Assembly: GCA_020627825.1 (NCBI GenBank)
Contig: JAHDGD010000001.1
Coordinates: 1 to 64,000 of the forward strand
Length of the DNA stretch: 64,000 nucleotides
Reading direction: 5' to 3'
From: Saprospiraceae bacterium
Lineage (GTDB): Bacteria; Bacteroidota; Bacteroidia; Chitinophagales; Saprospiraceae
The notes beneath the pieces were generated by a model. That model saw nothing but the letters and a program-made list of their open reading frames with translations. It had not been told where the DNA came from and did not search any database. This document shows positions 1 to 64,000 of this stretch, one piece after another. The translations under genes and the position numbers were made by a program. Numbering within the stretch: position 1 is the stretch's first letter; every line of letters begins with the position of its first letter.

Positions 1-806
1 ACATACTTACCATCTATAAATTCAGCTTCTCCTTCTTCAATCCAATTACCCCCATTTTCATCGAAAGACCATGTTGGAATAAAATCAGGTGCTGCGTCGT
101 GTAAACTAGGATCAACTTCAAATTCAACTGTAGCTGGAAAACCTTCTTTTAGTTGTAGCTCATTTCCATCTTTATCTCTCAGTTCTACGGCTAACATTGC
201 ATATGATTCCAATACAACTGTATTACCTCGTTCATCTTCTCCAATTAAATTTCCTGGCATAATTTCATGGCTAAAAGTGGCTTGAGGATTTATCCTAGTA
301 GCATATACCGTAACAGTTTCGTTATATGATTCTCCGTTATTATCTACAAAAGAATTCGCTTGAAATGTTATACTACCACCGCCATCTACAGCTACTTGAG
401 CAGCAGAATTTGGATTAATTTCTTTTCCATTTTGTAACGGCAACATTCTGATTACGATAGAATTTTTTGTCCCTTGCGGAAAAAACTTATCAGATCCGAA
501 GAAATATCCAGGAATTAATGCTCTTACAAAAGTCCCATTTGCATCCAATGGGATATTTTTGAATTGGGCAATTCCAAATCTGTCTGTTTTCATTTGTTCG
601 TCATATACAAAAACATCCACATCTTGCAACGAATTCCCATTAATGTCAGTAACATAAACATCTAAATCCCCAGTTATTAATTCAATAATTTCTGGTCCTG
701 GTACATTAATATTGACAATTTCAGAATCATCCAAGTCTTTATGACATGATGTTGTAATGAATAAAGTAGTAAATAGTATGATTGAAAGTTTTAAAATAAA
801 TTTCAT
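1..806 (-). CDS. lipoprotein with Ig-like/ZU5-like segment (3' end outside window)
   Basis: Reads leftwards from an ATG at 806-804 and stays open to the window edge, so about 268 residues of the N-terminal part are seen. It starts MKFILKLSIILF and has a hydrophobic stretch ending in a lipobox-like FITTSC, which predicts a lipid-anchored envelope protein. Residues of about 45-105 look like a carboxypeptidase-regulatory/Ig-like fold (LDVYVTDINGNSLQDVDVFV). After residue 140 the run GGSITFQANSFVDNNGE resembles the start of a ZU5-like domain seen in Bacteroidota surface proteins; that match is by eye. No enzymatic motif is visible. Function unknown; probably a structural surface lipoprotein. The end of the gene and its length cannot be judged. 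Confidence 0.75.
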   Translation of the reverse strand, partial: MKFILKLSIILFTTLFITTSCHKDLDDSEIVNINVPGPEIIELITGDLDVYVTDINGNSLQDVDVFVYDEQMKTDRFGIAQFKNIPLDANGTFVRALIPGYFFGSDKFFPQGTKNSIVIRMLPLQNGKEINPNSAAQVAVDGGGSITFQANSFVDNNGESYNETVTVYATRINPQATFSHEIMPGNLIGEDERGNTVVLESYAMLAVELRDKDGNELQLKEGFPATVEFEVDPSLHDAAPDFIPTWSFDENGGNWIEEGEAEFIDGKY

Positions 807-961
807 ATCTACTTATAATTTGTTTTTAGTTCACAAGAATGAAAAACAATTCAATTGATTCGCTGCGTCGAAATGAAAAAAGACATAAAACTTTCTATTT
901 ATTTTTATTTAAAGGATAATTAGCTAAAAATATTTATTTTGGGCGAAAGCCCAATCAAAGT
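807..961. promoter_or_regulatory. divergent intergenic region between lipoprotein gene and rarA
   Basis: This 155-bp region separates two divergent starts and must hold both promoters. The most visible element is the GGGC-GAAA-GCCC palindrome at 939-954, ending seven bases before the rarA ATG. A TATTTTG at 934-940 is one base short of the Bacteroidota -7 consensus TAnnTTTG and overlaps the palindrome. I cannot assign a confident -33 box. Confidence 0.35.
939..954 (+). repeat. short palindrome, GGGC-GAAA-GCCC type, at the rarA start
   Basis: Arms TTGGGC and GCCCAA surround GAAA, which as RNA would be a GNRA tetraloop hairpin. It occupies the position where a ribosome binding site would lie, seven bases upstream of the rarA ATG. 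One of a family of similar palindromes in this window (see findings). Confidence 0.7.
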
Positions 962-2239
962 ATGAAAATACCTCTTGCAGAACGAATGAGACCAAATACA
1001 TTGGAAGAGTATTTAGGTCAACAGCATATTGTAGGCGAAAAAGCGATAATCTATAAATCCATCCAAAATCATACGATTAGTTCTATGATTTTTTGGGGAC
1101 CTCCAGGTGTTGGAAAAACTACACTTGCGAGGATTATTTCTACAACCCAAGATAGACCCTTTATAGAGATTAGTGCTATAAATGCTGGAGTAAAAGATAT
1201 CAGAGATGCTATTAGTCGAGCAAAATCAAACACATTATTTACAAAACCAAACCCAATTCTTTTTATAGACGAAATCCATAGATTTAGTAAATCTCAACAA
1301 GATGCTTTATTAAAGGCAGTTGAAAATGGTACAATTATTCTTATAGGTGCAACGACAGAAAATCCATCTTTCGAAGTAATTCCCGCTTTATTAAGTCGAT
1401 GCAGAGTTTATACACTTGAACATTTAGATAAAGCTCAACTTGAAGCGCTTTTGTATAAAGCGATAGAGAAAGATGAATATCTCAATCAACGGGATATTGA
1501 AATAAATGAAACTTCAGCTTTAATAAGATATAGTGGAGGTGACGCAAGGAGGTTATTAAATGGATTTGAAACGATCATTCAAAGTTTTAAACCTGATGAA
1601 ACAATTAATATCACAGATGACTTGGTGACTAATATCATACAAGAGAATTTTTCGATTTATGATAAAAATGGTGAAATGCATTACGATATTATATCCGCTT
1701 TTATAAAAAGTATACGTGGAAGTGACCCGAATGCAGCAATTTATTATTTAGCTAGACTTATAGATGGAGGTGAGGATGTAAAATTTATTTGTAGAAGAAT
1801 GCTTATTGCAGCTAGTGAAGATATAGGAATGGCAAACCCCAATGCTTTATTACTTGCAAACGCAACTATGGAAAGTTGTATCAAAACAGGATATCCAGAA
1901 GCTCGTATTATGATGGCACAATGCGCAGTATATCTAGCATGTAGTGCAAAGAGTAATAGTAGTTACAAAGCCATCAATTTAGCTATTCAGTATGTAAAGC
2001 AAAACCCAAATGAAAGTGTACCTTTACATTTGAGGAATGCACCTACTAAGTTGATGAAGGAACTAGGATATGGTGATCAGTATCAATATGCTCATGATTA
2101 TGAAAATAATCATTCAATACAAGAATTTCTTCCTGAATCAGCTAAAGGAAATGTATTCTATGATCCTCAAAACAATCCTGCTGAACAGCGTATAAAGCAA
2201 ACATTGCATAATCTTTGGAAAGGAAAATATGGATATTAG
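962..2239 (+). CDS. rarA: replication-associated recombination protein A (AAA+ ATPase)
   Basis: RarA/MgsA (WRNIP1 family) acts at stalled replication forks as a clamp-loader-like AAA+ ATPase, interacting in other bacteria with SSB and ssDNA ends. The 425 residues match the family length. Visible motifs: N-terminal PLAERMRPNTLEEYLGQQH, Walker A GPPGVGKTT (residues 46-54), Walker B FIDEIHR (D103, E104), sensor 1 GATTENPSF, and the C-terminal tetramerisation region (IRGSDPNAAIYYLARLI; RRMLIAASEDIGMANP). The start is the only sensible ATG because the family begins with this PLAERMRP segment. It stands alone ahead of an acyl-CoA dehydrogenase gene 86 bp downstream. A GNRA-type hairpin lies immediately before the ATG and could affect initiation. 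Confidence 0.96.
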   Translation: MKIPLAERMRPNTLEEYLGQQHIVGEKAIIYKSIQNHTISSMIFWGPPGVGKTTLARIISTTQDRPFIEISAINAGVKDIRDAISRAKSNTLFTKPNPILFIDEIHRFSKSQQDALLKAVENGTIILIGATTENPSFEVIPALLSRCRVYTLEHLDKAQLEALLYKAIEKDEYLNQRDIEINETSALIRYSGGDARRLLNGFETIIQSFKPDETINITDDLVTNIIQENFSIYDKNGEMHYDIISAFIKSIRGSDPNAAIYYLARLIDGGEDVKFICRRMLIAASEDIGMANPNALLLANATMESCIKTGYPEARIMMAQCAVYLACSAKSNSSYKAINLAIQYVKQNPNESVPLHLRNAPTKLMKELGYGDQYQYAHDYENNHSIQEFLPESAKGNVFYDPQNNPAEQRIKQTLHNLWKGKYGY

Positions 2240-2325
2240 TGCTTAAAACCTTTTTAAAAAAATTGCATTTTGAATAAAGAATCACAATTCAACTCATTAA
2301 AAAATTAAAAAAGTTGATAAAATAA

Positions 2326-3462
2326 ATGAACACTGAAGATTTAAAGTTTATTGAAGAAGCCGCATTACAATTTGCCTCAACTCATATTAAACCTCATGTA
2401 ATGGAATGGGACGAATCTCAAAAATTTCCAATTGAAGTTTTTAGAAAAATGGGAGAATTAGGTTTCATGGGAGTATTAGTGCCAGAAGAATATGGAGGGA
2501 GTGGTATGGGATATCAAGAGTATATTACAATTATCAGTTCCATAGCGAAAACTTGTGGTAGTATTGGATTATCTTTAGCTGCACATAATTCATTGTGCAC
2601 CAACCATATCCTAACATTTGGAAATGAGAATCAAAAGAAAAAATATTTACCAAAATTAGCAACGGGCGAACATATAGGTGCTTGGGGATTAACAGAAGCA
2701 AATACAGGTAGTGACGCTATGCGTATGAAATGTGTTGCAGTTAAAGAGGGGGATTATTATATATTAAATGGAACAAAAAATTGGATTACACATGGAATTT
2801 CAGGTGAAGTTGCGGTTGTACTAGCACGAACTGGAGATTTACTGGACAGTAGAGGTATTACTGCCTTTATAGTTGAGAGAAATACAGAAGGCTTTAGTGC
2901 AGGAAAAAAAGAAAACAAGTTAGGAATGCGGGCAAGTGAAACAGCAGAACTTGTTTTTAATAATTGTAAAATTCATAAAGATCAAATTCTAGGAAAAGAA
3001 GGAGAAGGCTTTATCCAAGCAATGAAAATTTTAGATGGAGGCAGGATAAGTATAGCTGCTTTATCTCTAGGAATTGCGAAAGGGGCATATGAAGCCAGTG
3101 TAAAATATTCTCAAGAAAGAGAACAATTTGGGAAAGCTATTTCAAGATTTCAAGCAATTGCTTTTAAATTAGCAGATATGAGAGTAAAAATTGAAGCTTC
3201 GGAATTGCTCACAAGAAAAGCGGGAACATTAAAAGACAATGGAGATAAGGTTACTAAAGCAGGTGCAATCGCAAAGTATTACGCAAGTGAAGCTTGTGTA
3301 GAAATAGCAACGGATGCCGTTCAAGTATTTGGTGGTTATGGTTATACAAAGGATTTTCCTGTAGAAAAGTATTATAGAGATTCCAAATTATGTACCATAG
3401 GAGAAGGAACATCAGAAATTCAAAAATTAGTTATATCAAGAGAATTATTAAATGGTCATTAA
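2326..3462 (+). CDS. acyl-CoA dehydrogenase (short/medium-chain type)
   Basis: FAD enzyme that oxidises acyl-CoA to trans-2-enoyl-CoA and passes electrons to ETF in beta-oxidation or branched-chain amino-acid breakdown. At 378 residues it matches the short-chain dehydrogenase family. Motifs: N-terminal helical domain, middle beta domain with AWGLTEANTGSDA (FAD/substrate contact), and the C-terminal helical domain with QVFGGYGYTKDFPVEKYYRD and IGEGTSEIQ. E360 in that last motif sits at the catalytic-base position of butyryl-CoA dehydrogenases. Chain-length preference cannot be read from sequence. The 3' end overlaps the next gene by 11 bp, so the two are probably cotranscribed although functionally unrelated. 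Confidence 0.93.
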   Translation: MNTEDLKFIEEAALQFASTHIKPHVMEWDESQKFPIEVFRKMGELGFMGVLVPEEYGGSGMGYQEYITIISSIAKTCGSIGLSLAAHNSLCTNHILTFGNENQKKKYLPKLATGEHIGAWGLTEANTGSDAMRMKCVAVKEGDYYILNGTKNWITHGISGEVAVVLARTGDLLDSRGITAFIVERNTEGFSAGKKENKLGMRASETAELVFNNCKIHKDQILGKEGEGFIQAMKILDGGRISIAALSLGIAKGAYEASVKYSQEREQFGKAISRFQAIAFKLADMRVKIEASELLTRKAGTLKDNGDKVTKAGAIAKYYASEACVEIATDAVQVFGGYGYTKDFPVEKYYRDSKLCTIGEGTSEIQKLVISRELLNGH

Positions 3463-5905
3463 AAAATCAAATAAAGTGAAAACATTAAAGTTAATTGTGT
3501 TATGCATGTTATTATTCAATTTACCCTATGTGTCAACTGCACAGATATTTGGTAAAAAGAATAAAACAGAAACAAAAGCTGCGCCTAAAAAAGGTAAAAT
3601 AAAACCTTATGGACAAGTTATTACATCAAAGGCTAAATCAGATTCAGGTTTAATCACTACTCATAAAGTAGATAGTAAATATTATTTTGAGATTGGTGAT
3701 AGTCTTTTGAACAAAGAAATTCTAGTTGTAAGCAGAATTTCAGGATTTGTGAAAAATTTAAATTTCGGTGGAGCTGGGACAAAATCAAGACCTCAGCAAG
3801 TCATACGATTTCAAAGAAAAGATAATAAAATCTTATTGAGAGAAGTCTCCTATAATAGTGTTGCAAGTGAAGAAAAACCGATTTATGAATCTGTTAAGAA
3901 TAATAATTTTGAGCCAATTATCATGGCATTTGATATTGCAGCAATAGGCAAGAATGAAAAGAGTGTTGTAATAGAGGTTTCTCCCCTATTCACTACTGAT
4001 GTGCCTATGTTTGGTGCTATGTATGACTTTCAAGAGAAGAGATTTGGAATCCGCGGGGTTGATAAGAATAGATCTTACATTGAATCAATGAAATCATATC
4101 CCAATAATGTTGAGATACGACACGTATTAACATACAATGGGACAGATAAACTACCTGATAATCAACTTACAGGTGCTCTTACTGTTGAATTAAATCAATC
4201 CTTTGTTCTACTTCCTGAAAATCCTATGATGCCTAGACTATTTGATGCACGTGTTGGGTATTTTTCAATAAGTCAAATAGACTATGGTTCAGAAGCACAA
4301 AAAGCTCAGAGAAAAAGATATATAACAAGATGGAGGCTAGAGCCAAAAGACCCTGATGCATACTTTAATGGTGAACTAGTGGAGCCAATAAAACCTATAA
4401 TATATTATATAGATCCAGCAACCCCTACTGAATGGGTGCCATATTTAAAGCAAGGAATAGAAGATTGGCAAATTGCATTTGAACAAGCAGGTTTTAAAAA
4501 TGCTATTTTGGCAAAAGAAGCACCTTCCAAAGAAGAAGATCCAGATTGGACTCCAGAGGATGTGCGTTATTCTACCATTCGCTATGTATCAACAGATATT
4601 CAAAATGCAATGGGACCACATGTTCATGATCCAAGAACTGGTGAGATATTAGAAAGCGATATTATATGGTATCATAATGTTATGAACTTATTACGAAATT
4701 GGTATTTCATTCAAACTGCTGCAATAAATCCAAAAGCGAGATCTGTTAAATTTGACAATGCAGTAATGGGGCAATTAATTCGTTTTGTTTCAGCACATGA
4801 AGTAGGACATACTTTAGGGTTACCTCATAATATGGGGTCAAGTTGTGCTTATCCTGTTGATTCATTAAGAAGTCCAAGATTTACGAAAGAGATGGGGACA
4901 GCTCCTTCAATTATGGACTATGCTAGATTTAATTATGTGGCCCAACCTGAAGATGGGGATGTAGGTTTAATGCCAGGAGTAGGTCCATATGATAAGTGGT
5001 CAATAGAATTTGGATACAAATTAAATAAAGATGCTACTTCTCCTGAAGCTGATAAAAAAATTACAGATAAATGGGTTTTAGAAAAAGCCGGTAACCCATT
5101 ATACAGATTTGGGCGACAAAGAGGATTACCTCTTGATCCTTCAGCACAAACTGAAGATTTAGGGGATAATTCTATGTTAGCTTCTGCATATGGGATTAAG
5201 AACCTTAAAAGAATACTGCCTAAGTTAATAGAATGGACAGAAGAAGATGGAAAAGACTTTCAAGATTTAGAAGAGTTGTATGGTCAAGTTTTTGGACAAT
5301 TTAATAGATACATGGGACATGTGATTGCAAATGTGGGTGGTGTGTACGAAATGTATCAAACATATGACGAAGATAAGGCAATCTATACGCCTGTTGACAA
5401 AGAAAGACAAAGATCAGCAATGCTCTTTCTAAATGAGCAACTATTCGAAACTCCTACTTGGTTAATTGATAAAGAAATATTAGGAAGAATAGGACCCGAT
5501 GGTGGTACATCTAGAATAAGTAGAGCACAAAATAGAGCTTTAAATATTCTATTATTCAACGATCGTTTAACTCGCATAATAGATAATGAAGTCATCAATG
5601 GGAAAGATGCATATGGTATTGAAATATTCTTCGCTGATTTACAATCTGGAATTTTTGGTAACAATATGTCTTCAACAGATACCTACAAAAGAAATTTACA
5701 AAGAATGTATGTTGATAAGTTAATCGAGAAATTAAAGAGCAAAGATGCTACAGTACGCTCAAGTGATATCTCTGCGGTTGTAAGATCTGCTTTGATGAAG
5801 ATTAAAAAAGACTTAATGTCTTCAAGTGAATATTCGAGAAGCACATTGACTGGTTCACACTACCAAGACCTTGTTGCTAGAATTGAAATGCTTGATAAAG
5901 CATAA
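3452..5905 (+). CDS. secreted zinc-dependent metallopeptidase (DUF5117/DUF5118 type)
   Basis: 817-residue exported protein. A signal peptide (basic start, hydrophobic LKLIVLCMLLFNLPYVSTAQ) is followed by a Lys-rich linker and then beta-rich domains resembling the DUF5118 and DUF5117 regions of Bacteroidota metallopeptidases. The metzincin zinc motif HEVGHTLGLPHN begins at H449 (ligands H449, H453, H459; base E450). The family's Met-turn is plausibly the SIMDYARFNY segment downstream. Substrate unknown. The start overlaps the acyl-CoA dehydrogenase stop by 11 bp. The unit ends with a strong intrinsic terminator at 5940-5969. Confidence 0.88.
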   Translation: MVIKKSNKVKTLKLIVLCMLLFNLPYVSTAQIFGKKNKTETKAAPKKGKIKPYGQVITSKAKSDSGLITTHKVDSKYYFEIGDSLLNKEILVVSRISGFVKNLNFGGAGTKSRPQQVIRFQRKDNKILLREVSYNSVASEEKPIYESVKNNNFEPIIMAFDIAAIGKNEKSVVIEVSPLFTTDVPMFGAMYDFQEKRFGIRGVDKNRSYIESMKSYPNNVEIRHVLTYNGTDKLPDNQLTGALTVELNQSFVLLPENPMMPRLFDARVGYFSISQIDYGSEAQKAQRKRYITRWRLEPKDPDAYFNGELVEPIKPIIYYIDPATPTEWVPYLKQGIEDWQIAFEQAGFKNAILAKEAPSKEEDPDWTPEDVRYSTIRYVSTDIQNAMGPHVHDPRTGEILESDIIWYHNVMNLLRNWYFIQTAAINPKARSVKFDNAVMGQLIRFVSAHEVGHTLGLPHNMGSSCAYPVDSLRSPRFTKEMGTAPSIMDYARFNYVAQPEDGDVGLMPGVGPYDKWSIEFGYKLNKDATSPEADKKITDKWVLEKAGNPLYRFGRQRGLPLDPSAQTEDLGDNSMLASAYGIKNLKRILPKLIEWTEEDGKDFQDLEELYGQVFGQFNRYMGHVIANVGGVYEMYQTYDEDKAIYTPVDKERQRSAMLFLNEQLFETPTWLIDKEILGRIGPDGGTSRISRAQNRALNILLFNDRLTRIIDNEVINGKDAYGIEIFFADLQSGIFGNNMSSTDTYKRNLQRMYVDKLIEKLKSKDATVRSSDISAVVRSALMKIKKDLMSSSEYSRSTLTGSHYQDLVARIEMLDKA

Positions 5906-5939
5906 AACAATAATCTAACTGTTAAGCAATTAATAGGTG

Positions 5940-5969
5940 CCTGGGAGATCATATCTTCCAGGTTTTTTT
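5940..5969 (+). terminator. intrinsic terminator after the metallopeptidase gene
   Basis: Stem CCTGG/CCAGG continued by AGAT/ATCT around a CAT loop (5940-5962), followed by seven T (5963-5969). The T run is on the plus strand only, so it ends the rarA-side transcript. The convergent NUDIX stop codon overlaps the end of the T run. Confidence 0.85.
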
Positions 5970-6603
5970 ATTGATTTTTTATTAGAAAATATTCGTAAAC
6001 ATCTTTAATATTCGGAAATATTGGCTTTGCTTGAAGAAGAAATTCATCATATTTAAACCATTTTGCAATTTCAATATCTTCTTCTTTTTGAGGTACTAAT
6101 TTCTTGTCTTTTGAAGTCATTATATACCAAATCGACTCTTTAAGTTTTCTTGCTTTCGGGTTTCCATATGAATGAAAAGTTGATCCTAGTTTCTTTACTA
6201 TTTCTACATTTTTCAATCCACATTCTTCCTTTACTTCACGTATAGCGCAATCTTTTTTCTTTTCATTTTCTTCAATCTTTCCTTTAGGGAAGTCCCATTT
6301 CCCTCTTCTAAAAATACTTAAGATTTCTTCTTTTTCATTTTTTACAATACCGCCAGCAGCAACAATTACTTCAAATAAAGCAAAAACATCAGATTTCAAA
6401 TTAGCCAAAGATTCTGAATGCAGAACAATCCGATTCATTTCATTTCTCTCTAGATTTACTATCGCATCATTAAGAATAGATGTATCATCAGAATATTCAA
6501 CTAGTTTTTGATTATCCTTTAAAATAATAAAAGGAACATCATTCGTTTCAATGAGTTGTAATAAATTCTCATTGATGTATATATTTAAAAACTCTTTATT
6601 CAA
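5968..6603 (-). CDS. NUDIX hydrolase
   Basis: 211 residues. The C-terminal two thirds is a Nudix fold with a complete Nudix box from G108 to L130 (GKIEENE, seven residues, then REVKEECGL), the Mg-binding site for hydrolysing nucleoside-diphosphate-linked compounds. The phrase FRRGKWDFPKGKIE is typical of (d)NTP or diadenosine-polyphosphate hydrolases. The first 75 residues do not resemble the domain. The start used is TTG at 6603-6601, overlapping the TGA stop of the upstream membrane-protein gene (TTGA); the next in-frame Met is residue 56, too close to the domain. This suggests translational coupling. Exact substrate unknown. Confidence 0.85.
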   Translation of the reverse strand: MNKEFLNIYINENLLQLIETNDVPFIILKDNQKLVEYSDDTSILNDAIVNLERNEMNRIVLHSESLANLKSDVFALFEVIVAAGGIVKNEKEEILSIFRRGKWDFPKGKIEENEKKKDCAIREVKEECGLKNVEIVKKLGSTFHSYGNPKARKLKESIWYIMTSKDKKLVPQKEEDIEIAKWFKYDEFLLQAKPIFPNIKDVYEYFLIKNQ

Positions 6604-7886
6604 TGTTTATATTTTAAAATTCTTGAACCGTAAAAAGCAAATATCGTCATTGCAAACCCTACAGGCAACATAAATAAATATGAAAATGGAACATATAAAA
6701 AACTATAAAATATGACTAAATAAAGAAGTAAGCTAAGCGCTAAATATATATTCCATTCCATTTTCACTTTATTCTTAAACCAAAAGTAACTTATAGCGAT
6801 TGCTGTTGAAAGACAAAAAATTAAATTGAATAATTTGGCTACATTTAATTTTTCTTCTTCATTTCCTCCTAAAAATGTATAAAAATAATATGAAAATGAA
6901 AGCCCATTATCTAAATGGTAAGGAATCGAACCAGGACTTTGCCAGAATTGAGTTTTCCACTGATCCGTTGCTGTTCTGCTATAATATTCCAATCCGTTTG
7001 TAAATATGGAAGGATCTTTAATTAAAAAAGGGAGTACATATAAAATTAAAATGACAGAGATGCCATATACTCCAATTTTAAAAATATTTTTAAATCCGCA
7101 TTCCTTCCAAATAACGAAAATAAAAGGAATTACATACAAGGTGTAGGAATATCTTGACATGGTACATAATCCTATTGAAAGACCTATTATCCACCATTTT
7201 TTTTGGGTTAAACCCAAAAGAAATAAAACATAAAAACTTAACGGCATAAGTTCTGTACCAAAGACAAAAACAGATACATCATAATGCACATACCATTTAA
7301 CAAATAACACAGGTAATATTGCAATTACAATAGCATGAATAAGACTAGGATACTTAAACAAATAATATAAACTACCAAAGCAATAAACAAGAAAAAATGA
7401 ACCTATAGCCATGAATCTATAATCAAACCCCAATACCTCAGGAATTATATAGGGCATCCACATTGCTGGAAAATATGTAGGTTGAACACTATAGTTTTCA
7501 AATGGAATTTCAACGTATACAGGATCCCCATTTAAAAATCTCTGCACATAAGCTTCTAAAGAAGGTATTACATCTGAACCATCTGCTTTATCTGCAAATT
7601 GCTCAAAAACCCATACCATTTCTTTAAAAATTATAAAACCTGATATGACTAATAGGAAAAGGCCCAATAACCAAGAAGACTTAACGAGCGATTTTTGTTG
7701 TAGACTATTTTGTAAATCAAATTTGTTCTTATAAAATGGTACAATTATTAAAATACCAGAAACTAACCAAATAATTGGATTAAGCTTTGTTACAGGAGCC
7801 CACTTTGTACTTGATAATAATATGAGTATAAAACCACATAAACTTATTAAGTACTGACTATATGCTTTAGCTTGAATTGAACGCAT
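6600..7886 (-). CDS. polytopic membrane protein, glycosyltransferase 87-like
   Basis: 428 residues with about ten hydrophobic segments from the N-terminus onward (SQYLISLCGFILILLSS, WLLGLFLLVISGFIIF, and later helices up to LFMLPVGFAMTIFAFYG). The first loop is long and extracytoplasmic with aromatic/acidic residues (ADGSDVIPSLEAYVQRFLNGDPVY), as in GT-C polyprenyl-phosphate mannosyltransferase-like proteins. I therefore suspect a GT87/DUF2029-type enzyme, but no diagnostic motif proves it. It is coupled to the NUDIX gene by a 4-base overlap. A perfect TTTTGGGTT/AACCCAAAA palindrome lies inside the coding sequence at 7201-7219. Confidence 0.6.
   Translation of the reverse strand: MRSIQAKAYSQYLISLCGFILILLSSTKWAPVTKLNPIIWLVSGILIIVPFYKNKFDLQNSLQQKSLVKSSWLLGLFLLVISGFIIFKEMVWVFEQFADKADGSDVIPSLEAYVQRFLNGDPVYVEIPFENYSVQPTYFPAMWMPYIIPEVLGFDYRFMAIGSFFLVYCFGSLYYLFKYPSLIHAIVIAILPVLFVKWYVHYDVSVFVFGTELMPLSFYVLFLLGLTQKKWWIIGLSIGLCTMSRYSYTLYVIPFIFVIWKECGFKNIFKIGVYGISVILILYVLPFLIKDPSIFTNGLEYYSRTATDQWKTQFWQSPGSIPYHLDNGLSFSYYFYTFLGGNEEEKLNVAKLFNLIFCLSTAIAISYFWFKNKVKMEWNIYLALSLLLYLVIFYSFLYVPFSYLFMLPVGFAMTIFAFYGSRILKYKH
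7201..7219. repeat. palindrome inside the membrane-protein gene
   Basis: Arms TTTTGGGTT and AACCCAAAA around one A. It is a T-for-C variant of the GGGCTT-W-AAGCCC family and encodes LGLTQKK in a short loop between two hydrophobic helices. Confidence 0.6.
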
Positions 7887-7958
7887 TTTGCAAAATTAAT
7901 ATAAAACAACAAATAGATAGTGTCATTTTTATACAAGAAAAAAATCGTCTTTTTGTCC

Positions 7959-10900
7959 TTACTTAAGAACTGTTATATCTCCCTTTAACAGTTTTTCCCC
8001 ATTCTCATCAGGTAATATTACAATAGCATAAAATGCGAAAACCCCCGGATTTACGTTTTCACCTTTAAACTTTCCATCCCAACCTAATTCTTCTTTATTG
8101 GTAGGGATGTTCCTTACGTCGAATACTTTTTCACCCCACCTATTAAAAATTGCTAATTCGGAGATGATCATTTCCCTATCTGTGAAAATGGTAAAGAAAT
8201 CATTTAACCCGTCATCATTTGGAGTAAAAACATTGGGCGTATAGATATTAGAGAGTAGCTCGACACGAACTTGTATTGATGTAGAAATTTCACAACCATG
8301 GACATTAATAATAGTAACAGTGTATTCAATATCATTAACTGCATTAGTTGAATTAATAAGACAATTAGAACAAGAAAGATATTGATCTGGTGTCCAAATT
8401 ATGGTATCAATTTCGTCAATCGAAATATTGGTTTCTACTATAAGTTCTCCATTTTCGCCTGCATTTAGAATGATTTCGCCAATTGATTCTATTGTCATTT
8501 CCTCTGCTTGTTCAATTACAAAAACAGTATCGAGTTCACATCCTTCTGCATCGACAACTTGTAAAAGATAATCCCCTGGTTTTAAATCCAATAAATCAGT
8601 TTCTAGTATTTCTTCACCATCTAAAGAAAGACTATATGGTTCTGTACCACCTTGGATGCTTCCTATATTAATCTGTCCATCACTTTCTAAGTAACAACTT
8701 TCATTTATTATATTCCAATCGGAAAGAGAAAGCACATTAAAGTTTTCAAAAATTTGTACAGAATCTATTGCTTCACAAAATGTTACTTCATCAATAAATG
8801 AAACATAATATGTTCCAATACTATTAACATTTATTTCAGATGATACAGGATCCGAAATTATCATGCCATCATTTGTAAACCAGGTATATTCACCTTGAAA
8901 ATTTGCTTCAGCAGTTAGAATAGCTTGCGTATCTAAGCAATTAAATGATACATCATCTGAAACATTTAAACTTGGTTGATTAATGATGTTTTCTACCTGA
9001 ATGGTATCCTGGTTTACACAACCACTAATAGTATCCGTAATTGATATAAAATACGTTCCCATCTCATTTACTTGAATCATAGGATTATTAGATATTAAGT
9101 CTCCATTTTCATTATACCATTCAAATAAAAGAGAGACATTTGGAATAGATGAACTAACATCTAACAGGATCTCTGTATTTAAACAATTAATAGCTTCAAA
9201 AGGAGCAATGTTAATTATAGGGAAATCTTCTAGTTGTTCTATTTCAAGGGTGTCAATAGAGGAACAACCTGATATTGTGTCAATTGCACTTAAAATTACA
9301 AGTCCTGTTGTATCCAACATAAAAAATGCTTCAGTCGATGTTGAATCATTATACATCCATTCATAAATTACATGATCTTGTAATGCATACGATAGTGTTA
9401 TCATTTCTATTTTACAATCTAAAATATTAGAAGGATTTGAAAAAATTAAAGCATCAGGTTCTTCAATATTCAATCCGATAAAAACCTCATCAGGAGCAGA
9501 AACACAACCGTTTATTTCATTAACTACAACGAAATAATAAAATCCAGATTCGACAACTGTAAGCGTATCATTAATACTTAATTGATTTCCTTGTGCATCA
9601 ACCCAGTATGAGCTATACATTTCATCTAAATTATGCAATCCAATTATTTCTATAAACTGAACATCACAAGTTAAAATAGAGTCAACACCTGCATAAGATA
9701 TGGGAATTTCATCTTCAGAAAATACATAGACTGAATCAACTAAAGAACAGCCATCAGCATAGTTTGCGAAAAAATAATGCCACCCAATAGAGTTTGATTG
9801 AGCCACAGAGTCATTAGAAATAATACCTTGAGGTCCTTCCCAGGTATATAATGTTGCAGGATGTGTTGATAATCCAATGAGTGTTGCCGTTAACATAGAA
9901 CAATTAATCTCTATTGAATCACCAGCTTCTATACTTTGTATACATTGACTACAAGGATTTGGCGGCACGATTTCAATTTCAAATGGACAAGATTCATTTA
10001 ATGTATCTGTAATGATTAACTCAAAAGCCCCATCTGAAATATTGAATGGTCCTAGTTGAACAATCTCATTATACGGATAAACTTGCATTTCATTTTCTAT
10101 TTGCCAAACATCAAGCACATTATTTCCCGATACTAAAATCTCAATATAAAACACATCATCATTTTCTACATTATTTGTTCCATTATTATCGCAAATAACA
10201 GAAACTAGATCTGCATTTAATGAACACATAAAAGAACATGAAGAAGTATTTATTTCTTCTAGAATTGTACAATTCTCAAATTCAGAATCTACCAATTCAA
10301 AAGTGATATCCCCTATATTAGAAGCTGGAATATTCAAAGAATTTACAGATCCATAAGCATAGGATCCCTCAAGATTGTTAGCAATATACAATTGATAAAG
10401 ATTATTAGTAGCACCATCAATTACATTCGCCTCCCATGTTACTTCAATATAATCATCCGAACTATTCATAGGAGTGTTATTATCAAAACACTCTGTTTCA
10501 AAAAAGTCCAATGAAATTGAACAAGGCGTGGAACATGGAGTTAAAGGGCCAACTTGGATGGTATCAGCACATAAACTGGAATCAATATCTTGTATAACAA
10601 TTGTATGAAAATCATTATCTGCAGAAAGATTAATTTCAATTTCATTATAGTTCAATTCTATAGGAGTATTATCATCCACTGTTAATAGAACCTCATTAGT
10701 GCTACTGCCATTATATATTTCTATAGTAACATCAATCATATAAAAGTCATCATTTTCGATATCTTCGGTAGAATTATTATTACATTCCAAACTTATAGAC
10801 TCTATATTTAATGAACACTCAGAAGAACAAGATGATAAAACAATATCGTCTAAAACTAATTGACATTGATTGTCTTCAGAATCAACAAGTAAAATCAAAG

Positions 10901-13900
10901 GTTGCGTTCCATCCGCTGGTAAGGCAAATTCATTTTCAATACCATAATCAAAAACATATGTTGGAACATTGTCTATTTGTACAATATACGAAGCAGAACC
11001 ATTAATATTTGAGGCATTTAAAGTAATGGTGATTTCATCATCAGTAGGATCAGAGGTGGTCCCATTATCGTTACATGAAAGAATCAACTGTTCTGCATTT
11101 ATAATACAATTAGTACTGCATGGATTTAAAGGAATTGAAAGCTCTTCAACAAAACAGTTTGTTTCAGAATCTATAAACTCAATTAACACCTCAAGACCAG
11201 AAGCTGGTATTGTAATTTCATGTTCCTCATTGTACGTAAAAACACCAAATTCTTCACCACTAATAATAACTGAAAATGAATTTAAATCGTTAGAAGTACT
11301 CGAAATCATGAAACTTATCACAAAAAAATCATCCGTTGAATCAGTTCCAGTACCAGCATTGTTACAAACATATTGTATGCTTTCAATATTTAGTTCAACC
11401 CCCTCATCAATTGAAAAGAAAAGTGTATCATAACAAAAATTAATATCTTCTATTTCTAGAGAGTAACTCCCAACTTCCAGATTCGTCAAGCCATCAGGAT
11501 ATGAAATAGAAGCTCCATTTAAAAACAAAACATAATTTATTAAGTCTTCTGGTTGGATGATCTCTACATTTCCAAAATCATTAAGACAATTTGGATCTAT
11601 GACATCAATTATAAGCTCTGGACTATTGTTTATAATCAATTCAAAACCTACAATTGAATAACAACCGAATAAGTTCGTAACTCTAACATAAATACTATCG
11701 TTTTCCATAAACGAATTTGAAATGAATCCATTCATTTGGGCGTAAGCCTCTTCTAGAGTTAAAAAATATTCAAATATATTATCTACATTATTATTGATTA
11801 TCGTATTAAATTGGTCAAACTCCACACTCACTGGCAAATCTTCTTCATTTACACAATATGCTATATCCTCTGGTGCCGTGACAGGTGGACCACTTATCAC
11901 TTCAAGCGTCACTTCTGTTAAAGTAGATGAAAAACATCCTGGAAATTCTATACTCTCTGTTCCTATAAAATAAGTATAAATTCCTTGTGTAAATTGTTCT
12001 AATATTAGACTATCAACCCCACTTAAAAATGGTGTATCATCATTTATGTCTTCGTACCAATGTAAGATCAAGCCTTCTTCATGAATTCCATAAACAATGC
12101 CCACCTGATCACTTTCACATATTACATCACCTACCCCTTCTGGAGCGGGAACTTGTGGACAATTACAATTTGGGGGATTTACCATTAAAAACCCTACACA
12201 TGAATTCATAGGATCTAGATAATTAATCGTAATATTTGATTCTATAGGAATGTCTATAATCCATACAATTCCCCCACCTTGCTCGACTACTTCACCTTCA
12301 GTCGCTAAAATCAAGGCTCCAAATGACTGTAATTCAATCGTGTATGTAGTATTGTTGTTTGTACAGAAAATAGTATCTATTTCAACAGGTTCTAATTCAA
12401 AATAATTAATAGAAATAATTGCTTGATCTTCCTGACAAGAATTTCCAGATTGCACCGTGTAACTAAATTCATATACACCTGGATCTTGACTGTTTATTAC
12501 AATTTCTGTTGGATTATCTAAATTTACATTAGCCCCGTCCAAGTCTTGCCAAAAACCACCAGGAGTATACGTGTCTCCCAATAACTCAATCAAATTCACC
12601 ACTCCTGGAACACATAATTCAGTTTCATTATCATTACCTGCAACAGGCGGTAAATCAACAATTATTGTGATTGGTATCTCTTCTTCACATCCTAAATCGT
12701 TAAACACTCGAATCGTATACAATGTAGTTTCTATAGGCGATACTACTAAATCAAATAATTGTGTTGCAACATCTGATGGAAATCCTTCATAGTAGTTTAT
12801 TTCAAAAGCTTGACCATTATTATCTTCAACGGTGATAGATTCTAAATCAAAACTACTTCCTAAACAAATATTACTTTCTATAGGATCTACAGTCAAGGAT
12901 AAGTCAGGAGATAAAGTTACAAATTGAACATGTTCTATTTCTTCCAGAGTACAAGGATCTGTAAAACTCCATATATGGGTATAAACATTATCAACAAAAT
13001 CTACTTCGGCTGCGACCAAACCCGAAATAGAGCATTCACCTAAAATGTCATTACTATAACTCAATTCCTCTGGAGGTATATATGCCTGTCCACAATTAAG
13101 TGTAATATCCTCCGGAGGGTTTACAAATTCTGGAGGAGATGCTTGTTCTACTGTTATAGTACGAATGAATGTTAAAACATTACCACATAAATCTGTTTCT
13201 GACCAAGATTGAGTAATTATTCCGCCACATTCATCATAACTACCTGTTTGGAGAGCTATACTAGACCCTGAAATCAAACATAATCCTTCTGCATTATTGG
13301 TATAATTAATTAAATTGGGGAAATTACCCACTTCATTACAAGTTATAGTGATGTCTTCAGGTGTATTTATAAAATTCGGAGCATCCGCTTCCGTAATCGT
13401 AATCGTTTGATTTGCTTCAATTGTTCTACCACAATCGTCCGTGAATGTCCAAGTATATACAATCTCTCCTCCACAAGCTGTATAATTTTCAGATACAGTA
13501 GGAACAACTGTATCTGATATTAGGCAATCACCACTTAAACCATTTGTTACATTTAAGTTCTGTGGAGAAGGAATCGAATTGCAAGTTATAGTAGTATTAG
13601 TAGGAATTGATGAAAAACTAGCTTCTGTGGCTGCAAGTACAGTAATATTTTGTGTAGCAGTATAGGTGGTACCGCAATCATCTATTGTTTCCCAAGTTAC
13701 CACAAGATCGCCTCCACAAGCATCATAGCTTCCTGATACTTCAGGAGCTACTTCCCCACTTATAAGACATGCACCTATACCATTATTTGTAAAAGTGAGA
13801 TCAATTAGATTTACCTCTACTTCATCGCAATCAAGAGTTAAGCTAGAGGGTATATTTTCAAATGCGATTGGTTCTAAATCTGAGACTGTTATAATCCTAC

Positions 13901-16163
13901 TGTGAGTATAATCATTTCCACAAATGTCTGTAAACATCCATTCTTCTGTTATTGAATTTGTACAAGGATTTAGCGAACTTAATGTCCCCATCACTTGTCC
14001 TTCAATCAAACAATCTCCAGAAGAACTATTACTATAATTTAATAAAGAAGAATTCAAAGGAACTGCTCCACAAGAAACAGTTATATCTTGAGGAGGATTT
14101 ATAAATAATGGCATTTCTGCAGGTAGTACCGTAATTTGTTGTGTATGTTCTATACTTCGATTGCAATCATCTATGTAGGTCCAAGTATTCAATAATTCAC
14201 CACCACATACATCATATGTACCTGTTGTAATTGCTTCAACTTGTCCTGAAATATTGCAGACTCCATCTTCATTATTAGTAAAATTCAAATCATCAAATGA
14301 AGACGGGATTTCTTCGCAAGACATAGACGTATTGGAAGGTGGATCAACAAACATAGCCTCAGGTGCTTCTTCTACTGTAATTGTTTGAGTATGTTCAGCT
14401 CTCCTATTGCATTCATCTGTATATTCCCAATAAATTGTATACTCTCCACCACACACATCATGAGTACCATTTAAAACTCCAGTTACTGTTCCCGAATTTT
14501 CACAATTATCAGTTAAGCCATTCTGCCATGTAAGATCTGAAGCTTGGGGTACAAATGAACACACTTGTGTTTCATCTTCAGGTGGGTCTATAAATTCTGG
14601 AGGAGCTAATGGTTGTACAATAATTGTTTGCGTATGACTTTGTTCATTTCCACATGAATCAATTGCAATCCAAGTTCTTTCTATCGTACCACCTTCACAT
14701 AAGGTAGTGTCTAGAATTTCGTTGTCAAGTGTTGAAACACCTGACAATCCACAATTATCCATCCAATTTAAGTCAATCGCATCTTCTACATTATAGATGC
14801 AATCGTATTCAATATTAGGAAGCGGATTGTTAAAAATAGGGGGCTCATCATCTTCAAAATAAATAATCAATAATTCTACATCGCAACAATTATTCTCACA
14901 GTCGTATAGATTAATGTCATCACCTATTTGAGGAACGGGAGAATCATCTCCGATATAATGATTATATGCATGCACAAAAAAAGTATCACATACATCACTC
15001 TCTAGAATGAGTGATGTTCCATTTACAACTTCATAGATAATACCTTCTTCAGAAGATAATAATAAATACTGATCATAAATTGGCAGATCTTGGTAATTTG
15101 ATACGGAAACTGTTATCATTTCTCCAGGACAAGCGTTAGAACCTGTTAATTCTCCTGCATCTGCTTCACAACAAAATTCAGGTAGGACCGTAATGGTGTC
15201 AGATAATACGCACCCATTAGTAGATGTAGCAGTTATGGCATAATCTGTTTCTTCTGTGGGACACACTTCAATTGTAGTTGTTGTTTCTCCAGTACTCCAC
15301 AAATATGAATCACAACCTGTTCCAGCATCTAAAACAACACAATCCCCTTCACAGATATTCACTTCTTCGGGTAGTTGAGGAATAAATTCGATTATAAAAT
15401 TCAAATCGAAAATGCAATTATCATCAGTACCCCATCCTCCTGTTTGAGCATCATCTGTAATAAAAAAACCAATAGTTTCAGTTGTTAAATCAGCAATTTG
15501 AGGGCAAAATGAAAGTTCGAACCCAAATTCTGGACAATTGAATTCGCAATTATCTCCCCAATTGTCAGAAGGATCTCCATCTGTTAACCAAGGGTCATCC
15601 TCTTCACAAAAAGCACCAAATCCATTACAGTCATTACCATCCCAACTAGAATTATCCCCACCAAAACATCCTGCACCTAATGGATCAAAATAATAGCCTT
15701 GCCCAAAAGTTTGATTAAAACAAACTCCCGTTATTTCATCTTGAAAAATCCAATCATCAGTAGGTAATACAACTTCGGCTGCACTCCATCCATCAGAAGA
15801 CTGAAAAGAAACACCATGAATCCAGTTTATGCCACTACCCTGCTCCCAAACAAAATCAAGCTCTACAACCATACTGATTTCTCCACAACCATCAATTTGC
15901 ACTTGAATATTACTCCCTGTAGCTTCTCCTCCAGCTAACACTGTACCATCAATTGTAGATGTTGAATTTAAAATTGTTCCACCTGAAAATTCAGTAACTG
16001 TTAAAGTCGCTTCACATATTGAACAGAGATTTGTGCCTGGGCATTGACTTTTAAGATATCCGCAAATAAGGAATACAGTTAGTGTAGATAATATAGATTT
16101 AGAAGCAAACAAAATTCGAACTAAAATACTAAAAAATCTATTGTTCTTTTTCGAATTCAACAA
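7959..16163 (-). CDS. giant T9SS type B secreted repeat protein (gliding-motility-associated C-terminal domain)
   Basis: 2734 residues. The N-terminal export signal is near residues 18-39 (ILSTLTVFLICGYLKSQ). Residues of about 40-330 form a cysteine-rich module. There follow eight HYR-like repeats of about 81 residues (roughly 440-1090), a mixed region, five repeats of about 97 residues with CNNNGT-type starts and PCS-C ends (roughly 1590-2070), and four PKD/SprB-like repeats of about 80 residues. The last about 90 residues are the type B sorting domain (YTPNVFTPNDDGLNDFF; FNRWGEKVF; GWDGKFKG; NPGVFAFYAIV), recognised by the type IX secretion system at the outer membrane. The protein is very rich in Asp, Glu, Asn, Thr and Cys and poor in Lys. 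Likely a surface adhesin or extracellular scaffold comparable in style to SprB; ligand unknown. Confidence 0.9.
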   Translation of the reverse strand: MLNSKKNNRFFSILVRILFASKSILSTLTVFLICGYLKSQCPGTNLCSICEATLTVTEFSGGTILNSTSTIDGTVLAGGEATGSNIQVQIDGCGEISMVVELDFVWEQGSGINWIHGVSFQSSDGWSAAEVVLPTDDWIFQDEITGVCFNQTFGQGYYFDPLGAGCFGGDNSSWDGNDCNGFGAFCEEDDPWLTDGDPSDNWGDNCEFNCPEFGFELSFCPQIADLTTETIGFFITDDAQTGGWGTDDNCIFDLNFIIEFIPQLPEEVNICEGDCVVLDAGTGCDSYLWSTGETTTTIEVCPTEETDYAITATSTNGCVLSDTITVLPEFCCEADAGELTGSNACPGEMITVSVSNYQDLPIYDQYLLLSSEEGIIYEVVNGTSLILESDVCDTFFVHAYNHYIGDDSPVPQIGDDINLYDCENNCCDVELLIIYFEDDEPPIFNNPLPNIEYDCIYNVEDAIDLNWMDNCGLSGVSTLDNEILDTTLCEGGTIERTWIAIDSCGNEQSHTQTIIVQPLAPPEFIDPPEDETQVCSFVPQASDLTWQNGLTDNCENSGTVTGVLNGTHDVCGGEYTIYWEYTDECNRRAEHTQTITVEEAPEAMFVDPPSNTSMSCEEIPSSFDDLNFTNNEDGVCNISGQVEAITTGTYDVCGGELLNTWTYIDDCNRSIEHTQQITVLPAEMPLFINPPQDITVSCGAVPLNSSLLNYSNSSSGDCLIEGQVMGTLSSLNPCTNSITEEWMFTDICGNDYTHSRIITVSDLEPIAFENIPSSLTLDCDEVEVNLIDLTFTNNGIGACLISGEVAPEVSGSYDACGGDLVVTWETIDDCGTTYTATQNITVLAATEASFSSIPTNTTITCNSIPSPQNLNVTNGLSGDCLISDTVVPTVSENYTACGGEIVYTWTFTDDCGRTIEANQTITITEADAPNFINTPEDITITCNEVGNFPNLINYTNNAEGLCLISGSSIALQTGSYDECGGIITQSWSETDLCGNVLTFIRTITVEQASPPEFVNPPEDITLNCGQAYIPPEELSYSNDILGECSISGLVAAEVDFVDNVYTHIWSFTDPCTLEEIEHVQFVTLSPDLSLTVDPIESNICLGSSFDLESITVEDNNGQAFEINYYEGFPSDVATQLFDLVVSPIETTLYTIRVFNDLGCEEEIPITIIVDLPPVAGNDNETELCVPGVVNLIELLGDTYTPGGFWQDLDGANVNLDNPTEIVINSQDPGVYEFSYTVQSGNSCQEDQAIISINYFELEPVEIDTIFCTNNNTTYTIELQSFGALILATEGEVVEQGGGIVWIIDIPIESNITINYLDPMNSCVGFLMVNPPNCNCPQVPAPEGVGDVICESDQVGIVYGIHEEGLILHWYEDINDDTPFLSGVDSLILEQFTQGIYTYFIGTESIEFPGCFSSTLTEVTLEVISGPPVTAPEDIAYCVNEEDLPVSVEFDQFNTIINNNVDNIFEYFLTLEEAYAQMNGFISNSFMENDSIYVRVTNLFGCYSIVGFELIINNSPELIIDVIDPNCLNDFGNVEIIQPEDLINYVLFLNGASISYPDGLTNLEVGSYSLEIEDINFCYDTLFFSIDEGVELNIESIQYVCNNAGTGTDSTDDFFVISFMISSTSNDLNSFSVIISGEEFGVFTYNEEHEITIPASGLEVLIEFIDSETNCFVEELSIPLNPCSTNCIINAEQLILSCNDNGTTSDPTDDEITITLNASNINGSASYIVQIDNVPTYVFDYGIENEFALPADGTQPLILLVDSEDNQCQLVLDDIVLSSCSSECSLNIESISLECNNNSTEDIENDDFYMIDVTIEIYNGSSTNEVLLTVDDNTPIELNYNEIEINLSADNDFHTIVIQDIDSSLCADTIQVGPLTPCSTPCSISLDFFETECFDNNTPMNSSDDYIEVTWEANVIDGATNNLYQLYIANNLEGSYAYGSVNSLNIPASNIGDITFELVDSEFENCTILEEINTSSCSFMCSLNADLVSVICDNNGTNNVENDDVFYIEILVSGNNVLDVWQIENEMQVYPYNEIVQLGPFNISDGAFELIITDTLNESCPFEIEIVPPNPCSQCIQSIEAGDSIEINCSMLTATLIGLSTHPATLYTWEGPQGIISNDSVAQSNSIGWHYFFANYADGCSLVDSVYVFSEDEIPISYAGVDSILTCDVQFIEIIGLHNLDEMYSSYWVDAQGNQLSINDTLTVVESGFYYFVVVNEINGCVSAPDEVFIGLNIEEPDALIFSNPSNILDCKIEMITLSYALQDHVIYEWMYNDSTSTEAFFMLDTTGLVILSAIDTISGCSSIDTLEIEQLEDFPIINIAPFEAINCLNTEILLDVSSSIPNVSLLFEWYNENGDLISNNPMIQVNEMGTYFISITDTISGCVNQDTIQVENIINQPSLNVSDDVSFNCLDTQAILTAEANFQGEYTWFTNDGMIISDPVSSEINVNSIGTYYVSFIDEVTFCEAIDSVQIFENFNVLSLSDWNIINESCYLESDGQINIGSIQGGTEPYSLSLDGEEILETDLLDLKPGDYLLQVVDAEGCELDTVFVIEQAEEMTIESIGEIILNAGENGELIVETNISIDEIDTIIWTPDQYLSCSNCLINSTNAVNDIEYTVTIINVHGCEISTSIQVRVELLSNIYTPNVFTPNDDGLNDFFTIFTDREMIISELAIFNRWGEKVFDVRNIPTNKEELGWDGKFKGENVNPGVFAFYAIVILPDENGEKLLKGDITVLK
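8750..9945 (-). repeat. four PKD/SprB-like protein repeats in the giant gene
   Basis: Encodes four units of about 80 residues, each with a Cys near the start (for example AINCLNTEILL, SFNCLDTQAIL), an aromatic FEW/YTW core, GTYFISITD and a Cys near the end followed by DTIQV. Divergent at DNA level. Boundaries are approximate. Confidence 0.6.
9945..11397 (-). repeat. five cysteine-bounded repeats of about 97 residues in the giant gene
   Basis: Each unit opens with a C-NNNGT-like motif and a DPTDD/ENDD acidic patch, and closes with PCSTNC, SCSSEC, PCSTPC, SCSFMC or PCSQC. The acidic patch resembles a Ca-binding loop. I do not recognise the family. Boundaries are approximate. Confidence 0.65.
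12905..14860 (-). repeat. eight HYR-like repeats of about 81 residues in the giant gene
   Basis: Each unit has a PPEDIT-C start, GxCxISG in the middle, YDxCGG followed by TWxxxDxCGR, and ends in TITVxxA. The four regularly spaced Cys suggest two disulfides per unit. DNA period is about 243 bp but diverged. Boundaries are approximate. Confidence 0.75.
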
Positions 16164-16167
16164 AATA

Positions 16168-16743
16168 TCAATAAATGAATCGATATGTCAAATTAATCCT
16201 TGGATCTACTTCTTTCTTTGTTTTAGCAATCGTATGCTTCCAAAAATGTTGTGTTTCTCCTGTCATGATAAGTAAACTACCATGATCAAGGTCTATAGAA
16301 AGTGATTCCTTATTATCATATTTGTGTTTCATCCTAAATCGGCGAGTTTGTCCAAATGATAAACTAGCAATAATTGGATTTTCACCAAGTTCTTTCTCGT
16401 CATCAGCATGCCAACCATTACTATCCCTTCCATCTCGGTATAAGTTTGCTAAAACTGAATTAAATTTGAACCCAGAATACTTTTCTAATTTTACACGGAT
16501 AGTACTTAATAATTCAGTCCATGCTAATGGTTTCATTTCTATACCAGAATAACAATAAGTTTTCTTTTCATCTCCATACCAAGCTTGAAGTCTTGGAATT
16601 TTATGTGTTTTCCCAAATAAGAATATATCGTCTTGTTTCCAAGAAAGTGTTGTATACAATTCTTGAAAAATTCTGTCGGATTCTTCCTTATTGAAAAATA
16701 AAGGCAAATAGCTAACACGTCCATTTTTTAATTTTATTTCCAT
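16168..16743 (-). CDS. AlkB-like 2-oxoglutarate/Fe(II) dioxygenase
   Basis: 191 residues, close to ALKBH2/3-type DNA demethylases, which remove 1-methyladenine and 3-methylcytosine by oxidative dealkylation. Iron ligands are H112 and D114 in NGWHADDE, and H170 in HFWKHTI. The 2OG-binding arginine pair lies in RINLTYR (R182, R188). RFRMKHK and DLDHGSLLIMTGETQ are family hallmarks, and LANLYRDGRD resembles the nucleotide lid region. It sits only 4 bp upstream of the giant surface-protein gene on the same strand, so they may be cotranscribed, though the functions have no obvious link. No Ada-type regulator is present nearby. Confidence 0.92.
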   Translation of the reverse strand: MEIKLKNGRVSYLPLFFNKEESDRIFQELYTTLSWKQDDIFLFGKTHKIPRLQAWYGDEKKTYCYSGIEMKPLAWTELLSTIRVKLEKYSGFKFNSVLANLYRDGRDSNGWHADDEKELGENPIIASLSFGQTRRFRMKHKYDNKESLSIDLDHGSLLIMTGETQHFWKHTIAKTKKEVDPRINLTYRFIY

Positions 16744-16827
16744 ACGATTTATGTAATCATTAATAAAATCACGTCTTGTTTATGATTTTTATTTTTAAGA
16801 TTCCAATAATTGCTATATTTTACACTT

Positions 16828-19800
16828 ATGAAGTTTAAATACAAAATACAAAACAAGCACTTTTATATATCGTTCAGCATCTGGTGTATACTGATTTCAT
16901 TTCTCTCTTGTAATACTCAAAAAAAAGTTTCTATGTCCAATGATATTAATTCAAATTATGAGACGTTATGGCAACATTATTCAGAACATATATCATCAGG
17001 AAAAAACAAAGATGCATTGGGCGTATTAGATTCCATTGGAAATATGGCTAAAAAAGATGAAAATGATGCACAATTATTAAAAACATATTTTAGCAGAGCA
17101 TCTACAATAGCTCATTATGAAGATAATATAAAAAATCAGATCCTATTTATTGAAAAACATAAAACAAACTTAACTTCTGGTTCTGCAATTGCAATATGCA
17201 ATTCATATCTTGCTGAATTATATACGACATACCTACAAAAACACACTTTTAAATTAAGAAATTCTACAGAAATTTTTTCTGAAATTATACCGGATTCACT
17301 CGAGGATTATTCATTAGTTCAATTGCAAAAAAAAGCAAATCAATATGCTAACCTTTCCTTAAAATCCGAAGATACAAAAACAATACTGCTAAACGAATAC
17401 GGACCGATAATTGAAAAATTGGATGTGAATGGAGCTATTTATAGAAATACAGTATATGATTTATTAGTTCATAGAGCAATACAACATTACAGTAATTCAT
17501 CTAATCTGATTCCCCAAACTAAAAATGAATTTAGTTTGAATCAAGATGTGGCTTTCGCCCAAAGTGATCCCTTTTTACAATATGATTTTAATGCAAAAGG
17601 AGATTCTTCAGGTGTAAAAGAAGTGATTCTACTCTTTCAAAAGCTTGAAAAAGAGAATAAGTCAAATGAGAATAAACAAGCATTTATTCAATTAAATAGA
17701 TTGGAATATGTTTATCGGAACAGTACGCATCCTAATAAAATAGATTTATATGAAAAAGCATTAGAAACATTATATTCAGCCAACGAAAAAAGTCCAATAT
17801 TAGCACATGTTTCTTCAAAATACATCACACATGTTATCTCTAGAGGGAATACATTATTAGGAAATATTGAAAAAGAAAACCCATATTTCATTAAAGCTCA
17901 ATCAATTATTGATCATACTTTAACTCTTAAGTTAAATGCAAAAGAACGAAAACATATTGAATATCTTAAGCAACAAATCAATACGAAAAGTTTAAATGTA
18001 GTAACAGAACAAGTGTATCCATCTGTTTACGATTTTCCTATTAAAATTGATTATAGAAATATAAAAAATGTACAGGCTGAACTTTATCGCTTAGAAAAAG
18101 AAGATCTTATAAAATACTACGAAGACTCCAATAAAGAAAGAACATTTGGAACTAAAGTTAAATCATTTGATATTTCATTACTTGGAACGGAAGATTTGGA
18201 TCAGCACTCTTTAGAATATACAATGGAATCTTTAAATGATGGTGCTTATTTATTAGTATTAAAAGCTAAAAATGGAAATCTAAAGAGTTATGCTCTTTTT
18301 CATGTTTCGAATATCGCTGCAGTAAAGGTTAATAATAACTTGCAAGTTATGGATCGAATGAGTGGAAATCCAAAGCAAGCAAAAATCGAACGATATAAAA
18401 GGGAATGGAAAAGAAATGGAAATGTATTAAAGTACATAGATTCTAAAGAAACCTCGATTAATGGGTTAGCGACTTTCATCGAATCAAGAGAAAGTTATTT
18501 ATTTCACATATCCTCAGATGAAAGCTCCTTATTTACTTCTGATAATTTTTATTATCAAGAATACAGTCCAAGAAGAAAAAATGTATACACCTTAAATTTC
18601 ACAGATAGAGCTATTTACAGGCCAGGACAAACTGTTTATTTTAAATCAATCCTATATAACACTCATACTCAAAGTGTTCTTCCAAATGAAAAAATTACAG
18701 TTGAATTACTAGATGCCAACTATCAACTCATTGAAAGTAGTCAAATAAAAACGAATGAATTTGGTTCTGTAAATGGAGAATTCAAAATTCCAACTGACGT
18801 TCTAAATGGACAATTTTCTTTACGATTCAGCCTCGCAAAAGAAAACATCAGTAGTGTCAAATCTATTCGTGTTGAAGAATATAAAAGGCCTACTTTCAAA
18901 ATTGAATTTGAAACAGTAAAAGAAACCTATTCCTTTGGCAACGAAGTAAAAAGTGTTGGTAAAGCTATTTCATATAATGAAGTGCCTGTAAATAATCAAA
19001 ACGTAGAGTATTCAATTGTACGTAATCAAGTATATAGATGGTATTACAGTAGATATTACAATCCCACACCTGCTAAAATAATTGCAAATGGTGAAGTTAA
19101 AACTGATGAAAAAGGTAAGTTCCTTATTGCGTTCACGCCTGAACTTCCACAAACTCAAAATCAATACAATACATATTCTTACACTATAGAGGCAAAAATA
19201 ACAGATGAAAAAGGCGAAACAAGAACACAACAAACTGTTATTTATGTTAGCGATAAAGATTTTATCATACATTCAAATAAGCAAAACTACACGCACGAAG
19301 ATCAAGATATACAAATACATCTTACCAATCAAAATGGAGAACGTATACATGATAAGATTACATGTTCTATTTATGAACTAGAGGCTCCTTCATCATTTTT
19401 TATAAATAAAAAATGGGAAGCTGAATTTAATCCATTGAATAAGGAGGAATATAATAAAAGAACTGTAATTTATCCTTATAAAGATGAAACTAGATTGGAA
19501 AACCTTCCTATTCTAAAAGAAATTTCGAAAGAAGATATTTCTATAGATTCGCTATACATATATTCTTTAAACAACTTAACTAATGGGCTATTTAAAATCA
19601 TTCTTTCAAGTCCAAATGCTGATACAGTCAGCCTGTTTATAGATAACAATAAAAATTCATTTTATAATAAAAGTGTTCTTAATGTTCAATCTCCTGAATC
19701 TATTTTATGTAACAACACACTTGAAGTAAACTTAAATAGCCTGCATAATCTACATATGTATGAAGTAGAGAATAGACAAAATGGAGGCTCAACATATAAA

Positions 19801-22800
19801 GCGTATCCTATTCTAAAGTCTAATAATCAGTTGTATTCCATCTCAAAAAGTGATGAAGGAGGCATTGAATTACATTACTTTACTTACTTTAACAATCGGT
19901 ATCATAAAATATCTAAATTTATTCAGGTTAAAGATCCGAAGAAAGAACTTAAATTAACTTGGGAAACATTTAGAAGTGAGTTGTATCCTGGTTCAGAAGA
20001 AAAGTGGAGACTAAAAATTTTAGACAATGAAAATCAGATTGTCCCAATCGAGCTTGTAACAAGCTTATATGATAAATCATTAGATGCATTTTATAAGCAT
20101 AATTGGTCCACCTTCACTATTCCAAATACTATAAAAAGATCTGATATATCGCCATATTCCGATCACACTACATACAGTAGAAATTATAATAAGGAACGCT
20201 ATACCGGTTCTTTCCTTGATCCTTTTGATTTTCCTTACATACACACGAATATTCCTATTGCCTTTAGACACCGAAATGGAGGATATTATTTTGATGGAGA
20301 ACATGTGGAAGTAATGATGGAAGAAGGAGCAGTACTTGATGAAGTAACCGTTACTGGCAATGGAAAGCAAGGGCCTATAAAAAAAGCTAGAAGAGCTTTA
20401 GCCAGCAAAGTTTCAGGAGTAATGAATGGTGATATGGCTTCAGCTTCATATGAAGCTCCATCAGTTGAAAATGAAGATTCTTCTCTAAACTCACAAGATT
20501 TGGACAATAATGCTTCATCTAATAATGATGATGGTTTTATTCGTACAAACTTGAATGAAACTGTATTCTTCAAACCAGATTTAGTAACGAATAGCGAAGG
20601 AGACATCGTTTTAGAATTCACAATGAATGAAGCATTAACAGAATGGAAATTACTTGCATTTGGACATAGTAAGTACTTACAATTCATATCAGATGAGGAA
20701 AGTATTCGTACCAAGAAAGATTTAATGGTTTTTCCCAATGGCCCTAGGTTTTTCAGAAAAGGAGATCAAATCGTCATTCCAGCCGATATTCGAAATATGA
20801 GTGCATCGAATTTAAATATTAAAGCAGAGATTAAGATTTTCGATATTATTTCAAATAAAGAAATTACCTCTCTTTTTACTAATTCAAAAAAAATAAAAGC
20901 TTTAACTATAGATGGAGGAAAAAATGCTTTAGTAGAATGGTCGTTGAAGATTCCTGAAAATATCGACGGAATAAGATATCAAATAATAGCAACAAGTGAT
21001 CTATTTAAAGATGGAGAAGAAAAAACAGCTATTGTCCTCGACAATAGAAAAATGGTAACAGAAAGTAAAGTATATGTAATCAATGAAAAGGAGACTGCAT
21101 CACTGGAAACATCTTTAAAAAACAGCCAATCAATTGATCCCAAACTATATAATATTTCTGTGGTCAGTAATCCCTCATGGCTTGCCGTTCAAACTTTACC
21201 TTATCTTATGGAATACCGTTATAAATGCACAGAGCAAATATTCTCTCGGTATTTTTCCAATGTTTTAGCAAAGCACATTTTGGATGAAAATCCATCCATA
21301 GAAAAAGTGTATAAAGACTGGAATGCTAAAAATCAATTAAAATCTAATTTAAATAAAAACGAGGAATTAAAATATGTACTTCTTGAACAAACTCCATGGG
21401 TATTGGATGCACTTGATGAAGAACAACAGATGGAACAGTTAGCTACTTTATTTGATAGAGAAAGAGTTCGTGCCGAATTGATAGCAAATCAAGAAGTCAT
21501 TCTATCAAGAAGCATGCAAGGTGCACTTCCTTGGTTTCCAAAAGGAAGACCAAATTTATATATCACTCAATATATTTTGCAAGGATTTGGACAACTGAGA
21601 AAATTGGATGTCATGGAAGAAGATCCTAAAATGAATGTATTTTATAAAGAGTCATTTTCTTACATTCAAGATGAATGGAACAAAATGGAAAGAAGTTCTA
21701 TCCCTAAACCTTCTTCTGTTTCTCCCCTTCAAATTCATTTTCTTTATACAAGTTCCTTTTTCAAAGATTTGAAACTGAAATTAGAAACGAAAACTAATGT
21801 AAAAAGATGGGTGAAAATCATTAAGAAAGATTGGATTTCCTATAGTTTATTAAATAAAGCACAATTAGCACTTTATTTCCATAGAAATGGTGATGCTGAA
21901 TTTGCCTCTACAATTCTTGAGCATTTAAGGCAAACAAGCATATTTAAAGAAAATTTAGGACGATATTGGAAAGAAACAAATGGCTATTTCTGGTATCAAT
22001 CTAATCTAGAAGCTCAATCATTACTGATGGTGGCGTTTCAAGAAATAGAACAAAACACTGCTTTTGTAGAAGAATTGAAGCAATGGCTTTTATCAAATAA
22101 ACAAACCAATAAATGGAATTCGACAAAGTCAACTACACAAGCTGTTTATGCAATTCTTGAAACGGGTGAAAATAAATTATCGGAACAAAAGTTGGTAAAA
22201 GTCGAAGGAGTAAATTCTTCGCTTATAAATCAATCTGAAATCAAAAAAGCTGTGGGGGAATACAACATTCAATATACTTCTTCCTCTGTCAATGATGTTC
22301 CAAATTCTATCACTGTATCTAATCCAAATTCAACGAAAGCATGGGTGAGCACGACCTATCAATATGTTGAAGATATAGATAAAATAGAGCAATATCAGGA
22401 AACCCCCTTGAAAATACGAAGGGCACTTTTTAAAAAGCAATCTGGTGAAAGAGGTCCCGTCTTAATTCCATTAGAAGCTAATGATTTTTTAGAAATTGGT
22501 GATGAATTAGTCATAAAACTCACACTTGAAGTAGATCGACCTATGGAGTTTATTCACATCCAGGATTCGAGAGCTTCAGGCACTGAGCCAAAATCTGTCT
22601 TAAGCGGATATACTTATCAAAATGGTTTGTACTATTACGAAGAGACAAAAGATGAAGCAACCAACTTTTTTATTGATTATTTACCAAGAGGTGTTTATAA
22701 CTTCGAATACACTGTTTATGCTAGCCAAAAAGGAGATTTTTCTGCAGGTCTCGCTACTATTCAGTCTATGTATGCACCAGAATTTAATGCGCATTCTAGT

Positions 22801-22824
22801 GGAATGAGAATAGAAATTAAATAA
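16828..22824 (+). CDS. alpha-2-macroglobulin family lipoprotein with thioester
   Basis: About 1998 residues from the preferred ATG at 16828 (an in-frame ATG at 16810 gives six more). A hydrophobic signal ends in ISFLSCN, a lipobox, predicting an envelope lipoprotein. The first about 500 residues are helical and unlike macroglobulin domains. An MG2-like domain follows (DRAIYRPGQTVYFKS), then further MG/bait-like segments and the A2M family core. The thioester motif CTEQ (in EYRYKCTEQIFSRYF) has its Cys codon at 21226-21228. Such proteins trap attacking proteases covalently and in Gram-negatives are often linked to pbpC, which is absent here. A Ser/Asn/Asp-rich insert (about 20440-20540) follows an LDEVTVTG segment that resembles the plug-preceding motif of SusC-type proteins. 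Confidence 0.88.
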   Translation: MKFKYKIQNKHFYISFSIWCILISFLSCNTQKKVSMSNDINSNYETLWQHYSEHISSGKNKDALGVLDSIGNMAKKDENDAQLLKTYFSRASTIAHYEDNIKNQILFIEKHKTNLTSGSAIAICNSYLAELYTTYLQKHTFKLRNSTEIFSEIIPDSLEDYSLVQLQKKANQYANLSLKSEDTKTILLNEYGPIIEKLDVNGAIYRNTVYDLLVHRAIQHYSNSSNLIPQTKNEFSLNQDVAFAQSDPFLQYDFNAKGDSSGVKEVILLFQKLEKENKSNENKQAFIQLNRLEYVYRNSTHPNKIDLYEKALETLYSANEKSPILAHVSSKYITHVISRGNTLLGNIEKENPYFIKAQSIIDHTLTLKLNAKERKHIEYLKQQINTKSLNVVTEQVYPSVYDFPIKIDYRNIKNVQAELYRLEKEDLIKYYEDSNKERTFGTKVKSFDISLLGTEDLDQHSLEYTMESLNDGAYLLVLKAKNGNLKSYALFHVSNIAAVKVNNNLQVMDRMSGNPKQAKIERYKREWKRNGNVLKYIDSKETSINGLATFIESRESYLFHISSDESSLFTSDNFYYQEYSPRRKNVYTLNFTDRAIYRPGQTVYFKSILYNTHTQSVLPNEKITVELLDANYQLIESSQIKTNEFGSVNGEFKIPTDVLNGQFSLRFSLAKENISSVKSIRVEEYKRPTFKIEFETVKETYSFGNEVKSVGKAISYNEVPVNNQNVEYSIVRNQVYRWYYSRYYNPTPAKIIANGEVKTDEKGKFLIAFTPELPQTQNQYNTYSYTIEAKITDEKGETRTQQTVIYVSDKDFIIHSNKQNYTHEDQDIQIHLTNQNGERIHDKITCSIYELEAPSSFFINKKWEAEFNPLNKEEYNKRTVIYPYKDETRLENLPILKEISKEDISIDSLYIYSLNNLTNGLFKIILSSPNADTVSLFIDNNKNSFYNKSVLNVQSPESILCNNTLEVNLNSLHNLHMYEVENRQNGGSTYKAYPILKSNNQLYSISKSDEGGIELHYFTYFNNRYHKISKFIQVKDPKKELKLTWETFRSELYPGSEEKWRLKILDNENQIVPIELVTSLYDKSLDAFYKHNWSTFTIPNTIKRSDISPYSDHTTYSRNYNKERYTGSFLDPFDFPYIHTNIPIAFRHRNGGYYFDGEHVEVMMEEGAVLDEVTVTGNGKQGPIKKARRALASKVSGVMNGDMASASYEAPSVENEDSSLNSQDLDNNASSNNDDGFIRTNLNETVFFKPDLVTNSEGDIVLEFTMNEALTEWKLLAFGHSKYLQFISDEESIRTKKDLMVFPNGPRFFRKGDQIVIPADIRNMSASNLNIKAEIKIFDIISNKEITSLFTNSKKIKALTIDGGKNALVEWSLKIPENIDGIRYQIIATSDLFKDGEEKTAIVLDNRKMVTESKVYVINEKETASLETSLKNSQSIDPKLYNISVVSNPSWLAVQTLPYLMEYRYKCTEQIFSRYFSNVLAKHILDENPSIEKVYKDWNAKNQLKSNLNKNEELKYVLLEQTPWVLDALDEEQQMEQLATLFDRERVRAELIANQEVILSRSMQGALPWFPKGRPNLYITQYILQGFGQLRKLDVMEEDPKMNVFYKESFSYIQDEWNKMERSSIPKPSSVSPLQIHFLYTSSFFKDLKLKLETKTNVKRWVKIIKKDWISYSLLNKAQLALYFHRNGDAEFASTILEHLRQTSIFKENLGRYWKETNGYFWYQSNLEAQSLLMVAFQEIEQNTAFVEELKQWLLSNKQTNKWNSTKSTTQAVYAILETGENKLSEQKLVKVEGVNSSLINQSEIKKAVGEYNIQYTSSSVNDVPNSITVSNPNSTKAWVSTTYQYVEDIDKIEQYQETPLKIRRALFKKQSGERGPVLIPLEANDFLEIGDELVIKLTLEVDRPMEFIHIQDSRASGTEPKSVLSGYTYQNGLYYYEETKDEATNFFIDYLPRGVYNFEYTVYASQKGDFSAGLATIQSMYAPEFNAHSSGMRIEIK

Positions 22825-22872
22825 TATTATAGGATTATCCTTCAAATAAAAACATGTTGTAACACGAACTTA

Positions 22873-22880
22873 TATATTTG
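22873..22880 (+). promoter_or_regulatory. -7 promoter box before the kinase-M23-aminotransferase gene
   Basis: TATATTTG matches the Bacteroidota -7 consensus TAnnTTTG and lies 14 bp before the ATG at 22895. No TTG is found at standard -33 spacing, so support is partial. Confidence 0.4.
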
Positions 22881-22894
22881 TTTTAAAACAATTC

Positions 22895-25879
22895 ATGGAT
22901 CCTCTAAAAGCTATTTTAGAATCTCATTTTGGACTTGCAGTACATGATATTCAACAATTTGAGGGAGAAGTGAACCTCAATTTTAAATGTATATTGGGTG
23001 ATGGAAAATGTTTTAATATAAAACTCTTTCATGCCTCTACCAATAATGAAAGTATTGATTTTCTTGTACAACTACACAAGCATTTTCGATCTTTTAAAAG
23101 TATCGAAATTCCTGATATCAAACCTTGGGAAAAAGATAGTTATATAAAACCGATACTTTATGATGACAAAACCTACAATGCCATCATTTTAGAATGGATT
23201 GATGGTAAATTATTGAGCGATGTATTATATCATCCTCCATTGCTCTTAAACAGATGGGGGCAATTATGTGCTCAAGTGCAGCAACATCTTTATGATTTCG
23301 ATCATCCGCACCTGAATCGATTTGAAGAATGGGACCCACTTCATTTACTGCATCATACAGCGAAAATTGATACGTTACCCGACCAACATAAAAAAGATAT
23401 TATACATAATGTGTTCAGTCAGTTTAATTCGTATTCAAAAGCATTGAAGGACCTACCGATAAGTCATAATCACAATGATTTTCACACAGAGAATATTTTA
23501 GTACATTTTAATGGGCTTTCGCCCAAAATAATGGGGCTAATCGATTTTGGTGATACATTGAAAACATTGAGAATTTGTGATGTGGCCATTGCTTGTGCCT
23601 ATGTCATTATGGAAAAGAAAGACGGATTAGCTGCAGTTCGGTCCTTTTTAGAAGGATTTACTAAGTATGTTACATTGACTGAAGGTGAAATTGAAGTTTT
23701 AGACATTTTAATAAGAGCAAGACTCTCCATATCTGTATTGATTTCAGCTGATAAAAAGACTAAAGGTGTTTCTTCTTCATATCAGTTTATAAGTGAAGAG
23801 AAAGCTTGGAATGCATTGAATTATCTAGATTCGATGCAAGCATCATTTATCCATTATTCCCATCGAGTTGGAGCTGGATTCATAGCCCATCCCAACTTTC
23901 ATATTTTCCAAGAATGGTGTACAAAAAATAGAAATCTTTTTAAACCTGTTATGGATTTTCAAAAGGAGAAAAGTGGACGCATCGACTTAAGTGTTGCTTC
24001 AACTGTGATTCCATCAACATATGATTTACAAACTGTTACGACATTCGAAAAACATGTTTTCAATTATTTAGAACAAAAAGACTGGGCATATGCATATGGG
24101 GGATATGGTGAAATAAGACCTTTTTATACAACGGATAATTATGAAGCAGAAAACGATCAAGGATATCAATGGAGAACCCAGCATTTAGGACTAGATATAT
24201 GGTCTAGCCTAAAGGATAAAAGTAACTCAAAAAGGAAAATTTTTAGCCCCTATCAAGGTAAGGTCATATGTTCCCATAACAATGACGAAAGGTGTGACTA
24301 TGGATATACACTTATTCTTCAGCATCACACAGATGAGATGCCATTCTATACATTATATGGGCATCTTTCTAAAGAATCAATGGAATTAAGTCCTATCGGA
24401 AAATGGGTAGAAGCAGGAGATCATATCGCGTATTTAGGAGACAAAAATGAAAATGGAGCGTGGCCACCCCATTTACATTTTCAAGTCTTACTTGATTTAT
24501 TAGGTAATACAACAAATTACCCAGGTGTGTGCTACCCTTATGAATGGAAGATTTGGAGCGCTCTTTGCCCTACTCCACATCTACTTACCCCATACTTATT
24601 ATCTTCTAAGATAGAAGATAATTCAGTCGAAAAATTATTGCCCATAAGACAATTAGTTCTTGGTAAAAATCTCAGTGTTTCATACAAACGACCTTTAACT
24701 ATATTAAGAGGTTATATGCAATATTTATATGACGAATCTGGTAGAAGATATCTTGATACCGTAAATAATGTAGCACATGTAGGCCATGAACATCCTGTTG
24801 TTACGCAAAAGGCAATCAGACAACTTCAGCTATTAAATACCAATACACGCTATCTTCATCCAAATATTCTTCGGTATGCTAAAAAATTATTGGCTACTTT
24901 TCCTTCCAATATTACAAGAGTTTATTTCACAAATTCTGGAAGTGAAGCGAATGAACTTGCATTAAGGATAGCAGAGTCTTATGTAAAAACAAAAGATAAA
25001 GTTGTATTTGAAATGGGTTATCATGGAAATACAACGAATACTGTTGATATAAGCTCTTATAAATTTGATAGAAAAGGTGGAAAAGGAAAAACTAAAAGTA
25101 TAATCAAAATCCCATTTTACAAACGTAATGATACAGATTCCAAAAGAACTTATAAAGAACAAGTCAATAAATTCATACAAGGAACAAAACCCTTATGCTT
25201 CATTGGAGAAAGTATTTTAAGTTGTGCAGGACAAGTTGAATTAGACAGTGAAATGTTGAGATATGTCTATAACATCATTCAATCTAATGGTGGTATTTGT
25301 ATAGCCGATGAGGTTCAAACAGGTTTTGGGCGAATAGGATCTCATTTTTGGGCTTTTCAGGATCATGATGTTCAACCTGATATCGTAACAATGGGTAAGC
25401 CGATAGGTAATGGCCATCCTATAGGAGCGGTGGTTTGTACAGAGGAACTTGCTGAGAGCTTTGATAATGGGATGGAATATTTTAATACATATGGGGGTAA
25501 TCCTGTCAGTATGGCAATAGCTGAAGCTGTTCTTGATGAGGTTTATGAACAAAATTTACAAGCTCATGCAATCGAGATGGAAAAAGCATTTTATTCAATA
25601 ATCAAAAAGCTCGAATTGCCATCAGGTATTCAGGTCTCCACACGTGGAAAAGGACTGTTTTTAGGTATTGAATTAATGGAAAGCGGGATGGAAGCAACCG
25701 ATTGTGCCAAATTCATTACGAATCGTATGCGAGAAAAAGGAATACTAATGAGTAGCGATGGGCCTTATGAGAATGTATTAAAAGTAAAACCACCAATGTG
25801 TTTTAATGAAAAGGATATGAAAAAAATGATGTATAATTTACAGCAAGTTCTCAATGAGTATGCGGCATTAACAACTTAA
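22895..25879 (+). CDS. three-domain fusion: APH-type kinase, M23 peptidase, class III aminotransferase/phospholyase
   Basis: 994 residues. Residues 1 to about 330 are an aminoglycoside-phosphotransferase-like kinase with Brenner motif [11 protein letters not shown] (catalytic D195) and GLIDFGD (D217). Residues about 390-545 are an M23 LytM-type domain with intact zinc residues: HLGLD (H430, D434) and HLHFQ (H526, H528). Residues about 575-994 are a class III PLP enzyme with [22 protein letters not shown] and the PLP lysine K835 in [12 protein letters not shown]. In animals, hydroxylysine kinase and the phospholyases PHYKPL/ETNPPL are separate enzymes acting in sequence. The inferred role is phosphorylation of an amino alcohol (hydroxylysine, ethanolamine or similar) followed by elimination of phosphate and ammonia. 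The role of the M23 domain is unclear. No signal peptide, so cytoplasmic. Confidence 0.88.
23512..23525. repeat. palindrome GGGC-TTTC-GCCC inside the kinase domain
   Basis: Arms TGGGC and GCCCA around TTTC, the exact reverse complement of the 939-954 core. It encodes the GLSPK part of [16 protein letters not shown], in the loop between the two catalytic motifs of the kinase, a place where related kinases usually have a shorter turn. Confidence 0.6.
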
Positions 25880-26772
25880 GCTTTTCTCAAAACATATATT
25901 ACACTACTGCATAAATCAATATCTGCATTTGCTTTTCTATAAGATTTGAATCCTTGCTTAAATCCAGAAAAAAGTGAAGTTGTTCCTTTTTTATAACGCT
26001 CACTTAATAAAGAAACATAAAAAGAATCAAATGGCATTCGTTCTTTTATAAGTAACTCGAAACCATTAGCTTTTGCAAATTCCTCGAAACTTTTTGGATT
26101 GAAATGCCAAAGATGACGTGGAACATCATATGCTGCCCAATACTCTTTGTAATATTGTGCATCTATCGATGAATGATTTGGTACTGCTATAATTAAAGTG
26201 CCATTCTCCTGCAATAATTGATGAAACCTTTTCATATACATCTGTGGATCGTACAAATGCTCCAATACATGCCACAACGAAATAACAGCAAATGATTCTT
26301 CTGAAAACGTACCATCGTATAATGCAGAAGGTTCCTCAACGGTTAAGTCCCATTTACTTTTGGCGTAAGCCCTAGCATCAGCATCTATCTCTATAGCTTT
26401 TACGCTCTTTCCTTTACTTTTAACAAAAGCTGGAAAATACCCTGTACCGCATCCATAATCTAACAATGTTCCCTGCTGTGCAAACGAATTCACCAATTTG
26501 AATTTACGCTGCAACATAATTGTACGAACACGATGATATAGATTGTTTACGATACCTTTTTTGGTATCGGAATGAGAAATGTATTCCTCACTTTTATAAT
26601 AAGGAGCTATATTTTTTTGACTAGGTACATTCTGCGTAAAAAGAAAGGTACATTGCCCACAATTCCATAATTCGAAATCTTCTTTGCTGATCGAATAATC
26701 AACTGTTTTTAATTTGTAGCTAATTTCCTTACTACCACAAGCTGGACAAGCAGAATGCATAATTTTCTCCAT
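25876..26772 (-). CDS. class I SAM methyltransferase with N-terminal zinc ribbon
   Basis: 298 residues. An N-terminal zinc-ribbon-like part (CPACGSKE and CGQC) precedes a Rossmann-type methyltransferase with motif I TLLDYGCGTGYFPAFVKSKG, acidic motif II VKAIEIDADA, and the ISLWHVLEHLYDPQ block typical of the UbiE/Methyltransf_11-23 group. The methyl acceptor is unknown; zinc-ribbon methyltransferases of this kind occur in surface-glycan and small-molecule pathways. An alternative start at 26760 (MHSACPACG) is equally plausible. The 3' end overlaps the convergent fusion gene by 4 bp. Confidence 0.85.
   Translation of the reverse strand: MEKIMHSACPACGSKEISYKLKTVDYSISKEDFELWNCGQCTFLFTQNVPSQKNIAPYYKSEEYISHSDTKKGIVNNLYHRVRTIMLQRKFKLVNSFAQQGTLLDYGCGTGYFPAFVKSKGKSVKAIEIDADARAYAKSKWDLTVEEPSALYDGTFSEESFAVISLWHVLEHLYDPQMYMKRFHQLLQENGTLIIAVPNHSSIDAQYYKEYWAAYDVPRHLWHFNPKSFEEFAKANGFELLIKERMPFDSFYVSLLSERYKKGTTSLFSGFKQGFKSYRKANADIDLCSSVIYVLRKA
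26361..26373. repeat. degenerate palindrome inside the methyltransferase gene
   Basis: GGC-GTAA-GCC with one flanking base pair lost relative to the family. It encodes AYAK on the minus strand. Included as a weak member of the dispersed palindrome set. Confidence 0.35.
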
Positions 26773-26809
26773 GTTGCGAAAGTACTATTAATCTTTTAAA
26801 TCAAAAGTA

Positions 26810-26830
26810 TTTTGGGGTTTAACCCCAAAA
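26810..26830. repeat. perfect 21-bp intergenic palindrome (GGGG variant)
   Basis: Arms TTTTGGGGTT and AACCCCAAAA around one T, lying between the DUF427 stop (26843) and the methyltransferase start (26772) on the minus strand. The GGGGTT stem is a variant of the GGGCTT family. T run on the left and A run on the right, opposite to an intrinsic terminator. Confidence 0.75.
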
Positions 26831-26842
26831 AAAATAACCGAA

Positions 26843-27130
26843 TTATTTTTCTACAATTTCTACTCCTTTCCAGAATGCGACTCGATCTTTAATAACCTTC
26901 GCAGCATCTTTAGGATTTTTATAGTACCATACTGCATCAGGGTTTTTCATACCATCAACTGAAAGTGTGAAATAATTAGCTATCCCCTTCCAATGACACG
27001 AAGTTTCTGTACTAGAATTAATAATGTAGTCTTTATTAAGGGATTGTTCTGGAAAATAGTGATTTCCTTCAATTAATACAGTATTATCAGATTCCGCAAT
27101 GATTTTACCGTTCCAAATAGCCTGTTTCAT
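26843..27130 (-). CDS. DUF427 domain protein
   Basis: 95 residues spanning one complete DUF427 domain: AIWNGKIIAESDNTVLIEGNHYFP at the start, TSCHWKGIANYFTL in the centre and WYYKNPKDAAKVIKDRVAFW at the end. The small beta-fold family is widespread and has no established biochemical role. The conserved Cys-His-Trp-Lys-Gly patch is present. It is 25 bp downstream of the DEAD-box helicase and probably in the same transcript, with the methyltransferase following. Confidence 0.9.
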   Translation of the reverse strand: MKQAIWNGKIIAESDNTVLIEGNHYFPEQSLNKDYIINSSTETSCHWKGIANYFTLSVDGMKNPDAVWYYKNPKDAAKVIKDRVAFWKGVEIVEK

Positions 27131-27155
27131 ACCTATTACTTTATTATAGTAACCC

Positions 27156-28406
27156 CTATTTCTGTTTTTTGTTTTTCTTGCGTTTATTCTTTGCTTCTAA
27201 GTCCTTAGCTAGATTCATTAATTTCTGCCAATCTTCTCCTTGTTCCTCACTGAACAATATGGTTTCTTCATAATCGTCTTGATCGATTGATAACCGTTCA
27301 ATATGCTCACCAATATAAGCTTCTATTTCACGTAGTAAGGTTTTCTCATGAGGGCTTGCGAAAGAAACAGCATAACCTTTTTTTCGGATTCTTCCAGTTC
27401 TTCCTATCCGATGTACATATGTTTCAACTTGTTCCGGTATATCATAATTTACAACATAGATAATATCTTTTATATCCAGTCCTCTAGCTCCAACATCTGT
27501 AGAGATAAGGACTTTAATTATACCGTCTTTAAATAGATTAAGATTTTGAACACGCTCTTCTTGTTCCATTTCTCTATGAATCAACAAAGTGGCAAGCCCT
27601 ACCCGTTCCATTGCTTTATAAACTCTTTCAGCTCGAACTAATGTACGAACAAAAACCATGATTTTTTTATCTTCATGTTCTCTAATCAAGCGTTCAAGAA
27701 AGAAGCGTTTATCGTCCATTTCCATGAAAGCAACTGTATGCTCAATATTTCCAGCAATAGGGTTCTTAGGTGAAATTTGAATACGGATTGCAGATTGTTT
27801 GACGAGTGAATACGCTACTTTTTTTATGTAATCATTAATTGTTGCCGAAAAGAAAAGTGTTTGTTTTCTGGAAGGAAGTAAACGCACCAATTGTCTGATA
27901 TCATTTATAAAACCAAGATCAAGCATTTGGTCTGCTTCATCTAGAATAAGGCTACGAATACGGTGCGTTTTAACATGACCTTGATGAATTAAATCGAACA
28001 GTCTTCCTGGGGTTGCTACTGCAATATCAACTCTATTATTCAATGCTTCAACTTGCTTGTCATACTTTTCACCTCCTAAAAGTCCAATTACGGAGACAGA
28101 AGTATATCGACAAAGACTTTCTATCACATCAACTATTTGCAAAACCAATTCATGAGTTGGGGCAAGAATTATACATTTTAATCCATCTTTTCTCCGTTGA
28201 CTTTCATTTATTTGCTCTAAAATTTCTATCGTAGGTATAGCATATGCAGCTGTTTTGCCTGTTCCAGTTTGAGCAACAGCTAAAACATCTTCGCCTTCTA
28301 GAATACTAGTGATACTTTTAAATTGAATGTCAGTTGGTCTTTTCCAATCTAATGATCGGATTCCTTTATTCAAACCTTCTGAAAAATGATAAGATTCAAA
28401 CTTCAT
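27156..28406 (-). CDS. DEAD-box ATP-dependent RNA helicase
   Basis: 416 residues carrying all helicase-core motifs: Q motif (WKRPTDIQ), motif I AQTGTGKT, Ia PTHELVLQ, II LDEADQML, III SAT, IV MVFVRTL, V STDVGARGLDI and VI HRIGRTGR, then a short Lys-rich tail (KNKRKKNKK) that probably helps bind RNA. It resembles the RhlE/CsdA group used in ribosome assembly or cold adaptation; I do not assign a specific member. It heads a likely operon with DUF427 and the methyltransferase. Confidence 0.93.
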   Translation of the reverse strand: MKFESYHFSEGLNKGIRSLDWKRPTDIQFKSITSILEGEDVLAVAQTGTGKTAAYAIPTIEILEQINESQRRKDGLKCIILAPTHELVLQIVDVIESLCRYTSVSVIGLLGGEKYDKQVEALNNRVDIAVATPGRLFDLIHQGHVKTHRIRSLILDEADQMLDLGFINDIRQLVRLLPSRKQTLFFSATINDYIKKVAYSLVKQSAIRIQISPKNPIAGNIEHTVAFMEMDDKRFFLERLIREHEDKKIMVFVRTLVRAERVYKAMERVGLATLLIHREMEQEERVQNLNLFKDGIIKVLISTDVGARGLDIKDIIYVVNYDIPEQVETYVHRIGRTGRIRKKGYAVSFASPHEKTLLREIEAYIGEHIERLSIDQDDYEETILFSEEQGEDWQKLMNLAKDLEAKNKRKKNKKQK

Positions 28407-28499
28407 ACCTCAAATGTACATATATAAAGTAAGTTAATACGGATTCGAAAATATTATATAAACTGAAGCTATTATGTACTCTCATATTAGACTAGGAGA

Positions 28500-28539
28500 C
28501 CCTTTCATAAAGTATAGTTATGACATACCAATGAAAGGG
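28500..28539. other. interrupted hairpin between carF-like gene and helicase
   Basis: Arms CCCTTTCAT (28500-28508) and ATGAAAGGG (28531-28539) enclose a second stem GTAT/ATAC (28512-28515 and 28525-28528) with a 9-base loop. It is 64 bp after the carF-like stop and about 95 bp before the helicase start, both minus strand. No T run follows on either strand, so it is a poor intrinsic terminator; a 5' leader structure or processing site is possible. Confidence 0.5.
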
Positions 28540-28602
28540 CCTTCTTAATCACACTTAGCTTCTCTTTTATTTACACCATTTTTACTATTAATAGAAATGG
28601 AA

Positions 28603-29148
28603 TTATTTGAAACCTCTAACTTCTGTTCCTGCAACAGGTTGTATACCAAATCGCTTTAACACCCAAATTACTCCTTCCCAAAAGAAAATCTTTTCTAGTA
28701 TGGGATTCCATATATTGGTTATGATACAGAAATAGGTGTCAAATGGTTTTTTATGGTGTGTTTTGTGGTGTTTGCTATGTTGGACAATTCTTAAATTTTG
28801 AAGAAATGCAACAAATGCAGGTTTTTCACTTTTCTTCATGTGTGACCATTTATGAAAAATATTTGTATTTGCACCTAAAATAAAAACAAACGCAACTTCC
28901 CAATGAAAGCCAAATAGTATGAAAATTATAGGGAATAATATAAACCCTAACATCCAGCTGTCTTTTGTTAATTCCCAGTAACTTCTTTCTATCATTAGTC
29001 TTGGGTTTTCGTGATGCGACAAATTAATTTTAATTGCATTTTTAAAGAATTTGCTGTCAGGTGATCCGTACTGATCAAGAAGAAAATGGACAAAGCCTGT
29101 AAATAAATCGGTAATTAAAATAAGGATGAAAATTTTTAGAATAATCAT
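28603..29148 (-). CDS. CarF/TMEM189-type lipid desaturase (plasmanylethanolamine desaturase-like)
   Basis: 181 residues with hydrophobic helices and the histidine clusters of the CarF/Kua/TMEM189 family: TGFVHFLLDQYG, INLSHHENPRLMI, NIFHKWSHMKK and IVQHSKHHKTHHKKPFDTY. In Myxococcus CarF and in animals this enzyme introduces the vinyl-ether bond of plasmalogens, and CarF transmits singlet-oxygen signals for carotenoid induction. The His spacing suggests an active diiron desaturase in the inner membrane. Nearby OxyR supports an oxidative-stress role, by inference. A promoter-like element with an 18-bp palindrome lies about 450 bp upstream. Confidence 0.88.
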   Translation of the reverse strand: MIILKIFILILITDLFTGFVHFLLDQYGSPDSKFFKNAIKINLSHHENPRLMIERSYWELTKDSWMLGFILFPIIFILFGFHWEVAFVFILGANTNIFHKWSHMKKSEKPAFVAFLQNLRIVQHSKHHKTHHKKPFDTYFCIITNIWNPILEKIFFWEGVIWVLKRFGIQPVAGTEVRGFK

Positions 29149-29579
29149 GGTTACTTTTTTTTAATGGTTATGTTGCATATTCTACATTGGGATGTAAGGC
29201 CAAGTAGTAGCAACTTAGTTTTTAATATTATGCAATGGTATAAGAGGAAGATTCAGTTTCTTAAACTCTCGAAATAGGCACTATCACATAAATTATGCCT
29301 TAACCCCGAATTATGTAATAGAACTTCGTAATGAGTCCTGAAATGCCTAAGAAAGAACAACTTTTGTAAAAGAATCATAGTCAACACTATGGCAAGTGAG
29401 CAAAAGTTGGAGTAGCCTTTATTTCGAAGACAGTTTAGGTCACAATAGATTTCACATTGAATAATGCGGGTTAAACGTATTCCTTGGAAATAGAATAAGT
29501 TATTCAGTGAATCATTCCGATTCCGTATGAATATATTGATGAAGTTTAGAATTCATAATGATGTAATTTTTGATTTAGC

Positions 29580-29597
29580 ATATGAAATATTTCATAT
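29580..29597. promoter_or_regulatory. perfect 18-bp palindrome at the predicted transcription start
   Basis: ATATGAAAT followed directly by ATTTCATAT. It begins 7 bp after the -7 box of the minus-strand promoter, where a repressor bound to it would block initiation. The cognate regulator is not evident; OxyR, encoded just upstream on the chromosome, is a candidate only by proximity. Confidence 0.5.
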
Positions 29598-29604
29598 ACA
29601 TACT

Positions 29605-29634
29605 CAAAAGTATAGGAATCACCATCAGTCAAAA
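29605..29634 (-). promoter_or_regulatory. Bacteroidota-type promoter pointing to the carF-like gene
   Basis: On the minus strand TTTTG (ending in TTG) is followed after 17 bases by TACTTTTG, matching the -33/-7 pattern TTG...TAnnTTTG. It is about 450 bp upstream of the first downstream start codon (29148). Confidence 0.55.
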
Positions 29635-29735
29635 TTCGAAATTAGGAAATTACACATATATATTTATACAATATGTGAATTGCGTGCTGAATTTTAGCTA
29701 AACTTTCGCAAAGAAATAAGAAAGCTAGAAACTCA

Positions 29736-30179
29736 TTACCCACAGGTCATATCACTTGTAATAAGCCATTTCCCATTAATATTCTTCCACACTAAAGTGA
29801 AATTACCTGATAGAGTATCTTGAACTCTATAAAGTGTAAAACCACCAAGCAAAAGAGCCGCATCGTGACTTAAAACATCTATTTCTTTGATATCAAATGA
29901 TAAGGAACCCATTGCTTCCCTTGTAGGATAAGCACGCTTATAATTTGCTTTTGTCTGATTCCATCCATAAGTAATGCTTTTTGACCCAACAAACCTTAAA
30001 GAATCACTTTTCCAATAACCTTCCATGAAAGAATCAATATCTCCATTCGTCCATGCATCTGCTTGAGCATGCATTACATCTTCAATCGATGTTTTAATCT
30101 GTTTTGTTGGAATATGTTGATCTTTTTGATCTGCGCATGACATAAGTAAAATAAATAGTATCAAAGTGACATATTTCAT
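29736..30179 (-). CDS. SnoaL-like/NTF2-fold lipoprotein
   Basis: 147 residues. The N-terminus MKYVTLILFILLMSCAD is a lipoprotein signal with Cys15. The rest is an NTF2-like fold of the DUF4440/SnoaL type: an N-terminal helix IEDVMHAQADAWTNGDIDSFM, then YWKSDSLRFVGS, and closing beta strands FTLVWKNINGKWLITSDM. Proteins of this type are often periplasmic binding or hydrolase-like domains with unknown ligand. Its ATG overlaps the OxyR stop (ATGA), so it is translationally coupled to the regulator, an uncommon pairing. Confidence 0.82.
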   Translation of the reverse strand: MKYVTLILFILLMSCADQKDQHIPTKQIKTSIEDVMHAQADAWTNGDIDSFMEGYWKSDSLRFVGSKSITYGWNQTKANYKRAYPTREAMGSLSFDIKEIDVLSHDAALLLGGFTLYRVQDTLSGNFTLVWKNINGKWLITSDMTCG

Positions 30180-31096
30180 ATTGGAATAATTTTAGAATTA
30201 ATGTGAAGGTCTAAGCTCTTTTGTACAACGGATTGTATTAGTACAGCTAAATTTTCAATCCATTTCTTTTTGTGGAATGTTCTATGATGAACCAAGCTGA
30301 TTTGTCTAACTGGAACTGGAGCTTTTAACTTTTTGACTTTATGTTTGTGTTCATTGGATAATTGATGAACAGCAAGTTCAGGTATTATGGTTAAACCATG
30401 ACCTTGGTTAACAAGATTCATAACAGTTTCTATACTACCTATTTTATACAATGTATTACCTGGAATTTGATCTTTTCTATTACATAGGTTTAATGCTTGA
30501 GATCTTAAACAGTGCCCTTCTTCTAATAAAATTAATCTATCCATGTTTATATCATTGGGATTGATCTCTTCAACATGGCTCTCATCATCAGAATAAAGGA
30601 AAAATGCCTCTTTAAACAAAGGGTGTTCTGTAATTTCCTTTATTGCTAAAGGAGTTGCTAATAATGCGCAATCAATTCGATCATCGATCAATTGTTCTAT
30701 TATTGATGCAGTAGTTGCCTCGATTATAGTTAATTGTATAGATGGAAATTGAGTTTGAATAAGAGGTAGAATGATAGGTAAAACATAAGGTGCAAGAGTA
30801 GGTATAATTGCAATTGAAACCTCTCCTTCCATTGATTCAATTTCACCTTTAGTCAGATCAATAAGCTTTCTTCTTTCCGACAAAATAACTTTAGCCTGAT
30901 CTATAATTTTAAGTCCAAGTTCAGTTGTCTTTATGGGGTTTGACGATCGATCAAATATTTGAATTTCTAATTCCTCTTCGAGTTTCTTAATCATCATAGA
31001 TAGAGTTGGCTGCGTGACGAAATTCTCTTTAGCCGCTAATCCAAAATGCTTTAGTTTATGTAAAGAAAGTAAGTATTCTAATTGGGAAAAATTCAT
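30176..31096 (-). CDS. oxyR: LysR-type peroxide-sensing regulator OxyR
   Basis: 306 residues from the preferred ATG at 31096 (the frame opens seven codons earlier, but LysR proteins begin at MNFSQLEYLL). N-terminal winged helix with FVTQPTLSMMIKKLEEEL as the recognition helix; C-terminal periplasmic-binding-like sensor. The motif EEGHCLRSQALNLC keeps both OxyR redox cysteines (C196 and C205, nine apart as in the C199/C208 pair of E. coli), so it can form the activating disulfide. It is coupled to a SnoaL-like lipoprotein and diverges from an ankyrin gene, as OxyR genes often do from their targets. I could not pick out an OxyR operator in the short divergent region. Confidence 0.93.
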   Translation of the reverse strand: MNFSQLEYLLSLHKLKHFGLAAKENFVTQPTLSMMIKKLEEELEIQIFDRSSNPIKTTELGLKIIDQAKVILSERRKLIDLTKGEIESMEGEVSIAIIPTLAPYVLPIILPLIQTQFPSIQLTIIEATTASIIEQLIDDRIDCALLATPLAIKEITEHPLFKEAFFLYSDDESHVEEINPNDINMDRLILLEEGHCLRSQALNLCNRKDQIPGNTLYKIGSIETVMNLVNQGHGLTIIPELAVHQLSNEHKHKVKKLKAPVPVRQISLVHHRTFHKKKWIENLAVLIQSVVQKSLDLHINSKIIPI

Positions 31097-31182
31097 AATA
31101 AATAAAATCAATGCCAATATAAGAACAATTGATTTGCTTTATACCTTATGGTCTGTTAATTTTATAGATAAAAATTGGTTCA

Positions 31183-31638
31183 ATGGATTTGATTTCAGTA
31201 GTTAAACAAGGTAATATTCAGCAAATTTCTGATCTTATAGCTCGAGACCCTTCTCTAATTAATACGCACGATGACAAAGGATTCACACCATTGGTTTTTG
31301 CTAGTTATATGAATAAAAAAGAGATTGTGGAATTACTACTTAAAAATGGTGCTGATGTCAATTCAATAGATATTGCTGGAAATACTGCTCTTATGGGTGT
31401 TTGCTTTAAAGGGCATATAGAGATTGCAGATCTTTTATTGGAACATGGAAGTAAAGTAAATGTAGTCAACACATTAAATCAAACAGCTTTGCACTTTGCG
31501 GCAATGTTTGACCAATTTGAAATAGTAAAAAAGTTAATGGAACATGGATGTGATACTCAGTTAAAAGATAAATCAGGCAAAACCGCAAAAGAATATGCAC
31601 ACGAAAAAGGATTTTCCCGTATCGTTACACTGTTGTAA
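31183..31638 (+). CDS. ankyrin-repeat protein
   Basis: 151 residues made of about four ankyrin repeats (DKGFTPLVFASYMNKKEIVE; AGNTALMGVCFKGHIEIA; NQTALHFAAMFDQFEIV; SGKTAKEYAHEKGFSRIV) with a short N-terminal helix and no signal peptide, hence cytoplasmic. Diverges from oxyR with an 86-bp gap. In Pseudomonas the ankyrin protein AnkB accompanies catalase KatB and OxyR control; a similar oxidative-stress role is inferred here, although no catalase is in the window. Its end faces the Prc gene across a 23-bp palindrome. Confidence 0.9.
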   Translation: MDLISVVKQGNIQQISDLIARDPSLINTHDDKGFTPLVFASYMNKKEIVELLLKNGADVNSIDIAGNTALMGVCFKGHIEIADLLLEHGSKVNVVNTLNQTALHFAAMFDQFEIVKKLMEHGCDTQLKDKSGKTAKEYAHEKGFSRIVTLL

Positions 31639-31642
31639 GTTA

Positions 31643-31665
31643 TTTTTGGGCTTAAAGCCCAAAAA
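31643..31665. repeat. perfect 23-bp palindrome between convergent genes
   Basis: Arms TTTTTGGGCTT and AAGCCCAAAAA around one A, in the 34-bp gap between the ankyrin and protease stops. Identical over all 23 bp to the copy at 57013-57035. T on the left and A on the right is the reverse of terminator polarity, although a stable hairpin forms in both directions. Confidence 0.8.
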
Positions 31666-31672
31666 TTCTAAA

Positions 31673-33757
31673 CTATTTTTGCACCAATCTTTTGTCAAAA
31701 TCTAACATATCTTGCATAATTAGCAAGCTTTCATTTAATTGAATATCACTTAATAAAGAATTTAGAAATCGGTCACTTTTAATTTTCCTAGTTGTGAATT
31801 CATTAACATAAGACTCATCACTAGAAGTTATCTGTGCATACATATCCTCTATTTTATCTTCGAATATGGAATCAAAGCGATCCATTTTCTTACTCATATC
31901 ATCTAACTCATTTTTATACATATCGAAATCTAAATAAACTTGCGTTTTATCTTCTTGACCTGAAATAAATTGACTGTATTCTTTCAACCGAGTGAAATTG
32001 GGATTGTCTTCCACCCTTACTTGGCTATTTGACTTTAAGATATCAATCTTTTTCGTTTTATAAACATTTTGATTATATGAAAGAGGTTTTATCTTGCTGT
32101 AAGATAAAGCATCTTCATTATCACTTTCTCCATATTCTATGGAATAAAATTCATCAGGAACAATGATATCAGGAATAATACCTTTCAATTGATTGCTTTC
32201 GCCTGATACTCTAAAAAATTTTTGAACAGTTAATTTTACTTGCCCCAAAGGTTTGATCGAATGATCGCCTTCTATCATACGATCAAGATCGAATAAGCCT
32301 TGAACCGTTCCTTTACCGTATGTTTTAGGGCCACCTACTATAACCGCACGATCATAATCTTGTAAAGCACCTGCAACAATTTCAGAAGATGAAGCACTTA
32401 CTCCATTTACTAAAACAATTAATGGGCCATCATAAGCAACATTTTTATTCTCATCTTTGTATATTTCTTTTTCTCCTCTATTGTCTGTTACCTGAAGAAC
32501 AGGTCCTTTTTCAATAAATAATCCCGTCATATCAATTGCATCTGGTAATGATCCACCTCTATTATATCGAAGATCTAAAATTATGCCATTGACACCATCT
32601 TTATTAAGTTTTGCAATCTCTTTTTCTACATCGGCAGCACAACTTTTTCCACCATCAAAAGTACCATAAAACAATGGTAGGTGTATATAACCAATACGAT
32701 TTACTTCATTTTCAATTCCTATAATCGCAGATCTAGCTAAAGCATCTTCCAGTATGATCTCATCACGTTCTATAGCAATTGTTTTTGTAATTCCTCCTGT
32801 TCTTTTTACCTTAAGAATGACGACACTTCCTTTATCACCTCTAATCATTCTGATAACATCTTCAACTCTCATTCCAGCAATATCTATCGATTTCTCATTC
32901 TCTTGCTGAACTTCTATTATAATGTCATTTTCCTGTAATTCTTGACCTTTCCAGGCAGGTCCTCCAGGTACTATACTCATTACTTTAACAAAATCCCCTT
33001 CTTGTAATAATTGAGCCCCTATTCCTTCTAATTTATTTCCCATTTGGATCTCGAAATTTTCTTGTTCCTGAGGGCTAAAATAGGAGGAATGGGGGTCAAA
33101 TTGGCTCATTATAATATTGATGTATTGATCAAAACGGTCATTTCTTGAAATATTATGAAGTCTTTCGAACCATTCATCATACAATTTCATGGTTTTTAAA
33201 ATAGCTTCATTTTTTAACTCTTCTTTGCTTTTGTCACTGTCTGAAAGATCATACATTTTACCCACAACTGTATATTGGATGAGATCTTCCCATTCTTGAT
33301 ATAAAGCTTCAATTGAACTAGGATGTTCTTTTTTTGCTCCATCTGTTTCATAAGAAACCATTTCATTAATTGAAATATCTTTATGAATGATCTCTTTATA
33401 TATACCTTCTGCCCTATCAATGGCATCATCCATTACTAGACAAGTTTTATTAAAAAACTCGAAATCAAAGTCATTAATTTGATTGTCAATATCTCTTATG
33501 TAAGTGGATAAATGATTGATTTCGGATTGCAATAAAAAACGTTTTGACTCATCTAATAAAGAAATATAATCGTCGAAAATAGCTTCAGAAAATGTATCAT
33601 CGATTTCTTTTGGAGAAAAATGCAGGTAATCAGAAATACCCATAACTGTATAAAGAATGGCACTTTCTCTTTCGTAATTTGAACTATCAACTTGAAAAAA
33701 AGAACTAACGAATACTAGACAAATACTATAAAATAAACTTCTCTTGTTCATAGCCAA
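31673..33757 (-). CDS. prc: C-terminal processing (tail-specific) S41 protease
   Basis: 694 residues of the Prc/Tsp class, which trims C-termini of periplasmic proteins and lipoproteins. A signal sequence (LFYSICLVFVSSFFQ) is followed by an N-terminal helical region, a PDZ domain around residues 230-320 (GIGAQLLQEGDFVKVMSIVP), and the S41 core. The catalytic Ser is in VNGVSASSSEIVAG and the Lys in GPKTYGKGTVQ. A DUF3340-like C-terminal helical part follows. Its length matches the long Bacteroidota and E. coli form. No lipobox; likely periplasmic. Monocistronic, ending at the convergent palindrome. Confidence 0.92.
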   Translation of the reverse strand: MAMNKRSLFYSICLVFVSSFFQVDSSNYERESAILYTVMGISDYLHFSPKEIDDTFSEAIFDDYISLLDESKRFLLQSEINHLSTYIRDIDNQINDFDFEFFNKTCLVMDDAIDRAEGIYKEIIHKDISINEMVSYETDGAKKEHPSSIEALYQEWEDLIQYTVVGKMYDLSDSDKSKEELKNEAILKTMKLYDEWFERLHNISRNDRFDQYINIIMSQFDPHSSYFSPQEQENFEIQMGNKLEGIGAQLLQEGDFVKVMSIVPGGPAWKGQELQENDIIIEVQQENEKSIDIAGMRVEDVIRMIRGDKGSVVILKVKRTGGITKTIAIERDEIILEDALARSAIIGIENEVNRIGYIHLPLFYGTFDGGKSCAADVEKEIAKLNKDGVNGIILDLRYNRGGSLPDAIDMTGLFIEKGPVLQVTDNRGEKEIYKDENKNVAYDGPLIVLVNGVSASSSEIVAGALQDYDRAVIVGGPKTYGKGTVQGLFDLDRMIEGDHSIKPLGQVKLTVQKFFRVSGESNQLKGIIPDIIVPDEFYSIEYGESDNEDALSYSKIKPLSYNQNVYKTKKIDILKSNSQVRVEDNPNFTRLKEYSQFISGQEDKTQVYLDFDMYKNELDDMSKKMDRFDSIFEDKIEDMYAQITSSDESYVNEFTTRKIKSDRFLNSLLSDIQLNESLLIMQDMLDFDKRLVQK

Positions 33758-33860
33758 TAATTTATAAAAGCATTACACTATACTTTATCATAAATGTAAC
33801 CACTTTTAAGAAGTTAATGATGCCAAGTAAATGACAATTAACAATAAATTAAAAGACAAG

Positions 33861-34925
33861 TTAGCTTGAGGGAGGATACCGTTTTGTGGAGACTTCAAAA
33901 GGAATACCTTTTCCTTCTTGAATAAAATCTATTAAAACGTGAGCATAATATGGGGAAAGAGAACTTCCTTTTGTTCCCATTCCATTAAATATATAAACAT
34001 GTGGATATTTATGATGTGGGCCAATAATAGGACGTCTATCTTTACTAGAAGGTCTTATTCCTGAAAGATGTGCTTTAATTTCATATGGACATAAAAGCGT
34101 ATTGTTCAACATAGTAAATAGCTTTTCTTTCATTTTTTCTCCAACAAATGGATCATAATTCTTCCATTCATAAGTTGCTCCTACCCAATAAAGATCTTTT
34201 CCTAATGGTGTTATAAACATCGTATTCTTAAACGCGGCATTGAGTTTTAAGTCTGGAGCAGACACAAGGAATAATTCTCCTTTGGAGGGAGCAAAAGGAA
34301 TATGACTCCACAAGCTATTATAAATAGACCTCCAACCTTCAGCAAAGACAATATTTTTAAAAGATAAACTTTTATATGTAATAGAGTTTTCGTGAAATCG
34401 AAGATCATCTAATTTTACCCATTCATCGATTAATTCATCATCTAGCTTCAACTTATTGAGATAAGAATCTTGTAAAGTAGAAAGTTTAATTCTATGGCAA
34501 TTTTGTAATTCGCCCATTAAATCAACCGTCTTTAATTTATTTGAAAATTTACTTTTATCAAAAGCTAGACGATCCAATAGAAATTCCTTTAAAAATGGAT
34601 CTGCTGATTTAGCAAGCCAAGCATTTTCTTCAGCTACATTTTGAAATGTACGCAGGATATGCAATCTATCTGTAAAATTGATATTAAACTCATCTTCCAA
34701 TTCTTTATAGTGCTTTATTGCAAAAGGTAATATGGTATCAATATTCCACGACTTTACAAATCTTCTTCCAGTAATCGGATTTATTAAACCAGCAGCAACT
34801 TTAGTAGATTCTCCAGGAGATGATTGATGAATATGCATGCATGTTAATCCTTTCTTTTTAGCAATGTAGGAAAGATTTATACCTGCAATGCCTTGGCCGA
34901 CAATGAGTAGATCAATTTCCTTCAT
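33861..34925 (-). CDS. FAD-dependent oxidoreductase (DAO family)
   Basis: 354 residues from the preferred ATG at 34925; the open frame extends 20 codons further but the dinucleotide-binding strand begins immediately after MKEIDLLIVGQGIAG. GxGxxG (GQGIAG) binds FAD, and the C-terminal GIRPSSKDRRPIIGPH, with its GIRP/RRPIIG signature, identifies a glycine/D-amino-acid oxidase-like fold. No signal peptide. The start overlaps the MmcQ/YjbR gene by 14 bp. Substrate unknown; the family in Bacteroidota has no confirmed reaction. Confidence 0.85.
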   Translation of the reverse strand: MKEIDLLIVGQGIAGINLSYIAKKKGLTCMHIHQSSPGESTKVAAGLINPITGRRFVKSWNIDTILPFAIKHYKELEDEFNINFTDRLHILRTFQNVAEENAWLAKSADPFLKEFLLDRLAFDKSKFSNKLKTVDLMGELQNCHRIKLSTLQDSYLNKLKLDDELIDEWVKLDDLRFHENSITYKSLSFKNIVFAEGWRSIYNSLWSHIPFAPSKGELFLVSAPDLKLNAAFKNTMFITPLGKDLYWVGATYEWKNYDPFVGEKMKEKLFTMLNNTLLCPYEIKAHLSGIRPSSKDRRPIIGPHHKYPHVYIFNGMGTKGSSLSPYYAHVLIDFIQEGKGIPFEVSTKRYPPSS

Positions 34926-35271
34926 TGAATGACTGAATGGTTTTTTTAGAAAGACTATTCCATACAAGTTGATATGAATGATCAATAAGTTCTTGAATCA
35001 TTTTTGATGTTAGTTGGCCTTCACAATTTATGGTATTCCAATGTTTCTTATTCATGTGATAGCCAGGGAGAATTTCAGGATGCTCATCCCTTAGCAAAAT
35101 AGCTCGTTCAGGATCACATTTTAAATTTATAGAAAAAGGTATCCTTTCCAAGCCCGCTAGAGCAAACATTTTATTTAAGACCTTGAAAACTAGTGTATGT
35201 TCGTCGAAAGGAAATGATTCACTTACACCCGGTTTTTCTAAACAATATAATCTAAATTCTTCGATGTTCAT
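34912..35271 (-). CDS. MmcQ/YjbR family protein
   Basis: 119 residues covering the full MmcQ/YjbR domain: LKPGVSESFPFDEHTLVFKV-type start (here CLEKPGVSESFPF), FALAGLERIPFSINLKCDP, PEILPGYHMNKKHWNTI and a closing helix ending in LVWNSL. These CyaY-like-fold proteins are often annotated as DNA binding but lack a confirmed role. Overlaps the FAD oxidoreductase downstream and lies 30 bp below ribA; likely one transcript. Confidence 0.93.
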   Translation of the reverse strand: MNIEEFRLYCLEKPGVSESFPFDEHTLVFKVLNKMFALAGLERIPFSINLKCDPERAILLRDEHPEILPGYHMNKKHWNTINCEGQLTSKMIQELIDHSYQLVWNSLSKKTIQSFNEGN

Positions 35272-35301
35272 ATAATCAAAGATAAAGAAGAAATTGACTT
35301 T

Positions 35302-35889
35302 CTAAAACAAATGGCCCATTCGCTTTCTTTTTGTTTCGAAGTATCCTAGATTTTCTTTTTTAGTAGGCAAAATAATAGGAACCCTTTTGGTTACTTCAAT
35401 TCCATATTGTGTTAAATATTCCATTTTTAATGGATTATTTGTCATTAGATGTACAGCAGAAATATGAAAGTGATTTAATATTGCGACTGCATCTTGATAT
35501 TCACGCGCATCTGCTTGATGTCCAAGAGCCAGATTTGCATCAACTGTATCCAAACCATTCTGTTGCAATTTATAGGCTTTAAGCTTCTCTATCAAACCAA
35601 TACCTCTTCCTTCTTGTCGAAGATAAATTACCATACCATTATTTCTTGCTGCTTGCTTCAAACTTACATCAAGTTGTTCCCCACAATCGCATTTTTTAGA
35701 TTGAAAAATATCACCTGTCATACATTCAGAATGCACTCTCAATAATACGGGTTCTTTTATGTTTAATAAAGGAGAAACAATAGCTAGATGCGGCATTTGT
35801 TCTGAATCCTTTTGGGCGAAAGCCATAATTCTGAATTCGCCATAGTCGGTTGGCACAAGAGCCTCTGATTGTAAAGTTATATGATCCAT
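35302..35889 (-). CDS. ribA: GTP cyclohydrolase II
   Basis: 195 residues from the preferred ATG at 35889 (the frame opens 23 codons earlier in the preceding gap, but homologues start near this Met). It opens GTP to 2,5-diamino-6-ribosylamino-pyrimidinone phosphate, the first step of riboflavin synthesis. Zinc ligands are in SECMTGDIFQSKKCDCGEQ. Active-site motif RQEGRGIGLIEKL and the C-terminal TNNPLKMEYLTQYGI are intact. It stands alone without the RibB domain commonly fused to it. The 40-bp gap upstream is too short for an FMN riboswitch and shows none. A degenerate GGC-GAAA-GCC palindrome at 35813-35825 encodes AFAQ. Confidence 0.95.
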   Translation of the reverse strand: MDHITLQSEALVPTDYGEFRIMAFAQKDSEQMPHLAIVSPLLNIKEPVLLRVHSECMTGDIFQSKKCDCGEQLDVSLKQAARNNGMVIYLRQEGRGIGLIEKLKAYKLQQNGLDTVDANLALGHQADAREYQDAVAILNHFHISAVHLMTNNPLKMEYLTQYGIEVTKRVPIILPTKKENLGYFETKRKRMGHLF

Positions 35890-35929
35890 ATAATTCAAAA
35901 CAAAATATCCACACAAAAGTTTGTGAAGC

Positions 35930-37609
35930 TTACCAAAAATATGCGTACAAAAATGCAACGATTAATAAAATAGCCATAGCACTTATATTAAATACTCCAG
36001 AAGTATGGAAAAGATCTTTCTTAAACTCTATAGCTTTTTCATCATTTTTACCTTTATTATCAAATCCTGATACGATCAAAATAATCAACATTGTAAGAAG
36101 TGCAGTGATGCCCATTTGATGTAAAAAAGGAGTTTTAGGCAATATTCCAGCATCAGGCCCCAATTTTAATAATAGCGCAATAGGTATAGATGCTAAGACC
36201 CCAAATATAGCCCCTTTATTACTTGCCTTCTTATAAAATAATCCCATTACAAAAACAGCTAAAATTCCTGGTGAAACTACACCTGTATATTCCTGTATGT
36301 ATTGAAAGACTTGCCCTAAACTTTTTAACATCGGAGCTAAGAAAATGGCAATAACTAGAGCAATGAATCCAGTAATTCTACCTACGTTTACTAATCTTGT
36401 CTGACTTGAACGTTGATTAATTAAAGGTTGATATATATCCATCGTAAAAATCGTGGAAACTGAGTTGACCATTGAAGCTAAGGAAGATACAATTGCAGCT
36501 GCTAAAGCCGCAAGGACTAAGCCCTTGAGTCCCATAGGAACATATTCACTTATCAACCAAGGAGCTGCATTATCATTGACAAAACCCGTGCTATTTTCAT
36601 TCAAGAAAGTAGGAGCTACTGACTCTAGCGTTACTTTGCCTAATGAAAGGTCCATGTTATACACATAAGCTATCATTCCTGGTAAGACCACGATAATAGG
36701 AATGATAAGCTTTAAAAAAGCTGCAAATGCAATCCCTTTTTGAGATTCTTTTAATGATTTAGCTGCTAGGGTCCTTTGTATGATGTATTGATTAAATCCC
36801 CAATAATATATATTAGCAACCCACATCCCTCCTATTAAAACCCATACACCTGGCAGATCCCACCATGCATCTTTACCATTGGGAGTTATAATCTCACCTT
36901 TCTGCAGTATCATTGAAAATTTTTCGGGAATTACATCATATAAATGGCTAAGCCCTGCAAAAACACCTCCATCAGGAGTTAAACCATCCAATGCAATTAT
37001 CACTGTAATTAAACCTCCTATTACAAGTAACACCACTTGAACAACGTCAGTCCAAGCAACGGCTGATAAGCCACCCCATAAAGAATAAGCTGCAGCAAAT
37101 GCTGCTAGACCTATACAACTAATCAATAATAAACTTCCATCCCCAGTTCCTACTATTGTATCAATCGCTTTACCTCCCAAATACAATACGGTAGTAAGAT
37201 TTACGAAAACGAATAAGGCTATCCAAAATATAGCTAATATAGTTTTAAGCTGTGCACTGTACCTTTTCTCAACAAACTCTGGTATAGTATATAGACCTTT
37301 TTCTATAAATATAGGAAGAAAATATTTCCCTACAATTAAGAGCGTAATAGCTGCCATCCATTCATAAGTAGCAATCGCCAAACCAATAGCGAATCCACTT
37401 CCAGACATTCCGATAAATTGTTCTGCTGAAATATTTGCAGCAATAAGCGAAGCTCCTATAGCCCACCAAGGAAGAGATTTCGAAGCAAGAAAATAATCTT
37501 CTGCATTCTTTTTTACTCCATCCTTATTTCTGGAAACATATAGTCCAATAAATAAGATAACAACTGCGTATAGGATAAACACAGCATAATCCAAACCTGA
37601 AAAATTCAT
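35930..37609 (-). CDS. SLC5/SSS sodium:solute symporter (sugar-type)
   Basis: 559 residues with about 14 transmembrane helices. LASKSLPWWAIGASLIAANISAEQ is the first-helix signature of sodium/sugar transporters such as vSGLT, followed by FIGMSGSGFAIG and TDVVQVVLLVIGG; a later WVANIYYWGFNQYIIQR matches the vSGLT sodium/sugar-binding region. The solute is probably a hexose or related polyol, unproven. Located upstream of ribA on the same strand with a 40-bp gap. Confidence 0.9.
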   Translation of the reverse strand: MNFSGLDYAVFILYAVVILFIGLYVSRNKDGVKKNAEDYFLASKSLPWWAIGASLIAANISAEQFIGMSGSGFAIGLAIATYEWMAAITLLIVGKYFLPIFIEKGLYTIPEFVEKRYSAQLKTILAIFWIALFVFVNLTTVLYLGGKAIDTIVGTGDGSLLLISCIGLAAFAAAYSLWGGLSAVAWTDVVQVVLLVIGGLITVIIALDGLTPDGGVFAGLSHLYDVIPEKFSMILQKGEIITPNGKDAWWDLPGVWVLIGGMWVANIYYWGFNQYIIQRTLAAKSLKESQKGIAFAAFLKLIIPIIVVLPGMIAYVYNMDLSLGKVTLESVAPTFLNENSTGFVNDNAAPWLISEYVPMGLKGLVLAALAAAIVSSLASMVNSVSTIFTMDIYQPLINQRSSQTRLVNVGRITGFIALVIAIFLAPMLKSLGQVFQYIQEYTGVVSPGILAVFVMGLFYKKASNKGAIFGVLASIPIALLLKLGPDAGILPKTPFLHQMGITALLTMLIILIVSGFDNKGKNDEKAIEFKKDLFHTSGVFNISAMAILLIVAFLYAYFW

Positions 37610-37799
37610 AACGAAAAACTTATTGATTAACGAAACAGAAAACCAATAACTCTGCTAAAATGTATTCCAACTTATACACTGCATAAGTTGTATGTGATTT
37701 TATTTACTTCGTTTGGCTTTGCTAGTTTGTAAATGTAAAAAATGATTTCGTTAACACAATAGAGATATGTTATTTTATATACATCTTTTGGTATTATCC
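37610..37799. promoter_or_regulatory. promoter region of the SLC5-type symporter
   Basis: 190 bp between the AhpD-like gene end and the symporter start, both minus strand. AT-rich. I see no exact TAnnTTTG box and no strong hairpin, so no element can be assigned. Confidence 0.25.
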
Positions 37800-38402
37800 T
37801 TAATAGATGTGCTTACCTATTTCCCATTCACCATCCTTTGTAAGATACTTTTCAGCAGAATCAACAGCTGGTTTTTCGAGCATTGTTCCCATAGAATCAT
37901 TCCATCTATTTAAGTAACCAAATAATGCGATAACTCCCATTATTTCCACTATTTCTCCATCATCCCAGTGTTTCCTCATATTTTCAGAAATTTCATCATC
38001 AACTTCATTTGGAACTCTAGAAGCTGCAATGGCAAGGTCAAAGGCAGCTCGTTCTGCATCATTGAATACAGGGTGTGTTTTATATTCCCATATATGATTC
38101 ATTTTATCTTGCTTTGCTCCATATCGTTCTGCAGCTCGGATTGCATGTGCCTCACAATACCGACATCCTGTGGTCATACTAGAAAGATAAGCTATAAGTC
38201 TTTTTAACGCGCTTGTTACTCTTCCCTTATTTTCCATCACTGATTGATTCATTTCTAAAAATGCTTCAGATATACGTGGGCGATGCATCATTGTAAACAA
38301 CGAATTCGGAGTAAAACCCAAGGTTTCATTATAAAAGTCTATCATTTCCTGTAGCTCAGGATTACTATTTCGATCAATTGGTGATACTAATGGTTTTTTC
38401 AT
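37800..38402 (-). CDS. carboxymuconolactone decarboxylase/AhpD-like protein
   Basis: 200 residues. The central AhpD-type redox motif TTGCRYCEAHAIRAA has the CxxC pair and the following His. The remaining helices, including PELQEMIDFYNETLGFTPNS and FNDAERAAFDLAIAASRVP, match peroxidase-related CMD proteins. It probably acts as an alkylhydroperoxidase-like thiol enzyme. It lies 9 bp after hpd on the same strand, so is cotranscribed with tyrosine degradation, where CMD-fold enzymes can handle ring or lactone intermediates; no specific reaction is inferable. Confidence 0.88.
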   Translation of the reverse strand: MKKPLVSPIDRNSNPELQEMIDFYNETLGFTPNSLFTMMHRPRISEAFLEMNQSVMENKGRVTSALKRLIAYLSSMTTGCRYCEAHAIRAAERYGAKQDKMNHIWEYKTHPVFNDAERAAFDLAIAASRVPNEVDDEISENMRKHWDDGEIVEIMGVIALFGYLNRWNDSMGTMLEKPAVDSAEKYLTKDGEWEIGKHIY

Positions 38403-38411
38403 TATTAATTT

Positions 38412-39536
38412 TTAAAGTGTCCCTCTTAATTCTTGTTCTCTTTCTATAGCTTCAAAAAGTGCCTTAAAATTACCTTTACCAAAAGAACGCGCTCCTTTTC
38501 TTTGAATGATTTCAAAAAACATGGTTGGTCTAGCCTGAATCGTCTTAGTAAAAATCTGTAATAAGTAACCTTCATCATCTCTATCAACTAGAATTCCAAG
38601 TTCTTTTAAAGGTTCAATATCTTCGTCAATTTTTCCAACTCTTTGTTCCAAAGTGTCGTAATATGTCGTCGGTACTTGTAAAAAATCAACACCCCGGTTC
38701 TTGAGATCTGTAACTGTTTTTATGATATCATCAGTAGCTACTGCTATATGCTGCACACCAGCACCTTCATAAAAATCCAAATATTCTTCAATTTGAGATT
38801 TTCTTTTTCCTTCAGCAGGTTCATTAATAGGAAATTTTATACGTCCATTTCCATTACTCATAACTTTACTCATGAGTGCAGTATATTCAGTTGATATATC
38901 TTTATCATCGAATGATATAATTTGAGTAAAACCCATTACTTTTTCATAAAACTCTACCCATGTATTCATTTCTCCCCAGCCTACATTTCCCACCATATGA
39001 TCCACATATTTCAAACCAACAGGAGCTGGATTATAAGATGTTTTCCATTCTTTAAATCCAGGAAGAAAAATTCCATCATATTCCTTACGTTCTACAAAAA
39101 CATGCACTACATCTCCATATGTATGAATACCTGATTTAACAACCTTCCCATCTTTATCTTCTTGGCTAAACGGCTCCATATAAGACTTCGCTCCTCTAGA
39201 CACAGCCTCATTGTATGCTGTTGTTGCATCATCTACCCATAATGCAACTACTTTTACACCATCACCATGTTTATCTATATGTTTTCCAATAGAAGTTCCA
39301 CTTTTCAAAGGACTAGTTAGTACTAAACGAATTTTATCTTGAATCAGAACATAAGACTCAGATTCCTCATTTCCAGTTTCTAAGCCAGAATAAGCTAAAC
39401 TTTCAAAACCAAATGCTGATTTATAAAAATGCGCAGCTTGTTTACTATTGCTTACATACATTTCAATATAATCAGTTCCAAGCAAAGGCATAAAGTCTTT
39501 TGCTTCAGTAAATAATTTAGGTAATGGAGATTTCAT
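38412..39536 (-). CDS. hpd: 4-hydroxyphenylpyruvate dioxygenase
   Basis: 374 residues from the preferred ATG at 39536 (the frame runs 21 codons upstream through the operator, with no plausible start there). It converts 4-hydroxyphenylpyruvate to homogentisate in tyrosine catabolism. Two vicinal-oxygen-chelate halves are visible; iron ligands lie in KYVDHMVGNV, GVQHIAVATDD and MFFEIIQRKGARSFGKGNF, the last also forming the C-terminal helix region. Length is typical of the bacterial enzyme. It is preceded by a MarR gene and an 18-bp operator-like palindrome 29 bp upstream, and followed by a CMD protein. Homogentisate dioxygenase is not in the window. Confidence 0.95.
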   Translation of the reverse strand: MKSPLPKLFTEAKDFMPLLGTDYIEMYVSNSKQAAHFYKSAFGFESLAYSGLETGNEESESYVLIQDKIRLVLTSPLKSGTSIGKHIDKHGDGVKVVALWVDDATTAYNEAVSRGAKSYMEPFSQEDKDGKVVKSGIHTYGDVVHVFVERKEYDGIFLPGFKEWKTSYNPAPVGLKYVDHMVGNVGWGEMNTWVEFYEKVMGFTQIISFDDKDISTEYTALMSKVMSNGNGRIKFPINEPAEGKRKSQIEEYLDFYEGAGVQHIAVATDDIIKTVTDLKNRGVDFLQVPTTYYDTLEQRVGKIDEDIEPLKELGILVDRDDEGYLLQIFTKTIQARPTMFFEIIQRKGARSFGKGNFKALFEAIEREQELRGTL

Positions 39537-39564
39537 ACTACATTTTTTTTCAAATATAATAAAA

Positions 39565-39582
39565 TAGTTGCATATACAACTA
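39565..39582. promoter_or_regulatory. MarR-type operator between marR and hpd
   Basis: TAGTTG-CATATA-CAACTA: perfect 6-bp arms and a near-symmetrical centre, 16 of 18 positions palindromic. Size and sequence resemble MarR-family operators. It lies 29 bp before the hpd ATG, overlapping the marR stop codon, and is well placed to let the encoded regulator repress hpd. Confidence 0.65.
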
Positions 39583-40008
39583 CTTATTGTAATTGTCAAA
39601 AATTTGATTCATTTGAGCTATCAATAATTTAATTTCCTCTTCATTAAAATTTTGTATTCCAATTGATCGCAGCTCTTTCACTTTTGGTCTTAACATGTTC
39701 ACCAACTCTTTTCCTTTTTCTGTTAATTCAATTCTAAATAAACGTTTATCAAATTCATCTACTTTTTTTATGATGTAATCCGACTTGATTAATTTTACTA
39801 GAATTCTAGAGATACTTGGAGCATCTTTAAAACTTTTTTCAACTAGTTCTTTCTGGCTCATGATATGGTTAGGATACAATATATCTAAAACGACCCATTG
39901 CTCGGGGCTTATATGCACATTATTTTCCTTGAATAACTGATGAAAACGAAGTTTTATTAACCTTGTTGTACGCTCAAATAAAAAACCAATTGCATAGTTT
40001 GTATTCAT
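39580..40008 (-). CDS. MarR-family transcriptional regulator
   Basis: 142 residues with the MarR winged helix: LDILYPNHIMSQKELVEKSFKDAPSISRILVKLIKSDYI, wing DEFDKRLFRIELTEKGKEL, and dimerisation helices at both ends. It is upstream of and parallel to hpd. The TAGTTG/CAACTA palindrome at its stop codon suggests it controls hpd, plausibly responding to an aromatic such as hydroxyphenylpyruvate or homogentisate (inference). It diverges from the second SLC5 symporter, which could also be a target. Confidence 0.93.
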   Translation of the reverse strand: MNTNYAIGFLFERTTRLIKLRFHQLFKENNVHISPEQWVVLDILYPNHIMSQKELVEKSFKDAPSISRILVKLIKSDYIIKKVDEFDKRLFRIELTEKGKELVNMLRPKVKELRSIGIQNFNEEEIKLLIAQMNQIFDNYNK

Positions 40009-40068
40009 ATTATGTAAAATGAAGTTGGAGGAATGTACTAATTTAGTAGCATAATTAACAAAAAATAT

Positions 40069-41862
40069 ATGAAACTAGCAGTTTGGGACTGGATAATTAT
40101 TTTTGTCTATTTCATTTTCATTGTCTCAATAGGGATATATTTCTCTAAAAAATCAAGTAAAAATCTATCTCAATATTTCTTAAGTGGTCGCAATATGCCA
40201 TGGTGGCTACTAGGTCTCAGCATGGTGGCTACTACATTTTCAGCTGATACTCCCAATTTAGTAACTGAGTTAGTAAGGAAAGATGGAGTTTCAGGAAACT
40301 GGGCTTGGTGGGCATTTTTAATAACGGGGATGATCACAGTATTCATTTACAGTAAATTATGGAGAAGATCCATGGTATTAACCGATATTGAATTTTATGA
40401 ATTACGATATAGCGGACCTTTTGCAAAATTTCTAAGAGGATTCAGAGCATTGTATTTAGGTTTAGTTTTCAATGTATTGGTTATGGGCGCTGTTTCATTA
40501 GCTGCTATAAAGTTTGGTGAAATCATCTTGGGATTAGAAGGTTGGCAAACATTGCTTATTGCAGGTTCGATTACAATACTTTACTCATACTTAGGCGGAT
40601 TAAAAGCAATTCTAATTACAGACTTTGTACAATTTATTCTCGCCATGATAGGATCCATTTGGGCTTGTCTATATTTAATAAACATAGAAGAAGTGGGAGG
40701 AATTCAAGCATTATTAGCTCATCCCAATGTAGAATCAAAAATGTCTTTTCTACCCAATCTCAGTGATCCTTCAGTTTACGTACCAATATTATTAATACCA
40801 TTAGTAGTTCAATGGTGGGCATCTTATTATCCAGGCGCTGAACCAGGTGGCGGAGGATATATTGCTCAAAGAATGTTTTCTGCAAAAAATGAAAAAAATG
40901 CAGTAGGTGCTACTCTGTTATTCAATGTAGCTCACTATGCGCTCAGACCGTGGCCATGGATCTTAATAGCTTTTGTTTCTTTAGTTATATTTCCTGAAGT
41001 TGCTGACATTCAATCTGTATTTACTGGAATTGATAAGAGTAAACTTGGAGAAGATCTCGCTTACCCTGCTATGTTAAGCTATTTACCAGTAGGATTACTT
41101 GGATTGGTTGCAGCTTCACTTATAGCTGCTTTTATGTCAACAATGTCAACTCAAATGAATTTGGGAGCTTCATATCTTGTAAATGATTTTTATAAACGAT
41201 TTATAGATACACAAGCTTCAGAAAAGACTTTAGTTTCTTATGCTAAGTTATTTACATTAGTCTCAGGACTACTTGGAATGTTACTAGGTTTAATGTTGAC
41301 CTCAGCCAAAGAAGCATTCGATTTACTTCTAGTTATAGGTGCTGGAACGGGCGCTATTTTTATAGTAAGATGGTTTTGGTGGCGTATCAACGCCATAAGT
41401 GAAATAACTGCAATGATCTCAAGTTTTATCGTAGCATTTTCTTTCCTGATGTATAACAAGTTTGCTGAGGAATCTGATAAAATAGAAGGATGGAAAGTAC
41501 TTTGTTTAGCTACTTTCATTTCAACTTTGACCTGGGTTATTACTGCTTTAGTGACAAAACCTACTGATAATCAAACACTCTTGAATTTCTATAATAAAAT
41601 TAAACCTTCTTCTATTGGTTGGAAAGGCTTCATCAATAAAATGAATAGGGAAGGTAGAGAATTATCTATTCATCCTTCATCTTTAGGCCTTGAAATAGTG
41701 CTTTCTAGTTTCGGAATTATAGGAGTATACGCAGCTTTGTTTTCTGTTGGTAACATGATTTATGGAAAATGGCTAATGGGTATTTTACTTGCAGTTCTTT
41801 CGATAGCTTGTTTACTTTATGTTATTCGAAGTATAAATAGAACAATGCAGATAGATCAATAA
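40069..41862 (+). CDS. SLC5/SSS sodium:solute symporter
   Basis: 597 residues, about 13-14 transmembrane helices. LSGRNMPWWLLGLSMVATTFSADTPNLV is the SSS first-helix signature, and AASLIAAFMSTMSTQMNLGASYLVNDFYKRF is the conserved region near helix 8, part of the Na2 site in this family. It differs from the 35930 symporter by lacking the vSGLT-like WGFNQY segment, and so belongs to another subgroup with unknown solute. Divergent from marR with a 60-bp gap, so aromatic or amino-acid uptake is conceivable. Ends at the bidirectional terminator 41921-41947. Confidence 0.9.
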   Translation: MKLAVWDWIIIFVYFIFIVSIGIYFSKKSSKNLSQYFLSGRNMPWWLLGLSMVATTFSADTPNLVTELVRKDGVSGNWAWWAFLITGMITVFIYSKLWRRSMVLTDIEFYELRYSGPFAKFLRGFRALYLGLVFNVLVMGAVSLAAIKFGEIILGLEGWQTLLIAGSITILYSYLGGLKAILITDFVQFILAMIGSIWACLYLINIEEVGGIQALLAHPNVESKMSFLPNLSDPSVYVPILLIPLVVQWWASYYPGAEPGGGGYIAQRMFSAKNEKNAVGATLLFNVAHYALRPWPWILIAFVSLVIFPEVADIQSVFTGIDKSKLGEDLAYPAMLSYLPVGLLGLVAASLIAAFMSTMSTQMNLGASYLVNDFYKRFIDTQASEKTLVSYAKLFTLVSGLLGMLLGLMLTSAKEAFDLLLVIGAGTGAIFIVRWFWWRINAISEITAMISSFIVAFSFLMYNKFAEESDKIEGWKVLCLATFISTLTWVITALVTKPTDNQTLLNFYNKIKPSSIGWKGFINKMNREGRELSIHPSSLGLEIVLSSFGIIGVYAALFSVGNMIYGKWLMGILLAVLSIACLLYVIRSINRTMQIDQ

Positions 41863-41920
41863 TCTGACATGAATCTAGTTGATTTATTATGCTTTAAAAT
41901 TGAGTCAGTATATAAAAAAA

Positions 41921-41947
41921 AGAGGTTATCCCTATGAGATAACCTCT
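41921..41947. terminator. bidirectional intrinsic terminator between symporter and dnaK
   Basis: Perfect 10-bp stem AGAGGTTATC/GATAACCTCT with a 7-base loop, A run on the left (from about 41914) and TTTA on the right. It lies between the convergent symporter and dnaK stops. Confidence 0.9.
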
Positions 41948-41973
41948 TTAATATCTAGTATAGAATAAGTATT

Positions 41974-43893
41974 CTACTTATCTTCTTCCACTTCTTCAAA
42001 TTCTACATCGGTGACATCCTCGTCTGAAGAATCACTAGATCCATCTGCCTCTGCACCTGCTTGAGCTGAAGGGTCTGGATTACCTTGCCCTGCACCAGCT
42101 TGGTACATATCTTGACTAGCTTCTTGCCAAGCAGCATTTAATTCAGTCATTGCAGTTTCGATCCTAGCCATGTCTTGAATTTTATGCGCTTCTTTTAAAT
42201 CATCAGAAGCCTTTTGAATTCTTTCTTTCTTCTCTTCAGGTAATTTATCACCAAATTCTTTCAATTGTTTCTCTGTTTGGAAGACAAGAGAGTCTGCTTC
42301 ATTCAGTTTGCTTGCTTTCTCCTTTGCAGCTTTATCAGATTCCGCATTAGCTTCCGCTTCTGCTTTCATTCTTGCAATTTCTTCATCTGATAAACCAGTT
42401 GATGCTTCAATACGAATATTTTGTTCTTTACCGGTACCTTTATCTTTTGCAAAAACGCTCAAAATACCATTTGCATCTATGTCAAACGTTACTTCGATCT
42501 GTGGAACACCTCTTGGAGCTGGAGGTATACTATCCAAAATAAATCTTCCTATCGATCTATTATCTCTAGCCATCGGTCTTTCTCCCTGTAAAATATGAAT
42601 TTCAACTGATGGTTGATTATCAACAGCAGTAGAATAAACTTTTGACTTTTTTGTAGGTATTGTGGAATTCGCTTCAATGACAACATCGTAAATATTATTC
42701 ATAGTCTCTATTCCAAATGATAACGGAATAACATCTAGTAATAATACATCTTGAACATCTCCGCTAAGCACACCACCTTGTATTGCCGCACCAACTGCAA
42801 CAACTTCGTCTGGATTTACTGATTTATTAGGAGCTTTACCAAAAAATTCAGCAACGGCTTCTTGAACCTTTGGAATCCTAGTTGATCCTCCTACTAAAAT
42901 AATCTCATCTATATCACTTTTAGATAAGCCAGCATCTTTTAGCGCTTCAGCACATGGCTTTAAAGTTCTTTCAACTAATTCTGCAGCTAACATTTCAAAT
43001 TTAGCCCTAGATAATTTTAAAACCAAGTGTTTAGGAACACCGTCAACTGCTGTAACATACGGCAAGTTAATTTCTGTTTCATTGCCACTAGATAATTCAA
43101 TCTTTGCTTTTTCAGCTGCTTCTTTTAAACGTTGAAGTGCCATTGGATCTTTTCTAAGATCCATGTTTTCTTGTTCTTTAAACGAATCAGCTAACCAATC
43201 AATAATAACTTGATCGAAATCATCTCCACCTAAATGTGTATCTCCATTTGTCGACTTCACTTCAAATACACCATCTCCCAATTCAAGTATAGATATATCG
43301 AATGTACCTCCACCCAAATCAAATACTGCAATAGTTGAATCTTCAGTCTTTTTATCAAGACCATATGCAAGTGCAGCAGCAGTCGGTTCATTTATAATTC
43401 TAGATATTTTTAAACCTGCAATTTCTCCAGCTTCTTTTGTCGCTTGTCTTTGTGCATCATTAAAATAAGCAGGTACTGTTACAACCGCTTCTGTAACTTC
43501 AGACCCTAAAAAATCTTCTGCCGTTTTTTTCATCTTTTGAAGAATCATGGCTGAAATTTCTTGCGGTGTATATTGACGATCATCAATAGTCACTCTTACA
43601 GTATCATTATCACCTTTAACTACTTTGTATGAATTTCGACCTACTTCCTTTGATACTTCTCCAAATCGATTCCCCATGAATCTTTTAATTGAAGAAATTG
43701 TTCTCGTAGGATTTGTAATTGCTTGTCTTTTAGCTGGATCTCCAATTTTACGTTCACCATTATCTAAAAAAGCAACTACCGAAGGAGTTGTTCTTCTTCC
43801 TTCTTGATTTGGAATAACAACTGGCTCATTACCTTCCATTACGGCAACGCAAGAATTCGTTGTCCCCAAGTCAATTCCAATAATTTTACCCAT
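41974..43893 (-). CDS. dnaK: chaperone DnaK (Hsp70)
   Basis: 639 residues, full Hsp70. The N-terminal ATPase starts [20 protein letters not shown], with [27 protein letters not shown] and [11 protein letters not shown]. The substrate-binding domain begins after [12 protein letters not shown], and the helical lid leads to an acidic EEVEEDK tail typical of bacterial DnaK. It is monocistronic: dnaJ and grpE are not adjacent, unlike in many genomes. The upstream region carries repeated ATGAC half-sites that may mediate heat-shock control. Confidence 0.98.
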
Positions 43894-44085
43894 TATATAT
43901 TGTGTTTAAATTGTTTTATTAATTAAGTACACTTTCCTAATGTCAATTAATATGCCAGCCATCAATTTGTGACATAATGGTAGATTCCTATAGAATATAT
44001 GACATGATTTTATGACTAATTATGACAGAACGTCATTCTAAACAAGTTCAATTTAATTATATGTAAAAGGAATTATAGGGAAAGA
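43894..44085 (-). promoter_or_regulatory. dnaK upstream region with ATGAC repeats
   Basis: Contains ATGAC at 43999, 44012 and 44022, the last forming an inverted repeat with GTCAT at 44032-44036 (5-base spacer). TGTCA (43941-43945) and TGACA (43970-43974) form a second, wider inverted pair. No CIRCE-like 9-N9-9 repeat is seen. The clustering fits a repressor or activator site for heat-shock control, but the regulator is not identifiable from sequence. Confidence 0.4.
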
Positions 44086-45060
44086 CTATCTAAAATTTAA
44101 ATTCTTTGTAAATCTTCCATCTTTTAAAGAATCTTTGGTAGCAGTGCCTATAAACTGATTTTCAATAACTTTAAATTCTTTCTCTGCCACTAAGCCAAGT
44201 CCTGAGGATAAATTAGAATATACTGGTAAAGGTTGCGAGCTAGTTATCCCTGTATTTGCTGTTAAAAAGTTCTGAAAAGCTTCCATTTCTTCCCCACTAT
44301 ACTCAATAATAATATTGAAATGTTCAAAGGTTCTTTCTAAAGTTGGTGACTCCTCCAAGTTATTTCCAAAAAGTTTGTAAAAGTCTATTCCAGGTGCCTC
44401 AGCAAAATTTGAATTTTTAAATCTACCAAAATTCCAAGTCAGCATTCTATCTTCAAATTCTGGCTCATCGTCAAGCAAATTAGCTTCTTTATAATGTAAT
44501 TCAATTTTTATTACATATTCTACAGGTGGATTTTCTTCTGGAATAACCCATTGTATTTTATATTGTGCTTCTGTGGGAAAGTTTGTATTTGGACTTAAAA
44601 CTAAAAGATCACTAAGTAAAGTAATATTTGCTGTAATAGGCTCTGATTCTTCTGAAGTTTTAATTGAAAGCTCAACTTCATCATTGTTCTCAAAATCATC
44701 TTCATTTCCATTGTAGTGATAAATGTAATTTGGAGAAGAAACAAAAAAACCGTCTTCTCTTTCAAGTCCTAGTTCACTACTTTCTTTTCTAGATAATGTA
44801 TAACTTGTTCCTTTAGTAACATTATTCAATCTCACTACTGCATTTTCATAATACAATTGATCTGGATCCTGTGCCAATTCGGTTGCAGGTATGTCTTGAT
44901 CAATAAAACCCTTTTCTAATCTTACAACTTGCTCATTATCTGTTGCTGATAAAAGCGAGTATACTACAGATACTTCCGTTCCCTCCTCTACTAAATCTAG
45001 CGTATTGTCACAAGACATAAAAAGGTAGATAATCCCTATAAAAACATACCAATTCTTCAT
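44086..45060 (-). CDS. lipoprotein, DUF4249-like
   Basis: 324 residues with lipoprotein signal MKNWYVFIGIIYLFMSCDN (Cys17). The protein is beta-rich, with VVYSLLSATDNEQVVRLEKGF and a later ENAVVRLNNVTKGTSYTL resembling the start of DUF4249 proteins, which in Bacteroidota often accompany TonB-dependent receptors. No receptor gene is adjacent. Function unknown; an envelope-anchored accessory protein is likely. Family assignment is tentative. Confidence 0.65.
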   Translation of the reverse strand: MKNWYVFIGIIYLFMSCDNTLDLVEEGTEVSVVYSLLSATDNEQVVRLEKGFIDQDIPATELAQDPDQLYYENAVVRLNNVTKGTSYTLSRKESSELGLEREDGFFVSSPNYIYHYNGNEDDFENNDEVELSIKTSEESEPITANITLLSDLLVLSPNTNFPTEAQYKIQWVIPEENPPVEYVIKIELHYKEANLLDDEPEFEDRMLTWNFGRFKNSNFAEAPGIDFYKLFGNNLEESPTLERTFEHFNIIIEYSGEEMEAFQNFLTANTGITSSQPLPVYSNLSSGLGLVAEKEFKVIENQFIGTATKDSLKDGRFTKNLNFR

Positions 45061-45165
45061 ATTCCAAAAGTACTAATAGTGTGCATATTTAAAATTATTA
45101 AGTCTTGAAAAGATACCCGAGAATAACACAAACTATCATTTTGAAGACTTGTTATATTAATTTTC

Positions 45166-45184
45166 TTTGGGCTTTAAGCCCAAA
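45166..45184. repeat. perfect 19-bp intergenic palindrome downstream of prfB
   Basis: Arms TTTGGGCTT and AAGCCCAAA around one T, in the gap between the prfB stop (45192) and the lipoprotein start (45060). Same family as 31643 and 57013. On the prfB strand it is followed by GAAAATT rather than a T run. Confidence 0.75.
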
Positions 45185-45191
45185 ATATTTT

Positions 45192-46272
45192 TTACTCGCC
45201 ATTCCAAGTTAGAAATGCTTTTAAAAATCCTTCTAAATCTCCATTTAAAACGGCATCTGTGTTATTTACAGTATATCCTGTTCGATGGTCTTTTACTCTT
45301 CTGTCATCTAGAACATAAGATCGTATTTGTGATCCCCATTCATTTTTCATTTTTCCTGCTTCTACTTTTTGCTTTTCCTCTTGCCTTCTTTTTATCTCTG
45401 CTTCATATAATCGTGATTTCAACATGATAATCGCTTTTTCTCTATTGAGATGTTGCGATCTTTCTTCTTGACACTCTACCACAATTCCACTCGGTGCATG
45501 TCTTACACGAACAGCAGATTCAGTTTTATTTACATGCTGACCACCAGCTCCACTTGCACGAAACGTATCCCAATCTAAATCTGCTGGATTAACATCAATT
45601 TCTATACGATCATCAATTAAAGGATGGACAAAAACAGAAGCAAAAGATGTCATTCTTTTTCCTTGGGCATTGAAAGGCGATACTCTTACTAGTCGATGTA
45701 CACCATTCTCACTTTTTAGCATGCCATATGCATAATCACCTTTTATCTCTATACTGACGGACTTAATTCCTGCAACATCGCCTTGAACTGATGATAAAAT
45801 TGACGTTTTGTAATTGCTCTTATCACTGTACATTAAGTACATACGCTCCAACATACTTGCCCAGTCACATGCTTCTGTTCCTCCGGCACCAGCATTTATT
45901 TCCAAAATTGCAGATAATTCATCTTCCTCTTGATCCATTGCCAATCGAAACTCAACATCTTCCAATAATTCAATGGTTTGATCATACTTTGTGATTACTT
46001 CCTCTTCTTGAATTTCTCCCATTCGAAAAAATTCATCCAAAACCTCCAAATCATCAATTTGCTCTTTGATAGTATTATAACGCAATATCCTATTTTTATG
46101 CGTCTGAATCTGACGCATAATGTCTTGAGCTCTTTTACTATCGTTCCAGAATTCCGGATCAAGTTGTAACTGTTCTAAATCTGCTAATTCAGCTGTTCTC
46201 TTCTCGACTTCAAAGATAGCCCTTCAAGTGGGCCAGCCTAGATTTTAAATCATTTAATTGCTCTATTGTCAT
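45192..46272 (-). CDS. prfB: peptide chain release factor 2, with programmed +1 frameshift
   Basis: Translation begins at ATG 46272, reads 20 codons (MTIEQLNDLKSRLAHLKGYL) to an in-frame TGA at 46212-46210, then must slip +1 at CTT TGA and continue from 46211 (EVEKRTAELADLEQL) to the stop at 45192, giving 359 residues, the normal RF2 length. The slip context AAGGGCTATCTTTGA resembles the classical RF2 site with an upstream SD-like AGGG. RF2 motifs: SPF (VRVSPFNAQGKRM) and GGQ (RASGAGGQHVNKTESAVR). It terminates at UGA and UAA, so the frameshift is autoregulatory. The ATG shares one base with the FKBP stop (TAATG). Confidence 0.95.
46210..46218 (-). promoter_or_regulatory. prfB programmed frameshift site
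   Basis: Codons TAT CTT TGA at the end of the first 20-codon frame. The CTT codon slips +1 and the UGA is recognised by RF2 itself, so low RF2 favours completion of the protein. The stimulating AGGG lies a few bases upstream. Confidence 0.93.
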
Positions 46273-47141
46273 TACTCTGGTACTTCTATAAAGAATATAA
46301 GTTCGTCACCTGGTTTAATTAAACCTCTGTCCGCTTGACCATATCCTAGTTCACTTGGAATTACTAGGAAAGCTTCAGATCCCTTATTCATATAGGTAAT
46401 ACCTTCATCCCATCCTTTAATTACACCTCCTTGTCCTACATTAAATGTAAATTCCTGACCTCTTTTATAGGCATTATCAAACATTTCTCCTGTTCTTGAT
46501 AATACGCCATAATAAAATACTGACGCTCGATCACCCGCCTTAAAATTCGCTCCAGTTCCTTCTTTAACAATAACATACTTTAGTCCAGTTTCCGAGGTAA
46601 CGATCTTACTATCCATTTTACCTGCTTTGTAGTCTGAATAAAAATCAGCTACTGAACTTGCAACTTCTCCTTCTCGCACCTTATATTCTTCAATTCGTGC
46701 TTCCGCTTTCTTCCTTTCTTCATCAAGACGAGCATCAAAGGCTGTTTGATCCAACATTTCATTAAATCGCATCTTATAAATTAAAGAATCAAAGCCAGAA
46801 CCTCTAGCATCATCTCCGCCTAAATATATATGTATACTATCTCCTACATTTTTTCCTAATAAAATATCTCCGAATGGATTTGGAGCTGTTTCTGTTGATG
46901 GAAGAATTTTCATTACACCTGGTTGATTTTGTTCCTTCGAACTGTAAACTACTTCTCCTGTAACACTTGTAACTTCTACATCAAAATATGCAAAATGATC
47001 TTGAACAGATTCTGGTCCATTACCTTTTTCAATAACCTGGTAATAATAACCTGTATCTGTAACTTGCATTTTGGATGTTTCTTGTTTGCACGCCCCAAAA
47101 ACAAACGCACATATTATTGATAAAACAAAAAGTCTATTCAT
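46272..47141 (-). CDS. FKBP-type peptidyl-prolyl isomerase lipoprotein
   Basis: 289 residues with lipoprotein signal LSIICAFVFGACKQE (Cys18), thus periplasmic and probably lipid-anchored. A first, degenerate FKBP-like domain covers about residues 30-130 (GYYYQVIEKGNG; FGDILLGKNVGDSI). A helical KEARIEE-type stretch links to a complete C-terminal FKBP domain (GLKYVIVKEGTGANFKAGD; GQGGVIKGWDEGITYM; IPSELGYGQADRG; LIFFIEV). It resembles the GldI/FkpA-type foldases of Bacteroidota. Coupled by TAATG to nrnA upstream and to prfB downstream. Confidence 0.9.
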   Translation of the reverse strand: MNRLFVLSIICAFVFGACKQETSKMQVTDTGYYYQVIEKGNGPESVQDHFAYFDVEVTSVTGEVVYSSKEQNQPGVMKILPSTETAPNPFGDILLGKNVGDSIHIYLGGDDARGSGFDSLIYKMRFNEMLDQTAFDARLDEERKKAEARIEEYKVREGEVASSVADFYSDYKAGKMDSKIVTSETGLKYVIVKEGTGANFKAGDRASVFYYGVLSRTGEMFDNAYKRGQEFTFNVGQGGVIKGWDEGITYMNKGSEAFLVIPSELGYGQADRGLIKPGDELIFFIEVPE

Positions 47142-48169
47142 TATTTATTATTTTCAATTTGTACTTTCTCCATATATTCTGGAAGAACTTCTTTAAATTT
47201 ATTTATTACCATTGAAAGAGAGCCATATAGAGCGCCTCCTGCAGCATTTTTATGACCTCCACCCCTGAAATGATTTCTTGCAATTTCTTGAACCGATATA
47301 TCTCCTTTTGACCGTAAACTAATTTTCACGATTTGAGGTTGTTGTGTGATAAATGCTGCTAATTTGATATTTTTCATCATCAGCATATAATTTACAATGC
47401 CTTCCGTATCACCTCTTTGAATATCAAAATTAGCATAATCATATTTATTTAAAACAATAATTGCTGTCTCATATTCTTCAAGAATCTCCATTCGTTTAAA
47501 CAATGCATGTGCCAGTAATTTCATCTGTTTTACTTTCATGCTATTAAATATGGCATCTTGTATCTCTTTTACATCAATACCTCTTTCTTGCATTTTGGCT
47601 GCACAAATAAATGTTGCTGGTCTTGTATTGTATTTGAAAGAACCTGTATCAGTAATTAATCCTGTCATAATACAAGTAGCTATATCAGGCCCTATATATC
47701 GAGTATCTTCCAAGAATTGAATAAACTCAAAAACCAATTCTGCTGTAGAAGAAGCCGCTGTATCTGATAATCCATAATCATAAAAAGGCTCAGGATCAAG
47801 ATGATGATCGATCATAATGACTTTTGCTTTTGATCTATCCTTAACTTCTGAAATCTTTCCACCCAGTTTATCAATCCGATCAAGTCCATTAAAATCTAAT
47901 GCGAAAATAACATCACATGTTTCTAAAAATGGATCAACCATTTCGGAATGAACATCATAAATTTTAATATCTCTGACTTGAGGTAAATATTCAAATGTAT
48001 GTGGATATTCACTTGGTGTAACTACTTCTACCTTGTGACCTAGCTGTTGCAAATATAAACTCAACGCTAGTGAAGACCCTAGTGCATCACCATCAGGATT
48101 TCGATGGGATGATATCAGAATATTTCTTGGCCTGCTTAGTAACTCTTTTATTTCAGCTATATCTTCCAT
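47141..48169 (-). CDS. nrnA: DHH/DHHA1 phosphoesterase, NrnA-like (nanoRNase/pAp phosphatase)
   Basis: 342 residues. DHH motifs: ISSHRNPDGDALGSS, VIFALDFNG, MIDHHLDPEP and SDTAASSTAELV; DHHA1 with FRGGGHKNAAGG. NrnA degrades 2-5-nt RNA and dephosphorylates 3'-phosphoadenosine 5'-phosphate. Acidic and His residues for two Mn ions are intact. First gene of an nrnA-FKBP-prfB transcription unit; junctions overlap by one base. Confidence 0.92.
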   Translation of the reverse strand: MEDIAEIKELLSRPRNILISSHRNPDGDALGSSLALSLYLQQLGHKVEVVTPSEYPHTFEYLPQVRDIKIYDVHSEMVDPFLETCDVIFALDFNGLDRIDKLGGKISEVKDRSKAKVIMIDHHLDPEPFYDYGLSDTAASSTAELVFEFIQFLEDTRYIGPDIATCIMTGLITDTGSFKYNTRPATFICAAKMQERGIDVKEIQDAIFNSMKVKQMKLLAHALFKRMEILEEYETAIIVLNKYDYANFDIQRGDTEGIVNYMLMMKNIKLAAFITQQPQIVKISLRSKGDISVQEIARNHFRGGGHKNAAGGALYGSLSMVINKFKEVLPEYMEKVQIENNK

Positions 48170-48359
48170 AAATCAGCTGCAAAAGTGAGCATTTGTTTAG
48201 GATTTTTCTCTATTTATAAGCACTATATTCTTTTGTCGGCAGGAAACATATGAATATTACCTCTAAAACAAAAGGCTAAGAAGTATTATTTAGGAACCCA
48301 AGGCTCAGAAAAATGAATTGAAAAATTATAAAGACAGGTTTCAGATTTAAACAGAATAT
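48170..48359. other. gene-free gap upstream of nrnA
   Basis: 190 bp, AT-rich, presumably the promoter of the nrnA operon and the tail of the TonB-domain lipoprotein transcript. I see no strong hairpin and no exact TAnnTTTG box. Confidence 0.25.
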
Positions 48360-48821
48360 TTATTTTGCAACTAATTTAAAAGTAAACTTTCCACATTCCT
48401 GATCAGGAGCAGTTGGATTATGCGCAAATTTATAGTTAAAAGCTATCTTAAGGGCTTCTATCACAAGAGCTTTATCTTTTATTGTTGTTTCCTCATTGAT
48501 AACTTCGACATATGTTACATCTCCTCTTGGATTAATACAATGTTTAACTACTATTTGTCCATCTTGAAGTTGATTTTTCATTAAATTACTTAAATCAGGT
48601 ATTTTTATTATTTTTCTTTCTAGGACTACTTGATCACTTATTTTTATATTTTCATTTTTTAGTTGTCCAATTGACAATGTATCGTTTCGGTTATCTATTA
48701 TCTTTGTATCCAGTGAATCGGATTGACGACTATACGAATAAGCCCCATAGTTAAAAGTTTCGTAATTACATGATGTTAATGTAACAAAGACAATAAAAAA
48801 GAAATAATAGATATACTTCAT
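48360..48821 (-). CDS. lipoprotein with TonB-like C-terminal domain
   Basis: 153 residues. A lipoprotein signal (IYYFFFIVFVTLTSCNY, Cys18) replaces the membrane anchor of TonB. The last about 80 residues (IPDLSNLMKNQ; GQIVVKHCINPRGDVTYVEVI; KYIAFNYKFAH-like; CGKFTFKLV) match, position for position, the C-terminal domain of the TonB-like protein encoded immediately upstream. It is therefore a paralogous domain in a different topology. There is no Pro-rich or acidic linker. Function unknown; it could occupy TonB-box sites or serve as a periplasmic adaptor. A terminator separates it from the TonB-like gene. Confidence 0.75.
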   Translation of the reverse strand: MKYIYYFFFIVFVTLTSCNYETFNYGAYSYSRQSDSLDTKIIDNRNDTLSIGQLKNENIKISDQVVLERKIIKIPDLSNLMKNQLQDGQIVVKHCINPRGDVTYVEVINEETTIKDKALVIEALKIAFNYKFAHNPTAPDQECGKFTFKLVAK

Positions 48822-48841
48822 GATCTTAAAGATTACAAAAA

Positions 48842-48863
48842 AAGGCGCCTTTTAAAGCGCCTT
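48842..48863 (-). terminator. intrinsic terminator of the TonB-like gene
   Basis: Stem AAGGCGC (48842-48848) and GCGCCTT (48857-48863) with an 8-base loop. On the minus strand it is followed by a run of seven T. It separates the TonB-like gene from the downstream lipoprotein. Confidence 0.85.
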
Positions 48864-48868
48864 ATTTT

Positions 48869-49843
48869 CTATTTATTAATATCAAGTTTGAAAGTAAATT
48901 TACCACATTGTTCTCTAGGAGCATCAATGTCCTTTTCATACTTATAATTTTTTGCAACCTCTAGCGCTCTTTTCAATTTTGCTCTATTCGTAATTGACGT
49001 TTCTTTCCTTATTAACTCCGTGTGGATAACATCACCTCTTGGGTTGACGCACATTTTTACAACAATTTTTCCTGTAACGTCATTTTGCATTAACGATCCG
49101 AGATTAGGAATTTTTATGACTCTTCTACCGAATATTCCTTGCCCACTATCATCATATTCTCCTTTACCCAAGCCACCAGTTCCTATTCCGCTATTACCAT
49201 CATTACCTGAAGCATCTGAACCACTTCCAGAACCTGAATCAGTTTTACCTGTGCCACTTCCACTAGATGGTTTAGAGGTCGTATTATTAGACCCTGTCCC
49301 ACTTCCAGATGATGATGAAGGTTTACTTGTGGATGTTTTAGGTTTTGAAGCACCTGTACTTGGCTTAGGTACATCTTGTTTTTTAGGAATATCTACTTTT
49401 ACTGGTTCTTCAAAAGCAATTTCATCCTCTACAGCTGTTACAGGACTTTCCTCTTCAACTACTTCTGTAACTTCAGGTGTAATAATTTCAGTAACTTCTT
49501 GAACAGGTTCGTCTTCAAACTCTTCTTCCTCAACGATTTCTTCTACCTCTTCTACGACTTCCTCTACTTCTTCAGGTTGTTCTTCAACTTCTTCGGCTCT
49601 CTCTTCTTCCGCTGCTTGTTCCGGCATTTCACCTGCTGCCTCTTGACCACTTGTTGAATTGGAACTGCGATCCAATGTAAAATCGATGGCAACAGCATAT
49701 TGATCATCTATTGACTCTTCAGGATTATCAGCAAATCTCCCAAAAATAAAAAGCAATAGCAATATGATTACATGAATCGCGATCGAGTAATTACGCCCTT
49801 TACGCTGATTTTTTTGTTCTATAATTGTTAGTCTCTCTTTCAT
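48869..49843 (-). CDS. TonB-like energy transducer protein
   Basis: 324 residues from the preferred ATG at 49843 (the frame opens 28 codons earlier but that part is read through a palindrome). A short basic N-terminus (MKERLTIIEQKNQRKGRN) precedes one transmembrane segment (YSIAIHVIILLLLFIFG), then a strongly acidic Glu/Val-rich stretch, a Ser/Gly/Thr/Lys-rich linker and a TonB-like C-terminal domain (VIKIPNLGSLM; GKIVVKMCVNPRGDVIHTELI; CGKFTFKLDI). Such proteins reach across the periplasm to TonB-dependent receptors; ExbB/ExbD are not adjacent. Confidence 0.8.
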   Translation of the reverse strand: MKERLTIIEQKNQRKGRNYSIAIHVIILLLLFIFGRFADNPEESIDDQYAVAIDFTLDRSSNSTSGQEAAGEMPEQAAEEERAEEVEEQPEEVEEVVEEVEEIVEEEEFEDEPVQEVTEIITPEVTEVVEEESPVTAVEDEIAFEEPVKVDIPKKQDVPKPSTGASKPKTSTSKPSSSSGSGTGSNNTTSKPSSGSGTGKTDSGSGSGSDASGNDGNSGIGTGGLGKGEYDDSGQGIFGRRVIKIPNLGSLMQNDVTGKIVVKMCVNPRGDVIHTELIRKETSITNRAKLKRALEVAKNYKYEKDIDAPREQCGKFTFKLDINK

Positions 49844-49873
49844 ATCTAACCAATTTAATTTATCCGCAATTAT

Positions 49874-49897
49874 TTTTTTGGGCTCGAGCCCAAAAAA
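49874..49897. repeat. perfect 24-bp palindrome upstream of the TonB-like gene
   Basis: Arms TTTTTTGGGCTC and GAGCCCAAAAAA with no spacer, centred on CTCGAG. It lies 31 bp before the preferred start at 49843. Longest member of the family; a T/A flank polarity opposite to a terminator. Confidence 0.8.
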
Positions 49898-50001
49898 CAT
49901 ATTACTTGAATATAGTATATAATACAAATTTCAAGCCATTTATTTTATAGTATGACGGATAACATTCGAAAATTACACAAACGAATTGAATATATAATAC
50001 T

Positions 50002-50892
50002 TTAATTGTTGGAATTGGATTTTGGCTTAAACAAACCAGACTTTCCTTCTTTTAATTCTTCATCTGATTTAGGCAACTTTAATTCAGGTTCAAAGACCAT
50101 ATCTTTATATATCCAGTTACCATCTTTCAATGCATAGGAAGTATATGTTCCATCAGGTACAGCTGTATTGGCTTTATTTCCTGGAATTCTTGATTTCACT
50201 TCCATTAGATGATCAACAATAATTGCATCGAAATCTTTATCATACTGGATAACCATACTAACATCTGCAGAATAGGTATACACTCTTCTATTTTTGATAA
50301 TATCCCTTCCATTTTCTACAGGTTCAACAAATACTTCAGCACCGAATACAGGGTTCCCGTTTTCGAAAGAAAGCACCTCAATGACTTTCCTTTTATCAAA
50401 GGCTGTTGGTTGAGAAAATGAAAAGAGTAGATACATTTTTTTCTCCTCTTTTTCGAATGGAATGATGTGATAATATATGCCGCTTAACCAATCTTGCGGG
50501 CTGTATTGATTATATTCAAGATCATCAAGATAATTTGTGGATTCAAGTTCAAAAACACGATTATCCTTCATGTGAATAAATCCTGATTCCTGGGTAACAT
50601 TCTCTAAGTCAACAAGATGAAACGTGTAGATTTTAAAAAGGCTATCAGGTGAAACTACACTATGAATAAAAGGTATTGCTTCCAATTTTAAATTCCATGC
50701 ATTTTCATGTGTTAAGGCTTCTTTGAATAAAGTGGAAAATTTATCATGAGCGCGCAATCTGTTGGTATAACTTTCAGCGTTCACCATTGCATCACTATAA
50801 AAATTTAAGTCAGCAATGAGCTGATCCGAAGTAGACTGGGCTTGTGCCCAAAGAAAAGAAAAACTTAAAAAAAGAAGGATATGAACTTTCAT
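50002..50892 (-). CDS. exported protein of unknown function
   Basis: 296 residues with a clear signal peptide (MKVHILLFLSFSFLWAQAQS). No catalytic motif recognised. The beta-rich central part (YHIIPFEKEEKKMYLLFSFSQP) is followed by a Lys-rich, low-complexity tail (KEGKSGLFKPKSNSNN). The protein appears to belong to a Bacteroidota-specific family seen by its uniform composition. A GGGC-TTGT-GCCC palindrome is inside its signal-peptide coding region (50837-50850). Function not inferred. Confidence 0.75.
   Translation of the reverse strand: MKVHILLFLSFSFLWAQAQSTSDQLIADLNFYSDAMVNAESYTNRLRAHDKFSTLFKEALTHENAWNLKLEAIPFIHSVVSPDSLFKIYTFHLVDLENVTQESGFIHMKDNRVFELESTNYLDDLEYNQYSPQDWLSGIYYHIIPFEKEEKKMYLLFSFSQPTAFDKRKVIEVLSFENGNPVFGAEVFVEPVENGRDIIKNRRVYTYSADVSMVIQYDKDFDAIIVDHLMEVKSRIPGNKANTAVPDGTYTSYALKDGNWIYKDMVFEPELKLPKSDEELKEGKSGLFKPKSNSNN
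50837..50850. repeat. palindrome inside the signal-peptide coding region
   Basis: Arms TGGGC and GCCCA around TTGT, encoding the WAQAQ of the signal peptide on the minus strand. A perfect-arm member of the dispersed family, with a loop unlike the others. Confidence 0.4.
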
Positions 50893-50927
50893 ACCCCATA
50901 AACGATTTGATGTGCAAATAATTACAT

Positions 50928-51461
50928 CTATTTGCCGTTTTTTACAATTTTCATATAATCAGGATAGTCTCCTACACTATTGTAAATAAAATAGTTTATA
51001 ACTTTAGAATCCTTGATGAGAAAAACACCGGGCATTTGATGTGGGTCACCAATTACATTTGACCCTGCCCTATTTCCTTTTAAAGTGGCACGCCCCATAC
51101 CGAAGAAACTTTTGAAACCAAATAATTGCCTAAAGTCACCTTTCACTAATCCAAAGGCCTTGTAATGTTCTTTATTTACGTCGGAAATGTGCTGAATGTG
51201 AGAAAGGTTATACCCTTCAAATACTTCATCAGCGACTTGAGAGTCTGCCATGTGAACGAATACAACATCAGTACTCTGTTTATTTAAGTTAGCTTGGATT
51301 TTATGTATATCCTTTAATGCTTCTCTACAAAATATACATGCTAAATGTCGCAAAAATATCAGTAAAACTTTTCTATTCGTACTAATTTCTGCAACCGAAG
51401 AGCCACTATTCGTGGTCATCCTTTGAAAAACTGAATTATCTTCTAATACAAACAAATGCAA
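50928..51461 (-). CDS. peroxiredoxin-like (AhpC/TSA family) protein
   Basis: 177 residues with a thioredoxin-like fold: KVLLIFLRHLACIFCREALKDI carries a CxxC (CIFC) at the resolving/peroxidatic site, as in the peroxiredoxin-like 2 family, and FFGMGRATLKGNRAG and GVFLIKDSKVINYF are the later strands. It probably acts in thiol-dependent peroxide reduction, with unknown partner. No signal peptide. The start is TTG at 51461; an ATG at 51419 would shorten it by 14 residues, and homologues do not settle the choice by eye. Confidence 0.8.
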   Translation of the reverse strand: MHLFVLEDNSVFQRMTTNSGSSVAEISTNRKVLLIFLRHLACIFCREALKDIHKIQANLNKQSTDVVFVHMADSQVADEVFEGYNLSHIQHISDVNKEHYKAFGLVKGDFRQLFGFKSFFGMGRATLKGNRAGSNVIGDPHQMPGVFLIKDSKVINYFIYNSVGDYPDYMKIVKNGK

Positions 51462-51471
51462 CTATTTAAAA

Positions 51472-51496
51472 AGGGAGTGTATGAACTACACCCCCT
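51472..51496 (-). terminator. intrinsic terminator after mdh
   Basis: Near-perfect 10-bp stem (AGGGAGTGTA and TACACCCCCT, one mismatch) with a 5-base loop. On the minus strand TTTTT follows. Ends the mdh transcript before the peroxiredoxin-like gene. Confidence 0.8.
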
Positions 51497-51507
51497 ATGT
51501 TATTTTG

Positions 51508-52443
51508 TTAAGAAATACCCATCGTATTGAATAAGTCAACAACATCTTTAACATGATTAGCTGATGTATTCAAATCTGCCATTTCTTTTTCATTTAATTT
51601 CAATTCCATTACTTCTTTAATCCCTCCTTTACCAAGTTTTACTGGAACGCCCAAAAATATATCGTTTAATCCATATTCGCCATTCAATCTGGCACATACT
51701 GGAAAGATACGATCTTCGTCTCTTACAATTGCAGCAACCATTTGAGCCGCAGCAGCTCCAGGCGCGTACCAAGCACTTGTACCCATTAATTTCACCAATT
51801 CTCCTCCCCCCTTTTTCGTTCTTTCAACTATTTCATCTAAGCGAGATTCCGATATTAAATCAGTAACAGGTATTCCAGCAACATTCGTATATCTTGGTAG
51901 AGGAACCATAGTATCACCATGCCCTCCCATAAGTAAAGCTTGAATATCTTTTACAGAAACACCTAATTCCATACTAAGAAAAGCTCTATATCTAGCTGTG
52001 TCAAGAATTCCAGCCATTCCAAATACTTTCTTATCACTTAATCCAGATACTTTATGCGCTGCATAAGTCATCACATCAAGAGGATTTGAAACAATTATGA
52101 TGATAGGGTCTTCACTATGTTCTAGAATTGACTTCGTTACAGAACCAACAATTTTAGCATTCGTTGAAATCAAATCATCTCGACTCATGCCAGGTTTTCT
52201 TGGGATACCAGCAGTAATCACTACAATATCACTATTAGCAGTGTCTTTGTAATCATCAGTTCCTACTAATCTTGTGCTGTAGTAATCGATTGAAGCTTGT
52301 TGATATGAATCCAAGGCTTTGCCTTTCGCAAAATCTCCTTTGATATCTAACAATACTACTTCTCTTACAATGTCTTTATGCGCTAAAACATTCGCAACTG
52401 TAGCACCTACATTTCCTGCACCTACGACGGTAACTTTACTCAT
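51508..52443 (-). CDS. mdh: malate dehydrogenase
   Basis: 311 residues, NAD-dependent MDH of the LDH-like type found in Bacteroidota (malate to oxaloacetate in the TCA cycle). N-terminal VTVVGAGNVGATVAN binds NAD; ITAGIPRKPGMSRDDL contains the substrate-binding arginine loop; VSNPLDVMTY, catalytic GGHGDTMVP and SAWYAPGAA are all present. Preceded by a TATATTTG box at 52512-52519 and a leader hairpin, and closed by a terminator, so monocistronic. Confidence 0.97.
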   Translation of the reverse strand: MSKVTVVGAGNVGATVANVLAHKDIVREVVLLDIKGDFAKGKALDSYQQASIDYYSTRLVGTDDYKDTANSDIVVITAGIPRKPGMSRDDLISTNAKIVGSVTKSILEHSEDPIIIIVSNPLDVMTYAAHKVSGLSDKKVFGMAGILDTARYRAFLSMELGVSVKDIQALLMGGHGDTMVPLPRYTNVAGIPVTDLISESRLDEIVERTKKGGGELVKLMGTSAWYAPGAAAAQMVAAIVRDEDRIFPVCARLNGEYGLNDIFLGVPVKLGKGGIKEVMELKLNEKEMADLNTSANHVKDVVDLFNTMGIS

Positions 52444-52511
52444 TGTTTATTATTTATTCAAAAGGTGAACGCTGAAACACTTATGTTGTTCAGCAAAAAT
52501 TAAAGAAAAAG

Positions 52512-52519
52512 CAAATATA
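52512..52519 (-). promoter_or_regulatory. -7 promoter box of mdh
   Basis: TATATTTG on the minus strand fits TAnnTTTG, 68 bp before the mdh ATG. The -33 TTG is not clear. Confidence 0.4.
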
Positions 52520-52658
52520 TACATATTTGGAAATTACTAGAAAATTAAAATTTAGATCTAATTTACGTAATCACTTAATCTATATAAATTGTAACACATA
52601 ATGGCATTGAGTTTAATAATATGATGGCTAGATGACAACAGAGATATAAATTAATAAG

Positions 52659-52666
52659 TACATTTG
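52659..52666 (+). promoter_or_regulatory. -7 promoter box of the M43 protease gene
   Basis: TACATTTG fits TAnnTTTG, 80 bp before ATG 52746. No clear -33 element. Confidence 0.35.
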
Positions 52667-52745
52667 TTTTAATCTACAACTAAATATCATTCATAATAGG
52701 GGTTTTCCTTTTCTGAATCATTATAAAGCTATATAAATTACGAAC

Positions 52746-54239
52746 ATGAAATTTAAATTCTTTCTTGCACTACTTTTAGGAACAATTTTAACGTCTACTA
52801 ACGCTCAACATTGCGGAAACATAGCAGATGATCTAGATATAGAACGCTTATTGCAAAATAGGAAGTTAGTAGAAAAAGGTCTTTCTGTTAGATCTGGAGT
52901 ACCAGTTTATATTCCTGTAACTTTTCATATTGTACGTAATTCTGATGGTTCAGGTGGAATTGATGAAGATCTTATAGCGAATCAACTCTGTGCTTTAAAT
53001 GCTGATTATGCTCCTGTTGACATGGTGTTTTATATAAAGGATAAAACATTTAATTATGTTGATGATACGGGAATGTATACCAATCCTTCTTCAACAAGTA
53101 GTGGAGTAAAAATGGTTATTGAAAAAAATGGCCCTGGATCAAATAGTATAAATATATTCATTTGCCAAAATGCTCAATCTAACCCTGATGCCCTAGGCAC
53201 TACCTTAGGGTATTATGATCCAAATCTTGACTTAATAGTTATGAGATTAAATCAAGTAAATGATTTTTCAGGCACTCTTTCACATGAGCTAGGACATTTC
53301 TTTTCTTTATTACATGTTTTCAATGGCTGGGATCAAGTAGCATGGAGTGAAGAGGATCACGGAAATCCTGTAGATAGTCAATATAGCCCAGGAGGTGTTT
53401 TGAATGAATTAGCAGATGGAAGCAACTGTGCTAATTCAGGTGATTTCTTATGCGACACTCCTGCTGATTACAATTTAGGATTCACATGGAATGGGTGCAG
53501 CGAATATGGCGGAGGTTGCAAAGACTATAATGGAGAAGAATTGATGCCACAAGAAAATAATTTCATGAGTTATTTTATTGGCTGCTCTCAATACGAGTTT
53601 TCTCAACAGCAAATTGATATGATGATTGCTGATTATAATTCACCTGCAAGAAACTTCTTGAAGGTTGGATATACTCCAAATACAGGTGATATATCGCCTG
53701 CAGTATCTGTGTCTCCTGCTGATGGTGCCACAGTAGAAACGTATAATAATGTAAAACTAGAATGGGAAAACCAGCCTAATGCTGCTGGCTATTTGGTTAG
53801 TGTGAAATTTATACTTACAGAAAACAAATATTATGTAAATTCAAATTCTCTAACATTAACAGATTTAAGTCCTGGTAAAACTTATCAATGGAGAGTACTA
53901 CCAATAAGTGAAATAGGAGGATGTCAATCATTCAATGCACTTTCATCTTTTAGCACTGGAACAGTAGCCTCCAATGATCCAATTGAATTAAACGACATTA
54001 CTGTTGTAAATTCTTTAATCACAGACGGTTCAATTTATTTCTCTGCTTCCGAATCAAAACACATCAATGTTCAACTATTTACTACTTCGGGAATTATTGT
54101 AGATCAACAACAATTATTCTCTCAGCATGGAATTAATGAACTAAGCATTTCAACACAACTAACTTCAGGTATGTATTTTTTAAAAATGTCCGATGAAAAC
54201 AATCTTCAAAAGACATTTAAAGTAATTGTGAACAATTAA
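52746..54239 (+). CDS. secreted M43 (pappalysin-like) metalloprotease with T9SS type A signal
   Basis: 497 residues. Signal peptide FFLALLLGTILTSTNAQ; catalytic domain with VYIPVTFHIVRNSDGSGGI and a zinc motif SHELGHFFSLLHVF (HExxHxxxxxH), followed by CDTPADYN and NFMSY, the Met-turn region of M43. A fibronectin III-like domain (VSPADGATVETYNNVKLEW) and a C-terminal sorting domain (LTSGMYFLKMSDENNLQKTFKVIV) follow. The second-site Gly of HExxHxxG is Ser here, as in its neighbour. Extracellular protein degradation is likely. A close paralog follows 36 bp later on the same strand. Confidence 0.9.
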   Translation: MKFKFFLALLLGTILTSTNAQHCGNIADDLDIERLLQNRKLVEKGLSVRSGVPVYIPVTFHIVRNSDGSGGIDEDLIANQLCALNADYAPVDMVFYIKDKTFNYVDDTGMYTNPSSTSSGVKMVIEKNGPGSNSINIFICQNAQSNPDALGTTLGYYDPNLDLIVMRLNQVNDFSGTLSHELGHFFSLLHVFNGWDQVAWSEEDHGNPVDSQYSPGGVLNELADGSNCANSGDFLCDTPADYNLGFTWNGCSEYGGGCKDYNGEELMPQENNFMSYFIGCSQYEFSQQQIDMMIADYNSPARNFLKVGYTPNTGDISPAVSVSPADGATVETYNNVKLEWENQPNAAGYLVSVKFILTENKYYVNSNSLTLTDLSPGKTYQWRVLPISEIGGCQSFNALSSFSTGTVASNDPIELNDITVVNSLITDGSIYFSASESKHINVQLFTTSGIIVDQQQLFSQHGINELSISTQLTSGMYFLKMSDENNLQKTFKVIVNN

Positions 54240-54275
54240 GCAGTAAGTTAATTAAGCTTACAAACAAACATTAAT

Positions 54276-55715
54276 ATGAGAATTTCAATGTTAATCATTT
54301 GCATATTATCATGCAACTGGACTTTCGCGCAAATGCCTAATTTTTGTGGTTCGTCACACGATGCTGAATCAGAAAAATTCCTAGATGCATTTTTTGCTGG
54401 TGAATTCAGCACCAAAAACAATGACGATATATTATGGGTTCCAATGACTATTCACTTAGTATCCCCTACGAATGGATCTACAAGTTATAATGAAAAAGAT
54501 CTTGGAATTGCATTATGTCAATTAAACGAAGATTTTATTAATACAAATATTCAGTTTTATTTATCTTCCATACGTTACATCAATAACGATACGTATTTTG
54601 ATCATACTTTTCAACAAGGATTTCAAATGATGAATTCGAACAATGTCCCAGGTACAGCAAATTCATATTTGGTTTCTAGTCCAGCAGGAAATTGTGGATA
54701 TTTTTCTCCATCAGGAGGAGCTGTAGCTTTGGCTTACAATTGTACCGGTCAATTTTCGCATACCTGGGCACATGAAATGGGGCATTATTTTTCATTACCG
54801 CATACCTTTAGAGGTTGGGAAGGTGAAGATTATGAAGCGGGAGATATTGCGCCTAACTCTGTGAACGGTATTTTAGTAGAAAAATCTGAAGATAAAGATA
54901 ATTGTGATAATCAGGCCGACCGTTTTTGTGATACTCCAGTAGATTATTTGTCTTTTAGATGGAATTGCACTGGAGACCAGGAAAGTCCTGTAATACAGAC
55001 TGATCCTGATTCAATAGAATTCAGAAGTGATGGCACTTATTTTATGTCTTACAGTAATGACGCTTGTATGGATAAGTTCTCTTCACAGCAAATGGATGCA
55101 ATGTCTGCAAACTTAGAGAACACGAAACCACAACAAATTGATCATGAATATATTCCAGTTGAATTAGAACTTGATCAGATTTTTGGCACTTTTCCTATTA
55201 ACGATGAAGTAGTTACCGATGATGATGTATTGCTTGAGTGGGAAGCAGGTGACCAAAATGTTATTGGTTATTTTGTTGAGGTGAGCAAGTTTATTGGATT
55301 CCAATTTACAGATTATGAAGTATTTGTTACTGAGCCATCTTTTATGGCATATGATCTGCAAAACAATAAAACCTATTACTGGAGAATCACACCAGTGTCT
55401 CAACAGACATTTTGCAATAACACCTTCGAACCGTATACCTTTCAAACCAGTTTTGTAACTTCAAATGAAGAGATTTCAAAAGATCAAAATATCACCATAA
55501 GTCCCAATCCAAATCAAGGAAGATTTATCCTTACAAGTGAAGAACAAATCAATGGAAATATTCGCATTTTCAGTACTACTAATCAAATGGTTTACAATGG
55601 AAAAGCAAGTCATTTAAAATCCTTGGATATTAATCTTGATGTGCCTTCAGGTCTTTACATATTACAAATAGAACAAGAAGGAAAAAAAATCAACAAGAAA
55701 TTTATCGTTCATTAA
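54276..55715 (+). CDS. second secreted M43 metalloprotease with T9SS type A signal
   Basis: 479 residues, paralog of the upstream protease and sharing its layout: signal peptide IICILSCNWTFAQ, MTIHLVSPTNGSTSYNEKDL, zinc motif AHEMGHYFSLPHTF, CDTPVDYLSF and YFMSYSNDACMDKFSSQQMDAM, one FNIII-like domain and a sorting domain (SPNPNQGRFILTSEEQ; VPSGLYILQIEQEGKKINKKFIV). Overall identity looks modest, so it is an old tandem duplication. The stop codon lies inside the TAAGCAT/ATGCTTA hairpin at 55713-55730. Confidence 0.9.
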   Translation: MRISMLIICILSCNWTFAQMPNFCGSSHDAESEKFLDAFFAGEFSTKNNDDILWVPMTIHLVSPTNGSTSYNEKDLGIALCQLNEDFINTNIQFYLSSIRYINNDTYFDHTFQQGFQMMNSNNVPGTANSYLVSSPAGNCGYFSPSGGAVALAYNCTGQFSHTWAHEMGHYFSLPHTFRGWEGEDYEAGDIAPNSVNGILVEKSEDKDNCDNQADRFCDTPVDYLSFRWNCTGDQESPVIQTDPDSIEFRSDGTYFMSYSNDACMDKFSSQQMDAMSANLENTKPQQIDHEYIPVELELDQIFGTFPINDEVVTDDDVLLEWEAGDQNVIGYFVEVSKFIGFQFTDYEVFVTEPSFMAYDLQNNKTYYWRITPVSQQTFCNNTFEPYTFQTSFVTSNEEISKDQNITISPNPNQGRFILTSEEQINGNIRIFSTTNQMVYNGKASHLKSLDINLDVPSGLYILQIEQEGKKINKKFIVH

Positions 55716-55730
55716 GCATTTGTATGCTTA
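55713..55730 (+). terminator. hairpin at the M43 stop codon, overlapping the sucC promoter
   Basis: Perfect arms TAAGCAT and ATGCTTA with a 4-base loop. The first arm contains the stop codon and the second runs into TACTTTTG, so the same bases could end one transcript and start the next. The following CTTTTG is only a weak T run. Confidence 0.5.
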
Positions 55731-55736
55731 CTTTTG
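55729..55736 (+). promoter_or_regulatory. -7 promoter box of sucC
   Basis: TACTTTTG, an exact TAnnTTTG match, 19 bp before the sucC ATG at 55756. The TTG expected near -33 is not seen at usual spacing. Confidence 0.5.
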
Positions 55737-55755
55737 CGAAAAATCTATAGAATAA

Positions 55756-56958
55756 ATGAATCTTCACGAATATCAAGGAAAGGAATTATTGGCCTCATAT
55801 GGAGTTGCAATCCAAAGAGGAGTATTGGTAAATAATGAAGCAGAAATAGATGCTGCTTTAGCTCAATTAAAAGAAGAAACAGGAACTGATTTTGCTGTTG
55901 TAAAAGCACAAATACATGCTGGTGGACGAGGAAAAGGAGGTGGAGTTAAGTTGGGGAAAACCGAAGCAGAAATTAAAGAACATGCTGAGAATATTCTTGG
56001 TATGATGTTAAAAACTCCTCAGACACCAGGCGGACTTGATGGAGAAGGTAAACTTGTTCGTAAAGTTTTGATTACTGAGGACAGCTATGCTCCTGATTTC
56101 GATGCCTGTAAAGAGTTTTATGTTAGTATAATGCTTGATAGAGAGCAAAAGAAAAACGTCATCATTTATAGTACGGAAGGAGGAATGAATATAGAAGAAG
56201 TTGCTGAACAGACTCCTCATTTAGTGCATAAAGAACATATCCACCCTCATCTAGGACTTCAAGGTTTTCAAGCTAGGAAAATTGCATTTAATCTCGGTTT
56301 AACAGGACAAGCCTTCAAAGAGATGACTAAATTTATCTCAAAGTTATATAAAGCTTTTGTGGGAAGTGATGCTTCATTATTTGAAATAAATCCAACATTA
56401 AAGACTGGTGATGATCGAATTATTGCTGTAGATTGTAAAGTAAGCTTGGATGAAAATGCATTATTCCGTCACCCTGACCTTGCAGAGTTAAGAGATACCG
56501 ATGAGGAAGATCCTACAGAGGTAGAAGCAGGTTCATATGGATTAAATTATGTACAGCTAGATGGAAATGTAGGATGTATGGTGAATGGTGCTGGTTTAGC
56601 TATGGCTACAATGGACATCATCAAATTGTCAGGAGGATCACCTGCTAACTTTTTAGATGTTGGAGGAACTGCTGATGCTGCAAGAGTGGAACAAGCGTTT
56701 AGAATCATTATGAGAGATGAAAATGTAAAAGCCATTTTAATCAATATCTTTGGTGGAATCGTTCGTTGTGATCGAGTGGCTCAAGGGGTTGTTGATGCAT
56801 ATAAAAATATAGGTGATATAAAAATTCCTATTATTGTTCGGCTTCAAGGAACAAATGCAGATATTGCAAAAACGTTAATTGATGAATCTGGACTTGAAGT
56901 TCATTCAGCAATCGAACTTGCAGAAGCTGCAAAACTGGTTGAAGATTTGATCAAGTAA
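55756..56958 (+). CDS. sucC: succinate-CoA ligase (ADP-forming), beta subunit
   Basis: 400 residues. ATP-grasp beta subunit of succinyl-CoA synthetase; makes succinate plus ATP in the TCA cycle with alpha subunit SucD. Opening [45 protein letters not shown] and the C-terminal [17 protein letters not shown] are hallmarks. SucD is not adjacent, as is common in Bacteroidota where sucC and sucD are separated. Ends with terminator-like elements at 56985-57035. Confidence 0.97.
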
Positions 56959-56984
56959 ATGTAAAGTAAAGAATTTAAAGAAAG

Positions 56985-57019
56985 GTGCATCCATTAAGTT
57001 AGGTGCACTTTTTTTTTGG
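56985..57019 (+). terminator. weak intrinsic terminator after sucC
   Basis: GTGCA and TGCAC form a short stem around about 14 bases and are followed by nine T (57009-57017). It abuts the 57013-57035 palindrome, which shares the T run. Confidence 0.55.
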
Positions 57020-57035
57020 GCTTAAAGCCCAAAAA
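57013..57035. repeat. perfect 23-bp palindrome between sucC and the helicase
   Basis: Arms TTTTTGGGCTT and AAGCCCAAAAA around one A, identical to 31643-31665, in another convergent gap. Here its left T run doubles as the sucC terminator tail. Confidence 0.8.
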
Positions 57036-57078
57036 CGCTTAAACCTGAATGCATCAATACTTTCATCCTCACCTTAGG

Positions 57079-58962
57079 TTAATAAGCCATGTATTCCCAT
57101 GCAGAGGTATATATATTGTCTGCATTAACCAATTCACTGAGTTTCCGATATAATGGATGTTGGGATAATGTTGCTAAGTCTCCTATCATTACTAACTTTC
57201 TTTTTGCCCGTGTCATGGCAACATTTAATCGTCTTTCATCAGCTAAAAAACCTACATTACCATGGTCATTGCTTCTTACTAGGCTTATGTAAATGATATC
57301 TTTTTCTTGACCTTGGAATCCATCAATTGTGTTTACTTCTATTTGCAATCCATCTAATTCTTTGTCTTGTTCAATCTCAGACTCAATGAAATTTACTTGA
57401 CCAGCATAAGGAGAAATTAAACCAATAGAATAAGGAAGTTGTTTTTCTTTCTGTGTTAATATATATTCTCTTAATAAATAATATTCTTGGGAGTTTTTAT
57501 ATGACTTCCTTTTTTCGTCCATTTCTTCATAAAATCCACATCCACTCGTATCGATAAATTGAAATACTTTTTTATCATCTGGCAATTGATTGTTTAAGAC
57601 TTGGTCAGCTGATTTTAGTTTGGATTCATAGAATGATTCATTAGGAAATTGAAGAATATTAGGATGCATTCTGTATTGTATATTAAGTAAATAATCGTGC
57701 TCGATAACACCACTCAATCTATCAAGTAAGGTTATGGACAATCCTTTATTTTCGGCTTCTTTGCTTTTTACAACTGGTGGCAACTGTTTGTGATCACCAA
57801 TTAAAAAAGATCTTTTAGCTCTCAAAATAACATTCCAGCAAGAAGGCTCCATAGCTTGCGATGCTTCATCAATTATACAAGAAGAAAATTCAATATCATC
57901 TACATATGGATGTGCTGCACCTATGAGCGTTGTGCATATGACTTTAACCTCATCAAGGATAAGATTCTTTAATCGCAATTCAAGTTCTTTAGCCCATTTT
58001 CTCAATTCCTTTGCTTCTTTATACATCATACTGCGTTCTTGCCTTTCTTTTTCACCAAAAGAACGCTTGAATTTTTTTGCCATTTTTAAAGCTTCTTCAG
58101 CTTCTATTCTGGTCTTCTTAATAAACTTATAGTCAGTATGAGAACGCATTCTTTCTTCTAAGCTGAGATGTAATAAGTCTTCATCAATTCTTGAAAGATT
58201 TCCTATTCTAAGTACGGGAACACCTACTCTATCCAATAACAATGCAAGTAGATCAACTGCATTATTTGAAGGAGCGCAGACTAACACTTTTTTTTCTTTT
58301 GCTAATAGTTGCTGTACAAGTTCAATAATTGTCGTAGTCTTTCCAGTACCTGGGGGTCCATGAACAATACCAAGTTTTTCAGCTTGAAGTGAACCTCTTA
58401 CAGCTTTTTTTTGAGCTTCATTTAATTTTTTATTAAAAAATGAAGAGACTGTAAAATCTATTTTTCCACTTAACTTAGAGGATTTTTCAACTTCTTTGAC
58501 GATTGACTGTAAATGAGGATCTTTAACCGTTAATACAGATTCTAAAGCTGCTTTCATTACTTTGTATGGTCTTTCATCATACATCAATTCTACTCCTCTT
58601 AATCCGTAAGAAAAATCATTATCGTGAAGAATTCCATCGTTTTTAATTAAAATTTTTGCTTTATTTCTCCTCACATAAGCTACAGTGCCATGATACTCAT
58701 TATCTTGCCCCTCCTTGAAAACTCTTACTCCACTACCAGATCTTATTTTGTGTGCTTTATTCAAACCAGTAGTGCGCTCCACAATTAGTTCTATATAGTC
58801 TCCTACTGTGTAAGCCATTTTTACAATATCAATAGGATACCAAGTAAGACCGCCTTCTATACGTTCTTTAATAGTACGTCGATTTAAAGTTTCTCTGAAG
58901 AAAAACTCTTCATTTTTTCTTTCAAACTCTACTGCCTCCAATAAATCTTTATACCTTGACAT
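57079..58962 (-). CDS. superfamily 1 AAA-type helicase (IGHMBP2/Upf1-like)
   Basis: 627 residues. Walker A GIVHGPPGTGKTTTIIEL, Walker B CIIDEASQAMEP (DEAS), motif III GDHKQLPPVV, motif IV-V region VNTIDGFQGQEKDIIYISLVRSN, VI LNVAMTRAKRKLVMIGD. A beta-rich N-terminal part (VRRNKAKILIKNDG) precedes the first RecA fold, as in SMUBP2-type helicases of bacteria. ATP-driven 5'-3' nucleic-acid unwinding; biological role not established. Its ATG shares one base with the stop of the 98-residue gene upstream (TAATG). Confidence 0.92.
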   Translation of the reverse strand: MSRYKDLLEAVEFERKNEEFFFRETLNRRTIKERIEGGLTWYPIDIVKMAYTVGDYIELIVERTTGLNKAHKIRSGSGVRVFKEGQDNEYHGTVAYVRRNKAKILIKNDGILHDNDFSYGLRGVELMYDERPYKVMKAALESVLTVKDPHLQSIVKEVEKSSKLSGKIDFTVSSFFNKKLNEAQKKAVRGSLQAEKLGIVHGPPGTGKTTTIIELVQQLLAKEKKVLVCAPSNNAVDLLALLLDRVGVPVLRIGNLSRIDEDLLHLSLEERMRSHTDYKFIKKTRIEAEEALKMAKKFKRSFGEKERQERSMMYKEAKELRKWAKELELRLKNLILDEVKVICTTLIGAAHPYVDDIEFSSCIIDEASQAMEPSCWNVILRAKRSFLIGDHKQLPPVVKSKEAENKGLSITLLDRLSGVIEHDYLLNIQYRMHPNILQFPNESFYESKLKSADQVLNNQLPDDKKVFQFIDTSGCGFYEEMDEKRKSYKNSQEYYLLREYILTQKEKQLPYSIGLISPYAGQVNFIESEIEQDKELDGLQIEVNTIDGFQGQEKDIIYISLVRSNDHGNVGFLADERRLNVAMTRAKRKLVMIGDLATLSQHPLYRKLSELVNADNIYTSAWEYMAY

Positions 58963-59258
58963 TAATCTACTTTCTTAAAAATAAATTTATGAACTTTCCC
59001 TCCATTTGCTTGAGAAACTATATACATATTCATAAACTCATAGCCACAAGCATGCAAATAGTTCAATAAATCAGCTTCACTATTTAACTTAACTTCAACG
59101 CCCTGTTCATTTGTGATTTTTGTTTTGGAATTAAAATCATGTCCTGCGTCAATTGTAAATAACATTTTTGTATGCCACGCATTCATACGAACATGAATAA
59201 TCAGATATTTCATTTGAGGAATATCATCAATGCATTTACCTTCAATATATAACTTCAT
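58962..59258 (-). CDS. small conserved-looking protein coupled to the helicase
   Basis: 98 residues, no signal peptide, no motif I recognise. A basic/beta start MKLYIEGKCIDDIPQMKYLIIHVR, one helix LNSEADLLNYLHACGYEF and a C-terminal beta strand KVHKFIFKKV. The composition is that of a real gene and it overlaps the helicase ATG by one base (TAATG), which argues for expression. A helicase-associated or regulatory role is only a guess. Confidence 0.6.
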   Translation of the reverse strand: MKLYIEGKCIDDIPQMKYLIIHVRMNAWHTKMLFTIDAGHDFNSKTKITNEQGVEVKLNSEADLLNYLHACGYEFMNMYIVSQANGGKVHKFIFKKVD

Positions 59259-59407
59259 TTATTAACTTTCTTGTCGCAAGATACTCAAGTTCTTTTTTAC
59301 ATAAAATTAAAATGCTATAAGTTTAATATGAATATGATACAAATTAATAAAAGAAGGTACATTAATTCCAATTATATAAAAATGACATTCAGTAATTCGT
59401 TTTTAAT
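59259..59407. other. gap between RluA-type and small-protein genes
   Basis: 149 bp, both flanking genes on the minus strand. AT-rich; presumably the promoter of the helicase pair. No distinctive element seen. Confidence 0.25.
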
Positions 59408-61045
59408 CTAGAAAAAACCAGATGGACTTTTTATTTCGATCTTTTCACTACTTAAAGGATGTATAAAAGATAAACCCGCAGCGTGTAAGTATAACCTATC
59501 ACTTGGTTCTCCATATAATACATCCCCCTTAATGGGTGCATTTAAACCAAGGTGATGAGCAGCATGTAATCGCAATTGATGTGTTCTTCCTGTTATGGGT
59601 TTAAATATCACCCCTATTTTATTCTGTGTATTTAAAATTTCATATTTCGTTTGAGCATGTTTTCCATTGAGATCATAAACCTGCATTGGTCTATTAAGAT
59701 AGGAAGGGCTTAAGGGAAGATTAATCGTACCTTTTTTTTCCTTGGGACTTACGTCCAAAAGCGCTTCATAAACTTTTCGTACTTGCCTATCACTAAAAAG
59801 CTTTTGCATGGCTTTATAGGTGAGCGTATTTTTTGCAAAAAGTAGAATACCACTTGTTGCCATATCTAATCGATGTATTGATTGCACATTAGGGTATTTT
59901 TTTACAAGTCTTGTCCATACTGAATCTTGAATTTCCTTTCCTGGAACAGACAACACTCCATGAGGCTTATTTACTGCAATAAGGTCTTCTGATTCAAAAA
60001 TCACTTCAATAATGTAGTCCTTGCTACAAGATTTAATTAATGGATTTTCTCTTACGGATATTCCTTGTAGCAAGAACGAAAGAATAGGTTCGCATTTTCC
60101 TCTACATGCTGGATATAATTTCCCATGTCTTCGAATTAATCCAGAAGGCGATGCTCCATACCAGAATTCTGCCATATCGATGATTTGATATCCATGTGTA
60201 AGAGCATATTGAATTAATCTTGGAGCAGCACAATCACCTGCCCCAGAAGGTGGGTATTTCATTGTTGTTTCATAAAATAACTCAAGCAGATTCTTCCGCT
60301 CTCCTATTTTATTATAAAATTCATACTGCTTAAAAATCCAATCTTGTAGATCTTTAGATAAATGGAGTCGTTCTTTCTTTAGTAAGTTTATTCGTTCATC
60401 TATTTCTTTTATTTTTTCTTTTAATTTACCTAGATCAAAAGCAGATTTATTTTTAAGATCTTTTATTTCAAAATGATGTCTTTGACTCTCCGTACTCAGT
60501 ATCTTCAAGCCTTTTTCTTGTTCATCTAAAGAAGCAGATTGCAATTCTAACCGTCTTATTTTTCTTTGGGCCTTAGCCCGTTTATGAAATTCCTTAAGAT
60601 TATTTATTTTGTTAGTGTACTTAAGAAGAGTGGATTCAAGTTTTTCTTTAAGTTTTAGATAATTAGGCTCGTTTTCATATTGCTCAATTGAGTGATTAAT
60701 GGCACTTATTGTTTCTTCTTTTTCTCGAAAATACCCTTGCTTTTCCAATAGATTGAAAACAGGTGGCACAAATCCTTCTATATAATTTTCATCTGCAATT
60801 CTTCCTGAAAACCCCTTTAAAAATCCAATTTTACCATCTTTAGATTTTACGATCAAAACACCAAACATTTTCCCAACACTGCCATCCTTTTTCAAACCAA
60901 ATCCATAATCAGGAAAAAGCAGAGGGACCTGATCTTTAAGATATTGAGCAATTTTTAATGTAGTAGAAAAAGGTGTGTAATAATGTGGAAATGGAAATTC
61001 ATTGGGTAGATTGATATCTATGAACTCAGGAATGGGATGAAACAT
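59408..61045 (-). CDS. RluA-family pseudouridine synthase with long N-terminal extension
   Basis: 545 residues. The last about 220 are the RluA catalytic fold: VIFESEDLIAVNKPHGVLSVPG, the catalytic motif SIHRLDMATSGILLFAK (Asp), and GRTHQLRLHAAHHLGLN. The first about 300 residues include a Lys/Glu-rich coiled coil (residues about 105-230) and a conserved GAGDCAAPRLIQYAL and ASPSGLIRRHGKLYPACRGKC segment with paired Cys. This two-part form occurs in Gram-negatives. It isomerises uridine in rRNA or tRNA; the target is unknown. Confidence 0.9.
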   Translation of the reverse strand: MFHPIPEFIDINLPNEFPFPHYYTPFSTTLKIAQYLKDQVPLLFPDYGFGLKKDGSVGKMFGVLIVKSKDGKIGFLKGFSGRIADENYIEGFVPPVFNLLEKQGYFREKEETISAINHSIEQYENEPNYLKLKEKLESTLLKYTNKINNLKEFHKRAKAQRKIRRLELQSASLDEQEKGLKILSTESQRHHFEIKDLKNKSAFDLGKLKEKIKEIDERINLLKKERLHLSKDLQDWIFKQYEFYNKIGERKNLLELFYETTMKYPPSGAGDCAAPRLIQYALTHGYQIIDMAEFWYGASPSGLIRRHGKLYPACRGKCEPILSFLLQGISVRENPLIKSCSKDYIIEVIFESEDLIAVNKPHGVLSVPGKEIQDSVWTRLVKKYPNVQSIHRLDMATSGILLFAKNTLTYKAMQKLFSDRQVRKVYEALLDVSPKEKKGTINLPLSPSYLNRPMQVYDLNGKHAQTKYEILNTQNKIGVIFKPITGRTHQLRLHAAHHLGLNAPIKGDVLYGEPSDRLYLHAAGLSFIHPLSSEKIEIKSPSGFF

Positions 61046-61113
61046 GGAAACAGTATTGTATACATAAAGAAAGTAAATAAAGCATATAAAGAAAACAAAC
61101 TAAATATATAATC

Positions 61114-61121
61114 TATCTTTG
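61114..61121 (+). promoter_or_regulatory. -7 promoter box of typA
   Basis: TATCTTTG fits TAnnTTTG, 23 bp before the typA ATG at 61145. No clear TTG at -33. Confidence 0.45.
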
Positions 61122-61144
61122 CGGGAAATTATGACAATACAAAT

Positions 61145-62917
61145 ATGAAATCAATAAGAAACATTGCCATCATCGCACACGTAGATCACGGCAAAACTAC
61201 GTTGGTAGACAAAATTATACAATATTGTGAGATAATAGATCCTAGAAAACAATCAGGCGAACTCATACTAGATAACAATGATTTAGAAAGGGAAAGAGGA
61301 ATAACCATTTTATCTAAAAATGTTTCTGTAGAATATGAAGGTATAAAAATCAATATTTTGGATACTCCTGGTCACGCCGACTTTGGTGGAGAAGTAGAGC
61401 GTGTATTAAAAATGGCGGATGGCGTTTTACTTTTAGTTGATGCATTTGAAGGACCTATGCCACAAACTAGATTTGTCATGGGAAAAGCCCTTGAACTTGG
61501 TCTTAAACCAATAGTCGTAGTTAATAAAGTAGATAAGGAAAATTGTAGACCTGAAGATGTTCAAGGTGATGTATTCGATCTTATGTTTAATTTGGATGCA
61601 ACGGAAGATCAGCTTGATTTTGTCACATTATTTGGTTCTTCAAAACAGAGCTGGATGAGTTATAATCATGAAATTCGAACAGAGAACATATCACCTCTTT
61701 TGGATGCAGTGATAAAACATATCCCTGAAGCACCATATAATGAAGGAACAGCTCAAATGCAAATTACATCACTTGATTATTCTAAATTTCAAGGTAGGAT
61801 TGCGATTGGAAGACTCCTCAGAGGAGACTTAAATGTAAATGTTGACTATAGTTTATGTAAATCAGATGGTGTAACAAAGAAAGTGCGGATCAAAGAACTG
61901 TTTTTGTTTGAAGGATTAGGTCGAAAAGCAGTTAAAACTGTGCGCAGTGGTGATTTATGCGCTGTTGTTGGATTAGATGATTTCGATATTGGTGATACAA
62001 TAGCAGATCTTGAAAATCCAGAAGCGCTACCAAGAATTGCTGTTGATGAACCTACAATGAGTATGTTATTTACGATCAACAATAGTCCATTTTTTGGTAA
62101 AGAGGGAAAGTTTGTGACGTCAAGACATTTAAGAGATAGACTTTTCAAGGAAACTGAGAAAAACCTTGCCTTGAGAGTAGAAGAAACAGATACTGAAGAT
62201 AAATTTAATGTTTACGGAAGAGGTATATTACATTTAAGTGTATTAATCGAAACTATGCGAAGAGAATTGTATGAACTTCAAGTAGGTAAGCCACAAGTGC
62301 TTATAAAGGAAATAGATGGAGTTAAATGCGAGCCTATCGAAAGTTTAGTCATTGACACTCCTGAAGAGTACAGCGGTAAGATTATTGAATTAATTACACA
62401 AAGAAAAGGGCTGTTGAAAGTAATGGAGCCTAAAGGTGATGTTCAACATTTGGAATTTGAGATTCCTTCAAGAGGGATTATAGGTTTAAGAAATAACTTA
62501 CTTACTGTTAGTGCAGGAAATGCTGTCATTACACATAGGTTTTTGTCCTTCGAACCTTATAAAGGAGAAATCCCAACAAGAAATAAAGGGTCTTTGGTAT
62601 CAATGGTGGAAGGTCAAGCATTAGCTTATGCTCTTGATCGATTGCAAGATAGAGGAAAATTCTTCGTAGAACCAGGTGATCAAGTTTACAAAGGACAAGT
62701 TTTAGGTGAGCATACAAGAGAAAACGACCTAGGTGTAAATGTGATAAAAGGTAAAAAATTAACCAATATGCGTTCATCAGGTGCTGATGATGCAGCAAAA
62801 CTAGCACCAAAAATTGTATTTTCGCTAGAAGAAAGTATGGAATACATCAAGGAAGATGAATACCTTGAAGTAACGCCAGAAAATTTAAGAATGAGAAAAA
62901 TCCAATATAAGTTGTGA
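61145..62917 (+). CDS. typA: ribosome-associated translational GTPase TypA/BipA
   Basis: 590 residues. Begins [24 protein letters not shown] (P loop AHVDHGKTT), with switch [24 protein letters not shown] and NKVD. EF-G-like domains III and V are followed by the BipA-specific C-terminal domain ([24 protein letters not shown]). BipA acts in ribosome assembly and stress/low-temperature growth. It is followed by a gene whose GTG start overlaps its stop (GTGA). Confidence 0.97.
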
Positions 62918-64000
62918 AAATAGCCATCATAAGAGAAGAAAAAACACCTCCTGATTCGCGTGTACCTTTAGCTCCTTTTCAAGTAGCCGATCTTCTTAAA
63001 AAAGGATATCACATTGAAGTCCAACGATCACCAAATCGATGTTTTAAAGATGCTGAATATGAGGCTCTGGGTATTCCATTAATTGATGAAATTACAGATC
63101 AAGAATATTTATTAGGTGTAAAAGAAGTTCCAGTAAAAAATATTTTACCGGGAAAGACCTACTTTATGTTTAGCCACACCATAAAAGAACAGCCATACAA
63201 TGCCTCGTTACTACGTAAAATTATTGACGAAAAATCAAGTTTAATCGATTATGAGGTTTTGGTAAACAAAGAAGACAAACGAGTTATTGCATTCGGTAAG
63301 TTTGCTGGTATGGTTGGCGCTCATAATGCATTGTATACTTATGGCAAACAAAGTAGTTTGTTTGACCTTCCTAGGATGAATGCACTTGATGATTATGCCG
63401 CTGCAAAAGATTTATACAAAAACACTTCCCTACCAAAGATCAAGATTGTTCTTACTGGTACTGGAAGAGTCAGCAATGGGTCAGCAATGGTATTAGAAGA
63501 CATGGGTATTCAAAAAGTCACTCCTCTTAGTTTTGTTACGGAGACTTTTGATTATCCTGTATTTACACAATTAAGCTCTTTCTATTACGCTAAAAGAAAA
63601 GACGGTAAAGTCTTTGATGATATTCAAGATTTTTATACCAATCCATCTCATTACGAAAGTGATTTTCATCACTTTATAAAACATGCGGATATATTTATAA
63701 ATGGAATTTATTGGCATCCTGAAGCTCCTGCATTTTTTACTGTAGACCAAATGCAATCCAATGATTTTTCAATACAAGTAATTGCTGATGTAACCTGTGA
63801 CATTGCACCAGAAGCAAGTATACCTAGTACATTAAGACCTTCTACAATTGCAGAACCTGTCTATGGGTATGATCCACATTCAAATGTTGAAATCGATCCT
63901 TATTCAGGGGGTATAGACGTAATGGCTATAGATAATTTACCGAATGAATTACCAAAAGATGCATCTGTTGCCTTTGGAAATATGTTTATAAATGAAATAT
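62914..64000 (+). CDS. alanine/saccharopine dehydrogenase-like NAD(P) oxidoreductase (3' end outside window)
   Basis: Starts with GTG 62914-62916 overlapping the typA TGA stop (GTGA) and stays open for 362 codons to the window edge. It reads [20 protein letters not shown], the start of the AlaDH/PNT N-terminal domain; the later LTGTGRVSNGSAMVLEDMGI is a Rossmann dinucleotide loop, and YWHPEAPAFF and VTCDIAPEASIPSTLRPSTI match the lysine-forming saccharopine dehydrogenase branch (Lys1-like) rather than alanine dehydrogenase. It may act in lysine metabolism, probably oxidising saccharopine or a related substrate; its C-terminal part is not seen. No ATG start exists, so it is easily missed by ATG-only gene finding. 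Confidence 0.85.
   Translation, partial: MKIAIIREEKTPPDSRVPLAPFQVADLLKKGYHIEVQRSPNRCFKDAEYEALGIPLIDEITDQEYLLGVKEVPVKNILPGKTYFMFSHTIKEQPYNASLLRKIIDEKSSLIDYEVLVNKEDKRVIAFGKFAGMVGAHNALYTYGKQSSLFDLPRMNALDDYAAAKDLYKNTSLPKIKIVLTGTGRVSNGSAMVLEDMGIQKVTPLSFVTETFDYPVFTQLSSFYYAKRKDGKVFDDIQDFYTNPSHYESDFHHFIKHADIFINGIYWHPEAPAFFTVDQMQSNDFSIQVIADVTCDIAPEASIPSTLRPSTIAEPVYGYDPHSNVEIDPYSGGIDVMAIDNLPNELPKDASVAFGNMFINEI

Follow-up and report, generated by a model that had tools for sequence, protein, structure and literature searches.

Dispersed near-perfect palindromes of reversed terminator polarity in a Saprospiraceae bacterium as candidate sites of a symmetric DNA-binding protein

The window (the whole 64-kb stretch of DNA analysed here) carries a set of short palindromes, listed below without a strand. 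Six of them had been described in an earlier note as perfect palindromes that share a GGGC/GCCC stem, and all six were found in place, each with T to the left of its stem and A to the right. The even-spaced (N4) member TTGGGCGAAAGCCCAA (939..954) precedes by 7 bp the predicted start codon of a gene for an MgsA-type AAA+ ATPase (962-2239, + strand), and TTTTGGGGTTTAACCCCAAAA (26810..26830) lies 12 bp past the stop codon of gene 26843-27130 (− strand). Two corrections apply to the earlier description: the centre of 939-954, GAAA, is not palindromic, and 26810-26830 is a paired-change GGGG/CCCC subform of the odd (N5) form. The odd form TTTTTGGGCTTAAAGCCCAAAAA was found twice, once at 31643..31665, where it takes up most of a 34-bp convergent gap (31183-31638, + / 31673-33751, −), and once at 57013..57035 in a 120-bp convergent gap, where a separate, terminator-like hairpin to its left has a T tract that continues into the T arm of the palindrome; these two 23-mers are identical, as had been claimed. 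A gene for a peptide chain release factor (45192-46118, − strand) has its stop codon 7 bp before another odd-form copy, TTTGGGCTTTAAGCCCAAA (45166..45184), and the even (TCGA) form TTTTTTGGGCTCGAGCCCAAAAAA (49874..49897) overlaps the predicted start of gene 48869-49900 (− strand), for which the start call is uncertain. Beyond these six, a seventh and shorter palindrome, the short subform TTTTGGGTTAAACCCAAAA, was found inside gene 6600-7886 (− strand) at 7201..7219. By contrast, a hairpin at 41919..41949 in a convergent gap has A on the left and T on the right like an intrinsic terminator, and is not a member of the family. Rfam models gave no match in the window at the gathering threshold.

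The dispersed family of reversed polarity is real and bigger than first described, with exact genome-wide counts of 103 for TTTGGGCTTNAAGCCCAAA, 125 for TTTGGGCTCGAGCCCAAA and 18 for TTTGGGGTTNAACCCCAAA (246 together). That such repeats are not expected by chance was borne out, as base composition predicts about 0.00004 copies of TTTGGGCTTNAAGCCCAAA. In the whole genome (4.46 Mb) the pattern TTTGGGC-N5-GCCCAAA was matched 110 times and its reversed control 0 times. The spacing within the stem was equally restricted in a 454 kb sample: TTGGGC-N(L)-GCCCAA occurred 14 times with L=4, 29 times with L=5 and at no further L between 0 and 13. The same sample had none of the three stem versions with swapped polarity or core, and five Markov-1 resamplings of it contained no stem match. 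Because many stretches of the 454 kb sample and of a 933 kb sample were picked for carrying sites, densities are inflated in both. A site-blind sample of 20 contigs (182 kb, 173 kb of it readable) held 15 members in the readable DNA, a density of about 86 per Mb that is slightly lowered by contigs C1, C5, C60 and C110, taken from a range already listed without an N5 match. Search listings of the literature yielded no published account of the family.

Site context was assigned with gene calls from longest open reading frames at first and from a hexamer gene finder later. The palindromes had been called intergenic, and a strong bias toward gaps was observed (0.67-1.40 copies per kb in gaps versus 0.036 in genes, in a sample partly picked for sites), but this is not a rule. 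Judged from predicted genes, members are not confined to transcript 3' ends: of 113 members, 22 fell in divergent gaps and 30 in genes, some of the coding copies at apparent signal peptides. Convergent gaps were favored by both main forms, with 12 of 39 gap copies of the odd form (5.8 expected, p 0.009) and 12 of 33 gap copies of the TCGA form (4.6 expected, p 0.001). Six convergent gaps of 31-50 bp were mostly occupied by members, and of 20 odd-form copies in tandem gaps, 17 lay on the side of the upstream stop. Ordinary U-tailed terminator-like hairpins coexist with the palindromes without exclusion. Scanning 40 neighboring proteins (20 of the 31 that end near sites and 20 of the 25 that start near them) revealed varied core genes and no regulon, and together with the 246 copies of the three exact forms alone this disfavors the operator of a single regulator, one of the three candidates in the earlier note.

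The family is confined to one clade, and the related genera that were sampled do not carry it as a family. One relative (G001) also has it, and among 396 genomes drawn from the order one other carried a single copy of the first form. The TCGA subform differs strongly between two sister species (125 versus 5 copies). G003 held two TCGA copies and one GGGG copy, with a low coding background of matches from protein motifs such as FGLxAQ, and G002 held one TCGA copy. Some copies were kept in place between two species with a mean protein identity of 63%. The contrast for conserved gaps was 5/6 versus 3/23 (Fisher p 0.0025), which includes two sites in apparent signal peptides at a gap edge and one gap with its two sites at different places, and the G001 contigs were mostly picked for carrying sites. 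Two results speak against conservation: the G001 stretch aligned to the 45166 site has no palindrome, and of seven orthologous gaps with a site in the genome under study (G000), one has a site in G003.

Paired inverted half-sites were almost only 11 or 12 bp apart, these two distances accounting for 84 of 85 pairs in G000 and 31 of 34 in G001. Outside palindromes in G000, half-site TTTGGGCTT occurred 16 times against a Markov expectation of 14.7, and the largest excess was that of TTTTGGGC (79 versus 62 expected). Because lone half-sites are near background and pair distances are nearly fixed at 11 or 12 bp, the unit of the family is the dyad. A third, shorter form with a GGG-CCC spacing of 5 made up 10 copies among the 113 members. 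Loops are mostly 3 to 5 nt and some are non-palindromic; non-palindromic centres were seen in 20 of 113 members, and tandem copies had palindromic centres in 29 of 35 cases, convergent copies in 17 of 19. T/A tracts flank either side, and the flank profile showed neither a GTAG nor a CGTC tag and nothing shared past single positions. One such position is a T favored at 8 bp outward from GGG in either half-site (position −8), past a T run with a mean of about 5. It was present in 81 of 120 half-sites in G000 (p 1e-12) and 33 of 38 in G001 (p 1e-11) against gap background, and stayed significant against the local T level of 0.49 taken from neighboring positions (p 3e-5 and 1e-6, respectively). 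The two sides were about equal in tandem gaps (17 and 17 of 28 in G000; 10 and 12 of 12 in G001), and varied independently of each other, with both T in 25 of 60 and none in 4 of 60 copies of G000. Its distance from GGG was kept in G000 in the 13-bp and 12-bp core forms (66% and 71%). A T at −8 on both sides implies a footprint of about 29 bp. The Bacteroidota −7 promoter element, TAnnTTTG, was considered for these positions and rejected as a misfit with T at −8 and no A preference at −7.

The two arms were nearly always identical. Perfect copies numbered 54 against 3 with one mismatch, and the 8 copies with two mismatches comprised 3 of the paired GGGG form and 5 one-sided ones. At the fourth stem position, one-armed changes amounted to 0 of 90 where about 16 were expected, while 9 copies were changed on both arms. 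Paired differences in place between species were also found (GGGG/GGGC and CTTAAG/CTCGAG). One-armed changes that leave G-U pairs at odd-form stem positions numbered 2 in G000 and 0 in G001. Near-perfect long dyads by the hundreds in a single clade, with subform shifts between sister species and paired changes, provide a natural experiment on the birth and upkeep of a genome-wide site set.

We favor, at a probability of roughly 45%, the reading that the palindromes are sites of a putative symmetric DNA-binding protein with an insulator, roadblock or nucleoid role. Of the three earlier candidates a nucleoid or partition protein site fits best, with a binder that is only putative. The sites are dispersed, clade-limited, strand-symmetric, near-perfect and concentrated in gaps, above all convergent ones; they have partly kept their places across two distant species and are insertion-free in the four genes tested. 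Centres of tandem copies are palindromic though RNA made from one strand would not need that, and the symmetric T at −8 is a position-specific preference beyond the stem. One high-specificity dimeric protein, or a small family, would have arisen in the clade of this species and would bind the palindrome as double-stranded DNA. Two half-sites of the form T-N4-TTTGGGC would point toward each other, their GGGC and GCCC cores 4 or 5 bp apart, and together make up the 29-bp footprint. Judging from site positions, the binder may act as a general two-way roadblock or insulator at gene ends, or as a nucleoid organiser, rather than control a single regulon. Noc, parS and matS sites, which serve nucleoid and chromosome organisation, are likewise short perfect dyads dispersed over one chromosome with a clade-specific sequence; unlike them, the present family has more copies, two main spacings and a gene-end bias, and its binder is putative. 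The LacI family can tolerate a 1-bp change in spacing and was tried for that reason, but was dropped as it has no match in G000. If protein-bound, the palindromes would offer a direct way to study how chromosomes are organised or transcript ends insulated in Bacteroidota. It is rather doubtful, in a bolder version, that unrelated core genes have their ends marked chromosome-wide, especially between convergent genes, by one dedicated putative protein, as a clade-specific two-way insulator or roadblock system with arms kept identical in concert; if true, this would be a recently born bacterial analogue of protein-roadblock transcript ends.

Several observations speak against a dimer. Independent binding of half-sites should permit one-armed variants, none of which was seen at the fourth stem position; the shorter form stretches any fixed dimer geometry; and the non-palindromic centres are what a hairpin would permit. 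The strict arm-to-arm covariation is unaccounted for by a protein site and keeps alive a nucleic-acid hairpin at transcript ends, in which the GGGC/GCCC stem with its A-U arm acts as a two-way 3' element (a U-less terminator, a pause or a barrier to 3'-exonucleases). The predicted RNA hairpins of the six window copies are stable (−10 to −13 kcal/mol), and the short loops, the proximity of tandem odd-form copies to upstream stops and the filled convergent gaps suit such an element. However, the stem is followed by A and not by the U tract that an intrinsic terminator needs: the 5 nt after GCCC were 94% A in 34 sense-oriented sites (2 of the 5 positions being fixed by the search pattern and convergent sites being counted from both sides), and the next 5 nt were 48% A and 32% T. 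Copies in divergent gaps and coding regions, the ordinary terminators that coexist with the family, the rarity of even G-U-preserving one-armed changes, tandem copies about as palindromic as convergent ones, and a −8 T beyond the T run that varies independently on the two sides also count against a hairpin, which we consider unlikely though worth keeping in view; if it is correct, the palindromes would resemble terminators with the polarity reversed. An ordinary intrinsic terminator would likewise form a GC hairpin close to stop codons and within convergent gaps, but is disfavored by their polarity, near-constant sequence, divergent and coding copies and the terminator-like hairpins alongside. 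Paired changes that lack one-armed intermediates, including those in place between species, could instead come from palindrome-correcting replication, in which template switching between arms makes and keeps them identical with no dedicated binder. This would leave unexplained the one fixed sequence, the one-clade confinement and the side-independent −8 T, and T-run and A-run lengths were not equalised (equal in 13 of 63 copies in G000 versus 11.2 by permutation, and in 1 of 20 versus 3.4 in G001), making it very improbable.

That the palindromes are mobile REP-like or MITE-like elements with a transposase lost or unrecognised, also proposed earlier, appears quite unlikely. According to the description available in PMC3733652, REPs are dispersed high-copy palindromes of 20-40 bp, mostly in gaps and some in genes, that favor convergent and unidirectional gaps. 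The present family fits that description in size and copy number, in forming a hairpin, in lying mostly in gaps and in its 3' bias, and the TCGA subform has expanded differently in sister species. By contrast with REPs, which are GTAG/CGTC-tagged and come with a RAYT, the palindromes have no such tag, are mostly palindromic through the centre and carry an extra T at −8. The earlier statement that no transposase is visible held, as no RAYT/Y1 match (PF01797) was found in G000-G003, two of them incomplete genomes (G001, 51%; G002, 61%), with a positive E. coli control. Four of four coding copies (RfbD, WecB, acyl-CoA ligase and GlcNAc-kinase-like) showed no added residues of the needed length relative to solved homologues, and a fifth, in MurF, falls in a variable region of the homologue alignment. 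The transposase, tag and coding-alignment results therefore disfavor REP/MITE insertion, as do the persistence of copies in place and the scarcity of decayed ones. A phage origin was dropped after TTTTGGGCTTWAAGCCCAAAA gave no exact match in IMG/VR.

It is highly improbable that the palindrome is a HIP-like word or one resembling an uptake signal, whether spread through biased uptake or linked to a methyltransferase. The large excess of perfect over imperfect copies and the placing of coding copies where changes are tolerated, as in apparent signal peptides, are in keeping with such a word, but about 86 members per Mb is sparse for uptake words, lone half-sites are near background and the asymmetric word on its own is not over-represented. 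HIP1 of cyanobacteria, described in PMC4390886 as the 8 bp palindrome GCGATCGC, resembles the family in being over-represented in one clade; the present dyad is far longer, with an 18-19 bp core and A/T-tract flanks, and has a per-kb frequency in genes about 20-fold below that in gaps.

The six GGGC/GCCC-type palindromes that the earlier note had placed in the window are all present (939-954, 26810-26830, 31643-31665, 45166-45184, 49874-49897 and 57013-57035), and the two 23-mers at 31643 and 57013 were confirmed to be identical; a seventh, short copy lies within a gene (7201-7219). A 454-kb sample of the window's own genome (G000) contained TTGGGC-N(L)-GCCCAA 14 times at L=4 and 29 times at L=5; no copy had any other spacing between 0 and 13 or swapped polarity, and Markov resampling gave zero copies. 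The proposed excess over chance was borne out genome-wide (4.46 Mb), where TTTGGGC-N5-GCCCAAA (the odd form) was counted 110 times vs 0 for the reversed control. The centre is TTNAA in 103 of these 110 copies, a form for which base composition predicts about 0.00004 copies. G000 further possesses 125 copies of the even, TCGA-centred form TTTGGGCTCGAGCCCAAA and 18 of the GGGG form TTTGGGGTTNAACCCCAAA.

Across 60 genomes, G000 included, the N5 motif was found 110 times in G000, 26 times in G001 (51% complete), 5 times in G003, once in G002 and 1-2 times in each of four others. G001, a Saprospiraceae metagenome-assembled genome identified by a 100% match over 8 kb, is the sole named relative found. 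A draw of 396 genomes of the order that did not include G001-G003 gave 103 copies of the strict motif in G000 and 1 in one other genome. The exact 23-mer occurred in one contig among 84,980 species genomes, a set from which the window's own genome records may be excluded, and its 21-base version had no match in IMG/VR. For G002, G003 and other genera, the matches read were of the N5 type; apart from one intergenic case (L105 9144, in G003) they fall within open frames, which mostly encode FGLxAQ or LGLxPK motifs. The balance of subforms is shifted between the sister species G000 and G001, with 125 vs 5 copies of the TCGA form and 18 vs 15 of the GGGG form, the latter in half the bases.

G001 and G000 share 96 reciprocal best hits with a mean protein identity of 63%. 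Among gaps of at least 60 bp, a site was present in G000 for 5/6 gaps that bear one in G001 vs 3/23 site-less gaps (Fisher p 0.0025), while strictly same-place pairs are fewer (L097/L048 10841 and L117/L129, G001 stretch named first); the pairs L116/L039 and L080/L138 were found outside the reciprocal-best-hit gap table. With G003, G000 shares a site in only one of the 7 gaps where it has one itself (L105/L036, position by eye). This divergent-gap site (L036 12451 in G000, L105 9144 in G003) is preceded in both genomes by the identical 15-base word CGGCGAAGGTATGAA. The partial conservation of place across G000, G001 and G003 thus indicates a mix of old and young sites.

In 933 kb with 113 members, genes held 0.036 members per kb, compared with 0.73 and 0.67 for tandem, 0.78 for divergent and 1.40 for convergent gaps. 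Convergent gaps held 12/39 odd-form copies vs 5.8 expected (p 0.009) and 12/33 gap copies of the TCGA form vs 4.6 expected (p 0.001). Within tandem gaps, 17/20 odd-form copies were closer to the upstream stop (p 0.0013), compared with just 9/14 for the TCGA form (p 0.21); 5/6 gap copies of the short form (GGG-CCC spacing 5) were divergent, a small number. The palindrome takes up most of six convergent gaps, 31-50 bp long (window 31639-31672; L042; L044; L149; L151; L152), the last three in stretches chosen because they bear sites. Because 38 convergent gaps below 800 bp split into 5 with palindrome and terminator, 3 with palindrome only, 11 with terminator only and 19 with neither, there is no sign that the two exclude each other. 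By eye, an ordinary terminator-like hairpin leads with its T tract straight into the T arm at window 57016, L046 10678, L047 7993 and L146 17120. In RNA folding, the six window palindromes reached -10 to -13 kcal/mol and an ordinary terminator-like hairpin of the same window -17.9 kcal/mol. Sites may also lie close together: three of the TCGA form are about 1.7 kb apart on contig C78 of G000 (L160 12657, 14333, 16026), and pairs 100-170 bp apart share a single gap at L140 4475/4591, L148 17439/17605, L128 13538/13648 and L029 16849/16951.

Neighbouring genes are varied. Those whose end lies no more than 60 bp from an odd-form site (31, of which 20 were scanned) include release factor, sigma-54, adenylate kinase, DAP epimerase, an LpxA-type acyltransferase, a dehydrogenase E1 component and a tail-specific protease. 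Another 25 genes start close to a site, and the 20 of them that were scanned had no common function. Among the 40 scanned neighbours, M23 peptidases, M28 peptidases and ABC transporters each appeared twice. Within genes, the odd palindrome is translated in its two open frames as FGLKAQ or LGLKPK, with variants. FGLKAQ sits at the apparent signal-peptide end, judged by eye, in eight genes (L030, L035 and L044 in G000; L080, L085, L089, L095 and L098 in G001), among which L030/L098 and L044/L095 are orthologous pairs. In RfbD, WecB, an acyl-CoA ligase and a GlcNAc-kinase-like protein, the palindrome peptide aligns to solved homologues without added residues of insertion length (2-3 alignments each; single-residue gaps in WecB), so the palindromes in these four genes were made by substitution. 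The MurF copy lies in a variable region.

Half-sites, the GGGC-bearing arms that face each other, occur at inverted-pair distances of 11 and 12 in 84/85 cases in G000 and 31/34 in G001; outside palindromes, TTTGGGCTT (16 vs 14.7 expected) and TTTTGGGC (79 vs 62 expected) are near background in G000. A core mismatch in one arm is rare: over 941 kb, 54 copies were perfect, 3 had a single mismatch and 5 carried two one-sided mismatches. The fourth stem position is paired in 90/90 copies (81 C-G, 9 G-C, 0 mismatched), compared with about 16 one-armed copies expected if the arms were independent. Paired changes are also seen between genomes, with GGGG/CCCC in G001 vs GGGC/GCCC in G000 at L117/L129 in place and at L080/L138 with an offset of about 16 bp judged by eye, and CTTAAG in G001 and CTCGAG in G000 at L116/L039 in place. 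A T at -8, counted outward from GGG and beyond the T tract, is favoured on both sides (81/120 half-sites in G000, 33/38 in G001). Its position is unchanged in both core lengths in G000 (43/66 in a larger TCGA set), and in tandem gaps its 5' and 3' frequencies are about equal. Unlike the paired core, the two sides are independent (both 25/60, none 4/60); the few copies of the short form do not share this T.

The two arms covary strictly, as would be expected of a hairpin or of an arm-copying process. Independent binding of half-sites offers no explanation for this covariation, which is the chief finding against the preferred reading of the palindrome as a duplex protein site. The symmetric outer contact, the two main spacings, the palindromic centres kept even in one-way contexts, the coding copies without insertion and the absence of a regulon favour this reading, a putative duplex-DNA site for a symmetric protein that would act genome-wide. 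Insulation or a roadblock is suggested as the task by the bias towards gene ends and convergent gaps, but sites that simply avoid promoters and coding sequence would show much the same bias, so the task is inferred.

Sites similar in kind are those of Noc, parS and matS. REPs are alike in size, number and place (PMC3733652), but their descriptions include tags and RAYT transposases; in the palindrome family the flanks showed no REP tag, and no RAYT transposase matched in G000-G003, the G001 and G002 genomes being incomplete. HIP1 is likewise a clade-wide palindrome, but 8 bp long (PMC4390886). Judged from search listings, no description of the family was found in the papers searched.

The window (1-64000) had zero tRNA genes and zero Rfam matches at the gathering threshold. 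A GNRA-type tetraloop hairpin, GGGCGAAAGCCC, recurs in gaps and genes (window 23512-23525; L036 13953; L041 5037; L044 1507; L034 10508) and may be an element distinct from the fully palindromic forms. Unrelated to these forms, G001 carries a repeat some 190 bp long (L028:9-197 and about 40 other places, mostly at 82-87% identity), which none of the listed G000 matches covers (40 candidates scored per genome). It also matches its own other strand at 69-72%, which makes it a long, imperfect MITE-type palindrome. Another dispersed repeat, about 47 bp long with copies 81-85% alike and in both orientations, is common to G000 (C92:1268-1315; C124:29475-29521; C100:6517-6563; C126:7004-7049; C84:7239-7286) and G001 (L080:69-116 and L080:11538-11586).
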